Source: a virus. Taken from it: a DNA stretch of 44,481 nt. The stretch is taken from IMG/VR virus record IMGVR_UViG_3300042691_042834, positions 1 through 44,481 of that record; one strand, given 5' to 3'. Within the stretch, counting starts at the first letter, position 1. Each line of letters starts with the position of its first letter. The notes under the pieces are model-generated. The model was not told the origin of the DNA. It did not search any database and saw only the letters and a list, made by a program, of their open reading frames with translations. This document shows, piece after piece, positions 1 through 44,481 of this stretch. Both the position numbers and the translations under genes were made by a program.

Positions 1-69
1 TATTTCCCTAGGAGGAAGAAAAGAGAGAGAGATAGTTTTGGCCAAAGTCTGTCAGCGCGTCCCGACCCG

Positions 70-1494
70 TCAGACCTCGTCATCCTGGTCCTTCCGGAGG
101 CTCAGACCCTGCACGGCGCGCATTCCGTCCCCACCTTTCCGGACCTTGCTCAGATCCCAGCTGCTTTCAGCTGTCAGTCTGCTGATCAGCTGGTTGTCAG
201 CCACGTGGATCCGGACGTTGTTGGACGCGCACCAGTCCTTCCATTCCCGCCGCACCAGCTCGTTGGCCACGAACCCGTCCCGGTTCTTCACGAACCGGCC
301 CTCGAGGAAGTAGTCGAACGGGTTGTTCGCCAGGTGGTACTCCTTCACGACCTGCAGTCCGTCACCAGTGGGGGTGAACTTGTCCCCGTCGGCCGCAGCC
401 TCCAGCTTGACGGCGCCCCTGAGGGCCCATGCAGCGATGCCCGGCAGCTCTCCGCGCAGCACGTCCATCAGGTTGTGCTGCTCCTTGCCCTCGAAGCTCC
501 GCACGAACGGGAGCACCAGCATCTTCCCGCTCAGTCCACGGCCCTTGTTCGGGAGCTGCGGGATCTCATTGGCCTGCACCCACGGCGCCGCGTTGACCAC
601 GACGTTCCGCATCTGCCGCTTGTACTTCGCGTTGATGCTGATCGGGTCCCTGCCCAGCACGTTCTTCAGCACCCGCACGGCGACCTCACCCTCGCGGTTG
701 TCGAGCTCGCTCACCTCGGAGATGCAGAGCACCCGCGCGAACTCCAACCCATCCAGTCCGAAGCTCCCCGCGATCTCGTCCAGGCTGCTGCCCACGAACC
801 CGGTTCCGCCCACGAGCCACCGCATCACCGTGCTGATCGTGCCCTTGCCGGCCCGGATCTTCCCGTGGAACAGCATCCACTTCGCGTACCGTCGATGCCC
901 CATCATCGAGTACCCCATCCACCTCTGCAGCAGTTCCTTCCACACCTCGTCCCCGCCGCTCCACTCCTCGAGGCACCGCATCCACCTCGGACATTCGGCG
1001 CCGGTCTCGAGATCGACGTCCACGACGCACGGATCAAACCACTCCGGACCTCTGGGGACGCAGACCATCGCGCCGCTTTCCGCGCTGGCCTTCACATCCA
1101 CGATCACGTCCCGGAACGCGATGGCCACCTGCGGATCCATCAGCCGATCCCTGTAGTCCGGCCGTAGCCACTGCGGGACCTCGGTCGCAGCCACGCGGCA
1201 CAGCGCCTGCATCGCCCGCACGATCCCGTTCACCTTGAACTCCGTGGGCCCGTACCGCTCCACCACGAGCCCGTTCGGATCGTCGCTCACGTGCAGGTCC
1301 TCGGTCCAGCGCCACACCGCGTCCTCGAGCCACTGCTGGTCCCGCTGCACCCATTTGCCGCCGTACCACTCGAACAGCCGGCCCTGCACCTCCTTGAGCC
1401 CCATGCCGTCCTCGAAGCACACCTTGAGCATCGCCCGGGCCACCTTCATCGGCTCGGTTGTCCTCAACGGGTTTTGTTGTGTACCCAGCGTCAT
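70..1494 (-). CDS. SF3 helicase / D5-like primase-helicase
   Basis: This 474-residue protein resembles the C-terminal half of phage and plasmid D5/P4-type primases, a superfamily 3 helicase that would unwind DNA at the replication fork. A Walker A P-loop, G-K-I-R-A-G-K-G-T, lies at about residues 211-219. A hydrophobic strand ending in acidic residues (V-L-C-I-S-E-V-S-E, about 255-263) fits Walker B. A segment N-V-V-V-N-A-A-P-W-V-Q-A-N-E near 303-316 fits the SF3 motif C region. The first 200 residues are D5_N-like, and I see no clear primase catalytic motif. It starts at ATG 1494 behind an AGAGGA ribosome site and diverges from the virion module. It carries one copy of the dispersed 12-base motif, read as T-P-T-G. 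The helicase call is firm; primase activity is not shown. Confidence 0.82.
   Translation of the reverse strand: MTLGTQQNPLRTTEPMKVARAMLKVCFEDGMGLKEVQGRLFEWYGGKWVQRDQQWLEDAVWRWTEDLHVSDDPNGLVVERYGPTEFKVNGIVRAMQALCRVAATEVPQWLRPDYRDRLMDPQVAIAFRDVIVDVKASAESGAMVCVPRGPEWFDPCVVDVDLETGAECPRWMRCLEEWSGGDEVWKELLQRWMGYSMMGHRRYAKWMLFHGKIRAGKGTISTVMRWLVGGTGFVGSSLDEIAGSFGLDGLEFARVLCISEVSELDNREGEVAVRVLKNVLGRDPISINAKYKRQMRNVVVNAAPWVQANEIPQLPNKGRGLSGKMLVLPFVRSFEGKEQHNLMDVLRGELPGIAAWALRGAVKLEAAADGDKFTPTGDGLQVVKEYHLANNPFDYFLEGRFVKNRDGFVANELVRREWKDWCASNNVRIHVADNQLISRLTAESSWDLSKVRKGGDGMRAVQGLSLRKDQDDEV
364..375 (+). repeat. Dispersed motif copy 1
   Basis: Exact ACCAGTGGGGGT, antisense to the helicase gene, which reads it as T-P-T-G. 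Confidence 0.9.
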
Positions 1495-1521
1495 CCGATT
1501 ATCCTCTCTGTAGGAGATCCC
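1495..1521. promoter_or_regulatory. Divergent 27-base gap carrying two opposed SD sites
   Basis: The gap between the two divergent start codons holds AGAGGA for the minus-strand helicase and TAGGAG for the plus-strand gene, arranged back to back (TCCTCTCTGTAGGAGA). There is no room for two full promoters. Any divergent promoters would have to lie inside the flanking coding regions. Confidence 0.6.
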
Positions 1522-3603
1522 ATGTCACGATTCTCTCTGACTCCCAACCGCCCGAACACCGCCGGCGTCCCGTCCCTCGACATGCTGACGGACCCGTTCG
1601 CGTTCCTCGGCCAGCTTGCGGAGATCCAGTCCCGCAACGCCCCGACCGGTACCAGTGGGGGTTCCAAGCAGAAGACTCCGCCGACTCCGCCGACTCCGCG
1701 CGACGTCGTGCCGCAGACTCCACCGGCGACTCCTCCGGCCGCGAAGCCCGCGACCCCGGCTGCCCCCGCAACCGCCGCACCGAAGGCCGGCAAGTACGAG
1801 GTCCGAGGCGCATCCGCCAAGACGCAGTTCGACGCCGAGCTCGCGGCGCTCAACGCCCGCGTGACCCGTGGCGAACGGGTGGACCCGCTCGAGTTCACCC
1901 GTGCGCGACAGCGCTACGACAACGCGGTCGCCGGAGCTGGCGCCGGCATCCGGCTGGAAGAGATGTACGAGAGGCAGCGTCAAAGCCGTCGCGAGGAAGC
2001 GGCGAGAAACAGGACGAAGAGAGAGGCGGCCCGCGCCGCCCGACCCTCGACCACGACTGCTCCTGCTGCGCCTGCTCCTGCTGCGACTACGACTGCTGCT
2101 CGGGGTCCGGATACTACCCAAACTGTCGGGGCTGTCAAGCCTGTTTCAGATGATTTCCTCGCGGCAGGCCAGACTTCGATCGAGCAGGAGAACCAGCGCT
2201 ACCTCGGCAACCTGGCGAACGAGCGCCTGGCCCGCACCGCAGTTGTGGATCCGCTTCTTCGCGCCATCAACGAGCAGGTGGCGCGTCTGCGCGAGCTCGC
2301 CCGCGCGACTCCCGCCGGACAGGTCTCGCAGCTCGCCGAACCCGTGAAGGCTCCGTACGTCCGTGGGCCCGGTGACGTCCCGCTCGACGACGCGCCACGT
2401 CAGCTTCCCCAGCCGGCGCCCAGCCAGCCGATCCGTCCAGTGGGGGTTGAGACGCCTTACTCAACTCCTCCGGTTCCGCTTCGCACCGACGGATACGCGC
2501 TGAACCAGAACGGCGTGGATCTTGGATTCGGCGCGTTCCGTCCTCCGGCGCAGGATCCCGCGTACGCGCAGGCTGCCCGCGCAGTTCTGTCGCGCCCCGT
2601 CTACACCGAACCGGACCTCTTCGGATCTCCCGTCGACTTCTCCGATCCCAACATCCAGCGCCGCTTCGAGCAGGATGTCCGGAACGAGATGCTTCGCAAC
2701 GCTCCGGGCCAGGCAGCCACCGTTTCGACGCCCGAAGCGGTACGCGCGGAAGCCGCTCGCATCCCCGCCTTCGCGCCGACGGGATTCGAGCAGGTGGCCA
2801 ATGTCGTCGGAGGTCCGTTTGCGCCGGGATCCGGAGCCTTCGGTGCTCCGATGCCGGGAGACATGCTCGCTCAGCTGGCGCTCACGGCAAACTCTCCGAC
2901 GGTTTCCGACTACGACCGCAACGAAGCGGCTGCGTTGCTCGCAGCGTCGCAGATGCAGGGCGGCATGATGGACGCCCTCACGATCGCCGGTGGTTCGGGC
3001 GCACGGTCGACCGCCACTCCCCGTCCTGCACAGGGAACCTCCGGCCCCGTCACCGCCACTCCGCCCGCTCGACCCCGGGTCAATCCTCGCCCAGAAGGTC
3101 CGGTCATCACGGCCAATCCCGACGCTGGTCCTTCGTTCACGACCACGAGGCCGGTCGAACCGTTCGGGCAGGTGACCGCGCTTACCGAATCGCAGGTGCA
3201 GGCGATGCTCCGCGATCTGGGGGTTTCTGCGCCGACGCCGCAGAACGTCCGGTACGACCCGCTGCAAAACCGGTTCGACATCGGCGGTCCGAACCTCCGG
3301 GCCGACAACACTATCGTCTCGACCTCGCCCCTGCCCGGTCGCGGTCTTGGCGAGGTCACGACTCCGACGGCGCTCGGGCCCATGCGCGGTCGCGACATCA
3401 GCCGGGCTCCAACAGGGGTCCTCGGTCCCGCTTCTCCGCAAGGCCGTGTCGCTCAGATCCAGGCGCAGAACGCGACGCGCGACTACGTCAACCGCATGCT
3501 CGACGGTCTGGCGAAGCTCGGCGTCCTGCCCAAGTCGGAGGAGCAGGCGTTCCTCGACGCCACCCTCCGTAGCTCCCGGAGGACTCCGCCAAACCCTCAG
3601 TAG
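1522..3603 (+). CDS. Proline/alanine-rich disordered protein, probable virion component
   Basis: This 693-residue protein starts at ATG 1522 behind TAGGAG. Residues about 40-90 are a Pro-Thr-Ala linker with repeated T-P-P-T-P-like units. Residues about 95-190 are charged and probably helical, and the rest is rich in Pro, Ala, Gly and Thr with little hydrophobic core. I do not recognise a family. As the first gene of the late-type strand it is probably structural or virion-associated, but this is inferred from position only. It contains two copies of the dispersed motif, read in different frames (T-S-G-G and P-V-G-V). Its 3' end carries a canonical -1 frameshift signal that would add 150 residues from the next frame, so two products are likely: 693 residues, and about 842 residues after the shift. 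Confidence 0.75.
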   Translation: MSRFSLTPNRPNTAGVPSLDMLTDPFAFLGQLAEIQSRNAPTGTSGGSKQKTPPTPPTPRDVVPQTPPATPPAAKPATPAAPATAAPKAGKYEVRGASAKTQFDAELAALNARVTRGERVDPLEFTRARQRYDNAVAGAGAGIRLEEMYERQRQSRREEAARNRTKREAARAARPSTTTAPAAPAPAATTTAARGPDTTQTVGAVKPVSDDFLAAGQTSIEQENQRYLGNLANERLARTAVVDPLLRAINEQVARLRELARATPAGQVSQLAEPVKAPYVRGPGDVPLDDAPRQLPQPAPSQPIRPVGVETPYSTPPVPLRTDGYALNQNGVDLGFGAFRPPAQDPAYAQAARAVLSRPVYTEPDLFGSPVDFSDPNIQRRFEQDVRNEMLRNAPGQAATVSTPEAVRAEAARIPAFAPTGFEQVANVVGGPFAPGSGAFGAPMPGDMLAQLALTANSPTVSDYDRNEAAALLAASQMQGGMMDALTIAGGSGARSTATPRPAQGTSGPVTATPPARPRVNPRPEGPVITANPDAGPSFTTTRPVEPFGQVTALTESQVQAMLRDLGVSAPTPQNVRYDPLQNRFDIGGPNLRADNTIVSTSPLPGRGLGEVTTPTALGPMRGRDISRAPTGVLGPASPQGRVAQIQAQNATRDYVNRMLDGLAKLGVLPKSEEQAFLDATLRSSRRTPPNPQ
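1651..1662 (+). repeat. Dispersed motif copy 2
   Basis: Exact 12-mer read as T-S-G-G. It extends to an 18-mer, ending TTCCAAG, shared with 12438-12455. Confidence 0.92.
2437..2447 (+). repeat. Dispersed motif copy 3
   Basis: CCAGTGGGGGT read as P-V-G-V, a different frame from the copy at 1651 in the same gene. Confidence 0.9.
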
Positions 3604-3627
3604 GGGCTGAGCCAACCCCTCAGCCCC
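3591..3627 (+). promoter_or_regulatory. Programmed -1 ribosomal frameshift signal
   Basis: The heptamer A AAC CCT (3591-3597) is in the zero frame of the upstream gene, two codons before its TAG, and fits X XXY YYZ exactly. A 5-base spacer follows. Then comes a perfect 9-bp GC-rich hairpin: GGGGCTGAG at 3603-3611 pairs with CTCAGCCCC at 3619-3627, with a 7-base loop. After a -1 slip, translation continues at TCA 3597 and stays open to TGA 4047-4049. There is no U-tract after the hairpin, which argues against a terminator. Confidence 0.72.
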
Positions 3628-3692
3628 CTGCTGAAGTTTCTCGAATACCGCAGACCATCGGGCTTCCGCAAGGATTCAAGGCGGTTCGTAAT

Positions 3693-4049
3693 ATGGATAC
3701 GGCGGAAGCCCGTGATCCGGGAATGCTGTTCTACAACGTAGTTGATCCTTCCACCGGTCTCGCAAGTGGGCAGATCGCCTTTCAATGGAATCCGGCCAAC
3801 AGGATGTTCCAACCTGTTTGGCCCGGGGTAAACCTATATCCCCAAGCCCAGAAGAAAGGTCTTTATCCGGCATTCTTGACCGAGTTGGCCAAGTATGTCG
3901 ACATAGGCTCTACAGGGATGTCTGAAGAATCAGGAACCATGCCAAACGCCGCCAAGGTTTGGAAGAAGCTTGGGGCAAAGGAAGAGAATGTGGTGGAAGA
4001 CCCGCATATGAGCGGACCAAAGGCCTTTGTACTTAGGGGGAAAAAGTGA
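3693..4049 (+). CDS. GNAT-like small domain, or frameshifted C-terminal extension of the preceding gene
   Basis: From ATG 3693 this encodes 118 residues, but its frame is open upstream to 3573 with no ATG, GTG or TTG in between. The upstream stretch reads as a plausible proline-rich linker leading into I-G-L-P-Q-G-F-K-A-V. Together with the slippery site at 3591 this suggests the domain is mainly made as a -1 frameshift extension from 3597. The C-terminal part (S-T-G-M-S...A-A-K-V-W-K-K-L-G) recalls the end of acetyltransferase-like domains seen in phage virion proteins, but no catalytic residues can be assigned. Base composition is visibly less GC-rich than in its neighbours. The SD before ATG 3693 is weak (AAGG, about 11 bases away). 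The stop overlaps the next GTG start. Confidence 0.6.
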   Translation: MDTAEARDPGMLFYNVVDPSTGLASGQIAFQWNPANRMFQPVWPGVNLYPQAQKKGLYPAFLTELAKYVDIGSTGMSEESGTMPNAAKVWKKLGAKEENVVEDPHMSGPKAFVLRGKK

Positions 4050-4489
4050 GCAGATCCAAAAAGGACGGGATGTCGTTCAGCGTGGGCGGTGGACTCCGGT
4101 GGGTCCACGAGTCGCGGTTCTGCGAGGAGATGCAGTTGACCCCCACTGCGTTCCGGAAGCTGTGCCGGGCGCTGAAGGTCCCGATGTTGCAGATCCACAA
4201 GGACTGGCTCGTCAACCTCCACATGTTCCGCATCGGGCTCTGGGCCGCCACGCGGTTCGGGCAGCCTGACTTCCTCGTGCCCGGGTGCGAGACCGTGAAC
4301 CGTGGCAAGCGTCGAAAGTCGCAGGCCGTCTCGGTGCCGCGCGAGTACATCGAGAAGAATCTACCGATGCTTGTGGACGAGGTCTGCAAGGCTCGCGTCA
4401 TGGACGGCATCGAACTCGAGCAGCGCACCATCGACGAGTCCCGAGACGCCGCCCGCCGCATGCTCAACCTTCTCAACCCCAGCACCTAA
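4046..4489 (+). CDS. Small phage protein with HTH-like segment, function unknown
   Basis: This 147-residue protein starts at GTG 4046, overlapping the previous TGA. Residues about 24-50 (F-C-E-E-M-Q-L-T-P-T-A-F-R-K-L-C-R-A-L-K-V-P) look like a helix-turn-helix or excisionase-type DNA-binding segment. A second helical region of about 40 residues closes the protein. Its position at the head of the packaging cluster makes a DNA-packaging or regulatory role possible, but a small-terminase assignment cannot be supported. It holds a near-copy of the dispersed motif at 4139. Confidence 0.7.
   Translation: MSRSKKDGMSFSVGGGLRWVHESRFCEEMQLTPTAFRKLCRALKVPMLQIHKDWLVNLHMFRIGLWAATRFGQPDFLVPGCETVNRGKRRKSQAVSVPREYIEKNLPMLVDEVCKARVMDGIELEQRTIDESRDAARRMLNLLNPST
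4139..4148 (-). repeat. Dispersed motif near-copy
   Basis: Minus strand CAGTGGGGGT preceded by G instead of C; read as T-P-T-A by the plus-strand gene. Confidence 0.5.
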
Positions 4490-4492
4490 CCC

Positions 4493-4741
4493 ATGGCCAA
4501 GAAGCGCTTCAACTTCAAGGCGGTCCACAAGAACCCGGAGGGCGGGCTCAGCGAGGCCGGCCGACAGGCGTACAACCGCGCCACCGGCGGCAACCTGAAG
4601 GCTCCGCAGCCCGAGGGCGGCCCGCGTCGTCGGAGCTTCTGCGCCCGGATGAAGGGAATGAAGAAGCACCTCACTTCCGCCAAGACCGCGAGCGACCCGA
4701 ACTCCCGCATCAACAAGAGCCTCCGGGCATGGAACTGCTGA
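4493..4741 (+). CDS. Small conserved phage protein (DUF6321-like)
   Basis: This 82-residue basic protein has the pattern N-P-E-G-G-L-S-E-A-G-R-Q-A-Y-N-R-A-T-G-G followed by R-R-R-S-F-C-A-R-M and D-P-N-S-R-I-N-K-S-L-R-A-W. It matches my recollection of a small protein family common near phage packaging genes (DUF6321). The biochemical function is unknown. It ends with a terminal cysteine (R-A-W-N-C). It is the first of four consecutive very small proteins with gaps of only 1-2 bases. Confidence 0.8.
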   Translation: MAKKRFNFKAVHKNPEGGLSEAGRQAYNRATGGNLKAPQPEGGPRRRSFCARMKGMKKHLTSAKTASDPNSRINKSLRAWNC

Positions 4742-4742
4742 C

Positions 4743-4922
4743 ATGGCCAAGAAGCCGATGCTACCGCCTGCTACACTTGGCAAGCCTTCCAAGAAGTCCC
4801 GATACTCCGAAGAGGAGGAGGACGACGGGGAGGAATGTGGCTGTGGAGGCCACGACGAGAACGGGATCATGCTGAAGATCTCGATTCTCTTGCCGGAGTC
4901 TCTTCAGCCGAAGGGCAGATAG
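4743..4922 (+). CDS. 59-residue acidic/Cys-containing small protein
   Basis: ATG 4743 follows the previous TGA by one base, and the reading frame ends at TAG 4920-4922. The product begins M-A-K-K-P, then has a glutamate/aspartate run (E-E-E-E-D-D-G-E-E), a C-G-C-G-G-H cluster that could bind metal, and a hydrophobic tail (M-L-K-I-S-I-L-L-P). No family is recognised. The gene is supported by tight spacing within the cluster, with the next ATG two bases after its stop. Confidence 0.6.
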   Translation: MAKKPMLPPATLGKPSKKSRYSEEEEDDGEECGCGGHDENGIMLKISILLPESLQPKGR

Positions 4923-4924
4923 TC

Positions 4925-5035
4925 ATGCCGAAGGTCAACGGAAAGAAGTTCCCCTACACGCCGAAGGGGAAGGCTGCGGCCAAGAAGATGGCGGCGAACC
5001 TCAAGGCGCCCAAGAAGTTCGGGAAGAAGGTCTGA
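4925..5035 (+). CDS. 36-residue lysine-rich small protein
   Basis: The product reads M-P-K-V-N-G-K-K-F-P-Y-T-P-K-G-K-A-A-A-K-K and continues lysine/alanine-rich. The F-P-Y-T-x-K-G-K pattern is frequent in tiny basic proteins next to phage packaging genes. A nucleic-acid or capsid association is plausible from charge alone. The start at ATG 4925 is set by the preceding stop and the conserved N-terminus. Confidence 0.65.
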   Translation: MPKVNGKKFPYTPKGKAAAKKMAANLKAPKKFGKKV

Positions 5036-5037
5036 CC

Positions 5038-5151
5038 ATGAAGAAGGGCACCAAGAAGTCGAAGCCGTCCGCCGTGCGCGTCCGCAAGTCGGTCGCCGCG
5101 AGCACTCGCCGTTCGTCGGGCATCGCGCCTGTCGGCGGCGGCAAGGGCTGA
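5038..5151 (+). CDS. 37-residue very basic small protein
   Basis: ATG 5038 lies two bases after the previous TGA and the frame ends at TGA 5149-5151. The product has Lys, Arg and Ser over most of its length (M-K-K-G-T-K-K-S-K-P then R-V-R-K-S-V) and a glycine-rich end. It could bind nucleic acid, but no family is recognised. Confidence 0.55.
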   Translation: MKKGTKKSKPSAVRVRKSVAASTRRSSGIAPVGGGKG

Positions 5152-5155
5152 CGCC

Positions 5156-6706
5156 GTGGCCGAGCTGGACCCGGGAGCGGAGCCTTCCAGCAACCTGGAA
5201 GCACTGAAGCCGTTGAGGCCTGGTGCGGCTCCGCTCCTGGATCCCCGGTTTGTGAGCGGCATGTCCGCTCCCCAGCTGCTGCGCCGGCAATCGCGGACGT
5301 TGGCGACAAGCAAGCTTCCGGAACTGGAGGGAAACCTGTTCGCTCTTGCGAACGCGCTCCCCATGGAGACGACGGGCGCCGGACGCGGTTTCTCCGTGAA
5401 CCTGGACCCGGAGCTCAACATGCGGTCTTCCCGGATCATGCCGTGGCTTGGAACGCTCGACAGTCCGGAGTTCGTGAACGATGTCAAGAAGCTGCGTCTG
5501 GAATCGGAGAAGGCGGCGGCGTTGATCGGGGGGACCAAGGGCCGGCACATGCTTGAGACCGAGCGCATGGTCCGCCGGATTCATTCGTTCATGCGGAACA
5601 TCTCTCCCGAGGACATCGGCTACACCATTCGTCTTGGTCTTGCGAATCCGGGCGTAGCCACCAAACCCGCGACGGTCCGCGAGGTCTACACGATCGCCGC
5701 GTACTTGCTTTCCGGCGCGGTTCCTCCGGAAGCGGCGTCGATGGGCGGCATGGGAAGGGCCGAGAGAAAAAGGACGCAGTCTCGGCATGCGGTCCGCATT
5801 GCGCGGGAAGCCGGCCTGGACGACATGGGCTACGTTTTCGGCACCAATCGTCCCGAGCATTTGCGTCGTCTGGAGCTGATGCAGGGGTCCAAGGGCTATG
5901 GTCATATGCTTGCATCGATGGGGTTGCAGCAACCTCGGTCGGAGGCCTTGGGGGGAGAGTTCTTCCAGGAGCAAATCCTGACGCCGGAGAAGCCGGCCTA
6001 CACCCCGTTCGAGCAGCGCATCCGCGATCTGATGACGCAGGATTCCGAGCGCGTCGCACGTGCGGCACGTGCGATGGAGCGAAAGGGCATCGACCCTAAG
6101 TTCCGGCAGAGAATCGGAGCAACGTACAAGGTTGCCCTTGGGGACTACATTTCCGAAATCCTGTCCGGAGGGCATTCCGAAGCGGCAAACGCGCCTAATG
6201 CCTTGGTCCGCCGGACAATGGTCCCCAGGGAGATGATCGACGAGTTCATCGACGAAGCCTTTGCGGAGGCCGGAACGGGTTCGGCCGCGAGGACCCCGGA
6301 GTTCAACTCCCTCCAGCACTTCCGGAAGACGACCGCTCGGGTTCGTCGTCGCATGCTGGAGAACCTGGAGCTGTCCGGCAGAAACACCCATCCGGACACG
6401 ATCGAGGCGATTCAGCGCATGACCCAGGACTTTCCCGCTGAGTTTGCCAAGGCTGTCGAGGCATCGCATAGCATCTCGAAAGAGTATCGCAACGTGGCCC
6501 AGCAGACCGTCGCCGTGGCCGGAGCGGGGCGAATCTCCAAGGGACGTGCTGGTTCTTCGGTGGCGGCCGCCTTGGAAAAGGACGCTGCAAGGACGCTCAA
6601 GGCCATGGGCCGGAACATGCCTTCCGGAGGAGTGCCGATGTTCCTGGTGTCCGCGCTTGCAGCCGGCCTGCTTGCGTCGGGACTCTTGCACGAGGAGGCG
6701 GCGTGA
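5156..6706 (+). CDS. 516-residue virion-associated candidate with C-terminal membrane segment
   Basis: GTG 5156 is the likely start, since the upstream frame is used by the tiny protein ending at 5151. The protein is mixed helical with many Arg and Glu residues. It has an alanine/glycine-rich area near residues 440-480. A hydrophobic segment at about 498-512 (M-F-L-V-S-A-L-A-A-G-L-L-A-S-G-L-L) could be a transmembrane helix or internal-virion amphipathic helix. I recognise no enzyme motif. Position just before the packaging genes suggests a virion or ejected protein. Its stop overlaps the GTG of the next gene. Confidence 0.7.
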   Translation: MAELDPGAEPSSNLEALKPLRPGAAPLLDPRFVSGMSAPQLLRRQSRTLATSKLPELEGNLFALANALPMETTGAGRGFSVNLDPELNMRSSRIMPWLGTLDSPEFVNDVKKLRLESEKAAALIGGTKGRHMLETERMVRRIHSFMRNISPEDIGYTIRLGLANPGVATKPATVREVYTIAAYLLSGAVPPEAASMGGMGRAERKRTQSRHAVRIAREAGLDDMGYVFGTNRPEHLRRLELMQGSKGYGHMLASMGLQQPRSEALGGEFFQEQILTPEKPAYTPFEQRIRDLMTQDSERVARAARAMERKGIDPKFRQRIGATYKVALGDYISEILSGGHSEAANAPNALVRRTMVPREMIDEFIDEAFAEAGTGSAARTPEFNSLQHFRKTTARVRRRMLENLELSGRNTHPDTIEAIQRMTQDFPAEFAKAVEASHSISKEYRNVAQQTVAVAGAGRISKGRAGSSVAAALEKDAARTLKAMGRNMPSGGVPMFLVSALAAGLLASGLLHEEAA

Positions 6707-7128
6707 ACCGGAAGTCTCAGAAGCCGGAGCTCGAGGACGGCGAGGCCGTGATCCGGTCGATGTTCTCGATCGACGGGGCGGCCGCCGCCATCCAGCGCTC
6801 GGGGTTCGACGTCGAGGAGGAGATGTCCATGTACATCGACATCGCCCGCAACTCCGTCGAGGACGGCACGAGGCTTGCCGCACTGCAGAGGTTGAACAGG
6901 CGTGTACGGGAAATCGCGGAAGTGAACGGCATGATCTCGACCGGATCGGTTAGAATGGTGTCCCATGAAGAGAATGGAACCCGCATCGAACAGGTCCGCT
7001 CCGAGTCCCGACTCCTCTCCAAGGTCCGGGGACTCTCCCTTCCAGGCGCCTCTCCGATCTCAAGGCGCGTACTACCCCCGGCCTCTGGCGGTGGAGACGC
7101 TGAACCAGGCGCTGCCGTCGGTCCGTGA
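6703..7128 (+). CDS. Small helical protein, possible small terminase subunit
   Basis: GTG 6703 overlaps the preceding stop. The first about 85 residues are acidic and helical (D-G-E-A-V-I-R-S-M-F-S-I-D-G-A-A-A-A-I-Q-R-S-G-F), with a pattern that could be a DNA-binding N-terminal domain followed by an oligomerisation helix. It lies upstream of TerL, where small terminase subunits often lie, but no diagnostic motif is present. The last about 55 codons overlap the next gene in another frame. Codon third positions look coding up to about 7040, so the overlap seems genuine, though the extreme C-terminus is low-complexity. Confidence 0.55.
   Translation: MNRKSQKPELEDGEAVIRSMFSIDGAAAAIQRSGFDVEEEMSMYIDIARNSVEDGTRLAALQRLNRRVREIAEVNGMISTGSVRMVSHEENGTRIEQVRSESRLLSKVRGLSLPGASPISRRVLPPASGGGDAEPGAAVGP
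6951..6956 (+). promoter_or_regulatory. Possible -10 box TAGAAT upstream of 6965
   Basis: TAGAAT lies 8 bases before ATG 6965, which has no SD. A -10 this close would give a nearly leaderless transcript. No good -35 is visible. Confidence 0.25.
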
Positions 7129-7402
7129 CGAGGACCTCGCCCGCTGGGGCGCGTACACGCTCGAGGACATCGGCGTGATCGAGGTGGACCGTCTGGTCGG
7201 ACTGCCCTCCGAGTTCGGGCGCCGGATCCGCGACGAGATCTGCTGCTCCGGCGGCGGGCTCAACGAGCGCTGGACCGAGATCGCATCCCGGCTCCACGTC
7301 CACTCGCCCGGCACCACCAACCCGACGGCCCTGCTCGCGGCCATCTGCAACATGGCGACCGCGCTCCTCTTCGTGGAAGGACGGATCAATGCCGCAGCCT
7401 GA
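6965..7402 (+). CDS. 145-residue unknown protein before TerL
   Basis: The protein has a Ser/Pro/Arg-rich N-terminus of about 30 residues, then a compact helical domain beginning G-A-Y-Y-P-R-P-L-A-V-E-T-L-N-Q-A-L and ending with A-L-L-A-A-I-C-N-M-A-T-A-L-L-F-V-E. The coding signal is strong from about 7057, and a shorter product starting later cannot be excluded. There is no SD before ATG 6965. No family is recognised. It overlaps the previous gene by 164 bases and the following one by 14. Confidence 0.6.
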   Translation: MKRMEPASNRSAPSPDSSPRSGDSPFQAPLRSQGAYYPRPLAVETLNQALPSVRDEDLARWGAYTLEDIGVIEVDRLVGLPSEFGRRIRDEICCSGGGLNERWTEIASRLHVHSPGTTNPTALLAAICNMATALLFVEGRINAAA

Positions 7403-7778
7403 CATCGAGCACCGTCTCGAGGAGCTCCGGGAGTACTACCCGTCGCAGGACCACGTCGTCCTGGACGAGGCGCTGGAGACGATCCGCCGGCTGCGCGAGG
7501 AGCTGCGCCGCGTCACCTACAACACCACGGTCCGCGAGGCGATGGAGGACCTGAACCCGCAGGCCCTGTACCTCGACGGCTTCGACGACGCCATCGTCGG
7601 CTACGCAAACCAGTGGGGGTCTCCTCCGCTCGTGGTCTACGACGGCGAGAAGATCGTCGAGATCCTGTCGAAGGACATGAGCCTCGAGGAGGCCCAGGAG
7701 TTCTTCTCTTACAACATCGAGTGCGCGTACGTCGGCCCCGGCACCCCGCTGATCCTGCACCGTCCCCTGGAGGACTGA
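7389..7778 (+). CDS. Conserved small phage protein, function unknown
   Basis: This is a 129-residue acidic protein. The N-terminal 40 residues predict a coiled helix (R-L-E-E-L-R...R-R-L-R-E-E-L-R-R-V). It is followed by L-D-G-F-D-D-A-I-V-G-Y-A, then P-P-L-V-V-Y-D-G-E-K-I-V-E-I-L and E-E-A-Q-E-F-F-S-Y-N-I...A-Y-V-G. This second pattern occurs in many phages in early or packaging regions, with no assigned activity that I know of. The stop overlaps the TerL start (TGATG). The dispersed motif is read here in its third sense frame (Q-W-G-S). Confidence 0.75.
   Translation: MPQPDIEHRLEELREYYPSQDHVVLDEALETIRRLREELRRVTYNTTVREAMEDLNPQALYLDGFDDAIVGYANQWGSPPLVVYDGEKIVEILSKDMSLEEAQEFFSYNIECAYVGPGTPLILHRPLED
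7609..7620 (+). repeat. Dispersed motif copy 4
   Basis: Exact 12-mer, read as (N)-Q-W-G-S. Confidence 0.9.
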
Positions 7779-9736
7779 TGGTCCGAAGGATACAGGGACG
7801 GGCGGAGGGCAACGAGAACTACCCTCTTCCGCCGGACTACGACTCGCTGACCGACGAGGGCCAGAGGCTCGCGCGGGTGAACGCCTGCCGGCAGTGGCTC
7901 GTTCCGGAGGAGAGCGGCGCCGCGCGTGGCGACAACCTCGTGGCTTCGCTCTGGTTCTTCGACCACTACTACCTGTGGCCGGACGAGGAGGCGGACGTCA
8001 ATCCGCTGTTCTACGACGACACGCCGCTCGAGACTCCGGACTTCCACTGGGTTCTTCTGCGCCAGTGGGCCGCGTACCGCCTGACCGCAGCCGTCGCGCC
8101 ACGAGGTTCCGCGAAGTCGTACCTCAACTGCAAGGACATGCTGCTCCGCATGATCACGCGGCCGGCGTATTCGTTCGTGTACGCGACGTCGACGCACCCG
8201 AACGCCCGCGAGGTAGGCGAACGGATCAAGCGCCAGCTCATCCACAACCAGCGTCTGTTCGACGACTTCGCCCCCGAGTTCGACGGGCGCATCGTTCCGC
8301 GACGCGGCGAAGGCTCGTTCAGCACGGAGCACATGATCCTGAACAACGGATCGTGGCTCCGGCTCCTGAGCGCGTCCAGCAAGCAGCGTGGCGGCCGTCC
8401 GCGACGGTACAGGCTGGACGACCCCGAGTACGACCCGAAGGCCACGACGCCGATGTCCGTGCTCCGCGCGTACATGGACGAGCTTCTCTTCAAGATCGTG
8501 ATCCCGATGGTCACGCGCCCGGACACGGGCGTGGACTGGGTGGGCACGTTCGTGTCGAAGCGGCACTACCTGTGGCATGCGATGCAGCTCGAGGACACGC
8601 CGGACGGACCCAAGGCCAAGGATCCCCGCTTCAACCGCTGGTCGCGCCTCGTGATCCCGGCTGCGATCGAGGAGAACGGCGTCATGTCGTCGTGCTGGCC
8701 GGAGATGTGGCCGACGACGAGGGCCGAACGCATGCAGCTGGCGGCGACCCGTCCGCGCTTCCGCGACTCGCTGTCGCTCGAGGAGATCCGCGAGACGATC
8801 GGCGTAGCTAACTTCAACTCGGAGTACCTCGCGAACCCAGGAGATGGCGGCTCGTCGTTCTTCGGCGAGCTCGACGAGGACCGGCACTCCTGGTGGTTCG
8901 AGGACATCGACGACAGGCTGGACCAGCCGCTGCTCTCGACGACGTACATCTGCTGGAACGAGCGGATGGGCGAGACGTTCGAGCGCCGCAAGATGCCGCT
9001 CCCGGACTTCATCCGCAGCCACAGCCGCCTGTTCATCACGGCGGACACGTCGCACACGACGGGCAAGGACTCCGACTTCAAGGTCTGCTGCCTGATGGCC
9101 GTGACTCCGCAGAACGACCTGTTCGTCCTCGACCTCTGGGCCCGGCAGGGCCAGGAGTCGGAGCTGGTCCGGGCGATCTTCGAGATGGCGGACCGCTGGC
9201 GCTGTCCGACGGTGCACCCGGAATGCATCCGCCAGGGCGTCTCGCTCTACAACGCGCTGAACGCGATCGTGTCCACCCGGGCGAACGACATGGCCGGCGT
9301 CGCCCACCTGCCCCGCATCTCCAAGCTGAACCCCGGCATGGCGGAGAAGCAGGACAAGATCGCCGGCATGCAGTTCCGGTTCGAGCACGGGAAGATCAAG
9401 CTGCCCCTGTGGCGCCGGGACCAGAACCCGTGGCGCCTGCTGTTCGACCAGATCGAGTCGTTCAACCCCGAAGCCCAGGACGGCGGCCTGGAGAAGGACG
9501 ACTGCATCGACGCGGTCGCCATGTCCCAGTTCGTGCTTCGCGGCCGTCTGTCCAAGGCCCCCGGGGCACCGAGCGACAAGACCCTGTTCGAGCGTCTTCG
9601 GGACGGGGAGTACGTGGAGAACGGGTACCACATCGGGGAGGGACTGAACCTCGAAGCCCTGACCGCCGACCAGATCAAGGAGATCCTCGATGCACGAGCG
9701 CCTGCAGCCGGGCCAGTCCGCAAGAACCGGATCTGA
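7778..9736 (+). CDS. terL: Terminase large subunit
   Basis: This 652-residue packaging motor pumps DNA into the procapsid and cuts concatemers. The N-terminal ATPase has Walker A A-P-R-G-S-A-K-S at residues 107-114 and a Walker B-type R-L-D-D-P-E at about 212-217. The C-terminal RNase H-fold nuclease shows the first catalytic Asp in F-I-T-A-D-T-S-H-T-T-G-K-D-S-D-F and a late acidic pair in D-D-C-I-D-A-V-A-M. The length fits podoviral large terminases. ATG 7778 is chosen because it overlaps the previous TGA and follows GGAGGA. No dispersed motif copy occurs in this gene. Confidence 0.93.
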   Translation: MVRRIQGRAEGNENYPLPPDYDSLTDEGQRLARVNACRQWLVPEESGAARGDNLVASLWFFDHYYLWPDEEADVNPLFYDDTPLETPDFHWVLLRQWAAYRLTAAVAPRGSAKSYLNCKDMLLRMITRPAYSFVYATSTHPNAREVGERIKRQLIHNQRLFDDFAPEFDGRIVPRRGEGSFSTEHMILNNGSWLRLLSASSKQRGGRPRRYRLDDPEYDPKATTPMSVLRAYMDELLFKIVIPMVTRPDTGVDWVGTFVSKRHYLWHAMQLEDTPDGPKAKDPRFNRWSRLVIPAAIEENGVMSSCWPEMWPTTRAERMQLAATRPRFRDSLSLEEIRETIGVANFNSEYLANPGDGGSSFFGELDEDRHSWWFEDIDDRLDQPLLSTTYICWNERMGETFERRKMPLPDFIRSHSRLFITADTSHTTGKDSDFKVCCLMAVTPQNDLFVLDLWARQGQESELVRAIFEMADRWRCPTVHPECIRQGVSLYNALNAIVSTRANDMAGVAHLPRISKLNPGMAEKQDKIAGMQFRFEHGKIKLPLWRRDQNPWRLLFDQIESFNPEAQDGGLEKDDCIDAVAMSQFVLRGRLSKAPGAPSDKTLFERLRDGEYVENGYHIGEGLNLEALTADQIKEILDARAPAAGPVRKNRI

Positions 9737-10193
9737 GACCCGGATCCCCCTCGTCGTGTTCGAGGCCATGTGCCGGTGGTACTTCGGCGGATCCGCCGTG
9801 AAGGAACCCCCACTGGACCCCGGGGTGGGTCCGATGGTCACGGTTTCCGATTCTTGGCTAGGGATACTCTCCCTGGCCTACTACGGAAACGGGCCCCGGC
9901 ACCCGACCGCAGAGACCAGTGGGGGTCTTCCCATCCAGTCCGACACTCCATCGCAGGAGCAGGTGCTCCAGTATGCTCAGGTGCGTAACTCCGTCCGGAT
10001 GGTTCCGGGCGGGTATGCCGCCCGCAAGGCGCAGGTGACCAATGGCAAACGACCCGATCAAGCTGACCAAGGATCCGATGGCGCTGGCCCGGATCATCGA
10101 CGAGCACTGCGAACGGGAGATGAGCCGCCTGTCGTACCGCCGGGCGACCTGGCTGGTGGCGCTGTACTACCTGATGGGGGCCCGTCAGTTTGA
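9690..10193 (+). CDS. Small unknown gene between TerL and portal, overlapping both
   Basis: ATG 9690 has a near-perfect SD (AAGGAG, 7-base spacing) inside the end of TerL. Codons from 9736 to about 10040 look coding, with G or C predominating at third positions. The protein has a hydrophobic stretch (V-S-D-S-W-L-G-I-L-S-L-A-Y-Y) and no recognised domain. The frame stays open 152 bases into the portal gene, where it loses coding character and the portal frame takes over, so the C-terminal 50 residues are probably tolerated read-through. It carries two oppositely oriented copies of the dispersed motif only 110 bases apart. Confidence 0.6.
   Translation: MHERLQPGQSARTGSETRIPLVVFEAMCRWYFGGSAVKEPPLDPGVGPMVTVSDSWLGILSLAYYGNGPRHPTAETSGGLPIQSDTPSQEQVLQYAQVRNSVRMVPGGYAARKAQVTNGKRPDQADQGSDGAGPDHRRALRTGDEPPVVPPGDLAGGAVLPDGGPSV
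9806..9816 (-). repeat. Dispersed motif copy 5
   Basis: Inverted copy read as P-P-L-D. An 18-mer around it (9800-9817) is identical to 22228-22245. Confidence 0.9.
9915..9926 (+). repeat. Dispersed motif copy 6
   Basis: Exact 12-mer read as T-S-G-G. Confidence 0.9.
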
Positions 10194-12057
10194 CGTGTTC
10201 GACCCCGACAGCGGGATGGTCCGCTACTCGTACCTCGATGACGAGGAGCGCCTGGACTTCCAGTCGAGCGAGCTGCTGAACGCGGTCGACAAGATCGCCG
10301 GCCGGCTCAGCAGCCTGGACTACAGGCCGCTGGTGCAGCGGGTCGGGTCCTCGCTGAGCTCGATCCGCCAGCGCTCGATCGCCCAGATCATGCTGGACCA
10401 GGTGGTCTCGGAGCACCAGCTCGGGCGCGTGGTTCCGCAGTTCAACCACATCTACGCGCTCCTCGGCTCGTGCGGCATCACCGGGCACATCGTGAACCAC
10501 GCGACCATCGGCCTCACCGCCGATCTCGAGATCGTGCATCCGATGGAGTTGTTCCCGTTCCCGAGCCTCAACCAGGACTACACCAAGCAGCGCGGCCTGC
10601 TGCGCCAGCGCATGGTCTCGATGGACTTCCTGAAGGACGTCTTCGGTCCCAAGGTGCAGCGCAACCGGGACAAGATGGAGTTCTACACGCTGAAGCCGGG
10701 CGAGACGTTCGAGCAGAAGTACGAGAACGAATACTCGCTCGGCACCAACGTGACCTACTCGGACTACAAGGGCGTGGGCCACGACACGGACGCCGACTAC
10801 ATGCAGGTGGTCCGGGTGCGCGAGCTGTGGCTCAAGGGTCCACGGGACACGGTGACCCGGTACGTGGTCACCAGCGGCGAGTACGTGATCCACGACGAGG
10901 ACCTGGAGGGCCGCGAGGTCTACTGCCCGATCGGCTTCGCGCGGTTCATGGAGAACGGCACGTTCCACGGAGCGGGCTGCTTCGACCTCCTGTTCCCGCT
11001 CTGCCGCGAGGCCGAGCGCCTGCAGAAGGCGCTCTTCAAGAACATCCGGGACATGGACCGGTACGGAGTCCTCGTGCTGCCGCACGGCTCGTTCAACGCG
11101 AACACGATGCTGCGCGACATCGGGCAGGGCCTGCGGGTGTTCCCATGGGAGCCCGATCCGATCAGCGAGGGATTCCGTCCGTTCAACATCACGCCGTTCA
11201 ACTCGGGCGACGTGCCGGGCCGCGTGTCCCAGTTCGCGATCCAGCAGATCGACCGGCTCAATCCGATCCGCGACCTGATCTCGGAGAAGGGGCGCGTCGA
11301 CTCGGCGACGGGACTGCAGTTCCTGGACGAGCAGGTGAACCGCGCCATGAACACGCCGACCGCCGGGGTGCAGCAGGCGTGGGGCGACTGCTACCGCGCG
11401 ATCCTGGCGGGCTCGGTCCGCGAGATCGTGTTCAGCCCCAAGACGTTCACGGTCGACCAGCTCACGCTCGATCTCGCCGGCGTCGTCGTGGATCCCGAGA
11501 CGATGGCCGTGAGCTTCGAGCAGAATCCGCTGCCGTCGCTCGGCCAGCTCTCCTTCAAGATCAAGGACATCAATCCGAGGAGCAAGGTCGCCCGCAAGCA
11601 GGAGGCCCTGCAGCTCCAGCAGCAGTTCCAGATCGACGTCGACTCGTTCCTGCTGTTCGCGCTGAAGGAGGGTCTGGACTTCGCCATGTGGACCGACGAG
11701 CACCAGTCGGCCTACGAGTCCGTGGTCCGGAACTGCCTGCTCCTGTACGGGGACGGAAAGACCCCGGGTCAGGTGATCCTGACTCCCCAGACTGTCAAGC
11801 CCGAGTTTCAGATGCGCGTCCTTCTCGCGTTCATGGCGAGCCCGACGATGTCGGTCGCCAGCGCGGAGGTGCAGGACGCCTTCATCGGATACCACAAGAC
11901 CCTTACCAGCTTTATGGGTCTGGTACTGCCCAATGCTCTCCCTAATCCTGATGATGTGGCTATGCTCTCGCAGCTGGACCGCCAGCTCAACCAACTCCAG
12001 GGCCAAGGCCAGCAGGCGCCGGCGCCCATGGGCAATCAACCTCAGCGAGTGATGTGA
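10042..12057 (+). CDS. Portal (head-tail connector) protein
   Basis: This is a 671-residue podovirus-type portal. Its dodecamer would form the vertex through which DNA enters and leaves. The N-terminal region (R-R-A-T-W-L-V-A-L-Y-Y-L-M-G-A-R-Q-F-D-V-F) and the following core (S-S-E-L-L-N-A-V-D-K-I-A-G-R-L) fit portal proteins placed between TerL and the scaffold. The start is either ATG 10042 or ATG 10078, which follows AAGGA. The C-terminal 40 residues are rich in Gln and Leu. The stop TGA overlaps the scaffold ATG (TGATG). No dispersed motif is present in 2 kb. Confidence 0.88.
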   Translation: MANDPIKLTKDPMALARIIDEHCEREMSRLSYRRATWLVALYYLMGARQFDVFDPDSGMVRYSYLDDEERLDFQSSELLNAVDKIAGRLSSLDYRPLVQRVGSSLSSIRQRSIAQIMLDQVVSEHQLGRVVPQFNHIYALLGSCGITGHIVNHATIGLTADLEIVHPMELFPFPSLNQDYTKQRGLLRQRMVSMDFLKDVFGPKVQRNRDKMEFYTLKPGETFEQKYENEYSLGTNVTYSDYKGVGHDTDADYMQVVRVRELWLKGPRDTVTRYVVTSGEYVIHDEDLEGREVYCPIGFARFMENGTFHGAGCFDLLFPLCREAERLQKALFKNIRDMDRYGVLVLPHGSFNANTMLRDIGQGLRVFPWEPDPISEGFRPFNITPFNSGDVPGRVSQFAIQQIDRLNPIRDLISEKGRVDSATGLQFLDEQVNRAMNTPTAGVQQAWGDCYRAILAGSVREIVFSPKTFTVDQLTLDLAGVVVDPETMAVSFEQNPLPSLGQLSFKIKDINPRSKVARKQEALQLQQQFQIDVDSFLLFALKEGLDFAMWTDEHQSAYESVVRNCLLLYGDGKTPGQVILTPQTVKPEFQMRVLLAFMASPTMSVASAEVQDAFIGYHKTLTSFMGLVLPNALPNPDDVAMLSQLDRQLNQLQGQGQQAPAPMGNQPQRVM

Positions 12058-13010
12058 TGTCCCAGATCGACAAGACCACGAAGATCACGCTCGACGACGG
12101 CACCGAGGTCTCCATCGCGGACCTTGTCCAGAACCGCAAGGACCTGGAAGAAGCACTCAAGATCAACGACACCCTGCAGGAAGACCTCAAGGAGGTCGGG
12201 CATCTGTTCCAGTCCGGAAGCACCTTGGAGCAGCGCGAGACGGCGATTCGCCACGTGCTCGAGAACCTGGGCTACGAGGATGGGCAGATCGTCTCATACC
12301 TGGAGCAGACCAGGAGTCAGCTGCAGCAGGCCGAACTTCCGGCGCAGGAGCCGGACGAGGACGAGGACGAGGTCGAGGAGATCGAGCTTCCGGACCTTCC
12401 GGACGAGGACGACGACATCGAGGACGAGGCCCCCGAGACCAGTGGGGGTTCCAAGGAGCGAACAATGAGCGACGAGCAGGAACGGGTCCTCCGGCAGGAG
12501 CTGGAGGCGCAGCGGGCGGAGCTTCACAAGATGCGGGTGCGCGAACTGCGCGAGCGTCTGGACTCCGAACTCAACCGGGTGATTGAAAGGAACCCGGAGA
12601 TCCAGAAACTTCTCACGGCGTCGCGTTCCCTTCGCGGGGACGATGGCGTCGAGCAGGCGAAGAGCACTCTCAGGGCGCAGCTTGAACGCGGAGCCCTGGA
12701 GCGCATGCAGGCCCGTCGCGCCACGGCGGGGACCTTCGAGGACGCATGGATGTCCGAGGAGGTCGACAAGGCTGCCGAGCCCGTGCTCGGTACTTTCCGG
12801 TCGGTAATCGGCGACATCGACAAGCTCGGTCGGTCGTCGGAAACGGTCACCGGACTCGACGCGGAGGAGATTCTCCGCTCCAAGCCGGTGCCCGAACCGG
12901 AGTACAAGGAAGGAGCCACCATCAGCGACATCGAGTCGCAGGTCAAGAGCTTCGCCTCGGACACCATCAAGCGGGCGCTGGCGTCGTCTCCAGGTGAGTC
13001 CGTCGTCTAA
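12057..13010 (+). CDS. Scaffold (capsid assembly) protein
   Basis: This 317-residue, strongly acidic, helical protein lies directly before the major capsid gene, the usual place for scaffolds that shape the procapsid and then leave. Residues about 20-95 and 140-210 predict coiled helices. Between them lies an acidic run of about 30 residues (D-E-D-E-D-E-V-E-E...D-E-D-D-D-I-E-D-E). ATG 12057 overlaps the portal stop; GTG 12054 is an in-frame alternative. A strong internal start at 12465 may give a second, shorter scaffold. The motif copy at 12438 encodes T-S-G-G between the acidic run and the internal start. Confidence 0.82.
   Translation: MSQIDKTTKITLDDGTEVSIADLVQNRKDLEEALKINDTLQEDLKEVGHLFQSGSTLEQRETAIRHVLENLGYEDGQIVSYLEQTRSQLQQAELPAQEPDEDEDEVEEIELPDLPDEDDDIEDEAPETSGGSKERTMSDEQERVLRQELEAQRAELHKMRVRELRERLDSELNRVIERNPEIQKLLTASRSLRGDDGVEQAKSTLRAQLERGALERMQARRATAGTFEDAWMSEEVDKAAEPVLGTFRSVIGDIDKLGRSSETVTGLDAEEILRSKPVPEPEYKEGATISDIESQVKSFASDTIKRALASSPGESVV
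12438..12449 (+). repeat. Dispersed motif copy 7
   Basis: Exact 12-mer read as T-S-G-G, ending three bases before the internal SD of the scaffold gene. Confidence 0.92.
12453..13010 (+). promoter_or_regulatory. Internal translation start giving a nested short scaffold
   Basis: AAGGAG at 12453-12458 is six bases from ATG 12465, which is in frame with the scaffold (codon 137 after ATG 12057). The product would be 181 residues, starting M-S-D-E-Q-E-R-V-L-R-Q-E-L, precisely the second coiled domain without the acidic N-terminal half. Nested in-frame scaffolds are known in other phages, for example lambda Nu3 within C. Confidence 0.6.
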
Positions 13011-13025
13011 CTCAGGAACCAAGAC

Positions 13026-14714
13026 ATGCCTTTCGCAACAACCGGGTCGATCTTCGACCGTCAGTCAAACCGCATTCAGGAAATCCTCAACAAGTCGATG
13101 CGCGTCTTCCTTGCCGGACTCGATCCGGTCTGGCGCGACAACGTCGTCACCAGCCAGGGCGTCGGCAACTCCGGCGACCTCGGCCGCGACCTCAAGATCA
13201 CCAAGCTCTTCATGGGCAGCCTCACCGGCGTGATCGAGTCGGGCCGTTCGTTCGGCGAGCAGGACCTCTACGGCAGCGGCACCTCGTCGCTTGGTCCGTC
13301 GATGCACCTGCAGTCGGCGTCCCAGGCGTACCCGAGCCCGCTCGAAGGTCCGAACGCCACGGCGTACCGCCTTGCGGTTCCGATGCGTTCGCTCGTCACC
13401 AACCTGATGATCACCCTCGGTGAGAAGCAGGCCGACGCGACTCCCGCGCTCATCGACCAGGTCGTGGCTCCGAAGCTCACGGCGTTCGCCCGCAACATGG
13501 CGCACACCCTGTGCAACTACTGGTACCTGAGCCAGAACGACTCGTACCGGCTCTGCGCCCTCTCGAACACCGAGGTTCGTTCCGTGGCTTCCGCCACCGG
13601 ACCGACCGGAACCTCGACCTCGACGTACTACCAGATCCGCTTCAACCCGACGAACCAGGCCACTCACCGGTTCTCCCGGGGCATGCGCGTGGACATGGTG
13701 TACTCGGACGGCGATCGGGCGAACGATACGCAGGCTGCCCAGGCCAACCAGAACCGTGGCACCCGTCGTCAGCTGCTCGTCGAGAGCGTCGATCCGCTGA
13801 CCAACACGGTGGTCCTGGTCACTGACGTCGATCCCAACGTCAACTTCTTCGATACTGGCGGATCGGCGCCTGGATCGGCTGTCACCAGCACCTACGCCGC
13901 CCAGACCGACTTCGATTCCTGCTTCATCGTGTACGCGAACGCGACGATCAACGGTTCCAACGTCGGATCGAACACGTTCGTCGGCATCGCCGGCATCAAC
14001 AGCTGGCTGAAGAACGGATACGAGACCGGCACCGACGCGACCAAGCTCCTTGGCGCAGAGGCCGATTCGTCCGACTTCATCGACGTCGCGGAGCGTCCGG
14101 AGTTCAAGAGTTTCAAGTACAACGTCAACGGCGTCCTGACCGAGTACAACATGAAGCGCTACATCCAGCGCGTCCACTCGGCGTTCGAGCCGCTCGGTCA
14201 CACGATCGACACGCTCGTCGCGTCCGAGGGCGTCTGGAACGCCTACGAGTCGCAGAAGATCGGCCAGTACCGGATCGACCGCACCAACCGCGTCGCGTCG
14301 ATCTCGAACGAGGGCCAGGCCGAAGGCTTCTCGTTCAGCTTCGAGGGCCGCACCTACAAGGGCCACACCTCGCGGTTCGTCGAGCTCGGCACCATGTACG
14401 GTCTCAAGCTCGGCGGCAAGAACTGGAAGAAGTACGTCCCGGCATCTCCGGCCGGAATGTCCAAGATGGCCCAGGCCGACGCCTACGTTCCGTTCGAGTT
14501 CGTCGCGAGCGCCATCACGGGCACTTCGACCAACCAGCTCCCGGTCTACCTGACCACGAGCACGTCGAGCGGTTCCAACGCGAACCTGGTCACCCAGGCT
14601 TCGCAGATGCCCGGCCGCATCCGCATGCAGCTCGTGCCCGACCAGGTCAACGGCATGAAGCTGACCGGCATCACCGAGGATCGCCTGTACATGGGTACCA
14701 ACAACATCGCCTGA
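13026..14714 (+). CDS. Major capsid protein
   Basis: This 562-residue protein follows the scaffold and is followed by a strong terminator, which fits the most highly expressed virion gene. The sequence is alpha/beta with long charged loops, and the last quarter reads like a compact core domain (R-F-V-E-L-G-T-M-Y-G-L-K-L-G-G-K-N-W-K-K). It is longer than minimal HK97-fold capsids of about 300-400 residues, so inserted domains are likely in the middle (about residues 190-310, rich in Thr, Ser, Asn and Gly). The fold itself is inferred from position and general pattern. No dispersed motif copy occurs here. Confidence 0.82.
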   Translation: MPFATTGSIFDRQSNRIQEILNKSMRVFLAGLDPVWRDNVVTSQGVGNSGDLGRDLKITKLFMGSLTGVIESGRSFGEQDLYGSGTSSLGPSMHLQSASQAYPSPLEGPNATAYRLAVPMRSLVTNLMITLGEKQADATPALIDQVVAPKLTAFARNMAHTLCNYWYLSQNDSYRLCALSNTEVRSVASATGPTGTSTSTYYQIRFNPTNQATHRFSRGMRVDMVYSDGDRANDTQAAQANQNRGTRRQLLVESVDPLTNTVVLVTDVDPNVNFFDTGGSAPGSAVTSTYAAQTDFDSCFIVYANATINGSNVGSNTFVGIAGINSWLKNGYETGTDATKLLGAEADSSDFIDVAERPEFKSFKYNVNGVLTEYNMKRYIQRVHSAFEPLGHTIDTLVASEGVWNAYESQKIGQYRIDRTNRVASISNEGQAEGFSFSFEGRTYKGHTSRFVELGTMYGLKLGGKNWKKYVPASPAGMSKMAQADAYVPFEFVASAITGTSTNQLPVYLTTSTSSGSNANLVTQASQMPGRIRMQLVPDQVNGMKLTGITEDRLYMGTNNIA

Positions 14715-14734
14715 TCCGGCGACAGCAGTCGAAG

Positions 14735-14764
14735 AAGGAGGCCGTCCGCAAGGGCGGCCTCTTT
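14735..14764 (+). terminator. Intrinsic terminator after the capsid gene
   Basis: GAGGCCGTCC (14738-14747) pairs with GGGCGGCCTC (14752-14761) with one G-U and a GCAA tetraloop. Flanking AAG/TTT extends the stem, and TTTCATTT follows. Confidence 0.85.
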
Positions 14765-14781
14765 CATTTGATGCTACGGGT

Positions 14782-15267
14782 GTGGAACTTCCCGAGCCTC
14801 TCGACCGCTACAGGATCAGCCTATGGACGGCTGAGAAAGAGTTCCGGCGCCTCGGACGCAACTCGATCGACGGCCGCGAACCGCACGACATCGCGATGCA
14901 CTCCCTCTTCTCTCCCGCGTGGAGCGTCCACCGCGTCAGGCTCGACGTCATCGACGCCTACCGGAAGGAAAGAGGAAGGCGAGCGCGAACCGGAGAACCG
15001 CTCCGGCGCAAGTTCCAGCAGATCCCATCCGACCTCGCCACCCGCGATCCGCCTCATCATCCGGACGACTACCTCGACGGCTGGGACCTGTCGCCGGGAC
15101 AACTCAGGATGGTGCGTCTTCTCGTTGATGGGCTCACCAAGACGCAGACCGCCCGATGGCTCGGAGTCAGCCAAGCCGCCGTCACCGACGCCGTGCGGCG
15201 AATCAGAGAGAAGAACGAGCACAAGAGGAATCAGCACCTTGACAATGGTGATACACTGGACACATGA
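14782..15267 (+). CDS. Phage sigma-factor-like protein A
   Basis: This 161-residue protein starts at GTG 14782. Residues about 32-70 (H-D-I-A-M-H-S-L-F...V-R-L-D-V-I-D-A-Y-R-K-E-R) resemble sigma-70 region 2 in its short phage form. Residues about 105-145 (L-S-P-G-Q-L-R-M-V-R-L-L-V-D-G-L-T-K-T-Q-T-A-R-W-L-G-V-S-Q-A-A-V) are a region 4 type helix-turn-helix. It could redirect host RNA polymerase or act as a late regulator. It sits just after the capsid terminator, so it must be reached by read-through or its own promoter. A second sigma-like gene lies at 41096. There is no obvious SD. Confidence 0.65.
   Translation: MELPEPLDRYRISLWTAEKEFRRLGRNSIDGREPHDIAMHSLFSPAWSVHRVRLDVIDAYRKERGRRARTGEPLRRKFQQIPSDLATRDPPHHPDDYLDGWDLSPGQLRMVRLLVDGLTKTQTARWLGVSQAAVTDAVRRIREKNEHKRNQHLDNGDTLDT
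15252..15257 (+). promoter_or_regulatory. Possible -10 box TACACT six bases before ATG 15264
   Basis: TACACT ends six bases before a start codon that lacks an SD, the spacing of a leaderless transcript. No matching -35 is seen, and the TTGACA at 15239 is only 7 bases upstream. Confidence 0.2.
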
Positions 15268-15809
15268 GCGACGATCTGATCTCTCGGGAACTGCTGTTTG
15301 GAACGGAGTTTTCGCAGGAACGATTCGAGCTGGTCCCAGACGGACCTTGGATCGAATCGCTCAGGCGCAGAACGGGACAGAAGGACCTGTTCGTCTACCG
15401 GCATCGGAAGAGCCAGCGGTTCGGGGTGGCCCAGTGGCGGGTCAAGCCGGCCGTGTTCGGGCAGGGGATCGCGGTTGCCGTGGAGATCTGCCTGTTCTCG
15501 GCGCCTCCGGACCAGAATCCCAAGGACCTTCCGGACTTCGAGTGGCTGGTCTGGCGCTGCCAGCCGGAACACGTGACGTTCGACGAAGAGCGTCGAAAGA
15601 GGATGCAGGCCTTGTCGGAGAAGCACCGGGCGTTGCTTGACCGGAAGACGGCGCTCGACGACATGGACAAGGTGCTGCGGAAGAGGGGGCTGGACGAGGC
15701 CGCCGACAATCTGAGTCTTGAAGACGTGCCGGATGAAGGTCCGGAGCTCGACCAGATGCGCGAGCTGCTGAACTGGGCCATGAAGGACAAGATCATTTCC
15801 ACGGGCTGA
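15264..15809 (+). CDS. 181-residue unknown protein
   Basis: The start ATG overlaps the previous TGA. The first 100 residues look like a small beta-rich domain (L-F-V-Y-R-H-R-K-S-Q-R-F-G-V-A-Q-W-R-V). The remainder predicts helices rich in Glu, Lys and Leu (E-R-R-K-R-M-Q-A-L-S-E-K-H-R-A-L-L-D). No family is recognised. It lies between the sigma-like gene and the tail adaptor. A role in assembly is possible but unsupported. Confidence 0.65.
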   Translation: MSDDLISRELLFGTEFSQERFELVPDGPWIESLRRRTGQKDLFVYRHRKSQRFGVAQWRVKPAVFGQGIAVAVEICLFSAPPDQNPKDLPDFEWLVWRCQPEHVTFDEERRKRMQALSEKHRALLDRKTALDDMDKVLRKRGLDEAADNLSLEDVPDEGPELDQMRELLNWAMKDKIISTG

Positions 15810-15812
15810 CCC

Positions 15813-18791
15813 ATGCATTCAACCGGTTCGATCATCAAGACGTACATCGAGAAGGTCCGGCACTACCTGGACGATCCCGACGTCGAGGCGAAGTACGACG
15901 ACAACTACCTCGTCCGGTTCTTCCTGTCGTCGTCCATGACCGACGTCATCTCGCGCGTGTCGATGATGTCGGACAACCAGATCCTGTGCCGGTTCACCCT
16001 GCAGGTGACGGCCGGGACCGAGCGCTACAAGCTGCCCCCGGTCGTGCGCCAGGTGCTTCGCCTCGGACCGCTCGAGGACGAGACCAAGCTCTACACGGAG
16101 GACTTCCGTCCCCGCAACGAGCTGAGCCTGTTCGGACCCGGCTGGGCGCTCGAGGGCAACGAGATCGCGTTCCGTCCGGTTCCCTCGGAGAACAAGGAGT
16201 ACGTGGTCCTGTACGTGCCGTCAGGCGACATCGCCTGTCACTACGGAACGGGAACGCTGAACGCGAACGGCACTTTCACGATGGGTGCCGTGCCGACGAT
16301 CGGTTCTCTCGACAAGCGTCCGGGCGCGTACATCGGCAGCTACCTGCGGATCCTCGGCGCGAACGTGGTGGACGAGGTCCTGATCTCGGCGCACGACACC
16401 GTGACCCGGGTGCTGTCGACCCGTATCGCCGCGACCAACGCGGCCGGCACGTACACCTACGAGATCGTCCCGTTCCTGATGGAGCCGATGGTGGACGCCA
16501 TCTCGCTGAGCGCCGCGATGCGGGCGGGCGTCGGCCGCAAGGTCACGCAGGCGCAGATGCAGAGCATGGCGTTCGCCTACAAGCAGGCGATCAAGACCGC
16601 GTACGACACGATTGGGAACATGAACTCCCGGGCCGGCAAGCGGTTCACCGGCATCATCGACACCTACGGCACCATCTCGACCGCCTTCCCAGGTGGCTCG
16701 TCCAGTGGGGGTGGCGGCGGCGGGACCATTCCCACGTGCCTTCCGCCGTGCGAGCCGGCCGAGGACGACGTGTCGGGAACCTGGCCCAACCTGACGGTCG
16801 AGGCGCTCCAGGGGAATCCGGTGAGCACGGATGCTCCGGCGGACGGAGAGGTCCTGACGTGGGACTCGACCGCAGGCGCGTGGGTGCCTGAGCCGATTCC
16901 GCCTCAGTCGGGCGGAGAGTTCCGCTGGTACGTCTCGCAGTCCCAGGGTCTCGACACCAACGACGGACTGACTCCGGCGACTCCGTTCAAGACGCTGGCC
17001 AAGGTGATGACCGTGGCCCAGCCGTACGACGAGATCCTGCTCAAGTGCGGCGACCGCTGGCGCGAGCAGATCAACGCGCCTTCGATGGACAACCTCACGG
17101 TCTCGTCCTACGGGGCTGGGGAGAAGCCGATCATCGACGGCTCGGACGTGATCACCCTAGGATCCGGCGGCTGGGCGGAAACCTACGACGTCACTGACGC
17201 ATACTACTACGTGACCGGCAGCATCTCGGCCGCCGTCTCGGCTTACTCGTACTCCTCTTATCCGGGCAAGATCCACGTCGGCGTCTACGTCGACGGTATT
17301 CAGCTGGCCCAGCAAGACGTTTCGCTTCAGCCACCGTTGTCGACGAATCCCGGTTTCTATGTGGCGACGAGCGGAAGCCCCAACTACACCCCCACTGGCA
17401 ATGTGGACTTCGTGTGGTCCGACACTGTGTCGCTGGTAGGACGGCTGATCGAGATCGCGGTGCGTCCGTATGCGATCCGGCTGCGCGACAACTGCACCGT
17501 GAGGGGAATCCGCATGATGCGGAACGCGCACGACGACGGGTCGCTGGTGCTCGGGCTGAACGCGCGGGTCGAGGACTGCGAGTGTAACGACGGATCGAAG
17601 CACAACTGCTACGTCGAAAGCGGATACCTCAAGCGCGTCCGCTGCTCGGTGGCCAACAAGCGCGGCGTCACCGGCGAGACCGGCATGGGCGGCGCTACCC
17701 TGTTCGTGGCATTCAAGACCGATCCTTCGGCGCTGAAGGTCGTGTACGACGAGTGCTCCGTGTACGGCGCGTTCAGCACGGACGACGGCGTATTCGGCTG
17801 GTATTGCCACGGAGCCACCTCGTCCACGCCCTACGGCCAGGTCGTGATCCGCAACTGCACGTGCGAGCGGGTCGACTATTCGATCGGCGGAGACTTCACC
17901 AAGCTGCTGGTCTCGGACTCGAAGTTCGTGAACTGCAAGAGCCTCGTGTTCGGAGGCTCCGAGCTTGCAGGGTCGAAGACCGTCATCGTCTCCTCCGTGC
18001 TGCACACCGGCGCGGTCACGGGGGACCGGGTCGTTCAGAACAAGACTCGTCTGCTCGTGATGCGGGGGTGCGAGATCATCGCGACCTACCTCGATACGAG
18101 GTTCATGGTGGACACCGAAGCCACGGTGGCCATGGAATACGATCTTCAGAACTGCACGTTCGTGCAGGGCAACCGATCCGGACCTGCCTCTCTCGGAATC
18201 ATCAAGACGAGGACCGGGCAGAAGCTCAAGATGTCGTACTGCGCATTGTTCCAGTCCGACGAATGCCCGACGGATCCGGATGCCTTGGTGACGCCGATCG
18301 TCGTGGTGGACGACGTGAGCGGATCGAACCACACGACCGCCAACAACAACAACAACCTGTACCACGCGGGCTTCAAGTCGCTGATCCGCAACAACTACTA
18401 CGAAGGCACCCCGCGTCGCGTACGCTACAACCGTGGCGGAACCATCTTCATCGGCCAGGATGTCCCCAGTGGGGGAGCTGTTGCCAACTCATCTGCAGTC
18501 TGGATCGACGAGGGGACGTTGGGAACGAGCAACATGGATGGTAACGGGGTCAATGGGCCGGTGCTTCCGTACTCGACCCGGCTTCCGCACGACACAGGCA
18601 CGGCGCCCAACGTGTCCTTCGTAGGCCTGGCCGACGCCCAGCTTCCGAGCCACGGCGAGTGGATCTCGTATCCGAAGTCCAGCTGGGTCGCCCTCGGCTC
18701 GAACCCGCAGCTCAAGGTCTACGGGGCGTGGCAGTGGGCCTCTCAAGCGGAGAAGGTGCAGCTGATGATGGAGTTCGGCGAGCGGCCGTGA
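15813..18791 (+). CDS. Tail adaptor fused to a tailspike
   Basis: This 992-residue protein has three visible parts. Residues 1 to about 290 resemble a podoviral head-tail adaptor (tail tubular A type): I-E-K-V-R-H-Y-L-D-D...W/Y-D-D-N-Y-L-V, then Y-K-L-P-P-V-V-R-Q-V-L-R-L-G-P-L and a long helical end. A glycine linker at about 294-304 follows, then a fibre-stalk pattern (P-N-L-T-V-E-A-L-Q-G-N-P-V...G-E-V-L-T-W-D). From about residue 370 a repetitive region with many short V-x-x-C/N strands fits a right-handed beta-helix tailspike that binds or cuts host surface sugars. The dispersed motif sits in the linker (S-S-G-G) and occurs twice more. Fusion of adaptor and spike in one chain is uncommon. 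Domain calls are by pattern, not search. Confidence 0.75.
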   Translation: MHSTGSIIKTYIEKVRHYLDDPDVEAKYDDNYLVRFFLSSSMTDVISRVSMMSDNQILCRFTLQVTAGTERYKLPPVVRQVLRLGPLEDETKLYTEDFRPRNELSLFGPGWALEGNEIAFRPVPSENKEYVVLYVPSGDIACHYGTGTLNANGTFTMGAVPTIGSLDKRPGAYIGSYLRILGANVVDEVLISAHDTVTRVLSTRIAATNAAGTYTYEIVPFLMEPMVDAISLSAAMRAGVGRKVTQAQMQSMAFAYKQAIKTAYDTIGNMNSRAGKRFTGIIDTYGTISTAFPGGSSSGGGGGGTIPTCLPPCEPAEDDVSGTWPNLTVEALQGNPVSTDAPADGEVLTWDSTAGAWVPEPIPPQSGGEFRWYVSQSQGLDTNDGLTPATPFKTLAKVMTVAQPYDEILLKCGDRWREQINAPSMDNLTVSSYGAGEKPIIDGSDVITLGSGGWAETYDVTDAYYYVTGSISAAVSAYSYSSYPGKIHVGVYVDGIQLAQQDVSLQPPLSTNPGFYVATSGSPNYTPTGNVDFVWSDTVSLVGRLIEIAVRPYAIRLRDNCTVRGIRMMRNAHDDGSLVLGLNARVEDCECNDGSKHNCYVESGYLKRVRCSVANKRGVTGETGMGGATLFVAFKTDPSALKVVYDECSVYGAFSTDDGVFGWYCHGATSSTPYGQVVIRNCTCERVDYSIGGDFTKLLVSDSKFVNCKSLVFGGSELAGSKTVIVSSVLHTGAVTGDRVVQNKTRLLVMRGCEIIATYLDTRFMVDTEATVAMEYDLQNCTFVQGNRSGPASLGIIKTRTGQKLKMSYCALFQSDECPTDPDALVTPIVVVDDVSGSNHTTANNNNNLYHAGFKSLIRNNYYEGTPRRVRYNRGGTIFIGQDVPSGGAVANSSAVWIDEGTLGTSNMDGNGVNGPVLPYSTRLPHDTGTAPNVSFVGLADAQLPSHGEWISYPKSSWVALGSNPQLKVYGAWQWASQAEKVQLMMEFGERP
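16702..16712 (+). repeat. Dispersed motif copy 8
   Basis: CCAGTGGGGGT read as (S)-S-G-G, inside the glycine linker of the fusion protein. Confidence 0.9.
17388..17398 (-). repeat. Dispersed motif copy 9
   Basis: Inverted copy read as T-P-T-G. Confidence 0.9.
18466..18475 (+). repeat. Dispersed motif copy 10
   Basis: Ten-base core followed by A; read as P-S-G-G. Confidence 0.82.
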
Positions 18792-18799
18792 GGTGATCC

Positions 18800-19642
18800 A
18801 TGAACGAGGAATCACAGCTCGAGCTTGCGAACCGTGAGTTCGAGCAGATCCTTCCGACCAGAAGCGGTGCGCTTGACCAGCGCATGCGGCTTGCGTTCCA
18901 GATGGTCACGCTCGTTCCCGGTCTGCCGCAGATCGGACAACGCGCGTTCACCGCCCCCGGCGGAATGCCGTACCAGACTGGGCCGAGTCCGTTCTCGGAT
19001 GCCGTGATGCCGGGTGGTTCCGGGCCGAACGGCGGCGAAGGGCAGTCGATCGTCTTCAACTTGATCGGCGGTCCCACGTTCTACGGTCCTGCGAATCCGG
19101 GATCCGAGCCGCCGGTGGGTCCGGAGGAACGGCTTCGGTTCTCGTGCGTCTCGGGCAAGTGCCTCCAGGATCCGAACGGCGTCTACTACGGCATCGACGA
19201 ATGCCTGGCGGATGCCTGCGGGACCAGTGGGGGTGGCGGCGGTCCCTCGAAGGGCTGCGACTGTGGCTGCGGTCCGTCCCTCACCGTGCTCAAGGCGGAG
19301 ATCACAGGCATCATCGGACCAGGAGCCGGGTACACCACCGGGACTGGGCGCAAGTACTGGACCTACACGTGGACCGAGATCACGACGTCCGCGACGGTTC
19401 GGACCAGCACAACCTCCGGACTTGCCTCCAATGAATACGAGCTGACAGTGGACAACGACGGCGATAACGACGTTCCCACGACGGCCACCGTGTCGAGGAA
19501 GCGGATTCCGGACGGGGCGAAGGTGGACCTGCTGCTCGACGAATCCTGCACCCCTTGGTTCGTCCTGGAGAACCCGCTCGCCGTAGACTGCAACTCCGGG
19601 CTGATCGAGACCATTGACGGAGGCGTCTTCGACGGAACCTGA
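18800..19642 (+). CDS. Fibre-like virion protein with cysteine module
   Basis: This 280-residue protein starts at ATG 18800 behind GAGGTGA. The N-terminal about 35 residues are helical. A Pro/Gly-rich stretch follows. Then comes a cysteine module, S-C-V-S-G-K-C-L-Q-D-P-N-G-V-Y-Y-G-I-D-E-C-L-A-D-A-C. I recognise this as a pattern seen repeatedly in uncultured-phage virion proteins, though its role is unknown. A G-rich linker containing the dispersed motif leads to G-C-D-C-G-C-G and a beta-rich C-terminal domain. It is probably an accessory fibre or adhesin. Its stop overlaps the next ATG. Confidence 0.65.
   Translation: MNEESQLELANREFEQILPTRSGALDQRMRLAFQMVTLVPGLPQIGQRAFTAPGGMPYQTGPSPFSDAVMPGGSGPNGGEGQSIVFNLIGGPTFYGPANPGSEPPVGPEERLRFSCVSGKCLQDPNGVYYGIDECLADACGTSGGGGGPSKGCDCGCGPSLTVLKAEITGIIGPGAGYTTGTGRKYWTYTWTEITTSATVRTSTTSGLASNEYELTVDNDGDNDVPTTATVSRKRIPDGAKVDLLLDESCTPWFVLENPLAVDCNSGLIETIDGGVFDGT
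19223..19234 (+). repeat. Dispersed motif copy 11
   Basis: Exact 12-mer read as T-S-G-G at the start of a polyglycine linker. Confidence 0.9.
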
Positions 19643-20511
19643 TGGCCATCATCCTGCACAAGAGATCGTCCACCGCATCTGTGGTTCCGGCAGCCACCGA
19701 GCTGTCCCTCGGCGAGCTGGCGATCAACACGGCCGACGGCAAGGTCTACCTGAAGAAATCGGACGGAACCGTGGTCCAGGTCGGCGGAGGAGTGACCGAT
19801 GGCGACAAGGGAGACATCACTGTTGCCAGTGGGGGTTCCTCCTGGACGATCGACAACGGCGTCGTATCGCTTGCGAAGCTCTCGGCGACCGGGACACCGA
19901 CCGCGTCGAACTTCCTGCGGGGGGACAACACCTGGGCGTCGGCTGCGGTCAACGTTCAGCCGACGATAAAGCCGTTCACTGGGCAGTACACCTCCGGAGC
20001 GCACTTCAACGCGACGACCATGTCGACGGTCGCGGTTCCCATCAACGGGCTCCGCGCCTACCCGGTAATATTTCCGCACGCGATCACGATCGACCAGATC
20101 GCCTGGGCCGTGACTACCTCTGCGGCGACGGGCCTCATGCGAGCGGCCATCTACGGGTCGAACGCGAACGGGGTTCCGGATGGCGCCGCGCTCGTCGCCT
20201 CGGGAGAGGTCTCGAGCAACGGAACCGGCACGAAGACACAGGCGGTCTCGTACACGCTTTCCGCGTACACCCAGTACTGGCTTGCGATCTGGTGCGGAAC
20301 GGCCGCGACGACCGTTCGAGGACATTCGATCGGTAGCTTGCCGGCAATCTTCTTCAACCCGGCCGCGACCTCGAGCTACGTCGGGATCGGAATCACCTCG
20401 ACATACTCGACCGCCGGAGCGTTCCCGACGCTGACCGCGTCGAACTTCTCGAATGTCGCAAACTGGCTGTCCGGCGCGGTCATGCCGGCCGTATACCTGA
20501 GGCTTGCATGA
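19642..20511 (+). CDS. Tail fibre protein
   Basis: This 289-residue protein has a classic fibre N-terminus: L-H-K-R-S-S-T-A...L-S-L-G-E-L-A-I-N-T-A-D-G-K-V-Y-L-K-K-S-D-G-T-V. It is followed by the trimeric-stalk pattern G-D-K-G-D-I-T-V...W-T-I-D-N-G-V-V-S-L-A-K-L and L-R-G-D-N-T-W. The C-terminal about 170 residues form a beta-rich head (I-D-Q-I-A-W-A-V-T...G-L-M-R-A-A-I-Y) that probably contacts the host. The dispersed motif encodes A-S-G-G at a position where such residues are normal in this family, so codon choice rather than protein sequence makes the motif. The stop overlaps the next ATG. Confidence 0.82.
   Translation: MAIILHKRSSTASVVPAATELSLGELAINTADGKVYLKKSDGTVVQVGGGVTDGDKGDITVASGGSSWTIDNGVVSLAKLSATGTPTASNFLRGDNTWASAAVNVQPTIKPFTGQYTSGAHFNATTMSTVAVPINGLRAYPVIFPHAITIDQIAWAVTTSAATGLMRAAIYGSNANGVPDGAALVASGEVSSNGTGTKTQAVSYTLSAYTQYWLAIWCGTAATTVRGHSIGSLPAIFFNPAATSSYVGIGITSTYSTAGAFPTLTASNFSNVANWLSGAVMPAVYLRLA
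19826..19836 (+). repeat. Dispersed motif copy 12
   Basis: CCAGTGGGGGT with TTCC extension, read as A-S-G-G-S. Confidence 0.9.
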
Positions 20512-20741
20512 TCGAAGTCGCGTATGGCTCTTTCGAGTTCCTGAACCGCTTCACGGCAGCGGAACGTGCGGCGATCCGCCTGGAGGCGCAGACGGACGAC
20601 GATCTTGCCGACTTCCTGATGCTGCTCGAATGCGCGGTCGAGGTCGTGAACACGGATCCAAAGACGACCGCAGGAATGGACTACCTCGTCGCGCTGGCGC
20701 TGCTCACGCGCGCGAGGGCAGACGAGATCCTGGGAGGGTGA
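20508..20741 (+). CDS. Small conserved fibre-associated protein
   Basis: This 77-residue protein starts at ATG 20508, overlapping the fibre stop. The pattern F-L-N-R-F-T-A-A-E-R-A-A-I-R...L-A-D-F-L-M-L-L...A-V-E-V-V-N-T-D and L-L-T-R-A-R-A-D-E-I-L is typical of short helical proteins encoded just after tail fibres in many phages. The biochemical function is not known, and a chaperone or fibre-attachment role is a guess from position. Confidence 0.72.
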   Translation: MIEVAYGSFEFLNRFTAAERAAIRLEAQTDDDLADFLMLLECAVEVVNTDPKTTAGMDYLVALALLTRARADEILGG

Positions 20742-22088
20742 ATGTCGAACGGCGTCGTGACATCCGCATGCTGCTGCAACCAGGGTTGCCAGACCGACTG
20801 CTGCGGATGGTGGGCCTGCTCTCCCGACGGAGAGATCAACGTCACGTTGACCGGGTCGAAGATCGTGACGCGCACGATCACGCCGGGCGGACAGAACTGG
20901 ATCGAGGAGGAGATCTCCTGGTCGATCACGGCGACGATGCAGCGCACCGGCAGCACCTGCACCGACACGAGTCCAGGCTATCCCAACCTCTACCGGTACG
21001 AGGCCGCCAGCTGCGAGTTCTCGTGGGAGAAGGTGCGCCGCATCTACTCCCACGGAAACCGCAAATCATGCGCCGAATATTGTTTCACCGTCTGCTGCGA
21101 GTGTTCCGATTGGCTTTGCGAACCTCTTTCCGGACCGGGACTGCAGGCGACTCCGGAAGGCCCTTGCGGCCCGGGCGACCCGTGCTACATCTATTTCCCC
21201 GGAGATATCGCCTGCCTTGAGACATACACCGGCTTGACTCCGGAAGCAGGAGGTCCCACAGGCAACTCTTGCTTCAGCTGGAACTGCAAGCCGTTCGATG
21301 AATCGGCCGGGTGCGGAACCGCCGGATGCGAGGACGTGATCGAGTTCCGTCTGATCCAGGTGACCACGAACAGCTGGACCGGAACGCTCTACGGAAAGCA
21401 GTTTGGGTTTGCAGCGGCATTGGGATCGTGTCCGCGCGAAGGCAACTTTGCCGGCCAGGTGGAGAACACCAGATACGACTGGCTGTCCCGGTCAAGCTTG
21501 GCGACTCCTCCGGTGCTGGTGATCGTGTGCACCGACGAGTGCGGCGGGGATTGCGTCAAGCCGATGCTGATGTTCAATCCGGACAGCTCCTCCGTGTTCG
21601 TGCAGACGGAGTTTGACCGGACCATGGATGCATGCTGCAACGCCAACCCTTGCAATCCTCCTGAAGTCTGTCTGACCACCGGCGGAGCCATTCAGCCGTG
21701 GTACATCTGGCCGTTCGTCATCGTCGGCAAGGGCGATTGCCTCGACGCCACGACCTTCGACGAGCCGACCACGGGCGAGTGCTACTTTCCGTGGCCCTGG
21801 TGGGATTGCGTTGGCACTCAACCGTCTGTCCCCGGCGGATATTCCGATCATGTGGACATGATCGGAATCTGCGATCAGCCGTGTTCGCCGCTCGAGCGGA
21901 TCGACTCCAACAAGGAGTGCCGCGACGAGGACTACATGATCAAGAACAATCTGTACTGTGCTTGGGAGGCGGTGAAGGATCCTGAACTGTGCATCATCGA
22001 CACGTACTTCTGCTACTGGAATCCGTGGTGCGAGACGACGGTGGACTCGCGGACGTGGACCTGGGGCGTGACGCTGGGGGGAGCATGA
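20742..22088 (+). CDS. Extremely cysteine-rich virion-like protein
   Basis: The 448 residues include about 40 cysteines spread over the whole length, beginning S-A-C-C-C-N-Q-G-C-Q-T-D-C-C-G-W-W-A-C. Tryptophan, glycine and proline are also frequent. Motifs such as C-T-D-E-C-G-G-D-C and A-C-C-N-A-N-P-C-N-P-P-E-V-C recur without a fixed period. There is no signal peptide or membrane segment. It lies between fibre genes and the nozzle, so a virion surface or fibre role is likely. Disulfide formation after lysis, or metal binding, could stabilise it. Part of the gene (about 21040-21450) is less GC-rich than its surroundings. No family is recognised. Confidence 0.72.
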   Translation: MSNGVVTSACCCNQGCQTDCCGWWACSPDGEINVTLTGSKIVTRTITPGGQNWIEEEISWSITATMQRTGSTCTDTSPGYPNLYRYEAASCEFSWEKVRRIYSHGNRKSCAEYCFTVCCECSDWLCEPLSGPGLQATPEGPCGPGDPCYIYFPGDIACLETYTGLTPEAGGPTGNSCFSWNCKPFDESAGCGTAGCEDVIEFRLIQVTTNSWTGTLYGKQFGFAAALGSCPREGNFAGQVENTRYDWLSRSSLATPPVLVIVCTDECGGDCVKPMLMFNPDSSSVFVQTEFDRTMDACCNANPCNPPEVCLTTGGAIQPWYIWPFVIVGKGDCLDATTFDEPTTGECYFPWPWWDCVGTQPSVPGGYSDHVDMIGICDQPCSPLERIDSNKECRDEDYMIKNNLYCAWEAVKDPELCIIDTYFCYWNPWCETTVDSRTWTWGVTLGGA

Positions 22089-22549
22089 CTTGCTACTGGA
22101 ACCGGGACGGGAAGTGCAGGGATCCGAGGATCGGAGGAGGAGCGGCCACGGAGGAGCGGTGCTCGACGTGCTCCAGGTACCGGGCCACGCCGCAGGAGTC
22201 GCCGAAGGTGCAGGTCCGGGTGGAGAGGAAGGAACCCCCACTGGAAGGGTTGCCGGAGAACGCGGTGCAGGTGAAGCCGGGGATGCTCGAGAAGGCAGCC
22301 AGCTGGATCGCGGCGGAGGCCAGCCTCATCACCCAGGGACCAGTGGGGGAAGAAGAGTACCGGGCCCGGCTCGCGGCCTGCGGCGGCTGCCAGCATCTGA
22401 GGAAGTCGGAGAAGGAAGGCGAGCTGGGCTGGTGCAAGGCTTGCGGTTGCGGGCAGAATGCACGGGCCGAGCTGACCGTGAAGGCCCGGATGCCCAAGGC
22501 TAAGTGTCCTGTACAGGCGTGGCCCTCGACCGATACTAGGAGTAGGTGA
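22085..22549 (+). CDS. Zinc-ribbon-like cysteine protein
   Basis: The 154-residue product is taken from ATG 22085, overlapping the previous TGA as ATGA. The N-terminus has C-Y-W-N...C-R-D-P-R-I...C-S-T-C-S. The C-terminal part has A-C-G-G-C-Q-H-L...W-C-K-A-C-G-C-G, which fits one or two zinc-binding knuckles. The middle is a Pro/Glu linker holding one inverted motif copy (P-P-L-E), and a direct copy lies 95 bases further on (P-V-G-E). The function is unknown; it may assist folding of the cysteine-rich neighbour. Confidence 0.68.
   Translation: MTCYWNRDGKCRDPRIGGGAATEERCSTCSRYRATPQESPKVQVRVERKEPPLEGLPENAVQVKPGMLEKAASWIAAEASLITQGPVGEEEYRARLAACGGCQHLRKSEKEGELGWCKACGCGQNARAELTVKARMPKAKCPVQAWPSTDTRSR
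22234..22244 (-). repeat. Dispersed motif copy 13
   Basis: Inverted copy within the 18-mer shared with 9800-9817; read as P-P-L-E. Confidence 0.9.
22339..22349 (+). repeat. Dispersed motif copy 14
   Basis: ACCAGTGGGGG followed by A; read as P-V-G-E. Confidence 0.85.
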
Positions 22550-22552
22550 CCG

Positions 22553-25500
22553 ATGCCTGAGATCAAGACAGACTGGTCGTATCCCGTCATGGAGACCACG
22601 CTCGACAAGCGCGTGGAGAAGCCTGGTGTCCAGCAGGGGTTCTCGTCGGAGATGACCGGCGTCGACGGCCGCAGCGAGGGCGGGCTCAAGCCGTTTCCAG
22701 GGTTCCAGCTGGTGTACACGCTGTCGGCTCTGCGGCTGCAGTCCGGGCACAGCACGGCGTCCAGGATCCTGGACTTCCGGCCCGTCGACTTCCGCATCGG
22801 CAGCGAGTACTACGGGTACGGGTTCGTGTACCGGGCGCAGCGGACGACCGGCAACCTATGCGACGTGTTCATCGACTACTGGAACTCGGTGGAGAACACG
22901 TGGAGCACCTGCGTCAAGCTGATGGACGGGGTGAGCAAGGACGCCCAGTTCGACGTCGAGGTGGCCGGGAGGTTCGTGTACACGTTCGCGTCGGGCCGTA
23001 GTCCGGCGCTGTTCTACGTGGATGCGACCCGCACGAAGGAGTACTTCGCGGAGTTCGACACGTACCTGCGGTCGGACACTGCGACTACCAACTACGGGAC
23101 TGCGGCCACGCTGGAGCTGCAGGGCGGAGGAGCCACGACCCGGAACATCCTGTTCAGGTTCGCGACCGAGAACGAGGCCGACAAGACTGTGGAGTCGGCG
23201 ACGCTCGAGTTCACCGTGTCCGGAAACGCGATGGTCGCGGGCGATCCTTCGTCGACCGTGAGGGTCAATCCGGTGACCGATCCGGGTGCGACGGGACAGC
23301 TCTGGGAATCGACGACGGCGACGTGGAATCTCCGGAAGACTGCGGTCAACTGGCAGACGGCCGGTGGAACCTGGGATGGCTCGATCGAGACGACCACGAC
23401 CATTCCGGTCGGGTTCTTCGGGCGAGTCTCGATGAACGTGAAGGATGCGGTGCAGGCCGGGCTGTCGTCGGTCACGCAGTCGTTCACCGACAAGGTGGAC
23501 CTGATCGTGCGCGGGTCGACGTCGAACCGGGTGCTGTCGGTGGCGGCCGTGTCGCAGGGGAACCTGGGCATTCGGCCGAAGCTGACGGTGACGTACTCGG
23601 ACAAGGTGTTCCTGACTCCGGTGATCGTGGGCGAGGATCCGGCGGTGGATCCGATCCCGGGTCCGGGCAAGCAGCCGACCCTGAAGAGTCCGGAGCGCGG
23701 CATTTCGCCGGGCAGCTTCACGTCGATCGAGTCGGGGGTTCCGGCGAGCGCTCAGATCGTGCTGGTGTCCGACAACCCGTACTCGAACGAGGCCAACTTT
23801 CCCAATCCGGTGTCGGGCCTGTGCGTCTCGGACACGTTCCCCGCGCCCGCGAGCCCGACGGTGCCGGGAACCAGCCCAGGAGCGCACACTCCTACGGCCG
23901 GCGCGTGTTCTGCGGTGGTTGCCGATCCCACCACGAGCGCGGGGCTGACGACGCAGCTGCTGACGCCGGCGAACAAGCAGACCGGCGTGTCCGTCACGCC
24001 GCGACTTGACTGGACCTCGTACTACGCGGACGGCCAGGCGCTCAGCCCGAACATGGTGTGGGACGTGTATCTGGTGGAGGAAGGCAAGGGCGTCCTCGGA
24101 CAGAAGCGCGTGGCGTCCGGACTGACGGTGTCGTACTACGAGCCCGGACAGCTGTGGCCCGGGGGGAAGATGCCGTACGGGAAGAAGTTCCTGTGGAAGG
24201 TCGTGGCGAAGCGGATGGACTGCGACGACTTCTTCGTCGAGAGCATGACGGCGTCGTTCACCACGGAGGAGAAGTTCCTGGCCCGCAAGTTCGAGCCCGG
24301 CGACTACAGCTTCGGGTACGTGCTGGTCGACTCCAAGACGGGAAGGCGCAGCGCGTTCAGCGAGGTGGCGCAGGCGCGTAGCGAGGACTTCCTCGTGGCC
24401 CGCATCCAGGGCGGCAACACCATCTCGGTGAAGCAGGACCAGTTCATGGGCGTCGAGATCGTGTACGACTCGGCCAAGTACGACCTGATGTACGTGTACC
24501 GCAGCGTCAAGATCCAGGACGCAGGCGGCACCATGATGGCGGGACTTCCGTTCCTCGACGCCGTGGTCACGCTGCAGGACTACCAGACGTGCAAGAACGG
24601 AGACGGGGGCTCGTACACGTTCAACACGGCGACGACGACCCTGCGTCACGCGATGTACTTCTACGAGCTCGAGGACAAGCAGCTCGTCTACCAGACTCCG
24701 TACACGGACCGCAGCGTGTTCGACGAGCAGATGCCGTTCGGCGGCGCGGCCGCGTTCTACCAGAACACGATGCTGGTCTCGCGGATCGAGGCTCCGCCGA
24801 AGAGCACGACCGTGGAGGATCGGCCGGAGGACGTGACGCGGGGACTCGGCGAGATGCGGTGGTCGAGCCTGATGGAGCTGAGCCCGGAGCTGTTTCCGCC
24901 GTTCAACCGGTACAACCCCACGATCCCGAGCAACGAGGTGATCACGTTCGTCCGGGCCGGCGGGAACATGCTGGGCATGAGCCGCGACAAGGTGTACCAC
25001 ATCCGCAAGAGCGGGCCGTACATCAAGGTCACGGAGATGCACGAGGGCTACGGCGTGGCGAACCAGCGGGCCGTGGACTCGGTGGGTTCGGCGGCGTACT
25101 TCGTCACGTCGCACGGTCTCAAGGCCGTGGACATGCAGGGCCAGCTGGACGAGATCCGCAACCTCAACTCGGTGATGGTGCGCGAGTGGCGGTCCGACCT
25201 GCTGTCGGTCGAGGTCGCGCACGACCCGCTGATGAACTGCCTGTTCGTGCTCAACCCGGTGCAGGAGGAGACCTATGTCCTCTGGTTCTCGTCGGGGAAG
25301 ACTACGAAGATCGCGGACACGACCTTCGCACATGTCACGCAGGGTCCGTGGCCGTCGAACTGGACCGAGGGCACGAAGACCACCGCCTACCGGTTTCCGC
25401 TGACCCGTCGCGCGTTCTTCCTGGAGCAGAGCCAGGAGACCCGCACGTCCGGCACGGGCCTGACCTCGTACCCGGGCCCCCGGATCTACGTGGTGGACAG

Positions 25501-26299
25501 CGGCGCCGTCAAGACGATCAGTGGGGGTTCCGCCGCATGGAACACGAACCGGCGGATTACGACGCTCGACTTCAGCGGGGACAGCCGCTTCGTGGCGTCC
25601 GGCGCTTTCAACACCCTGTCGCTGTCGGTGCCGGTCTCGGTGGCCACGGGGACCACGGTTCCGAGCGGAGCCTGGCAGTTCGCGTACGTGTACCTGGTGC
25701 ATTCGACGGCCAACCCCGGGAACGTCGGCAAGAAGGCGAAGGTCATGTGGAACAACACGACGAACGTGTTCTTCGACACGACCAAGGCGGAGGCGGACTG
25801 GGTCAAGCAGACCGTGGCCGGCGACGTCTTCGTGGTGAGCCCGGTCGTGTTCGAGTGGGCCGGGCATCCGCTCGGCATGCAGACCGACCAGGGCATGGTG
25901 TTCTCGAACGCGGACTTCTTCCGGGTCAAGATCGCCTCGTCCGTGGGCGCGGCCTTCACCGACGTGGCGGGACCCCCACTGGTCGATTCGGTGACGGCCA
26001 CCAAGCCGCTGGCCCAGTTCTTCGGGCTCCTGTACTCGGGGACGGGCGACGTGCCGGAGCGGACCGCCCGGACGTTGAACGGGGACGGGCAGCCGTACAA
26101 GTCGGTGCAGGACGGGGAAGGCATGGTGTATGCCGCCTTCGGATCCGATTCTTCCGATGGGCGCTACGGCGCCAAGGGAACGTCCCTGAATCCGGGGATC
26201 CGCATCTTGTGCCCCGATCTCGATTTCCGGTTGCTCGGGTGCATTGTTCGTGGGACCATCACGAACGTCGAGCGGACAAGCAACCACAGAGGTAGCTGA
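22553..26299 (+). CDS. Large tail nozzle-like protein with inserted adhesion domains
   Basis: This 1248-residue protein starts at ATG 22553 behind GGAGTAGGTG. Its position after adaptor and fibre genes and its C-terminal half fit a podoviral nozzle (tail tubular B type). That half has R-Y-N-P-T-I-P-S-N-E-V-I-T-F-V-R-A-G-G-N-M-L-G-M-S-R-D-K-V-Y-H-I and further propeller-like strands. Residues about 167-352 match the DNRLRE pattern (D-T-Y-L-R-S-D...N-Y-G-T-A-A-T-L-E-L, L-F-R-F, A-T-W-N, K-L-T-V-T-Y-S-D), usually an adhesion or carbohydrate-associated fold. Residues about 470-585 resemble an Ig/Fn3 domain (L-L-T-P-A-N-K-Q-T-G-V-S-V-T-P-R-L-D-W). The stop overlaps the next ATG. Confidence 0.72.
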   Translation: MPEIKTDWSYPVMETTLDKRVEKPGVQQGFSSEMTGVDGRSEGGLKPFPGFQLVYTLSALRLQSGHSTASRILDFRPVDFRIGSEYYGYGFVYRAQRTTGNLCDVFIDYWNSVENTWSTCVKLMDGVSKDAQFDVEVAGRFVYTFASGRSPALFYVDATRTKEYFAEFDTYLRSDTATTNYGTAATLELQGGGATTRNILFRFATENEADKTVESATLEFTVSGNAMVAGDPSSTVRVNPVTDPGATGQLWESTTATWNLRKTAVNWQTAGGTWDGSIETTTTIPVGFFGRVSMNVKDAVQAGLSSVTQSFTDKVDLIVRGSTSNRVLSVAAVSQGNLGIRPKLTVTYSDKVFLTPVIVGEDPAVDPIPGPGKQPTLKSPERGISPGSFTSIESGVPASAQIVLVSDNPYSNEANFPNPVSGLCVSDTFPAPASPTVPGTSPGAHTPTAGACSAVVADPTTSAGLTTQLLTPANKQTGVSVTPRLDWTSYYADGQALSPNMVWDVYLVEEGKGVLGQKRVASGLTVSYYEPGQLWPGGKMPYGKKFLWKVVAKRMDCDDFFVESMTASFTTEEKFLARKFEPGDYSFGYVLVDSKTGRRSAFSEVAQARSEDFLVARIQGGNTISVKQDQFMGVEIVYDSAKYDLMYVYRSVKIQDAGGTMMAGLPFLDAVVTLQDYQTCKNGDGGSYTFNTATTTLRHAMYFYELEDKQLVYQTPYTDRSVFDEQMPFGGAAAFYQNTMLVSRIEAPPKSTTVEDRPEDVTRGLGEMRWSSLMELSPELFPPFNRYNPTIPSNEVITFVRAGGNMLGMSRDKVYHIRKSGPYIKVTEMHEGYGVANQRAVDSVGSAAYFVTSHGLKAVDMQGQLDEIRNLNSVMVREWRSDLLSVEVAHDPLMNCLFVLNPVQEETYVLWFSSGKTTKIADTTFAHVTQGPWPSNWTEGTKTTAYRFPLTRRAFFLEQSQETRTSGTGLTSYPGPRIYVVDSGAVKTISGGSAAWNTNRRITTLDFSGDSRFVASGAFNTLSLSVPVSVATGTTVPSGAWQFAYVYLVHSTANPGNVGKKAKVMWNNTTNVFFDTTKAEADWVKQTVAGDVFVVSPVVFEWAGHPLGMQTDQGMVFSNADFFRVKIASSVGAAFTDVAGPPLVDSVTATKPLAQFFGLLYSGTGDVPERTARTLNGDGQPYKSVQDGEGMVYAAFGSDSSDGRYGAKGTSLNPGIRILCPDLDFRLLGCIVRGTITNVERTSNHRGS
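25519..25528 (+). repeat. Dispersed motif near-copy
   Basis: CAGTGGGGGT preceded by T; TTCC extension present; read as I-S-G-G-S. Confidence 0.6.
25972..25983 (-). repeat. Dispersed motif copy 15
   Basis: Exact inverted 12-mer read as P-P-L-V. Confidence 0.9.
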
Positions 26300-27465
26300 T
26301 GAGCCAGTTCCAGACCAACTTTGGGTTCAACCAGGGTCAGCAGGGCGGGTACCAGGGACTCGAGAGCCTGGCCCAGTTCCCTGGACCGTTCTCCCAGCAG
26401 GCTCCCCGGCCGGCCGGACGAGCCCCCATGACGTCCCCAAACCGTCCACAGCTGGCGGGTGGGTATCAGCCGTATCAGAGCGGGTTCCGGGGTTCGCCGG
26501 TGGAGCCGACGAACCGGGGTCCTTCGGGCTCGTTCTCGATGGGTGGGGTTCCCGCGCAGGCACTCGCGTGGGATCAGGCGCTCGCGAACGCGATGCGGAC
26601 CGACATGAGCCAGCAGCAGGGCGCCATGAACCAGCAGTACGGGGCGCTGGCGGGCCAGATCGGGCAGTACGAGCGGGACATGCTGGGGGGCCTTGGGGCG
26701 TTCAATCGGCAGGCCGCGCAGCAGTACGGCAACATGCAGGGCATCGCCGGGGGTCTTGAGCGACAGGGCCGGGAGATGCTGCAGCGCACCCAGACGGAGC
26801 GGCAGAACGTGCTCGGAGAGGTTCGCCAGCGCGTGGACCGCGCGGACGTGCAGGCGGGCGAGGCCGTGCAGACTGCGGAGCAGATGGTGTCGGGCTTCCG
26901 GGACTCGAGCGCTCAGGACGCGGCCAACCTGGCGTTCGGCATGCGGCGCAACGTGCAGGGTGCGATGAAGGAGATCGAGACCAACCCCGACATGACGCCG
27001 GCTGAGAAGCAGGCGGCGATGTTCCAGCTGCGGACCGAGACCGAGTCGCAGGTCACCCAGAACGTGAGCGGCATCTTCAGCCGCATGAACGACATGATGG
27101 CCAGCCTCAAGGGCCAGCTGTCGCAGGTCCAGATGGCCCGTGCCTCGACCACCCAGCAGGGTGCCGGGCTGATCGGGCAGGTCGGCACGACCATGAGCCA
27201 GCAGGGTCTCGAGGCAGAGCGCATGAACCAGAGCATGCAGGAGCTCGGCGCCTCGATCCGCACGTCGGCGGAGAACGCGGCCGTGTCGGCTCAGTTCCAG
27301 GCGAACGCGGCTCTGCTGCAGGGAAGGACCGCGCTCTACGAGATGATCCAGGGCAACCCGATGCAGTTCGTCAGCCAGTTCGCCGGGCTGACCGGCTACC
27401 TTGCGGGAGCCAGCACTCCGGGCCTGAGCCGGATTAGCCTGCCGAACCTGGGAGGTGGAGCGTGA
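26299..27465 (+). CDS. Glutamine-rich internal virion candidate
   Basis: This 388-residue protein is very rich in Gln, Gly, Met and Ala. The first about 80 residues are disordered (F-G-F-N-Q-G-Q-Q-G-G-Y-Q). Residues about 95-350 form long helices with Q-x-x-A and M-x-x-Q patterns, and the end is hydrophobic (F-A-G-L-T-G-Y-L-A-G-A). Size, composition and position after the nozzle fit podoviral internal core or ejection proteins, but no family motif is seen. The stop overlaps the next GTG start. Confidence 0.65.
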   Translation: MSQFQTNFGFNQGQQGGYQGLESLAQFPGPFSQQAPRPAGRAPMTSPNRPQLAGGYQPYQSGFRGSPVEPTNRGPSGSFSMGGVPAQALAWDQALANAMRTDMSQQQGAMNQQYGALAGQIGQYERDMLGGLGAFNRQAAQQYGNMQGIAGGLERQGREMLQRTQTERQNVLGEVRQRVDRADVQAGEAVQTAEQMVSGFRDSSAQDAANLAFGMRRNVQGAMKEIETNPDMTPAEKQAAMFQLRTETESQVTQNVSGIFSRMNDMMASLKGQLSQVQMARASTTQQGAGLIGQVGTTMSQQGLEAERMNQSMQELGASIRTSAENAAVSAQFQANAALLQGRTALYEMIQGNPMQFVSQFAGLTGYLAGASTPGLSRISLPNLGGGA

Positions 27466-29111
27466 GCCGGATCCCGAGCAACACGGAGCAGTTCCTGGGA
27501 GGCGTGGCGGCCGGCGTTCAGAACGTCGGGCAGGCGGCGCAGAACTTCCAGATCTCGTCGCAGCGCGACATCGCCCTGCAGGAGCTGGCGCAGCGCGACC
27601 GGCAGATGGCCCAGCAGGGCCAGCAGTTCGAGCGCGGGCTCAAGGCGGAGGAGGAGAACTACCGTCGCCTGAACGAGAGCCGCGAGCGCATGCAGGCGCA
27701 GGAGCTCGGTCAGCAGGGCGCCCAGTTCAACCAGCGCATGGAGTTCGACCGGGAGCAGGCCCGGCTCGAGCAGCTGCTTTCGGTCAAGATGAAGAACATC
27801 GAGTTCGAGATGGCTGCCGCAGACCGGGAGATCGCGGCCTCCGCCGACAACGATCCACGGCTCGTCGAGATGCGGGCCCGCCGGAAAACGCTGCGCGACG
27901 AGGGCCGGAACCTGGAGCAGCTGGTGTCGGCCGCCGGTCTGGCGTCGCAGATGGCCGGCGAGGTCCGAAGCGACCGCCTTTCAGAGATTACGGCCCGGCT
28001 TACGGCGCACAGCGAAGCACTGGCGACCCGCTACGCAAACGCGACGGATGCGGTTCGCAGCGGTTTCGACTACGCGAGCCTGCAGAACGCCGGCAAGGAA
28101 AGCTTCGTCAACCAGGTGCGTCGGCTGGACGCGCTTATGCGACAGGAACTGGGGAACGTCGGAACCGCCGCCGCGAACCTGGCCGGGGTAGCGCCGGTGA
28201 CGATGCTTGCGATGAACAACGTGGCCAAGTGGGTGCTTGGGGCCAGTGGGGGTAGCGAGGATCTGGCTCGGCTTGCAGCCACGAACTTCACGAAGAACGG
28301 CGGAGCGATGGCGGCGTCCATCGTGGAGAACACTTTCGATGTGAGCGGGAGCGCATTCGGTCTGAAGGGCCCGGACCAGGAGAAGGCGAAGAGACTGATG
28401 GGAGAGATCATCTCGACCGCGTCCATCATGCGGGGAGTCACTCCGGAGATGCGGACGACCGGCTCCGACATGAACGCCCAGCGCGAGAAGATCGCGGCGA
28501 ACATCCAGGAACTGCGGTCCATCGGCATGGGTGACGAGCAGATCGGCGGGATCCTTGACGGACTCGAGACCCTGGCTGAGAACCGGGCGGAGACCTTGCG
28601 GATGATGGACCCGACGGAACTCGGTGGTCCCGAGCAGACGATGCTGCAGGAATCGCTGACGGGCGTCGGACGCATTCACGACCTGATCGACGGCGTCGCC
28701 AGCGACAAGACGCTGATGGCGAAGTACGGAGGCGCGCTGTCGGACCAGTCGAAGTACGACTACGCCGGAACGATCCGACGGGCGCAGCAGGCGTACGGTC
28801 TCGGAGAGAGCGCCGAGTTCCAGACGTTGATGCAGGAGCTCGATGCGATGGGAGTCTCCCCGGAGCAGAGGGCGGAGTACGTGCGTCTGCTCACCGATGC
28901 CGCGCCGGGTCTCGAGAACCTGCGGCCCGACTTCTTTCGGAGCCAGGCGCAGGCGCTCGGCAGGCGCCAGGTCGCGGCCGGGCAGGAGGCCGAGAATCTC
29001 GACGAGCTGCTTGCCCAGACGCAGGGCCAGGTGGTGGCCGGACGGCAGGCGCAGGTGTATCGCGGAGCGCAGGCGGGTCTTGAGGATCTCGTTCGAGACA
29101 TCGGAGGTTGA
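27462..29111 (+). CDS. Helical internal virion candidate
   Basis: This 549-residue protein starts at GTG 27462 behind GGAGGTGGAG. The first about 140 residues are a charged coiled coil with many Gln and Glu (Q-Q-G-Q-Q-F-E-R-G-L-K-A-E-E-E-N-Y-R-R-L). The rest is helical, with a short hydrophobic segment near residues 238-258 that contains the dispersed motif (A-S-G-G). No lytic transglycosylase signature was found. An internal virion role is inferred from its position between two similar genes. Confidence 0.65.
   Translation: MSRIPSNTEQFLGGVAAGVQNVGQAAQNFQISSQRDIALQELAQRDRQMAQQGQQFERGLKAEEENYRRLNESRERMQAQELGQQGAQFNQRMEFDREQARLEQLLSVKMKNIEFEMAAADREIAASADNDPRLVEMRARRKTLRDEGRNLEQLVSAAGLASQMAGEVRSDRLSEITARLTAHSEALATRYANATDAVRSGFDYASLQNAGKESFVNQVRRLDALMRQELGNVGTAAANLAGVAPVTMLAMNNVAKWVLGASGGSEDLARLAATNFTKNGGAMAASIVENTFDVSGSAFGLKGPDQEKAKRLMGEIISTASIMRGVTPEMRTTGSDMNAQREKIAANIQELRSIGMGDEQIGGILDGLETLAENRAETLRMMDPTELGGPEQTMLQESLTGVGRIHDLIDGVASDKTLMAKYGGALSDQSKYDYAGTIRRAQQAYGLGESAEFQTLMQELDAMGVSPEQRAEYVRLLTDAAPGLENLRPDFFRSQAQALGRRQVAAGQEAENLDELLAQTQGQVVAGRQAQVYRGAQAGLEDLVRDIGG
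28243..28253 (+). repeat. Dispersed motif copy 16
   Basis: CCAGTGGGGGT read as A-S-G-G. Confidence 0.9.
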
Positions 29112-29113
29112 CC

Positions 29114-31993
29114 ATGGCAAAGATGGGCTTGAAGGCAGCTAAGACTCGCGAGATCGCCTTGAGGACGAAGATCCAGGCGATCAAGGATGAGGCGGTTCGC
29201 GAGCAACTGGCCGAGATGCTGAAGGAGATCAATCTTCGCCAGGCCACCACCGAAGAGTTTGCACAGATCGAGGAGGGCTTGAAGGCAGCGGCCACCATGC
29301 CGGCGACGGCCGCGGATGTCGAGGCTGCGAAGAAGAACCTCGAGAGCGGTGGTGCGACAGCCGCGCCCAAGCCCGAGCCGAAGAACCCTCCGGCCGCGAA
29401 GCCGGCGGCCAAGGCTCCGAAGCAGGTCAACTTCGAGGAGACGTTCGAGCCGAAGTCCAAGGGCGTGTATCGGTATGTCCGCGCCACGGTGAAGAACTCG
29501 GACGGGCAGTATGTCACGAAGGAGACGGTTGTCCGTGCAGCTACGGGAAAGGCGGCGCAGGCGAAGGCCGTGGCCTGGGCCCGCAGTCAGGGCGCGGACA
29601 AGCCCACCGAGCGTCTCATCTATTCGATGGAGCAGATGGACTACACCCCCAACGTGCTCGGTGCGTCCGGACCGGTGAGAGCCGATCAGATGGCACAGGA
29701 GGCGTCAGCCAGGCTGCAGGCGCTGAGGGCAAAGAACAAGGACGCTCCCGAGCTGTACACGCCCGTTGAGAAGCAGGCGTTCGAGGATCGGAAAAAGCAG
29801 AAGTCCGACCAGCCCAGGAAGCGGGGATCCACGACTCGTTCCAATGCGACCACGGCGGCGAGTCTTGAGGGGGGAGATCTGGACGAGGCGGGACGTGGTG
29901 CGAACCTTCTTCGCGCCCAACGGTTGGAGGCGGCGAGGAACGATCTCAAGGCCCGCATCAACGCCGCTCCTGAAGAGTGGGATGCGTTCGTCCAATCTCA
30001 GAAGGGAAAGAAGAAAGAAGAGTTGCTCGAGTCGATGGCGACGAAGATGGCTGCGGATCCGGATCGTCTCGACGATGCCGGAAAGCAGATACTTGAGCGG
30101 GCCAAGAACAACATGCTCCTTGTCAAGAAGGGAGCTGACGGCAAGCAGATCCCGGTCAAGCCCAACTTCGGCCAGGCTTACAAGTTCCTCGGGCTGGTTC
30201 CTGCCACCAACGTCGCCGAGGTCGTGTCCAAGGGTCGCCGAGGATCCAAGACCAAGGCGGTTGTCAACGAGGCCAAGGACTATCTCGATTCAGCGGAGCT
30301 CAGGAAACTGATCGGAGACAAGACCGGAAATGAGGCCCGCGCGATCCGGGTCAAGTACCTGGCTGAGCAGGGAGCCTTTGATTCCGTCAATCAGGAAGGC
30401 GCACGAGCCCGCATCCTGGACATCATCGACGATCCGGAATCCTTCGCGGCTTTGTCCAAGGACAACAACGCGATGTCCGTCCTGGAAAAGTACGGCAAGG
30501 CTTCGACCATCGCGTCCCGGTCCGTGAATGCCGATGAATACGGGCGAATCGTTCTTTCTCAGATCGACTACGCCCTCAAGCCCGGTCTGGAAGGCGCCGG
30601 CCAGCGTCTTCTGGAGGTGGACGAGAAGGTTCGGAAGAGGGTCCTGAAAACCAACGGCTCCTTGAAGGCCGAGTTCCTGGGCGGAACCGGTCCAGAGAGG
30701 ACGCAGCGGGCCATCGCGAACACCATGTCGCGGGCCCGACAGAAGGAGCGGATCGCCGAGCTTGAGACCAAGCAGGAGACGGTCGAGACCCTGTTCAAGA
30801 AGCACAAGCGCTACTCCGAGCAGATCGACAAGAACATCGAGAAGGGCATGGCGTTGGACAGCAGGGAGATGCGGAATCTCCGTGATCTCCGGGCCACTGC
30901 GGTCAAGGACATCATGTTGCTCAGCGACGTGGCCGAGCGTCAGAAGAAGACCCGTATGCAGGGGCAGGGAAACGCGGTCATCACCGAGTGGTTTGAGCAG
31001 CAGAAGCTGGTGGAAGCGCTTGATCAAGAAGCCGACCCCGCGAAGAAGAAGGTGCTCCAGGATCGCATCGCCGAACTCGACAAGACGATTGCTTCCCGTG
31101 GTGGCGGGCTTTACAAGATCGACTACAGCCCCGAAACGATCCCGCAATCATCGTTGAAGGGAAAGCTCGCCAGCCTCAAGAGAGACCTGGCTCTTGCGGA
31201 GAAAGGCAAGTACAGCCGAGGCAGGGGCAAGACTGGAGATCTCGCCAAAGAACTCATTCCCCAGCGGGTGGCTAGCCTGAAAAGCCAGATCGCCACATTT
31301 GAGGCGGAAGCCCTGCGTCGCAAGGATCCTGCAAAGGCAGCCGCCAAGGCTGCGGAGGTGGCTGCTGCGAAGAAGGCGGCCGAAGAAGCCGCCAAGGTTG
31401 CGGAGGCGGCCCCGGCTGTACCTGCGGCCCCGGCGGCGGTGGCTGCGGAGGTGGCGGGGGCTGCGGCCGTTGCGACCCCCACTGGTCCCAAGCCGAAGGC
31501 GTCGGCGCTCACGTCGGGAGCCTGGAAGAAGGGGCCGAAGGGTGCGGGTCGTTCCGCGACGGCGCTCAAGGCGGTCAAGAGTCGTGCGGCGGGGATGGGC
31601 ATCGGACGGGGTGCCGGTGTCGCGGCCCGGATGTCGCCGCTGATGCGGGTGCTCGGACCGCTCGGCCTGGCGTACGGCGCGTACGAACTGACAAGCGCGA
31701 TGCGGGAGCGGACCATCGGCGATGCGGATCGCCAGCGGCTCCAGAACCTCGAGGCCCTGTCTGCGGTTTCGGGCGGCGTCGAGCAGGACATCGCGGCGCG
31801 GCAGCAGATGCAGCAGATGAGGCAGTTCGTCGACCTTGCCGGCATCGAGCGGCAGCGACAGGTTGACGAGATGCGAAGCCGGTATAGCGACCAGGCCGCG
31901 CTCGATGCTATCCTGCGCGGACACGAGGCTTCCCTGGCGGCGCTGGCCCAGCCCAGCCGACCGAGCATCGCGGAGATGATGGCGAGGATGTGA
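29114..31993 (+). CDS. Large Lys/Ala-rich internal virion candidate
   Basis: This 959-residue protein starts at ATG 29114 behind GGAGG. The body is basic and helical (K-A-A-K-T-R-E-I-A-L-R-T-K-I-Q-A). Residues about 735-790 are almost pure Ala/Lys/Glu/Pro (P-A-K-A-A-A-K-A-A-E-V-A-A-A-K-K-A-A) and look like a flexible arm ending at a motif copy (T-P-T-G). A short hydrophobic stretch follows (M-R-V-L-G-P-L-G-L-A-Y-G-A). The composition resembles ejected or DNA-associated virion proteins. No enzyme motif is visible. Confidence 0.65.
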   Translation: MAKMGLKAAKTREIALRTKIQAIKDEAVREQLAEMLKEINLRQATTEEFAQIEEGLKAAATMPATAADVEAAKKNLESGGATAAPKPEPKNPPAAKPAAKAPKQVNFEETFEPKSKGVYRYVRATVKNSDGQYVTKETVVRAATGKAAQAKAVAWARSQGADKPTERLIYSMEQMDYTPNVLGASGPVRADQMAQEASARLQALRAKNKDAPELYTPVEKQAFEDRKKQKSDQPRKRGSTTRSNATTAASLEGGDLDEAGRGANLLRAQRLEAARNDLKARINAAPEEWDAFVQSQKGKKKEELLESMATKMAADPDRLDDAGKQILERAKNNMLLVKKGADGKQIPVKPNFGQAYKFLGLVPATNVAEVVSKGRRGSKTKAVVNEAKDYLDSAELRKLIGDKTGNEARAIRVKYLAEQGAFDSVNQEGARARILDIIDDPESFAALSKDNNAMSVLEKYGKASTIASRSVNADEYGRIVLSQIDYALKPGLEGAGQRLLEVDEKVRKRVLKTNGSLKAEFLGGTGPERTQRAIANTMSRARQKERIAELETKQETVETLFKKHKRYSEQIDKNIEKGMALDSREMRNLRDLRATAVKDIMLLSDVAERQKKTRMQGQGNAVITEWFEQQKLVEALDQEADPAKKKVLQDRIAELDKTIASRGGGLYKIDYSPETIPQSSLKGKLASLKRDLALAEKGKYSRGRGKTGDLAKELIPQRVASLKSQIATFEAEALRRKDPAKAAAKAAEVAAAKKAAEEAAKVAEAAPAVPAAPAAVAAEVAGAAAVATPTGPKPKASALTSGAWKKGPKGAGRSATALKAVKSRAAGMGIGRGAGVAARMSPLMRVLGPLGLAYGAYELTSAMRERTIGDADRQRLQNLEALSAVSGGVEQDIAARQQMQQMRQFVDLAGIERQRQVDEMRSRYSDQAALDAILRGHEASLAALAQPSRPSIAEMMARM
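31475..31486 (-). repeat. Dispersed motif copy 17
   Basis: Exact inverted 12-mer read as T-P-T-G at the end of the Ala/Lys arm. Confidence 0.9.
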
Positions 31994-32355
31994 TGGTGCA
32001 GATCGACGACGTGAAGCGCATCTCCCACGAGGTCGTTGAATCCCACAACGCCCGTGGCTATGCGCTGGTCAAGCTGACCGAGGCCCACCCACCAGTGGGG
32101 GTCCTCCTCAACCTGACCAAGGAACCGATCATGCGTCCGGGCAAGGAGCTCCGGGCTAAGGCGGACATCCGGCGCTTCCTGTGGGAGACGAGCCACAAGG
32201 GTCTCAGGCGCAAGGACAGGACCTGGGTGTGGACCAGGTACCTTGAGGATCGGAACGTCAGCCTGGTCGGGCTGGCCGTGATGACCAGCCGCAAGGCCGC
32301 CGAGAAGCTGTCGACGATCAATCCCGAGTACCAGTTCATCGAGGTGGGCCCATGA
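31993..32355 (+). CDS. 120-residue unknown protein
   Basis: ATG 31993 overlaps the previous TGA; GTG 31990 is an in-frame alternative. The protein is small, basic and mixed alpha/beta (Y-A-L-V-K-L-T-E-A-H-P-P-V-G-V-L-L-N-L). It has an Arg/Lys-rich middle (K-E-L-R-A-K-A-D-I-R-R-F-L-W-E) and no recognised family. The motif copy at 32091 reads P-V-G-V. It is co-translated with neighbours on both sides (TGATG and ATGA overlaps). Confidence 0.65.
   Translation: MVQIDDVKRISHEVVESHNARGYALVKLTEAHPPVGVLLNLTKEPIMRPGKELRAKADIRRFLWETSHKGLRRKDRTWVWTRYLEDRNVSLVGLAVMTSRKAAEKLSTINPEYQFIEVGP
32091..32102 (+). repeat. Dispersed motif copy 18
   Basis: Exact 12-mer read as P-V-G-V. Confidence 0.9.
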
Positions 32356-32828
32356 GCCGTCTAGCAGGATCAGCCTTCAAGAGCCTGTCGGGTCTGGTCG
32401 GCGGAGCCAAGGGTTTAGGTCTTGACTTCAGCAGTCCCGGAGTCGCGCTCGGCGTGGGTGTTCCCACGGCGATGTTCGCCGGGGACATCCTCGGAAACCT
32501 GGGCGGTGCGGTCAAGGAGTCCGTGGTCGGGTTCGACAAGGACCTCAAGGTGGAGATGCAGCGACGCCGCTATCAGGCGGCTCAGGCCCTCAAGGCCCGG
32601 CGTCTCCAGCAGGCCATGGCGGACAACATGATGCGGCTGGCGGCTGCGAACCCGCAGCTCTACAATCAGCTGATGGTCGGGCGGGCGCTGCCGCAGGGAG
32701 CCGTGGTCCTGGGCGGAGGTCGCAAGACGGACTTCCTGGAGAGCGTGGCGTACCAGATGGCAACGGGTGGATTTGGAACCACCACTGGATCCCCCGATTC
32801 TCTCCAGGCAATCGCAGACTCCTTCTGA
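32352..32828 (+). CDS. 158-residue small virion-type protein with hydrophobic N-terminus
   Basis: Residues about 10-50 are Gly/Ala/Val-rich and weakly hydrophobic (G-V-A-L-G-V-G-V-P-T-A-M-F-A-G-D-I-L). A basic helix follows (E-M-Q-R-R-R-Y-Q-A-A-Q-A-L-K-A-R-R-L-Q-Q). This is typical of small membrane-interacting virion proteins, but no family is recognised and the role is inferred from context. The start overlaps the previous stop. Confidence 0.62.
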   Translation: MSRLAGSAFKSLSGLVGGAKGLGLDFSSPGVALGVGVPTAMFAGDILGNLGGAVKESVVGFDKDLKVEMQRRRYQAAQALKARRLQQAMADNMMRLAAANPQLYNQLMVGRALPQGAVVLGGGRKTDFLESVAYQMATGGFGTTTGSPDSLQAIADSF

Positions 32829-32836
32829 GGTGAACC

Positions 32837-33280
32837 ATGCCTGGACAGATCGCTCTTGAGCCTCGTTACTACCCCGCCGACTTCCAGTGCAACAGCTACT
32901 GCTTCAAGCTGCTGACCAATGAGGTCCAGGTGAACTGGGCGCTGCTTGCTCCGGACAAGACGGTGGTGGTGGACTCGATCCAGATCTTCTTCCCCACTGA
33001 GCTGATTACGAATGCGCGGAACGTGAAGTTCAAGGTGACCACGGGCATCCTGCCGACGTACGCCACGGCGTCTCAGGACGTGACCACGGCGCAGGCTCTC
33101 AGCATTAGCTCGGGCGACTACCCGTTCGAGAAGACGATGACGTTCGCGACCACCAACGGAACGCCGAACAACAACATCATCCCGGCTGGTTCGGTGCTGT
33201 GGATGAACTTCGACAACAGCCTGGCCTTCACTGCGGCTACGAGCATCAACGTCCTGGTCCGGTGGCGGAGCCAGCTGTAA
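32837..33280 (+). CDS. Tandem paralogue 1, beta-rich virion protein
   Basis: This 147-residue protein starts at ATG 32837 behind GAGGTGAA. It is beta-rich with Thr, Val, Asn and Phe. It shares a common plan with the next gene: N-terminal D-F-Q segment, V-D-S-I-Q-I-F-F near residue 50, P-A-G-S-V-L-W near residue 117, and the ending L-V-R-W-R-S-Q-L. A decoration or fibre-tip role is plausible. Confidence 0.7.
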   Translation: MPGQIALEPRYYPADFQCNSYCFKLLTNEVQVNWALLAPDKTVVVDSIQIFFPTELITNARNVKFKVTTGILPTYATASQDVTTAQALSISSGDYPFEKTMTFATTNGTPNNNIIPAGSVLWMNFDNSLAFTAATSINVLVRWRSQL

Positions 33281-33721
33281 GTGGCGGGCTCGCCGGTCAT
33301 CGTCACGCGGAACCAGCCGTCCGACTTCCAGGTCACGACGTGGACGCTGCATTCCCCGCAGCACGACAAGTACCCGATCATAGTGGCGGACCGAGAGATC
33401 GCCATCGACTCGATCCGGTTCTATGCGGGCGGCAATCCGAGCGGGGCGCGGGATCTGAAGTTCGTCCACGCTCCGGCTCCGAACCTTCCGGACTACGGCA
33501 CTCCGATCTCGGGGCAGACGGACCTGCTGCTGGCCGCGAAGAACCTGGCGACATCGGGTGCTCCGTTGATCTGGGACACGACGGTGCCGACGAGCGGCTT
33601 CGAGGTCAACGTGTCGAACAACCGGGTGCCTGCGGGCAACATGGTGTGGCTGCTCGCGAACGGCAACATCAACATCTCGACGAACATCCTGGTACAGCTG
33701 CGATGGCGCAGCCAGTACTGA
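33281..33721 (+). CDS. Tandem paralogue 2, beta-rich virion protein
   Basis: The GTG start immediately follows the TAA of its paralogue. The 146 residues repeat the same plan: S-D-F-Q-V, I-A-I-D-S-I-R-F-Y, V-P-A-G-N-M-V-W-L and the ending V-Q-L-R-W-R-S-Q-Y. Overall identity to the first copy is modest, so the duplication is old. A terminator lies 24 bases after the stop. Confidence 0.7.
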   Translation: MAGSPVIVTRNQPSDFQVTTWTLHSPQHDKYPIIVADREIAIDSIRFYAGGNPSGARDLKFVHAPAPNLPDYGTPISGQTDLLLAAKNLATSGAPLIWDTTVPTSGFEVNVSNNRVPAGNMVWLLANGNINISTNILVQLRWRSQY

Positions 33722-33744
33722 ACGATCATCTTTTCCCCTCCGGC

Positions 33745-33770
33745 AAGGACCACTGGAAACAGTGGTCTTT
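33745..33770 (+). terminator. Intrinsic terminator before the 1143-residue gene
   Basis: AAGGACCACTG pairs with CAGTGGTCTTT (11 bp, one G-U) around a GAAA tetraloop and is followed by GCTTT. The 3' arm supplies the first three Ts. It ends 28 bases before the next start codon. Confidence 0.75.
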
Positions 33771-33785
33771 GCTTTGGGGCGATGC

Positions 33786-33791
33786 GATACT
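33786..33791 (+). promoter_or_regulatory. Possible -10 box GATACT before ATG 33798
   Basis: GATACT ends six bases before an ATG that lacks a good SD, just after a terminator, so a fresh promoter is expected here. No strong -35 is visible. Confidence 0.3.
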
Positions 33792-33797
33792 CCAGGC

Positions 33798-36700
33798 ATG
33801 AGCCAGATGTCCCTACCGTTCGAGCAGCTCGCGAGCTACGACAAGCCGCAGGTGCTGCTGACCCAGCTGCTTGACAACGAGCTGACCACGAGAGGTGCGC
33901 TGCAGACGCTGGTGGATGCGGACGGGTTGAGTCCGAACGAGCGGGATCTGTTCACGACCAGGCTGAAGGAACGGGTGGGCAGGAACCCGGTCACCGATTC
34001 GGCCATCGACATCCTGACGAACCCGTTCGTGCTGCTGATGATGGTGACGAGCCCGGCGGCAGGAACCGCGCTGAGCAGGGCGGGCAAGGCGATCTTCGAC
34101 GTGGGCGAGAGGTACAGCCCGTTCGTCAAGGAGCAGGGCGGGATGATGGCGGCGCTCGGCATGCTGGCGCCCACGCAGCTGTTCAAGGGCACGGCGCTGA
34201 CGCCGGCGGTGCAGGCGTTCACGAAGGGCGTCGACCAGCTCGAGAAGGAGATGATGGGGACGGTGTCGAGCCCGCTGCGTAAGGTGCTCGAGAAGCACGG
34301 GCTCGAGTCGCTGAACCCCGAGATGGTGCGCGATGCGGCGAAGAAGGCGAAGGCGCAGGAGCTGTCGGACGCGCTGTTCGCGTCGCTCGCGGGCTTCGAC
34401 AAGGAGGTCAAGCAGGGCCGGCTGGTGCGGAAGCTGCTGATCGACGGAAAGAAGTACGACCCCAAGGTGCACGGCAAGAAGACGAAGAAGCTCATCGAGC
34501 AGCGCGGAAGGTACGAGCTCGACGTGGTGGAGCAGACGTCGGAGCGGCTGGTGCAGGCGGACATGGACCGCGTGATCGACAGGCTTGGGCTGACCGAGCT
34601 GCGGGATGCGTTCCGAAGCTCGATGGACCAGCGGCGCATGCGGCTGTTCGGAGACGAGGCGGCGAGCGCGGCACAGGGTCGGTTCGTTCCGGACGAGCAG
34701 AAGCTGCTGCGGGCGTGGCAGGGAATCCGGTTCGGGTTCAAGAACGACGGCGCGTTCAAGGGAACTGCCGAGGGCCTGGCCCAGCTGTTCATGGATCCGG
34801 AGACGGCAAAGCTGATCGCGTCGGGCAAGCTCGACGAGGGGCAGGCGCTGGCCATGCTGAAGAAGTCGATCGAGATGCAGCCGACGCCGTACATGCCGCG
34901 CAACGTCATGGACCTGAAGGGCGCGGCCAGCATGCGCGAGGTGCTCGAGCAGCGGAAGAGCAGGAGCCTGGTGGCCACGGGCTCGACGCTCGGCCGCACC
35001 AGCAGGACCGGCAAGTGGGATCCCGAGGATCTGGAGCGCATGTTCTCCCGGTTCGGCTCGACCAGTGGGGGTCAGAAGATCCTGGTCAGGAGCCGCAAGG
35101 AGATCCAGCAGATCATGGACCGGGGCGAAGTGGCCCGGACGTACCGCATGAACACGCAGGAGGGACTGAGCCGGTACTTCCGGGACACGGGCACGACGCA
35201 TGCGCTGTACGTGCAGACGGTGGATCAGCTGCCGGTGCTCGGGCAGCGGATCAAGGACACGCGGGGTGCGGCGAAGCCGGAGAAGGTGAAGGTGCTGGCG
35301 GACGAGATGAAGCGCGGCAAGTTCCGCGACGAGAGGACGAGCCTGGCGGAGGTGTTCCAGCAGGAGCACTTCCTGCTCGAGGACCGGTTCGCGAAGGAGG
35401 CGCTCGAGACGATCCTGCGCGGGTCGATGGGCCTGCAGAAGGTGGAGCACGTGGCCACCCACATGGCGTTGATGAAGGGGAAGCAGGGCATCCGGACGAT
35501 GCTGGACTCGGGCATCGGCAAGGCGATGCGGGATTCCGGCAGCTGGGGGCAGGGGCTGTACAAGAGGCTCGACGACATGGCGAACGCCGAGCTGACGTTC
35601 GGCGAGGCCAAGAGCATGAGCGGGGACCTGGCCCGCTACTTCTACGTGACGCATCTAGGTCTCAACCTGAGCAGCGTGACGATGAACATGATGCAGCCGC
35701 TGCTCTACTCGAGCGTGTACGGCGGACTGGACAACGTGCTCAAGGGATACACGCAGGCGTTCAAGGAGCTGGGCGGCTACATCGGCGAGCGCGTCGGGTC
35801 GTTCGGGTTCCGGGCGCTGACGGACGACGAGCACCTGCAGCTGATCAACCGGCACTTCAAGTACTCGAACGTGGATGGAGAGAACCTGATCCAGATCGGA
35901 CGGGACACGTTCTCGACGCTGGACTCGATCTCGTACAAGAGCCAGGCGCTGCAGGGCGTGAACCGCAGGGAGTCGTACTTCTTCGACTACCCGATGAAGC
36001 TGTTCGAGAAGGCCGAGTGGCTGAACCGCAGCGTCGCGGCGCACTCGGTCGAGAACCTGTACCGGGCGCAGAACGTGGACATCCGTCGGGGCGGCGTCGG
36101 ATACCAGCGGCTGCTCAGCGACGTGTACGAGATGGTGGGCGCCACGCAGTTCGGCGGCTCCACGTTGAACACGCCGATGGCGTTCCAGGGCGCGGGTCCG
36201 TTCGGGCGCGTAGGCAACAACCCTCTGTTCCGCCAGTTCCTCAGCTTCCCGCTCCGGTCGGTCACGACGCTGGCGTACGACAGCCCGCGCATGGCGGACC
36301 GTGGCTTCTTCAAGGGCGTGGGCCAGGACTGGCTGCGGGGCATGGGGATCAGCGCGATCTTCTACGAGTTCGGGAAGAACACGTTCAACGCGGACCTCAG
36401 CCCGGGTCTGTTCGGAGCGAGCCTGACGCAGGCGGTGGGCGGGGACCGGTTCTTCCAGGACGGCAACGAGTACGTGCCGATCCCTCCGGTGATCGACATC
36501 CCGATGAACATCATCCGGGGGGCGCTGGATCCTGGGCAGCGCGATCTGCTGCAGAACAACATCCCGCGTCTCGTGCCCGGCGGCATCGCTGCCGCACGGG
36601 TGATGAACCTGCTGCCCAACCTGCAGGAGACTCCGCTCTTCGGTCTTCCCGGCTCCGTCCAGAAGACGTACATCGACCCGAACAGGCGCACCGAGGACGG

Positions 36701-37229
36701 GATGATCCCGGTGTTCAAGGGCGACGGATCGCTGATCGACTACCAGAGCCCGGGCCAGATCTTCGCCAAGGCGCTGGGCGTGGACTTCGGACGGTTCAAG
36801 CAGACGGCGGACTTCGATGCGTTCCTGATCAAGAACCGGGATCAGGTGGTGGAGTACCGGCGCAAGGCGATCTCGGCCCTGCTGGCCAACGACATCCCGA
36901 AGATGCAGTCGGTCCGGTCGGAGTTCAAGCGGCGGTACGGCATGGACCTGACCATCAGCAAGGAGCAGCTGGACGAGGCCACCAAGAACAGGATGGTCTC
37001 GAGGACGGAGCGCCTGCTCGACCGGATGCCTCCGGACCTGCGGCCGCAGTTCATGCAGCTGGCGCAGGGGCGGTCGGCGCAGCTGGGCCTGCCGGAGGAG
37101 GCGATCGTCGGGGCGGACACCGCACGGCAGCGGATGGAGGCCAGGCGGATCCAGGCGGTTCCGCTCAACCCGGAGCAGCAGGCTGCGTTCCAGGAAGCCC
37201 AGCCGTTCCAGGGGTTCCAGGGGTTCTAG
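33798..37229 (+). CDS. 1143-residue large virion (ejection) protein candidate
   Basis: ATG 33798 (M-S-Q-M-S-L-P-F-E-Q-L) is preferred over ATG 33762, which lies inside the terminator hairpin. The protein is mostly helical. It has hydrophobic stretches near residues 75-95 (F-V-L-L-M-M-V-T-S-P-A-A-G) and 613-645 (Y-F-Y-V-T-H-L-G-L-N-L-S-S-V-T-M-N-M-M-Q-P-L-L-Y), and an aromatic-rich region near 815-860. Size and position match the largest internal virion proteins of podoviruses, which are ejected into the cell. No transglycosylase motif was found. The end repeats Q-P-F-Q-G-F-Q-G-F. The stop shares CTAG with the convergent gene. Confidence 0.68.
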   Translation: MSQMSLPFEQLASYDKPQVLLTQLLDNELTTRGALQTLVDADGLSPNERDLFTTRLKERVGRNPVTDSAIDILTNPFVLLMMVTSPAAGTALSRAGKAIFDVGERYSPFVKEQGGMMAALGMLAPTQLFKGTALTPAVQAFTKGVDQLEKEMMGTVSSPLRKVLEKHGLESLNPEMVRDAAKKAKAQELSDALFASLAGFDKEVKQGRLVRKLLIDGKKYDPKVHGKKTKKLIEQRGRYELDVVEQTSERLVQADMDRVIDRLGLTELRDAFRSSMDQRRMRLFGDEAASAAQGRFVPDEQKLLRAWQGIRFGFKNDGAFKGTAEGLAQLFMDPETAKLIASGKLDEGQALAMLKKSIEMQPTPYMPRNVMDLKGAASMREVLEQRKSRSLVATGSTLGRTSRTGKWDPEDLERMFSRFGSTSGGQKILVRSRKEIQQIMDRGEVARTYRMNTQEGLSRYFRDTGTTHALYVQTVDQLPVLGQRIKDTRGAAKPEKVKVLADEMKRGKFRDERTSLAEVFQQEHFLLEDRFAKEALETILRGSMGLQKVEHVATHMALMKGKQGIRTMLDSGIGKAMRDSGSWGQGLYKRLDDMANAELTFGEAKSMSGDLARYFYVTHLGLNLSSVTMNMMQPLLYSSVYGGLDNVLKGYTQAFKELGGYIGERVGSFGFRALTDDEHLQLINRHFKYSNVDGENLIQIGRDTFSTLDSISYKSQALQGVNRRESYFFDYPMKLFEKAEWLNRSVAAHSVENLYRAQNVDIRRGGVGYQRLLSDVYEMVGATQFGGSTLNTPMAFQGAGPFGRVGNNPLFRQFLSFPLRSVTTLAYDSPRMADRGFFKGVGQDWLRGMGISAIFYEFGKNTFNADLSPGLFGASLTQAVGGDRFFQDGNEYVPIPPVIDIPMNIIRGALDPGQRDLLQNNIPRLVPGGIAAARVMNLLPNLQETPLFGLPGSVQKTYIDPNRRTEDGMIPVFKGDGSLIDYQSPGQIFAKALGVDFGRFKQTADFDAFLIKNRDQVVEYRRKAISALLANDIPKMQSVRSEFKRRYGMDLTISKEQLDEATKNRMVSRTERLLDRMPPDLRPQFMQLAQGRSAQLGLPEEAIVGADTARQRMEARRIQAVPLNPEQQAAFQEAQPFQGFQGF
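35061..35072 (+). repeat. Dispersed motif copy 19
   Basis: Exact 12-mer read as T-S-G-G. Confidence 0.9.
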
Positions 37230-37753
37230 ATGGCGGCCCAGAACTCGACGCCGTTGGCGGCAGGGAACCAGCGCACGGCGCCCACTGCGTAGCGGGGGAG
37301 GAGCCGGGCCAGGATGTTCGAGCGGGGCGTACGCTCAGCCACGGAGGCTGCCATACGGGCCAGCACCGGGCGGCTTAGGTCCGTGTAGGCCATGTACACG
37401 AAGCCGGTCTTGGAGAGCGTGTAGGTGGTTCGGCAGGGCCCGCCGTCGACCGTGGTCTCTGCGTCGTCCACCCCCACTGGTTCGGTGGTTGGGGCCAGAG
37501 GGGCGGTCACTACGAGCCAGTGACGCTGGCCGGCGTAGGTGCGGAGGCTGCAGAAGCCGTCCACCCTGAGAGTGGAGACCTGGTTGGTCGAGGGCCTGTT
37601 GGGTGCAAGCAGGCCCAGCGACCGGAACCCGGTCCATCGCACTCTCAGGGGGACGGGTGGTACCCAGACCCGGGGGGATCCCACCTGATCCACCATGCGG
37701 GTCTGTATCTGCATCTCCCGGAAGGGGGTCTGGGGCTCGATTGGTCGATCCAT
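37226..37753 (-). CDS. 175-residue unknown protein, last gene of the leftward module
   Basis: The protein is rich in Pro, Arg, Val and Thr and looks beta-rich. It shows F-R-S-L-G-L-L-A-P, Y-A-G-Q-R-H-W-L-V-V-T-A-P-L and T-Y-T-L-S-K-T-G-F-V-Y-M-A-Y. No family is recognised. It lies beyond a terminator relative to the SSB-like gene and ends on the same CTAG as the last virion gene. It carries one motif copy, read as P-V-G-V on its own strand. Confidence 0.6.
   Translation of the reverse strand: MDRPIEPQTPFREMQIQTRMVDQVGSPRVWVPPVPLRVRWTGFRSLGLLAPNRPSTNQVSTLRVDGFCSLRTYAGQRHWLVVTAPLAPTTEPVGVDDAETTVDGGPCRTTYTLSKTGFVYMAYTDLSRPVLARMAASVAERTPRSNILARLLPRYAVGAVRWFPAANGVEFWAAI
37470..37481 (-). repeat. 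Dispersed motif copy 20
   Basis: Exact 12-mer on the minus strand, read as P-V-G-V by the minus-strand gene. Confidence 0.9.
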
Positions 37754-37841
37754 CGGGACCTCCGGATGTGAGACATGGCATCCGGTCTTCGTGGTCGGGA
37801 TGCACCCCAGACCACCCTTCGATCAGGAGAATAGAAGAGAG

Positions 37842-37873
37842 GAGGGGGCGGAGCTTGTGGGCCCCGCCCCCTC
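37842..37873 (-). terminator. Intrinsic terminator after the SSB-like gene
   Basis: Reading leftward, GAGGGGGCGG (37873-37864) pairs perfectly with CCGCCCCCTC (37851-37842) over a 12-base loop, followed by CTCTCTTCTATTCT. The T-tract is interrupted, so efficiency is uncertain. Confidence 0.68.
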
Positions 37874-37874
37874 G

Positions 37875-37886
37875 ACCAGTGGGGGT
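37875..37886 (+). repeat. Dispersed motif copy 21 (intergenic)
   Basis: The only exact copy outside genes. It lies between the SSB-like stop codon and the terminator stem, one base from the stem. Confidence 0.9.
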
Positions 37887-37892
37887 TTCGGT

Positions 37893-38459
37893 TCAGGCTT
37901 CGGAGAGAAGCTTGTTGAGGAACTCGGTCTTGTAGACCTTGGACGCGGCGTTGCCCTTGCCCTTACGGTACTGGCAACGGACCGTCGCGACAAGCTGCTT
38001 CTCCGACGAGAGGACGGCCATCGTCTTCTCGATCGCATCCGCGATGTCCAGACCATCAGCGGTCCCGACCTTGGTTCCAAGGAGGGTGCTGAGATGGCCG
38101 CAGAAGCGGTTGCGCTCGATGGTCAGGCCGGTCCGACGACCCTCGGCGGTGACAGCGCCGGCGTTCTCCGGGAAGGTGAACGGTGCGCCGCCCCAGACGA
38201 GCGGGTTGTCGGGGTTGGCCTGGTCGTTGAGGAGCTGGTAGCGGAAGCGGAACTCGGTGGCCGGGAGCTCGACCTGCTGGCCCTGGCCGTCCTGGAACCG
38301 GTAGGTCGCCTTCTCGTTGATCTCGAGGCCGAGGACGTAGCAGTCGTGCTCGCCCTCCGTCGGCCACTCGCCGAGACCGCCCACTCCGGTGTCCGGGTTG
38401 GCGTCACCGAAGGCGGCCTTCTGGGCTGCGAACATCGCGCTGATCTTGCTGTTTGCCAT
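37893..38459 (-). CDS. Single-stranded DNA-binding protein candidate (DUF669-like)
   Basis: This 188-residue acidic protein has the pattern G-E-H-D-C-Y-V-L-G-L-E-I-N-E-K-A-T-Y-R-F near residues 37-56, then F-R-F-R-Y-Q-L-L, and L-V-A-T-V-R-C-Q-Y-R-K near the end. This fits the oligonucleotide-binding fold of DUF669-type phage proteins, which are commonly encoded next to Sak4-type recombinases, as here. It would coat single-stranded DNA during replication and recombination. The start ATG 38459 has AGGAGAG upstream. Confidence 0.68.
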   Translation of the reverse strand: MANSKISAMFAAQKAAFGDANPDTGVGGLGEWPTEGEHDCYVLGLEINEKATYRFQDGQGQQVELPATEFRFRYQLLNDQANPDNPLVWGGAPFTFPENAGAVTAEGRRTGLTIERNRFCGHLSTLLGTKVGTADGLDIADAIEKTMAVLSSEKQLVATVRCQYRKGKGNAASKVYKTEFLNKLLSEA

Positions 38460-38491
38460 GACTCTGACTCTCCTGAAAGGTACTGCCAGCG

Positions 38492-39391
38492 TTACGCGCT
38501 GGCCTGGTTGGCGTGGTAGCGGCGGACGAACTCGGCCCAGCCCCCGGTCTCGGGGAGCTCGAACTCTGCGTCCATCTTGACACGGTGCTTGGTGATGCCG
38601 GACAGCTGCTCGGAGTCTACCGAGAAGAGGTAGCGCTTGCGCTTCTCCGTGACCAGCTTCGGCTTGAGGGTGATGGTCTTGCCGTCCTTCACGATGGGCG
38701 GCTGCTGGATCTCACGCTGCTCGGTGACCCAGTCGGACGAGATGGCTGCGACCATCTCGAACAGCGGGTAGAGGCGCTTGTAGAAGCCGTCGGTGATCGT
38801 GAGCTCGGGCTTGAAGACGTAGCGGTCGTCGCCCAGGGGGATCTTGGCGTTGACCACGTGGCAGATGATGTAGACGCCGTAGCCGTAGCGCCGGAGCGTT
38901 AGGCACGTGTCGATCACCATGTCGTACAGCTGGTCCCACGAGCGGCGACCGTCCATCTCGCGCCAGTCCTTCTTGTCGTTGGCCCTGGTGATCCAGTCCT
39001 TGAGGAGCGGGATCCACGTGCCGAGCGAGTCGAAGAACACGGTGGCCGGGCGCGGCTGGTTGTTCTTCGCGAGGTTGCAGAGCAGGTCGACCTTGGTCTG
39101 CACCGCCTCCCACGTGAGGATCAGCGGCTCGTTGTTGACGTCGATCGGCTGGCCCTGCGTATTGATGCCCGGCCAGATCGTGGCGCTCGGGTCGCCCACG
39201 CTGGACGTGCAGTCCATGTTGCACACCCACGAGTCCGGATGGCTGTGTATGAACTGGGACTTGCCCTCTCCAGGCAGGCCGCAGATCAGGCCGAACAGCT
39301 TCTCCGGCGGATGGATCATCTTGACCCCGGAGAACCCGAGGCCGGGGTACCGCTGCTGCGGCAGCTTTCCTGCATGCGTAGTGACTGTCAT
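38492..39391 (-). CDS. Sak4-like RecA-fold ATPase (AAA_24 type)
   Basis: This 299-residue protein has Walker A G-L-P-G-E-G-K-S at residues 38-45 and a Walker B-type strand A-T-V-F-F-D-S-L-G-T-W near 118-128. The size and single RecA-like core fit Sak4-family phage single-strand annealing or recombination ATPases. It would act with the adjacent SSB-like protein and the PD-(D/E)XK nuclease in replication-coupled recombination. The later segment (V-Y-I-I-C-H-V-V-N-A-K-I-P-L-G-D-D-R-Y) fits the remaining core strands. Confidence 0.8.
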   Translation of the reverse strand: MTVTTHAGKLPQQRYPGLGFSGVKMIHPPEKLFGLICGLPGEGKSQFIHSHPDSWVCNMDCTSSVGDPSATIWPGINTQGQPIDVNNEPLILTWEAVQTKVDLLCNLAKNNQPRPATVFFDSLGTWIPLLKDWITRANDKKDWREMDGRRSWDQLYDMVIDTCLTLRRYGYGVYIICHVVNAKIPLGDDRYVFKPELTITDGFYKRLYPLFEMVAAISSDWVTEQREIQQPPIVKDGKTITLKPKLVTEKRKRYLFSVDSEQLSGITKHRVKMDAEFELPETGGWAEFVRRYHANQASA

Positions 39392-39397
39392 CTCTTC

Positions 39398-39739
39398 TTA
39401 CTCCTGGAAGCCCGGCATCTGCACGTTCGAGAACACGCCGACCGGCGACGGGAAATCGAACGTGGGCTGGCGGTGCATGGTCCTGAACTCCTGCTGCGGG
39501 GCCGGCTCGTCCATGCGGGGACGCGCGGGCTGCGGACGGGAGGGGCGGTCGATCTGCACGGTGCGGGTCACGCGGTAGCCGATGGCCTTGAGCCACTCGG
39601 TGATGCGGGACTTCGACACCTTGCAGCCGAACGCCTCGTTGAACTTGGAGGTGAGCTCGCCGATCGAACCGATCCCGTCCTCGAGGACGGCGTCGATCTT
39701 CGGCTTGATCACCAGGCGGACGTACTCCTCCTCGAACAT
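39398..39739 (-). CDS. Small DNA-binding candidate
   Basis: This 113-residue product is taken from ATG 39739, whose A lies in the stop codon of the nuclease gene (TGATG). Residues about 20-55 (I-G-E-L-T-S-K-F-N-E-A-F-G-C-K-V-S-K-S-R-I-T-E-W-L-K-A-I-G-Y) fit a helix-turn-helix. The C-terminal half is a Pro/Arg/Gln-rich tail. It may regulate early genes or assist recombination. A longer upstream frame exists but lies within the nuclease gene and looks non-coding. Confidence 0.65.
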   Translation of the reverse strand: MFEEEYVRLVIKPKIDAVLEDGIGSIGELTSKFNEAFGCKVSKSRITEWLKAIGYRVTRTVQIDRPSRPQPARPRMDEPAPQQEFRTMHRQPTFDFPSPVGVFSNVQMPGFQE

Positions 39740-41172
39740 CACGTGAGGCGTTCGGGCTCGAGGCTCTCGATCATCCCGTCGAACTCGTGCGGTTCCGGCC
39801 TGCCGGGCAGCTCGCCCGCGTCGCGATGAGCGACGAGGAAGTGCTGGGCCTGCACCAGCGCCGGCCAGTCCTTCGGCTCCGTCAGGTAGAACGGGCTGTA
39901 GTGGGCCAGCTTCGAGCCCATCCGGATCGCGTCGATGTTCTTCAGGAAGTTGCATGGGTTCGCCTCGCGTGTTGCCAAATCGTAGATCATGGCAACACGG
40001 GAAAGATAGTCGGTCCGCCAATCCTTGTCAAGCATCACCGATGAATGAGTGTACGAAATGTTGATGGGCGGGTCGTTCTCGAAATCCGGGGCCTTGTCAA
40101 GGTATTCACCCTGTCCCTTGTACCAGCGCATGCACCGCTCGGTGTAGTTGTGAAGGGACGGCTCGCCCTGGTACACGCGCTCCGGCTTCTTGCCGGTGAC
40201 CTGGTGCAGGGTGCTGAGCACCTCCTCCATCGTGCCGCAGCACGGCTCGGGCGACGGCTGGTTGCGGGTCCACTTGATGACGTAGTCGCCGAACTCCCGC
40301 AGGTTGACAGGCGACCGCATGATGCGGCCGGCGATGCCGGTGCGCTTGCCGTCCGACTCCCAGTGGAAGTCGCGGTCGGCCTGCCCGAACTGGATGGTCG
40401 GCTTGAGGATGGCGACGTGCATCATGCCGCCGATCGACACGCCGTCGGGCAGGTCGTACTCCTTGTGGAGCAGGCCCCGCTCGAGGAACCACTCGAGGGC
40501 GTGGAGGTAGTGCATGGTCTGGAACTCCTCCTTCACGGTGGCCAGCCTGACCAGTGGGGGTGACGCGGTCGTCTTCGCATCCACGATCCAGAGCTTGTTG
40601 GTCTTGCGGTTGAGGAGGAGCAGGTCGAACTGGGCGACCTGGCGTGTGCGCGGGAACCGCTCGTCCACCCAGGTGAGCCTGGTCTCGGCGCCGATCTTGT
40701 CGTAGCCGTTGCGGAGGAAGTCGAGCGGGGTGCGCCGGTCGAGGCAGGGCAGCGTCTCGAATGCGGAGAACCATGCGGATGCGGACGCCTGGTCGACGCG
40801 CTCGTTCTCGATGGCGTCGGCCCGCGCGGTCTCCGAGATGCGGAGCTCCTTGCAGATCGAGTTGATCTCGGCGAGGCGGGACTCGCACATGCGCTTGAAG
40901 ATCTGGTGCCGGTCTCCCCTGTCGTAGAGCGCGAAGAGCGTGTGGAAGTACGAGCCTCGGGACAGGGCCTCGGAGTACGAGAGGGCGGGGATCAGGCCCA
41001 GCCGGCGGCGGATGTAGTAGCCGAAGGGATCGGACAGGGCGGAGCCGTAGTCCGACGAGCGGATCGACGGGATGCGGGCGACGAGCCCCTCCGACTCAAG
41101 GTACGCGCGGGCACTCCTCCCTCTGTCCTTCGGCATCTGAACTGGCAGCGTCTCTGGTTCCATCTTGTTCAC
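39739..41172 (-). CDS. PD-(D/E)XK nuclease (RecB/Cas4-like)
   Basis: This is a 477-residue protein. R-G-S-Y-F-H at about residues 72-77 corresponds to the conserved RecB-family helix. Q-F-D-L-L-L-L-N-R-K-T-N-K-L-W-I-V-D-A-K-T-T at about 179-200 holds the catalytic D...DxK. E-F-Q-T-M-H-Y-L-H-A-L near 213-223 is the following Q/Y motif. Such phage proteins are exonucleases used for recombination or end processing. It overlaps the sigma-like gene by 77 bases at its start. Just after the catalytic DAK the dispersed motif encodes S-P-P-L-V. Confidence 0.82.
   Translation of the reverse strand: MNKMEPETLPVQMPKDRGRSARAYLESEGLVARIPSIRSSDYGSALSDPFGYYIRRRLGLIPALSYSEALSRGSYFHTLFALYDRGDRHQIFKRMCESRLAEINSICKELRISETARADAIENERVDQASASAWFSAFETLPCLDRRTPLDFLRNGYDKIGAETRLTWVDERFPRTRQVAQFDLLLLNRKTNKLWIVDAKTTASPPLVRLATVKEEFQTMHYLHALEWFLERGLLHKEYDLPDGVSIGGMMHVAILKPTIQFGQADRDFHWESDGKRTGIAGRIMRSPVNLREFGDYVIKWTRNQPSPEPCCGTMEEVLSTLHQVTGKKPERVYQGEPSLHNYTERCMRWYKGQGEYLDKAPDFENDPPINISYTHSSVMLDKDWRTDYLSRVAMIYDLATREANPCNFLKNIDAIRMGSKLAHYSPFYLTEPKDWPALVQAQHFLVAHRDAGELPGRPEPHEFDGMIESLEPERLT
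40550..40561 (+). repeat. Dispersed motif copy 22
   Basis: Exact 12-mer antisense to the nuclease gene, read there as P-P-L-V. Confidence 0.9.
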
Positions 41173-41659
41173 CTCGAAACTTGTCCCTGATTCGGACGAG
41201 CCTGTTGTACACGGACTGGGGACTCTTCAGTCCGATCACGCCTGCGATGCGGGTCATGGTGTACCCGTTCATCCGCAGGCGCACGATCGTCCATTCCTCC
41301 TCGGTGAGCATGGGCAGCTCCTCCAGTGGAGGCATGTCGAACGTGACAAGCTCTTCACAGATTGTATCTCTTGTCACCTGCAGTTTCAAGCGGGGTCCGT
41401 CCTCCGTGAACCGGAACCCGTTGGACGTCCAGTAGGCGTAGTGGACGGCGCCCCACAGGAACCCCTTGAGGAACGTCACGACCGTCGACTTGTCCGGGTC
41501 GTACACCGTGGTGAGCAGGCGGTGCGTCTGGACGTAGGACTCCGACAGGATCTCGTCCTTGGTCCAGAGGGGGAAGCGCTTCTTCCGATGGGCGTCCAGG
41601 GCCCACAGCGTGAGGAACCCTATGTGGTCTGCGGCGTTCCTGCTGCGGTTGATCGCCAT
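41096..41659 (-). CDS. Phage sigma-factor-like protein B
   Basis: The start is set at ATG 41659 (M-A-I-N-R-S-R-N), 8 bases after the upstream stop; the longer frame reads through the membrane-protein gene as Arg-rich non-coding sequence. The product is 187 residues. About 30-70 (W-T-K-D-E-I-L-S-E-S-Y-V-Q-T-H...Y-D-P-D-K-S-T-V-V-T-F-L) resembles sigma region 2. About 118-162 (L-T-E-E-E-W-T-I-V-R-L-R-M-N-G-Y-T-M-T-R-I-A-G-V-I-G-L-K) is a region 4 helix-turn-helix. It lies in the replication strand, while sigma-like A lies in the virion strand, so the two may control different classes. Confidence 0.65.
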   Translation of the reverse strand: MAINRSRNAADHIGFLTLWALDAHRKKRFPLWTKDEILSESYVQTHRLLTTVYDPDKSTVVTFLKGFLWGAVHYAYWTSNGFRFTEDGPRLKLQVTRDTICEELVTFDMPPLEELPMLTEEEWTIVRLRMNGYTMTRIAGVIGLKSPQSVYNRLVRIRDKFRGEQDGTRDAASSDAEGQREECPRVP

Positions 41660-41666
41660 CCCATGC

Positions 41667-42161
41667 TCAGACCTTCTTGATCTCCTCGGCGATCTTCTTG
41701 CCGAGCTCGATGCCGGCGTTGTAGCTGTCTTCCTTCTCCTTGGCGACGCGCTTGTCCTCACCAGGACGCTTGAGGAAGAGTCCGGTCAGAAGGCTGAGGC
41801 CGCCGACGAGGAACGCGCCGCCCGGAAGCGTGGGGGCGACCTCGTTCACCGTGGCGATGCCGAGGTCGACGACGGAGGCGAGCACGGCGTGGCGCTCGTT
41901 CGCATCCGCAAGGGCGTCCTCGAGCTGGCGGGTGGACGTGTCGACGAAGCGGCGCCAGTCGTCGACGATGCGGTCGGCGTCGGCCAGGGTGTACTCGGGC
42001 GGAGGACCGCCGGGGTCGAGGACCTGGGACACGGAGGGCGGGACCTCGAGCGAGGTGAGCTCGCGCAGGTCGCAGCCCTGCATGGTGCCGAGGAAGAGAG
42101 CAACGAGGACGGTGAAGACCATGAGCGAGACGGCGGCCGGGTTGTTCTTGATCCAGTTCAC
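41667..42161 (-). CDS. Two-segment membrane protein, possible lysis component
   Basis: This is a 164-residue protein. Residues about 9-28 are a transmembrane segment (A-V-S-L-M-V-F-T-V-L-V-A-L-F-L-G-T-M-Q-G-C) ending in a cysteine that is only a poor lipobox. A helical region with D-W-R-R-F-V-D-T follows. A second hydrophobic segment lies near 112-130 (P-G-G-A-F-L-V-G-G-L-S-L-L-T-G-L-F-L). The charged tail is Lys/Glu-rich. The topology fits a holin-like or spanin-like protein, paired with the adjacent single-span protein, but no family is recognised. Confidence 0.6.
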   Translation of the reverse strand: MNWIKNNPAAVSLMVFTVLVALFLGTMQGCDLRELTSLEVPPSVSQVLDPGGPPPEYTLADADRIVDDWRRFVDTSTRQLEDALADANERHAVLASVVDLGIATVNEVAPTLPGGAFLVGGLSLLTGLFLKRPGEDKRVAKEKEDSYNAGIELGKKIAEEIKKV

Positions 42162-42427
42162 GATCTACCTCTTTCGATTCGGTCGATGCGGGAGGCCAGC
42201 TCCTTGAGGCGTTCCTCAAGCTGCTGGTCCTTGAGTCCGGACACGATCTGCGACTTGGCCAGATCGGACACGATGCTGCTGAGCTCGCGCACCTGCTCGG
42301 TGGTCACCTGCAGCTGCTGGTCCTTGCGGCCGATGTACAGCAGGATGGTTCCGATGCCGACGCAGATCGCTACGAACTGTGCCCAGGACGCTACGAGCTG
42401 GGCGCTCTGCCTGCTTTGATCGGTCAT
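42158..42427 (-). CDS. Small single-span membrane protein with coiled coil
   Basis: This 89-residue protein has one membrane segment at about residues 12-32 (A-S-W-A-Q-F-V-A-I-C-V-G-I-G-T-I-L-L-Y-I-G). It is followed by a coiled coil to the end (Q-L-Q-V-T-T-E-Q-V-R-E-L-S-S-I-V...L-E-E-R-L-K-E-L). The topology is like inner-membrane spanins or small holin accessory proteins. It overlaps the next gene by four bases, so the pair is translationally coupled. Confidence 0.65.
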   Translation of the reverse strand: MTDQSRQSAQLVASWAQFVAICVGIGTILLYIGRKDQQLQVTTEQVRELSSIVSDLAKSQIVSGLKDQQLEERLKELASRIDRIERGRS

Positions 42428-42430
42428 GGC

Positions 42431-43315
42431 TTACCCCAGAAGGACGCCCATCATGAACCAGTGGACCACGTAGACCTTGCCGTTCGTTCCAGGAGCAGCC
42501 AGCTGGAGGTTGCTCGGTATCGCTCCGATCGAGAGCACGATCTCCTCGCAACCCATCGTCTGGTACTCGTGGCCCATGCCGATGTACGCAGCGTTTCCTC
42601 CGACAAAGAAGGCGTTGTTCAGGAGGAGCTGACTCGATCCTGCCTTCGAGATCGTGAGGTCGTCCGGCAGCGCGTACGCGGTTCCGGTTCCCACGCCGGT
42701 TCGACCGAACGACACCGGATTGTTGGTGCCTCCGACCGCCAGCTCGCCGTTGGACGTGGAGAAGTTGCTGGCGTAGGGGGGAAGCGGGCTCCAGATGCCG
42801 TGCGTCCTCGTGTTGTAATCCGCATTGGACACGTGCGTGGGGTACCCCTTGCGGATCACGTCCTCGGGGATCACTGCGTTGAGCGGGTTGTTCGGGTTGG
42901 AAGTGGTGTAGTCTCGGGTCTCGGGGAAAAGACCCATCGGGAATACGCGCGGCGCGTCGTAGCTGGACTGCGTCAGGGTGACGGCGTTGGCGTTGACCTG
43001 AGTGTCGTCGGTCGAGGTACGGTACATCGGGAAGACGTAGATCCGATCGTACGCCTGCGGCACCCTGACCGGGTAGTACGAACCAGTGGTGGCTGGATTG
43101 TCGAAGTTCCTGGCGAGCCACGGAATGAACCGATTCGCATCGGCGGTGGCGGCATTGAAGGTCACCGCCTGGGTCGTGACGGCAGAGCCTGCACCCGTGA
43201 AGGTGTAGGTGCAGTGGTTCAGAACGAAGGGACGGGAGGCGAGGGTGGCTGCCGCGCCGAAGCCGTAGTTGGCCGGCTCAACTGCACGGAACGTCTGAAG
43301 CGGGGTGTTCGGCAT
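42431..43315 (-). CDS. 294-residue virion-like protein inside the replication strand
   Basis: The protein is rich in Asn, Thr, Pro, Gly and Tyr with beta-type patterns (Y-P-V-R-V-P-Q-A-Y-D-R-I-Y-V-F-P-M-Y-R-T). It has no nucleic-acid enzyme motif. Its composition resembles the plus-strand decoration and fibre proteins rather than its neighbours. Its start overlaps the ERCC4 nuclease by 38 bases. It may be a late structural gene carried on the opposite strand, together with the membrane pair that follows. No family is recognised. Confidence 0.62.
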   Translation of the reverse strand: MPNTPLQTFRAVEPANYGFGAAATLASRPFVLNHCTYTFTGAGSAVTTQAVTFNAATADANRFIPWLARNFDNPATTGSYYPVRVPQAYDRIYVFPMYRTSTDDTQVNANAVTLTQSSYDAPRVFPMGLFPETRDYTTSNPNNPLNAVIPEDVIRKGYPTHVSNADYNTRTHGIWSPLPPYASNFSTSNGELAVGGTNNPVSFGRTGVGTGTAYALPDDLTISKAGSSQLLLNNAFFVGGNAAYIGMGHEYQTMGCEEIVLSIGAIPSNLQLAAPGTNGKVYVVHWFMMGVLLG

Positions 43316-43826
43316 GGGTGATGGCTCCGTTGATCAGCAGCCTGGCGACTTCCTCCCCCACTGATCGTCGTTGGTGGGGCGTGGTCGCAGGAAGATAGAG
43401 GACCTGGATGTTGCGTTCAAGACAGATGCGGTGAAGGGCGTCGACCACCAGCCACGGATCGTGCTCGAGCTGGGCACGGGCGGTGGCCACGAGGTGGGAG
43501 ACGGTCCCTTCGAGAATGAGTATCGGATGGCGGCATTCGGATCGCAGGCGGTCGCATGCCTTGACGAACCGCTCCCGACCAGTGGGGGTGAGCAGGTTGC
43601 CGGCCAGCTCCACGAGGTGCTTCTTGCGCTCGATCAGGACCCGGGACTCGAAGCCTTCCAGGGCGTAGTCGCCGGTGGTCAGGCGTTTCTTGGCGACCGT
43701 GAGGGAGACGGTGCAGGTCCGCCGGTCGCAGGGGACATGGGCGTCGTCGAGCATGACCATGTGCGAGGGGAACAGGAGGGGTGTCTTCTCCCGGTCGTCC
43801 TGCAGGATGGTCCACGACCGGTTCAA
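43278..43826 (-). CDS. ERCC4-type nuclease
   Basis: This 182-residue protein has the XPF/MUS81 (ERCC4) core: D-D-R-E-K at residues 10-14, T-G-D-Y at 51-54 and L-I-E-R-K at 64-68. Together these form the metal-binding G-D-X(n)-E-R-K-x-x-x-D type active site, with the final acidic position unclear. Stand-alone ERCC4 domains occur in phages, where they probably cut branched recombination intermediates. It is linked by a 4-base overlap to the preceding HTH gene. A motif copy reads T-P-T-G. Confidence 0.82.
   Translation of the reverse strand: MNRSWTILQDDREKTPLLFPSHMVMLDDAHVPCDRRTCTVSLTVAKKRLTTGDYALEGFESRVLIERKKHLVELAGNLLTPTGRERFVKACDRLRSECRHPILILEGTVSHLVATARAQLEHDPWLVVDALHRICLERNIQVLYLPATTPHQRRSVGEEVARLLINGAITHAEHPASDVPCS
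43355..43363 (-). repeat. Dispersed motif near-copy
   Basis: Minus-strand CAGTGGGGG preceded by T and followed by A. Confidence 0.5.
43578..43589 (+). repeat. Dispersed motif copy 23
   Basis: Exact 12-mer antisense to the nuclease gene, read there as T-P-T-G. Confidence 0.9.
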
Positions 43827-44113
43827 CGGAGCAGCGCCTTGGTCTCCCGGTCGACCCGGGCCAGGATCTCCTTGACCTTGGACTCGGCGATCCGGAAGGA
43901 CCAGGAGATCTCGGGGATGGTGAGGACCCGGGAGGCTTCGACGATCTGCCGCTCGATCCTGCCGCCGGGCATGACCAGCGGATTGGTCGGGGCGTTGTGC
44001 CGTCGGGCCAGGTCGAACACGCGCTTGCGGGAGAGGCCGACCTCCTGGGCTACCTCGGCTGCGTTGTGTCCACGGTTGAGAAGGGCGATGACCTTGCGAT
44101 GGTTGGGCTGCAT
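43823..44113 (-). CDS. Small protein with two HTH-like segments
   Basis: This is a 96-residue protein. Residues about 7-38 (V-I-A-L-L-N-R-G-H-N-A-A-E-V-A-Q-E-V-G-L-S-R-K-R-V-F-D-L-A-R) are a clear resolvase or sigma-region-4 type helix-turn-helix. A second segment near 58-88 (E-A-S-R-V-L-T-I-P-E-I-S-W-S-F-R-I-A-E-S-K-V-K-E-I-L) repeats the pattern. It probably binds DNA as a regulator. It starts one base after the polymerase stop codon. Confidence 0.72.
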   Translation of the reverse strand: MQPNHRKVIALLNRGHNAAEVAQEVGLSRKRVFDLARRHNAPTNPLVMPGGRIERQIVEASRVLTIPEISWSFRIAESKVKEILARVDRETKALLR

Positions 44114-44114
44114 G

Positions 44115-44481
44115 TCAGGAATAGATGGTGCGTTCGTACCGGATCGGAACGGATCGACCCAGGCTGGCGCACAGTCTAGCCCAGTATCCCTCTGTTGTCA
44201 CGTAGGTAAAGGCGTCACGGAACAGCAAGTCGAGCCGGTCAACGGCTGCGTCGGAGCGGCAGTCGAAGTACACGGCGTCGTACACGTTGAGGAACATGAG
44301 GATGTCGGGAGCTGCGGCGTTGATGGACGGCAGCGTCCGGTGCAGGTGGTGCTGGATGCGGAGCAGCACGTTGCCGGCCGTGCATTGGATGGGCATGTTC
44401 ACGATTTCGGACACGTCGTATGCGTCGCCGCCCATGAAGCGGCGCGATTGTCCGATGAACGGAAGGGCGACGTACCCACGG
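44115..44481 (-). CDS. DNA polymerase family A, C-terminal part (truncated by window edge)
   Basis: About 121 residues are visible and the frame runs off the right edge, so the start is outside. G-Y-V-A-L-P-F-I-G-Q-S-R-R-F then E-I-V-N-M-P-I-Q-C-T-A-G-N-V-L are the family A fingers and O-helix-adjacent motifs. L-N-V-Y-D-A-V-Y-F-D is motif C. There the usual H-D-E is Y-D-A: the catalytic Asp is kept, but the flanking His and Glu are replaced. It would be the replicative polymerase working with the helicase at 70-1494. Confidence 0.88.
   Translation of the reverse strand, partial: RGYVALPFIGQSRRFMGGDAYDVSEIVNMPIQCTAGNVLLRIQHHLHRTLPSINAAAPDILMFLNVYDAVYFDCRSDAAVDRLDLLFRDAFTYVTTEGYWARLCASLGRSVPIRYERTIYS

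Follow-up and report, generated by a model that had tools for sequence, protein, structure and literature searches.

A dispersed nine-base motif, replaced from lineage to lineage, as a possible recognition site of phage replication/recombination proteins

A nine-base sequence, CAGTGGGGG, is dispersed over the 44,481-nt genome (the window, i.e. the whole stretch of DNA analyzed) of a virus of bacteria that is known from environmental DNA alone. It occurs 26 times (18 on the plus strand and eight on the minus strand), or about once per 1.7 kb. Related phages maintain it, and more distant relatives have other motifs in its place. The sequence may be a site that the phage's own replication/recombination machinery recognises, serving for nicking or initiation. 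The likeliest reader appears to be an ERCC4/XPF-type nuclease, a tentative assignment that we rate at somewhat less than an even chance. The nine-base site, the selection on it as DNA, its polarity and inverted neighbours, the lineage motifs, the shared gene module and the co-variation with ERCC4 are all seen directly in the sequences.

Sequence, number and placement of the copies

The preliminary description reported a 12-base motif with 23 exact copies, 21 of them with a following T. Exact counts agree with this: CCAGTGGGGG is present 23 times (17 plus, six minus), the 11-base CCAGTGGGGGT 21 times and ACCAGTGGGGGT 14 times. The motif is repeated as described, but its length is not 12 bases, as only the nine bases of the core are invariant. 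Near-copies had been placed at 4139, 25519 and 43355. All three are real, i.e. GCAGTGGGGGT at 4139 (minus strand), TCAGTGGGGGT at 25518 (plus strand) and TCAGTGGGGGA at 43354 (minus strand), and all carry the core. Position −1 is C in this genome and mostly T in many relatives; position +10 is T or G depending on the lineage. The copies are as follows.

365..375, plus, motif copy CCAGTGGGGGT, antisense within the SF3-helicase gene; fixed in 11 of 12 aligned relatives
1652..1662, plus, motif copy
2437..2447, plus, motif copy
4139..4149, minus, core copy GCAGTGGGGGT; common to 2 of 20 aligned relatives (turnover)
7610..7620, plus, motif copy; core at the same codons in 18 of 21 relatives
9806..9816, minus, motif copy; with the next copy forms a conserved 110-bp inverted pair after terL (left half)
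9916..9926, plus, motif copy; right half of that pair
12439..12449, plus, motif copy; all 30 aligned relatives keep the core, with variable flanks
16702..16712, plus, motif copy; in 0 of 5 relatives
17388..17398, minus, motif copy
18466..18476, plus, motif copy CCAGTGGGGGA
19224..19234, plus, motif copy; in 2 of 21 relatives
19826..19836, plus, motif copy
22234..22244, minus, motif copy; left half of a 106-bp inverted pair
22340..22350, plus, motif copy CCAGTGGGGGA; right half of the 106-bp pair
25518..25528, plus, core copy TCAGTGGGGGT; in 6 of 14 relatives
25972..25982, minus, motif copy; in 2 of 14 relatives
28243..28253, plus, motif copy
31475..31485, minus, motif copy
32092..32102, plus, motif copy; relatives have an 18-bp-spaced inverted pair here, and G023 has the motif in another reading frame
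35062..35072, plus, motif copy; this genome only (0 of 11 relatives)
37470..37480, minus, motif copy, convergent intergenic region
37876..37886, plus, motif copy, convergent intergenic region
40551..40561, plus, motif copy within the exonuclease gene; all 9 relatives keep the core
43354..43364, minus, core copy TCAGTGGGGGA within the ERCC4 gene; with the next copy forms a conserved 225-bp inverted pair (left half)
43579..43589, plus, motif copy within the ERCC4 gene; right half of that pair

The earlier statement that this number is far above chance withstands a Markov background. The expectation for CCAGTGGGGG is 0.06 copies (order-2 model) or 0.17 (order-4) against the 23 observed, and it ranks among the top 8- to 12-mers of the genome. 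Random permutations of CCAGTGGGGGT (n = 300) give a mean of 0.07 exact copies and a maximum of one, and the reversed control pattern has no copy in the genome. Base composition as the source of the motif is ruled out by the Markov and permutation controls. No phage report of the motif strings was found among the literature results examined.

The sites are polarised. In the family 216 are on the plus strand and 112 on the minus strand, a ratio of about 2:1 that holds regardless of gene direction: plus-strand genes carry 151 sense and 82 antisense sites, and minus-strand genes carry 11 sense and 51 antisense sites. Transcription-oriented elements (stoperators, terminators) are rejected as a general explanation because the orientation of the sites follows the genome strand and not the gene. 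The majority of sites are inside called genes, and the density outside is 2.5 times higher as judged from approximate gene calls. Neighbouring sites that are close together tend to be inverted, and such pairs are sometimes only 16–36 bp apart. The 18-bp hairpin pairs sit within a gene.

Selection on the motif and its replacement between lineages

Relatives were found by means of the terminase large subunit, and 38 from IMG/VR were checked. All 38 carry the core at a density of about 5.5 per 10 kb, over a GC range of 47–67%. The exact core is found 404 times versus 4.2 expected, an enrichment of about 96-fold, whereas its 27 one-base neighbours are near background. Recognition of the motif is thus all-or-none. 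A similarly sharp discrimination of single bases is seen in several other clades.

The preliminary description took the motif to be a signal at the DNA level, and its presence in several reading frames and in both orientations inside genes is confirmed. Conserved protein sequence does not explain the copies in aligned relatives. The core is exact and fixed in aligned orthologues while the flanking codons vary, sites are also gained and lost, and at one locus the motif has shifted to another reading frame between relatives. Selection therefore acts on the DNA and not on the protein, and a protein-level origin is ruled out.

The motif had been presented as a feature of one genome. It is present there as stated, but the phenomenon is superfamily-wide. 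In a superfamily of 50–60 kb phages defined by PolA, nearly every lineage has its own dispersed 8–11-mer, including CTGCGGAGG, GCAGAGACAGG, CGTCACTGGG, GTGGTCCCAG, GCTGGTGGGG and others. Close relatives keep the same word and almost all more distant relatives use another. Top k-mer scores are 41–204 in most members versus 15–48 in seven unrelated phage controls; the exceptions are G070, with a top score of 26, and G101, which has no dispersed motif. The same scan recovers the PaP3 nick sites and the LilPharaoh motifs GGGATAGGA and ATAGGAGCC. Motif calls from short loci in L258 (a tandem protein repeat), G101 and L455 were artefacts and were corrected or dropped.

With a separate motif in each related lineage, a phage-encoded reader is expected. 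The open list of roles first proposed (Chi-like site, replication start, packaging, protein mark) is for the same reason narrowed to a site for phage-encoded DNA-processing proteins. The distinct word in each lineage suggests that an enzyme of this type, made by the phage, reads the motif and has co-evolved with it. Concerted rewriting of exact genome-wide motifs over dozens of sites is rare.

The difference in motif between related phages also bears on a host-derived signal (host Chi, an FtsK-orienting or an uptake sequence) copied into the phage, which we regard as very improbable. The high density and G-richness do resemble such signals. However, none of 30 bacterial genomes with a motif hairpin that were counted is enriched relative to the reversed control, and a hairpin scan of 85,000 species gave no genome at a phage-like motif density. 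These two results speak against a host-wide signal, and host Chi as the identity of the motif is not supported. The terL scan of bacterial genomes showed no prophage relatives.

That the motif binds a phage repressor or a nucleoid-like protein, in a stoperator-like or DNA-organising role and with a dimer bridging inverted pairs, is likewise improbable, if less so. Close inverted pairs fit dimer bridging, motif variants that co-evolve between relatives resemble stoperator subtypes, and a small HTH protein is encoded next to the ERCC4 gene. But the HTH gene is not universal among relatives, recognition is sharper than is usual for transcription factors, and the orientation is independent of transcription, unlike that of stoperators (PMC9283540). 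Among the subset of genes scanned, no integrase or repressor was seen.

The replication/recombination module and the candidate reader

The genes relevant to a phage-encoded reader are as follows.

70..1494, minus, SF3 helicase (PF19263, PHROGs; matches the helicase part of primase-helicases only)
7778..9736, plus, terminase large subunit, the query for relatives
38492..39391, minus, Sak4-type recombinase (PF13479, phrog_124; second-best co-varying protein)
39739..41163, minus, PD-(D/E)XK exonuclease with AddB-like nuclease fold (PF12705, phrog_1218, AF2 model)
43278..43826, minus, ERCC4/XPF-type nuclease, candidate motif reader (PF02732 above cut-off, phrog_3490, AF2 model, motif co-variation)
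43823–44113, small HTH protein, adjoining the ERCC4 gene
44115..44480, minus, 3′ part of the family-A DNA polymerase gene (whole gene in G028)

The PolA, ERCC4, exonuclease (Exo) and Sak4 families are found across 28 fetched outgroup genomes and this genome, with Sak4 absent in one fragment. The AF2 model of the ERCC4 protein matches the fold of archaeal XPF/Hef, its PDB profile match to Hef is at 1.9e-9, and the catalytic D..GDY..ERK residues are invariant.

One motif per lineage across the superfamily provides a natural series for finding the reader by co-variation. Motif similarity was compared with the four proteins over 435 pairs at first, and then with more genomes and partial Mantel tests. 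Controlling for the other three proteins, the partial r is 0.41 for ERCC4, 0.34 for Sak4, 0.08 for Exo (near comparisons; −0.14 for all) and −0.07 for PolA. At matched divergence, ERCC4 identity is 67% between phages with the same motif and 50% between phages with different ones. L228 and L230/231/237 are 65–66% identical in PolA, 57–58% in Exo and 52–57% in Sak4, but only 34–37% in ERCC4, and their motifs are unrelated (GCAGAGACAGG in L228, ACCGGGAGAG in L230); ERCC4 is fast-evolving in general in the L230/231/237 clade. Motif identity co-varies best with the ERCC4 nuclease and next with Sak4, a modest relation based on few independent motif switches.

The Sak4 value is also consistent with a Chi-like signal for the phage AddB-like exonuclease and Sak4, with resection stopped or modulated at the motif and the 3′ strand passed to Sak4. 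Sites in both orientations would protect ends arriving from either side. This is unlikely, although it deserves more weight than a repressor site: the motif is G-rich, asymmetric, exact, intragenic and dispersed as Chi is, GCTGGTGGGG of one clade contains E. coli Chi, and the best match of the exonuclease model is the AddB nuclease domain. Against this, the alignment covers the nuclease part only, with no helicase or Chi-recognition part seen in the comparison with AddB; no co-variation with the motif is seen for the exonuclease itself; and the approximately 96-fold enrichment and 9-bp length exceed those of known Chi. Of the 179 GCTGGTGG in the GCTGGTGGGG clade, 150 have GG directly after them, thus the host RecBCD is not the reader there.

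A start site at which a priming enzyme recognises its template, as the NrS-1 polymerase does at an 8-nt sequence (PMC7102993), is distinctly improbable. Lagging-strand starts would fit the 1–2 kb spacing and the polarity, and the helicase shares homology with the helicase half of phage primase-helicases. However, it matches only the C-terminal part of primases (PHROGs) and is without the primase half, no Toprim_2 match indicative of a DnaG-type primase was obtained in 27 genomes, PolA does not co-vary with the motif, and the NrS-1 genome has only two copies of its site.

In the preferred reading, the ERCC4/XPF-type nuclease, encoded beside the family-A polymerase, would nick or open the DNA at the motif. 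The opened motif would give 3′ ends at which PolA could start strand-displacement or recombination-primed synthesis, assisted by the AddB-like exonuclease and Sak4, and nicking could substitute for a DnaG-type primase, of which no match was obtained. The motif would be held at a spacing of roughly 1–2 kb and rewritten in concert when the specificity of the reader changes. We infer from the features above that the motif is nicked, that synthesis is primed there and that ERCC4 is the reader, and several points count against this. The ERCC4 nucleases known so far are structure-specific and not sequence-specific. The nick sites known from phages are on one strand only, whereas here both strands carry sites, and two nicks in pairs 16–36 bp apart would break the DNA. 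Sak4 co-varies nearly as well.

It is more doubtful that the large, mostly uncultured PolA superfamily as a whole has a motif code specific to each lineage, with a sequence-specific nuclease of the ERCC4 type as its reader, with a primase-free start of replication or recombination and with nuclease and motif changing together. If the ERCC4 link is true, it would offer a candidate enzyme for the site-specific nicks of phage DNA, a puzzle of several decades, a possible primase-free start of replication, and natural nucleases with differing sequence preferences.

Comparison with known systems

The start-associated sequences of cluster K mycobacteriophages (LilPharaoh) are also dispersed conserved motifs. 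These precede gene starts, unlike the present sites, which as a rule do not. The NrS-1 priming sequence is similarly short and exact and its enzyme is related in the helicase part, but it has only two copies (PMC7102993), whereas here there are many copies and a helicase without the primase half. Stoperators of cluster A mycobacteriophages are likewise asymmetric and dispersed, with more than 20 sites, and their sequence differs from one related phage to another; however they are located at promoters and in short intergenic gaps and are transcription-oriented (PMC9283540), while the present sites are mostly intragenic and transcription-independent. Chi of RecBCD/AddAB is G-rich, asymmetric, exact, intragenic and polarised as well, but belongs to a bacterial genome and its enzyme, whereas this motif is phage-specific, varies among related phages and shows a stronger enrichment.

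The localized single-strand interruption (nick) sites of T5-like, phiKMV-like and LUZ24/tf-like phages are likewise exact, short, dispersed and all-or-none, and the function of the tf sites is unknown (PMC3517423). As a precedent for the preferred reading, phage tf has exact 9-bp sites, and those of relatives are one base apart, TACTGTGAC versus TACTATGAC (PMC3517423). The tf-type sites are on one strand only, in 8–14 copies. The present motif, known from sequence alone, occurs on both strands in 17–57 copies with inverted pairs, and it changes completely between lineages.

Motif core and its conservation in close relatives

The 10-mer CCAGTGGGGG has 23 exact copies in the window (17 plus, 6 minus), as the preliminary description had counted; T directly follows 21 of these, and 14 have A before and T after. 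Expectation is 0.06–0.17 copies, the reversed pattern is absent from the window and permuted versions occur once at most, which bears out the claim that the motif is beyond chance. The length of 12 bases given earlier is excessive: when copies preceded by T or G are counted too, only CAGTGGGGG stays constant, and this core occurs 26 times in the window.

A related genome, G028 (L077/L078; IMGVR_UViG_3300008448_000259), is 100% identical to window positions 14957–44481 and extends 8.3 kb beyond, so the window covers only part of a phage genome of about 53 kb. The part outside the window carries GP88 (PF17338) and DUF932 genes (L077 3735–4439 and 2837–3664, respectively). With terL (phrog_38) and a 1248-aa protein as queries, about 40 IMG/VR relatives were recovered; megablast of the window's first 25 kb against a cultured-phage collection gave no match. 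Relative G015 has a 99-bp terminal direct repeat (L065 and L067), suggesting a complete genome of about 50.7 kb. In G004 (L098) a 225-bp inverted motif pair lies about 4 kb from terL, which differs from the window and hints at a different gene order.

The core is present in all relatives checked, at about 4–8 copies per 10 kb and GC contents of 47–67%. The favoured flanking bases depend on the lineage: position −1 is C in the window and mostly T in other relatives, and most genomes have T at position +10, where G004, G011 and G029 have G. Among 29 non-redundant family members there are 404 core copies versus 4.2 expected, and the 27 one-base neighbours are near background (0–3 fold). Other clades show similar sharpness, the loosest motif being CTGCGGAGG.

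Site fixation was scored in aligned genes of relatives.

Motif sites (window position, aligned relatives with the motif)
366: 11/12
4140: common to 2/20
12440: 30/30
35063: window alone
40552: 9/9

Fixed cores sit amid varying flanks, and at window position 32093 the G023 motif is displaced by two bases and read in another frame. Selection therefore acts on the DNA, in line with the DNA-level signal proposed earlier. The site at 12439/12440 (within 12057–13010) is followed 17 nt downstream by an ATG that has a purine-rich, RBS-like stretch before it and may be the start of a nested gene.

Orientation and spacing

Motif orientation is independent of genes: plus-strand genes have 151 sense and 82 antisense copies, minus-strand genes 11 and 51, and the family-wide split is 216 plus to 112 minus. 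Density is 1.18 per kb outside called genes versus 0.47 inside, the gene calls being approximate. Superfamily-wide, neighbours less than 300 bp apart are inverted in 134 cases and parallel in 42, most with 5′ ends facing. Inverted pairs are conserved after terL (110 bp spacing) and within the ERCC4 gene (225 bp), and a further pair, spaced 18 bp, is conserved in eight relatives inside the gene of the 31993–32355 locus. A repressor or organiser site is one rival to the nuclease reading of the motif that is favoured below.

Lineage motifs and the putative reader

Wider relatives were gathered by a PolA profile scan (polymerases 30–48% identical). Nearly all lineages have their own dispersed 8–11-mer, with roughly 17–57 copies in fully fetched genomes, among them CTGCGGAGG, AGTGGGGGGA, GCAGAGACAGG, ACCGGGAGAG, CTGCAGGGGC, TTTGCAGGGG, CTGCGGGGC, CGTCACTGGG, GTGGTCCCAG, GACGGGGGAC, AGCCCGGAGTG, GGGAGGGGG, GCTGGTGGGG, GAGTGGGGG, CGTGGGGGGA and AGCGGGGAA. 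The motif is weak in G070, and the scan of G101 gave none that was convincing. Motif scores are 41–204 in most members versus 15–48 in seven unrelated control phages. Dispersed motifs had already been described for two of these controls, namely the nick sites of PaP3 and the start-associated sequence of cluster K.

A host signal is another alternative; because related phages have differing motifs, the protein recognising the motif should be phage-encoded. The motif of the L411–L458 clade, GCTGGTGGGG, includes the E. coli Chi octamer, a notable overlap. GG directly follows 150 of the 179 octamers, which rules out host RecBCD as its reader. A Chi-like signal of the phage's own is a separate alternative.

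At matched divergence (pairs whose other three proteins are 50–60% identical), ERCC4 identity is 67% in same-motif and 50% in different-motif pairs; the corresponding gaps are +4 for PolA, +4 for the exonuclease and −7 for Sak4. Partial Mantel values for near pairs of 49 dereplicated genomes, from permutations that ignore phylogeny, are 0.41 (ERCC4), 0.34 (Sak4), 0.08 (exonuclease) and −0.07 (PolA). In the clearest switch, L228 versus L230/231/237, the motifs are unrelated and identity is 34–37% for ERCC4 and 52–66% for other proteins. This co-variation points to ERCC4 as reader but is only suggestive, because independent switches are few, the permutation is blind to phylogeny and ERCC4 is fast-evolving in the L230/231/237 clade.

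Shared gene module and proposed mechanism

PolA (phrog_17), the adjoining ERCC4-type nuclease, the exonuclease and Sak4 are common to the window and 28 fetched outgroup genomes (one, a fragment, is without Sak4), as are virion genes.

Window features (assignments by Pfam and PHROG)
70–1494, minus: SF3 helicase
38492–39391, minus: Sak4 recombinase (phrog_124)
39398–39739, minus: small protein, weak HTH match, beside Sak4/exonuclease
39739–41163, minus: PD-(D/E)XK exonuclease (phrog_1218)
43278–43826, minus: ERCC4-type nuclease (PF02732, phrog_3490)
43823–44113, minus: small protein, weak HTH match, beside ERCC4

The two HTH-like proteins are possible specificity partners. Confident AF2 models of ERCC4 (pLDDT 95.5) and the exonuclease (90.7) resemble archaeal XPF/Hef and the AddB nuclease domain, respectively. 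A priming template is also an alternative; no Toprim_2 primase was found across 27 genomes, DnaB_C gave a single match above cut-off, and the window helicase aligns with only the helicase half of primase-helicases.

We tentatively favour a mechanism, at somewhat less than even odds, in which the ERCC4-type nuclease would nick or open the motif site-specifically and PolA, with the exonuclease and Sak4, would begin synthesis or recombination there. The closest precedent is phage tf, which has an exact 9-bp nick site; unlike the motif here, the tf sites are on one strand only (PMC3517423).

Follow-up and report, generated by a model that had tools for sequence, protein, structure and literature searches.

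A predicted −1 frameshift signal and a GNAT-like domain that appear to be exchanged together as a cassette at the end of a variable phage gene

The DNA analysed here, a viral record 44,481 bases long, is called the window. In it a −1 programmed ribosomal frameshift very probably adds a GNAT-like tail to the product of a variable gene, with signal and tail contained in an exchangeable cassette of about 460 bp. The comparison with related phages made the frameshift very likely; the ribosomal shift itself, its rate and the production of the fusion protein we infer from the nucleotide sequences. Phage proteins that gain an optional C-terminal domain through frameshifting are already known, and what appears to be new here is a self-contained, exchangeable cassette of signal plus payload. 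The coordinates of all features are collected in Table 1.

Table 1. Features of the proposed cassette and its surroundings (window coordinates).
Feature	Position	Strand	Remarks
Frame-0 ORF	1522..3603	+	693 aa, Pro/Ala-rich, predicted main product
Proposed cassette (signal, linker, domain, SD-like sequence of next gene)	3589..4046	+	matches the 464-bp unit of L023 that is absent in L161
Slippery heptamer A AAC CCT	3591..3597	+	X_XXY_YYZ register, frame 0
Pro-rich linker KPSVGAEPTPQPP	3591..3629	+	−1 frame; first part overlaps the signal
Predicted −1 frame extension	3597..4049	+	150 codons after the shift, plus stop; 842 aa in total
Spacer CAGTA, 5 nt	3598..3602	+	kept as C(A/G)GTA in relatives
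Frame-0 stop codon TAG	3601..3603	+	TAA in L153
Stem-loop, putative stimulator	3603..3627	+	arms 3603-3611 / 3619-3627, 7-nt loop
GNAT-like (acetyltransferase fold) domain	3630..4046	+	AF2 model and Foldseek
SD-like AGGGGGAA	4035..4042	+	cassette end, 5 nt before GTG 4046
Next gene, g4046	4046..4489	+	147 aa; GTG start overlaps the −1 frame stop (GTGA)

The frame-0 ORF starts at an ATG preceded by an SD-like AGGAG, ends with CCA AAC CCT CAG TAG and lies upstream of the terminase region. For its protein the Pfam search gave no match and the PHROGs search none better than E 0.19. Among relatives the N-terminal part of the protein is kept, with the motif DP.aFL..La.r and a coiled stretch VDPL..kRa.eRY.n.L retained (window 1522-3600), and the C-terminal part is highly variable; it is swapped among relatives and constitutes a hot spot of C-terminal exchange.

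The original prediction had been made from the window sequence alone and proposed a heptamer, a stop codon, a 5-nt spacer and a 9-bp stem with no U-tract behind it; every one of these elements was found, exact to the base. The heptamer sits inside the overlap of the two reading frames (3573-3600), and the perfect 9-bp stem is formed by the arm GGGGCTGAG pairing with CTCAGCCCC, at a distance from the heptamer that is inside the 4-10 nt rule (PMC4066793). The signal had also been called canonical, which is correct for the register but generous as a label, because Y is C rather than A or U and the heptamer thus falls outside the published A/U consensus; the SEA-PHAGES frameshifts are not confined to A or U at Y (PMC10885494). 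In the 15 main ORFs in-frame X_XXY_YYZ heptamers make up 0.24% of codons, and the chance of finding one in the 9-codon overlap is about 2%. The frequency of a perfect 9-bp stem 4-9 nt further downstream is 0.09% per position, and a fold as good as that of the stretch downstream of the signal is seen in just 0.18% of 40-nt windows. Among the 23 in-frame heptamers of the main ORFs the most stable downstream structure is that of A AAC CCT at 3591, and the folding of the stem-loop against shuffled sequences gave z = −5.1. The bare string AAACCCT is not rare (2 found, 1.84 expected).

According to the proposed mechanism, most ribosomes would decode A AAC CCT CAG and stop at the TAG, yielding the 693-aa product. 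The stem-loop would make a fraction of them slip back by one base, with the tRNAs on AAC and CCT re-pairing on AAA and CCC, and these ribosomes would continue through the Pro-rich linker and the GNAT-like domain to give a minor 842-aa product, for which TPPNPSVGAEPTPQPPAEVSR is the predicted junction peptide. Both product sizes had been given correctly in the original prediction, as had the linker running into the downstream domain. When combined with a strong stimulator in E. coli, all but three of the 64 X_XXZ_ZZN heptamers (61) gave shifting at least twofold above background, and A_AAC_CCU is not among the three failing heptamers named (PMC4066793). CCN codons in the A-site are on average poorer shifters there (PMC4066793), so the efficiency may be low and a low ratio of extended product is expected, with the reservation that data from E. 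coli may not match the host. Stop-codon readthrough was rejected as an explanation, as frame 0 after 3603 does not code for the domain, and transcriptional slippage is unlikely at a site with no long homopolymer.

Relatives were collected by a terminase search, which gave 23 related contigs, and by a search with g4046, which gave 21, eight of them new. The downstream domain was found in L004, in L005, L017 and L023 (counted as one lineage) and in L008, and outside of the group in the AT-rich virus L001. The group members encode the domain in the −1 frame with respect to the preceding ORF, which ends in NPQ* or NPR*, and the junction carries AAACCCTC(A/G)GTAGGGGCTG followed by a strong stem-loop. 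A further contig, L153, has a near-identical signal (AAACCCTCGGTAAGGGCTGGGG...CCCCAGCCC) leading into a different domain in the −1 frame, so that the sample comprises four independent GNAT cassettes and L153. The heptamer is identical in all of these. The coding sequences upstream of it are unrelated up to the heptamer among the GNAT-cassette lineages, except for a 72% identical stretch common to L008 and L023, which ends 64 and 20 nt before the heptamer, respectively.

Folding of the stem-loops in four relatives gave z values between −3.9 and −4.8. At pair 8 the window has A-U, L004, L005 and L153 have G-C and L008 has an A.C mismatch, and the stem of L153 lacks the first pair (A.A); compensatory change is limited to one pair. 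At fourfold degenerate sites of the −1 frame, 4 of 5 are invariant in the first seven codons vs 6 of 46 elsewhere (Fisher p 0.004). With heptamer and spacing invariant, the signal is thus conserved beyond protein constraint, and the domain itself is 67-81% identical among relatives at the protein level. Relatives that keep both parts and lose the heptamer or the hairpin had been named as the observation that would speak against a frameshift. None was found in the phage group: all group relatives found to carry the GNAT-like domain keep heptamer, stop position, spacing, stem-loop and −1 geometry, and relatives that have no downstream domain are also without the signal. L001 needs no shift, since it encodes the domain in frame, close to the C-terminus of a 1063-aa protein and behind a Pro-rich stretch of its own.

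With P0001 as the query, a peptide-pattern search gave no relatives, named phages searched with the domain and the terminase gave no match and hence no cultured relative, and the domain was not found in the bacterial genomes searched. Five 18-base signal matches in bacterial genomes (L033-L037) were rejected, since they do not look like real junctions and about the same number is expected by chance. A relaxed 14-base signal pattern retrieved 112 viral stretches, of which the readable loci were filtered for frame geometry; the convincing cases left were only the known cassettes plus L031, which is described below. L034 and L047 passed the geometry filter and were discarded as they resemble non-coding overlaps. 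As a sequence handle for finding further such units, AAACCCTCRGTARGGGCTG can be used.

The cassette is seen as a unit in the comparison of L161 and L023, which are about 97% identical on both sides of the locus, with L161 being without positions 5531-5994 of L023 (464 bp, 2 mod 3). This unit extends from 2 nt ahead of the heptamer to the next gene's start codon, and AAG is present at both of its ends, which constitutes a 3-bp microhomology at the junction. The frame-0 protein ends in TKESK* in L161, where the stop overlaps the next start, vs TKESKANPQ* in L023. In the cassette-free L161, L006 and L011 the counterpart of g4046 directly adjoins the frame-0 gene. An SD-like sequence (GGGGG, GGAGG or GGCGG) is located just 5′ of the start of the next gene in the window, L004, L023 and L008, and this sequence at the cassette end presumably lets translation of the next gene go on even if the TAG stops most ribosomes. 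In a tree of g4046, L008 with the cassette pairs with L011 without it, and the L005 lineage pairs with L161, which also lacks it; both forks are well supported. The domain has a GC content of 0.50-0.57 vs 0.66-0.69 upstream.

These observations of linkage, an empty site and exchange indicate that the cassette at the 3′ end of the variable gene is gained, lost and exchanged as a whole within the phage group. That the signal travels with its domain is not visible in one sequence and emerged from the relatives. An unlikely alternative, which nevertheless deserves more weight than the others considered here, accepts the frameshift and takes the cassette to be immobile, with the upstream C-termini diverging fast and some phages having deleted the cassette. 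The locus is indeed always the same, and the L161/L023 difference may be an insertion or a deletion, as the AAG microhomology fits both. However, L023 and L008 are 98% identical in terL and 99% in the gene at the portal position (g10042 in the window, called 'portal' from the gene order after the terminase and without a profile match), and their cassette domains are only 71% identical, while the pairs window-L008 (78%) and L004-L023 (81%) are closer. Near-identical packaging genes combined with such divergent cassettes imply that signal and domain move together, and the other payload behind the same signal in L153 also speaks against an immobile cassette. Beyond the exchange within the group, we somewhat favour the broader reading of a portable plug-in unit consisting of slippery site, stop, stem-loop, linker, payload (GNAT-like or of the L153 type) and the ribosome-binding site of the next gene. 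Inserted ahead of the stop codon of an unrelated gene, such a unit could leave the recipient protein nearly unchanged while a fraction of its copies gains the payload.

The −1 frame is open from 3573 to 4049 and its first ATG, GTG or TTG is at 3693, which agrees with the earlier statement that it has no usable start before that position. The description as two genes joined did not hold: the locus is rather one gene with a C-terminal cassette, and the ORF 3693-4049 is the 3′ part of the domain. It is improbable that the domain is a separate gene starting at ATG 3693 or by re-initiation after TAG 3601, with heptamer and hairpin being incidental or regulatory. The ATG is present, phages often use SD-driven or coupled starts, and g4046 itself looks coupled. 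Yet the first residues of the domain lie upstream of 3693, and even the alignment with the distant L001 covers residues upstream of this position, which is evidence against a product starting at 3693. Neither an SD before 3693 nor a start position common to the relatives was found, the first −1-frame starts being ATG at 3693 in the window, TTG in L004 and L023 and, in L008, an ATG well inside the domain. Moreover, an internal start leaves the invariance of heptamer and frame amid unrelated upstream sequences unexplained.

Two further explanations are very improbable. A frameshift mutation or an assembly error within one in-frame protein might be suspected from L001, in which a larger protein has the domain in frame at its C-terminus, and from L022, where the second domain described below is in frame, but independent assemblies of four lineages show the same −1 junction with its signal, L153 shows it once more with another domain, and the fourfold-site conservation also contradicts it. 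A transcription terminator or attenuator that leaves the domain little expressed would fit the strong GC-rich stem-loop right behind the stop codon, but not the missing U-tract, the protein-level conservation of the domain frame or the position of g4046, which follows without a gap.

For the downstream domain, which a −1 frameshift would append, AlphaFold2 on five aligned sequences gave a model with a mean pLDDT of 84.6 and a pTM of 0.82, in which the first residues of the linker have low confidence. In the Foldseek comparison with the PDB the top matches were all GNAT proteins, the best being SpeG (6cy6, E 6.6e-4), with modest TM-scores of about 0.33-0.57 for the GNAT matches; a Pfam profile search of the domain gave no family at E<=1. 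The domain models as a GNAT fold, which begins upstream of the first ATG. The acetyl-CoA loop motif of GNAT proteins is (Q/R)xxGx(G/A), and in all members this loop appears as QxKGLY, with Tyr at the last position. The GNAT-like domain was the only recognisable one in the 842-aa product by Pfam, PHROGs and Foldseek; polyvalent proteins carry several in a single polypeptide that is delivered together with the DNA. Carried optionally by a minor share of the protein copies, the GNAT-like domain would perhaps acetylate host or virion proteins.

The original comparison with the 10A/10B pairs of phages is apt as logic; in capsid or tail extensions of this type both products are structural proteins of the virion. 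T7 gene 10A/10B and the T3 capsid gene yield a main product plus a smaller amount of a C-terminally extended form via a shift near the stop (PMC5009743), as predicted here; the differences are that the present gene encodes an uncharacterised Pro/Ala-rich protein, that the payload is GNAT-like and that the signal consists of the heptamer A AAC CCT and a short GC stem-loop. C-terminal Ig-like domains (T3, A2 and others) are optional and horizontally spread, some in frame and some by frameshift, and their −1, +1 and in-frame joins are viewed as chance landings after non-homologous recombination for which frameshifting was then selected (PMC5009743). The present case resembles them as an optional C-terminal domain on different phage proteins; unlike them, signal and domain appear to be inherited together in a fixed −1 geometry, and the extension models as GNAT and not as an Ig-like fold. 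Some lactococcal 936 phages extend a tail protein through a programmed frameshift, the optional accessory module gained in this way being the tail protein extension TpeX (PMC6669499). This is again similar to the prediction made here, with the difference that the protein is a structural tail protein there and the payload a carbohydrate-binding one. GNAT domains as parts of phage proteins are known from polyvalent proteins, multidomain proteins encoded near late genes, where they are described within one polypeptide and the word 'frameshift' is absent from the main text (PMC5512222); here the domain would be attached by a frameshift. No description of a frameshift-encoded GNAT extension was found in the literature searched, which covers the field in part. 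If confirmed, the cassette would mean that domains can spread with built-in dosage control and would explain how a new domain is added to a viral protein without harm to the original. It bears on how optional C-terminal extensions spread among phages.

The payload of L153 belongs to a second promiscuous C-terminal domain (GKTAGSWYPV..GGWLVKG), which is in the −1 frame in L153 (3150-3995) and in frame in L022 (1211-3817). For L153, L022 and L163 alike, the match is to the C-terminal region of phrog_32390, a profile of 1957 positions. Its structure model was poor (pLDDT 54.8) and was left out of the fold search. In L163 (1406-2080) ten consecutive A (GCA AAA AAA AAA TGA TGG) precede the domain, and this site may be either slippery or the overlap start ATGA; L163 was left uncounted as a frameshift case because the overlap start can explain the change of domain.

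An identical AAACCCTCAGTAGGGGC is located in L031 (3965-5793) at the −1 junction of two Gly-rich, zipper-like reading frames. The contig has a tail-sheath-like gene and no detected homologue of the window, and the more distant GGGCACTG...CAGTGCCC stem folds no better than shuffled sequences (z −0.5); an independent or a shared use of the signal is possible. In the window itself, a G GGG GGA heptamer (22076-22090) is found 3 nt before the stop of the ORF 20742-22088. The −1 frame behind it is open to 22549, and ordinary coupling through an ATGA overlap is the more likely reading there.
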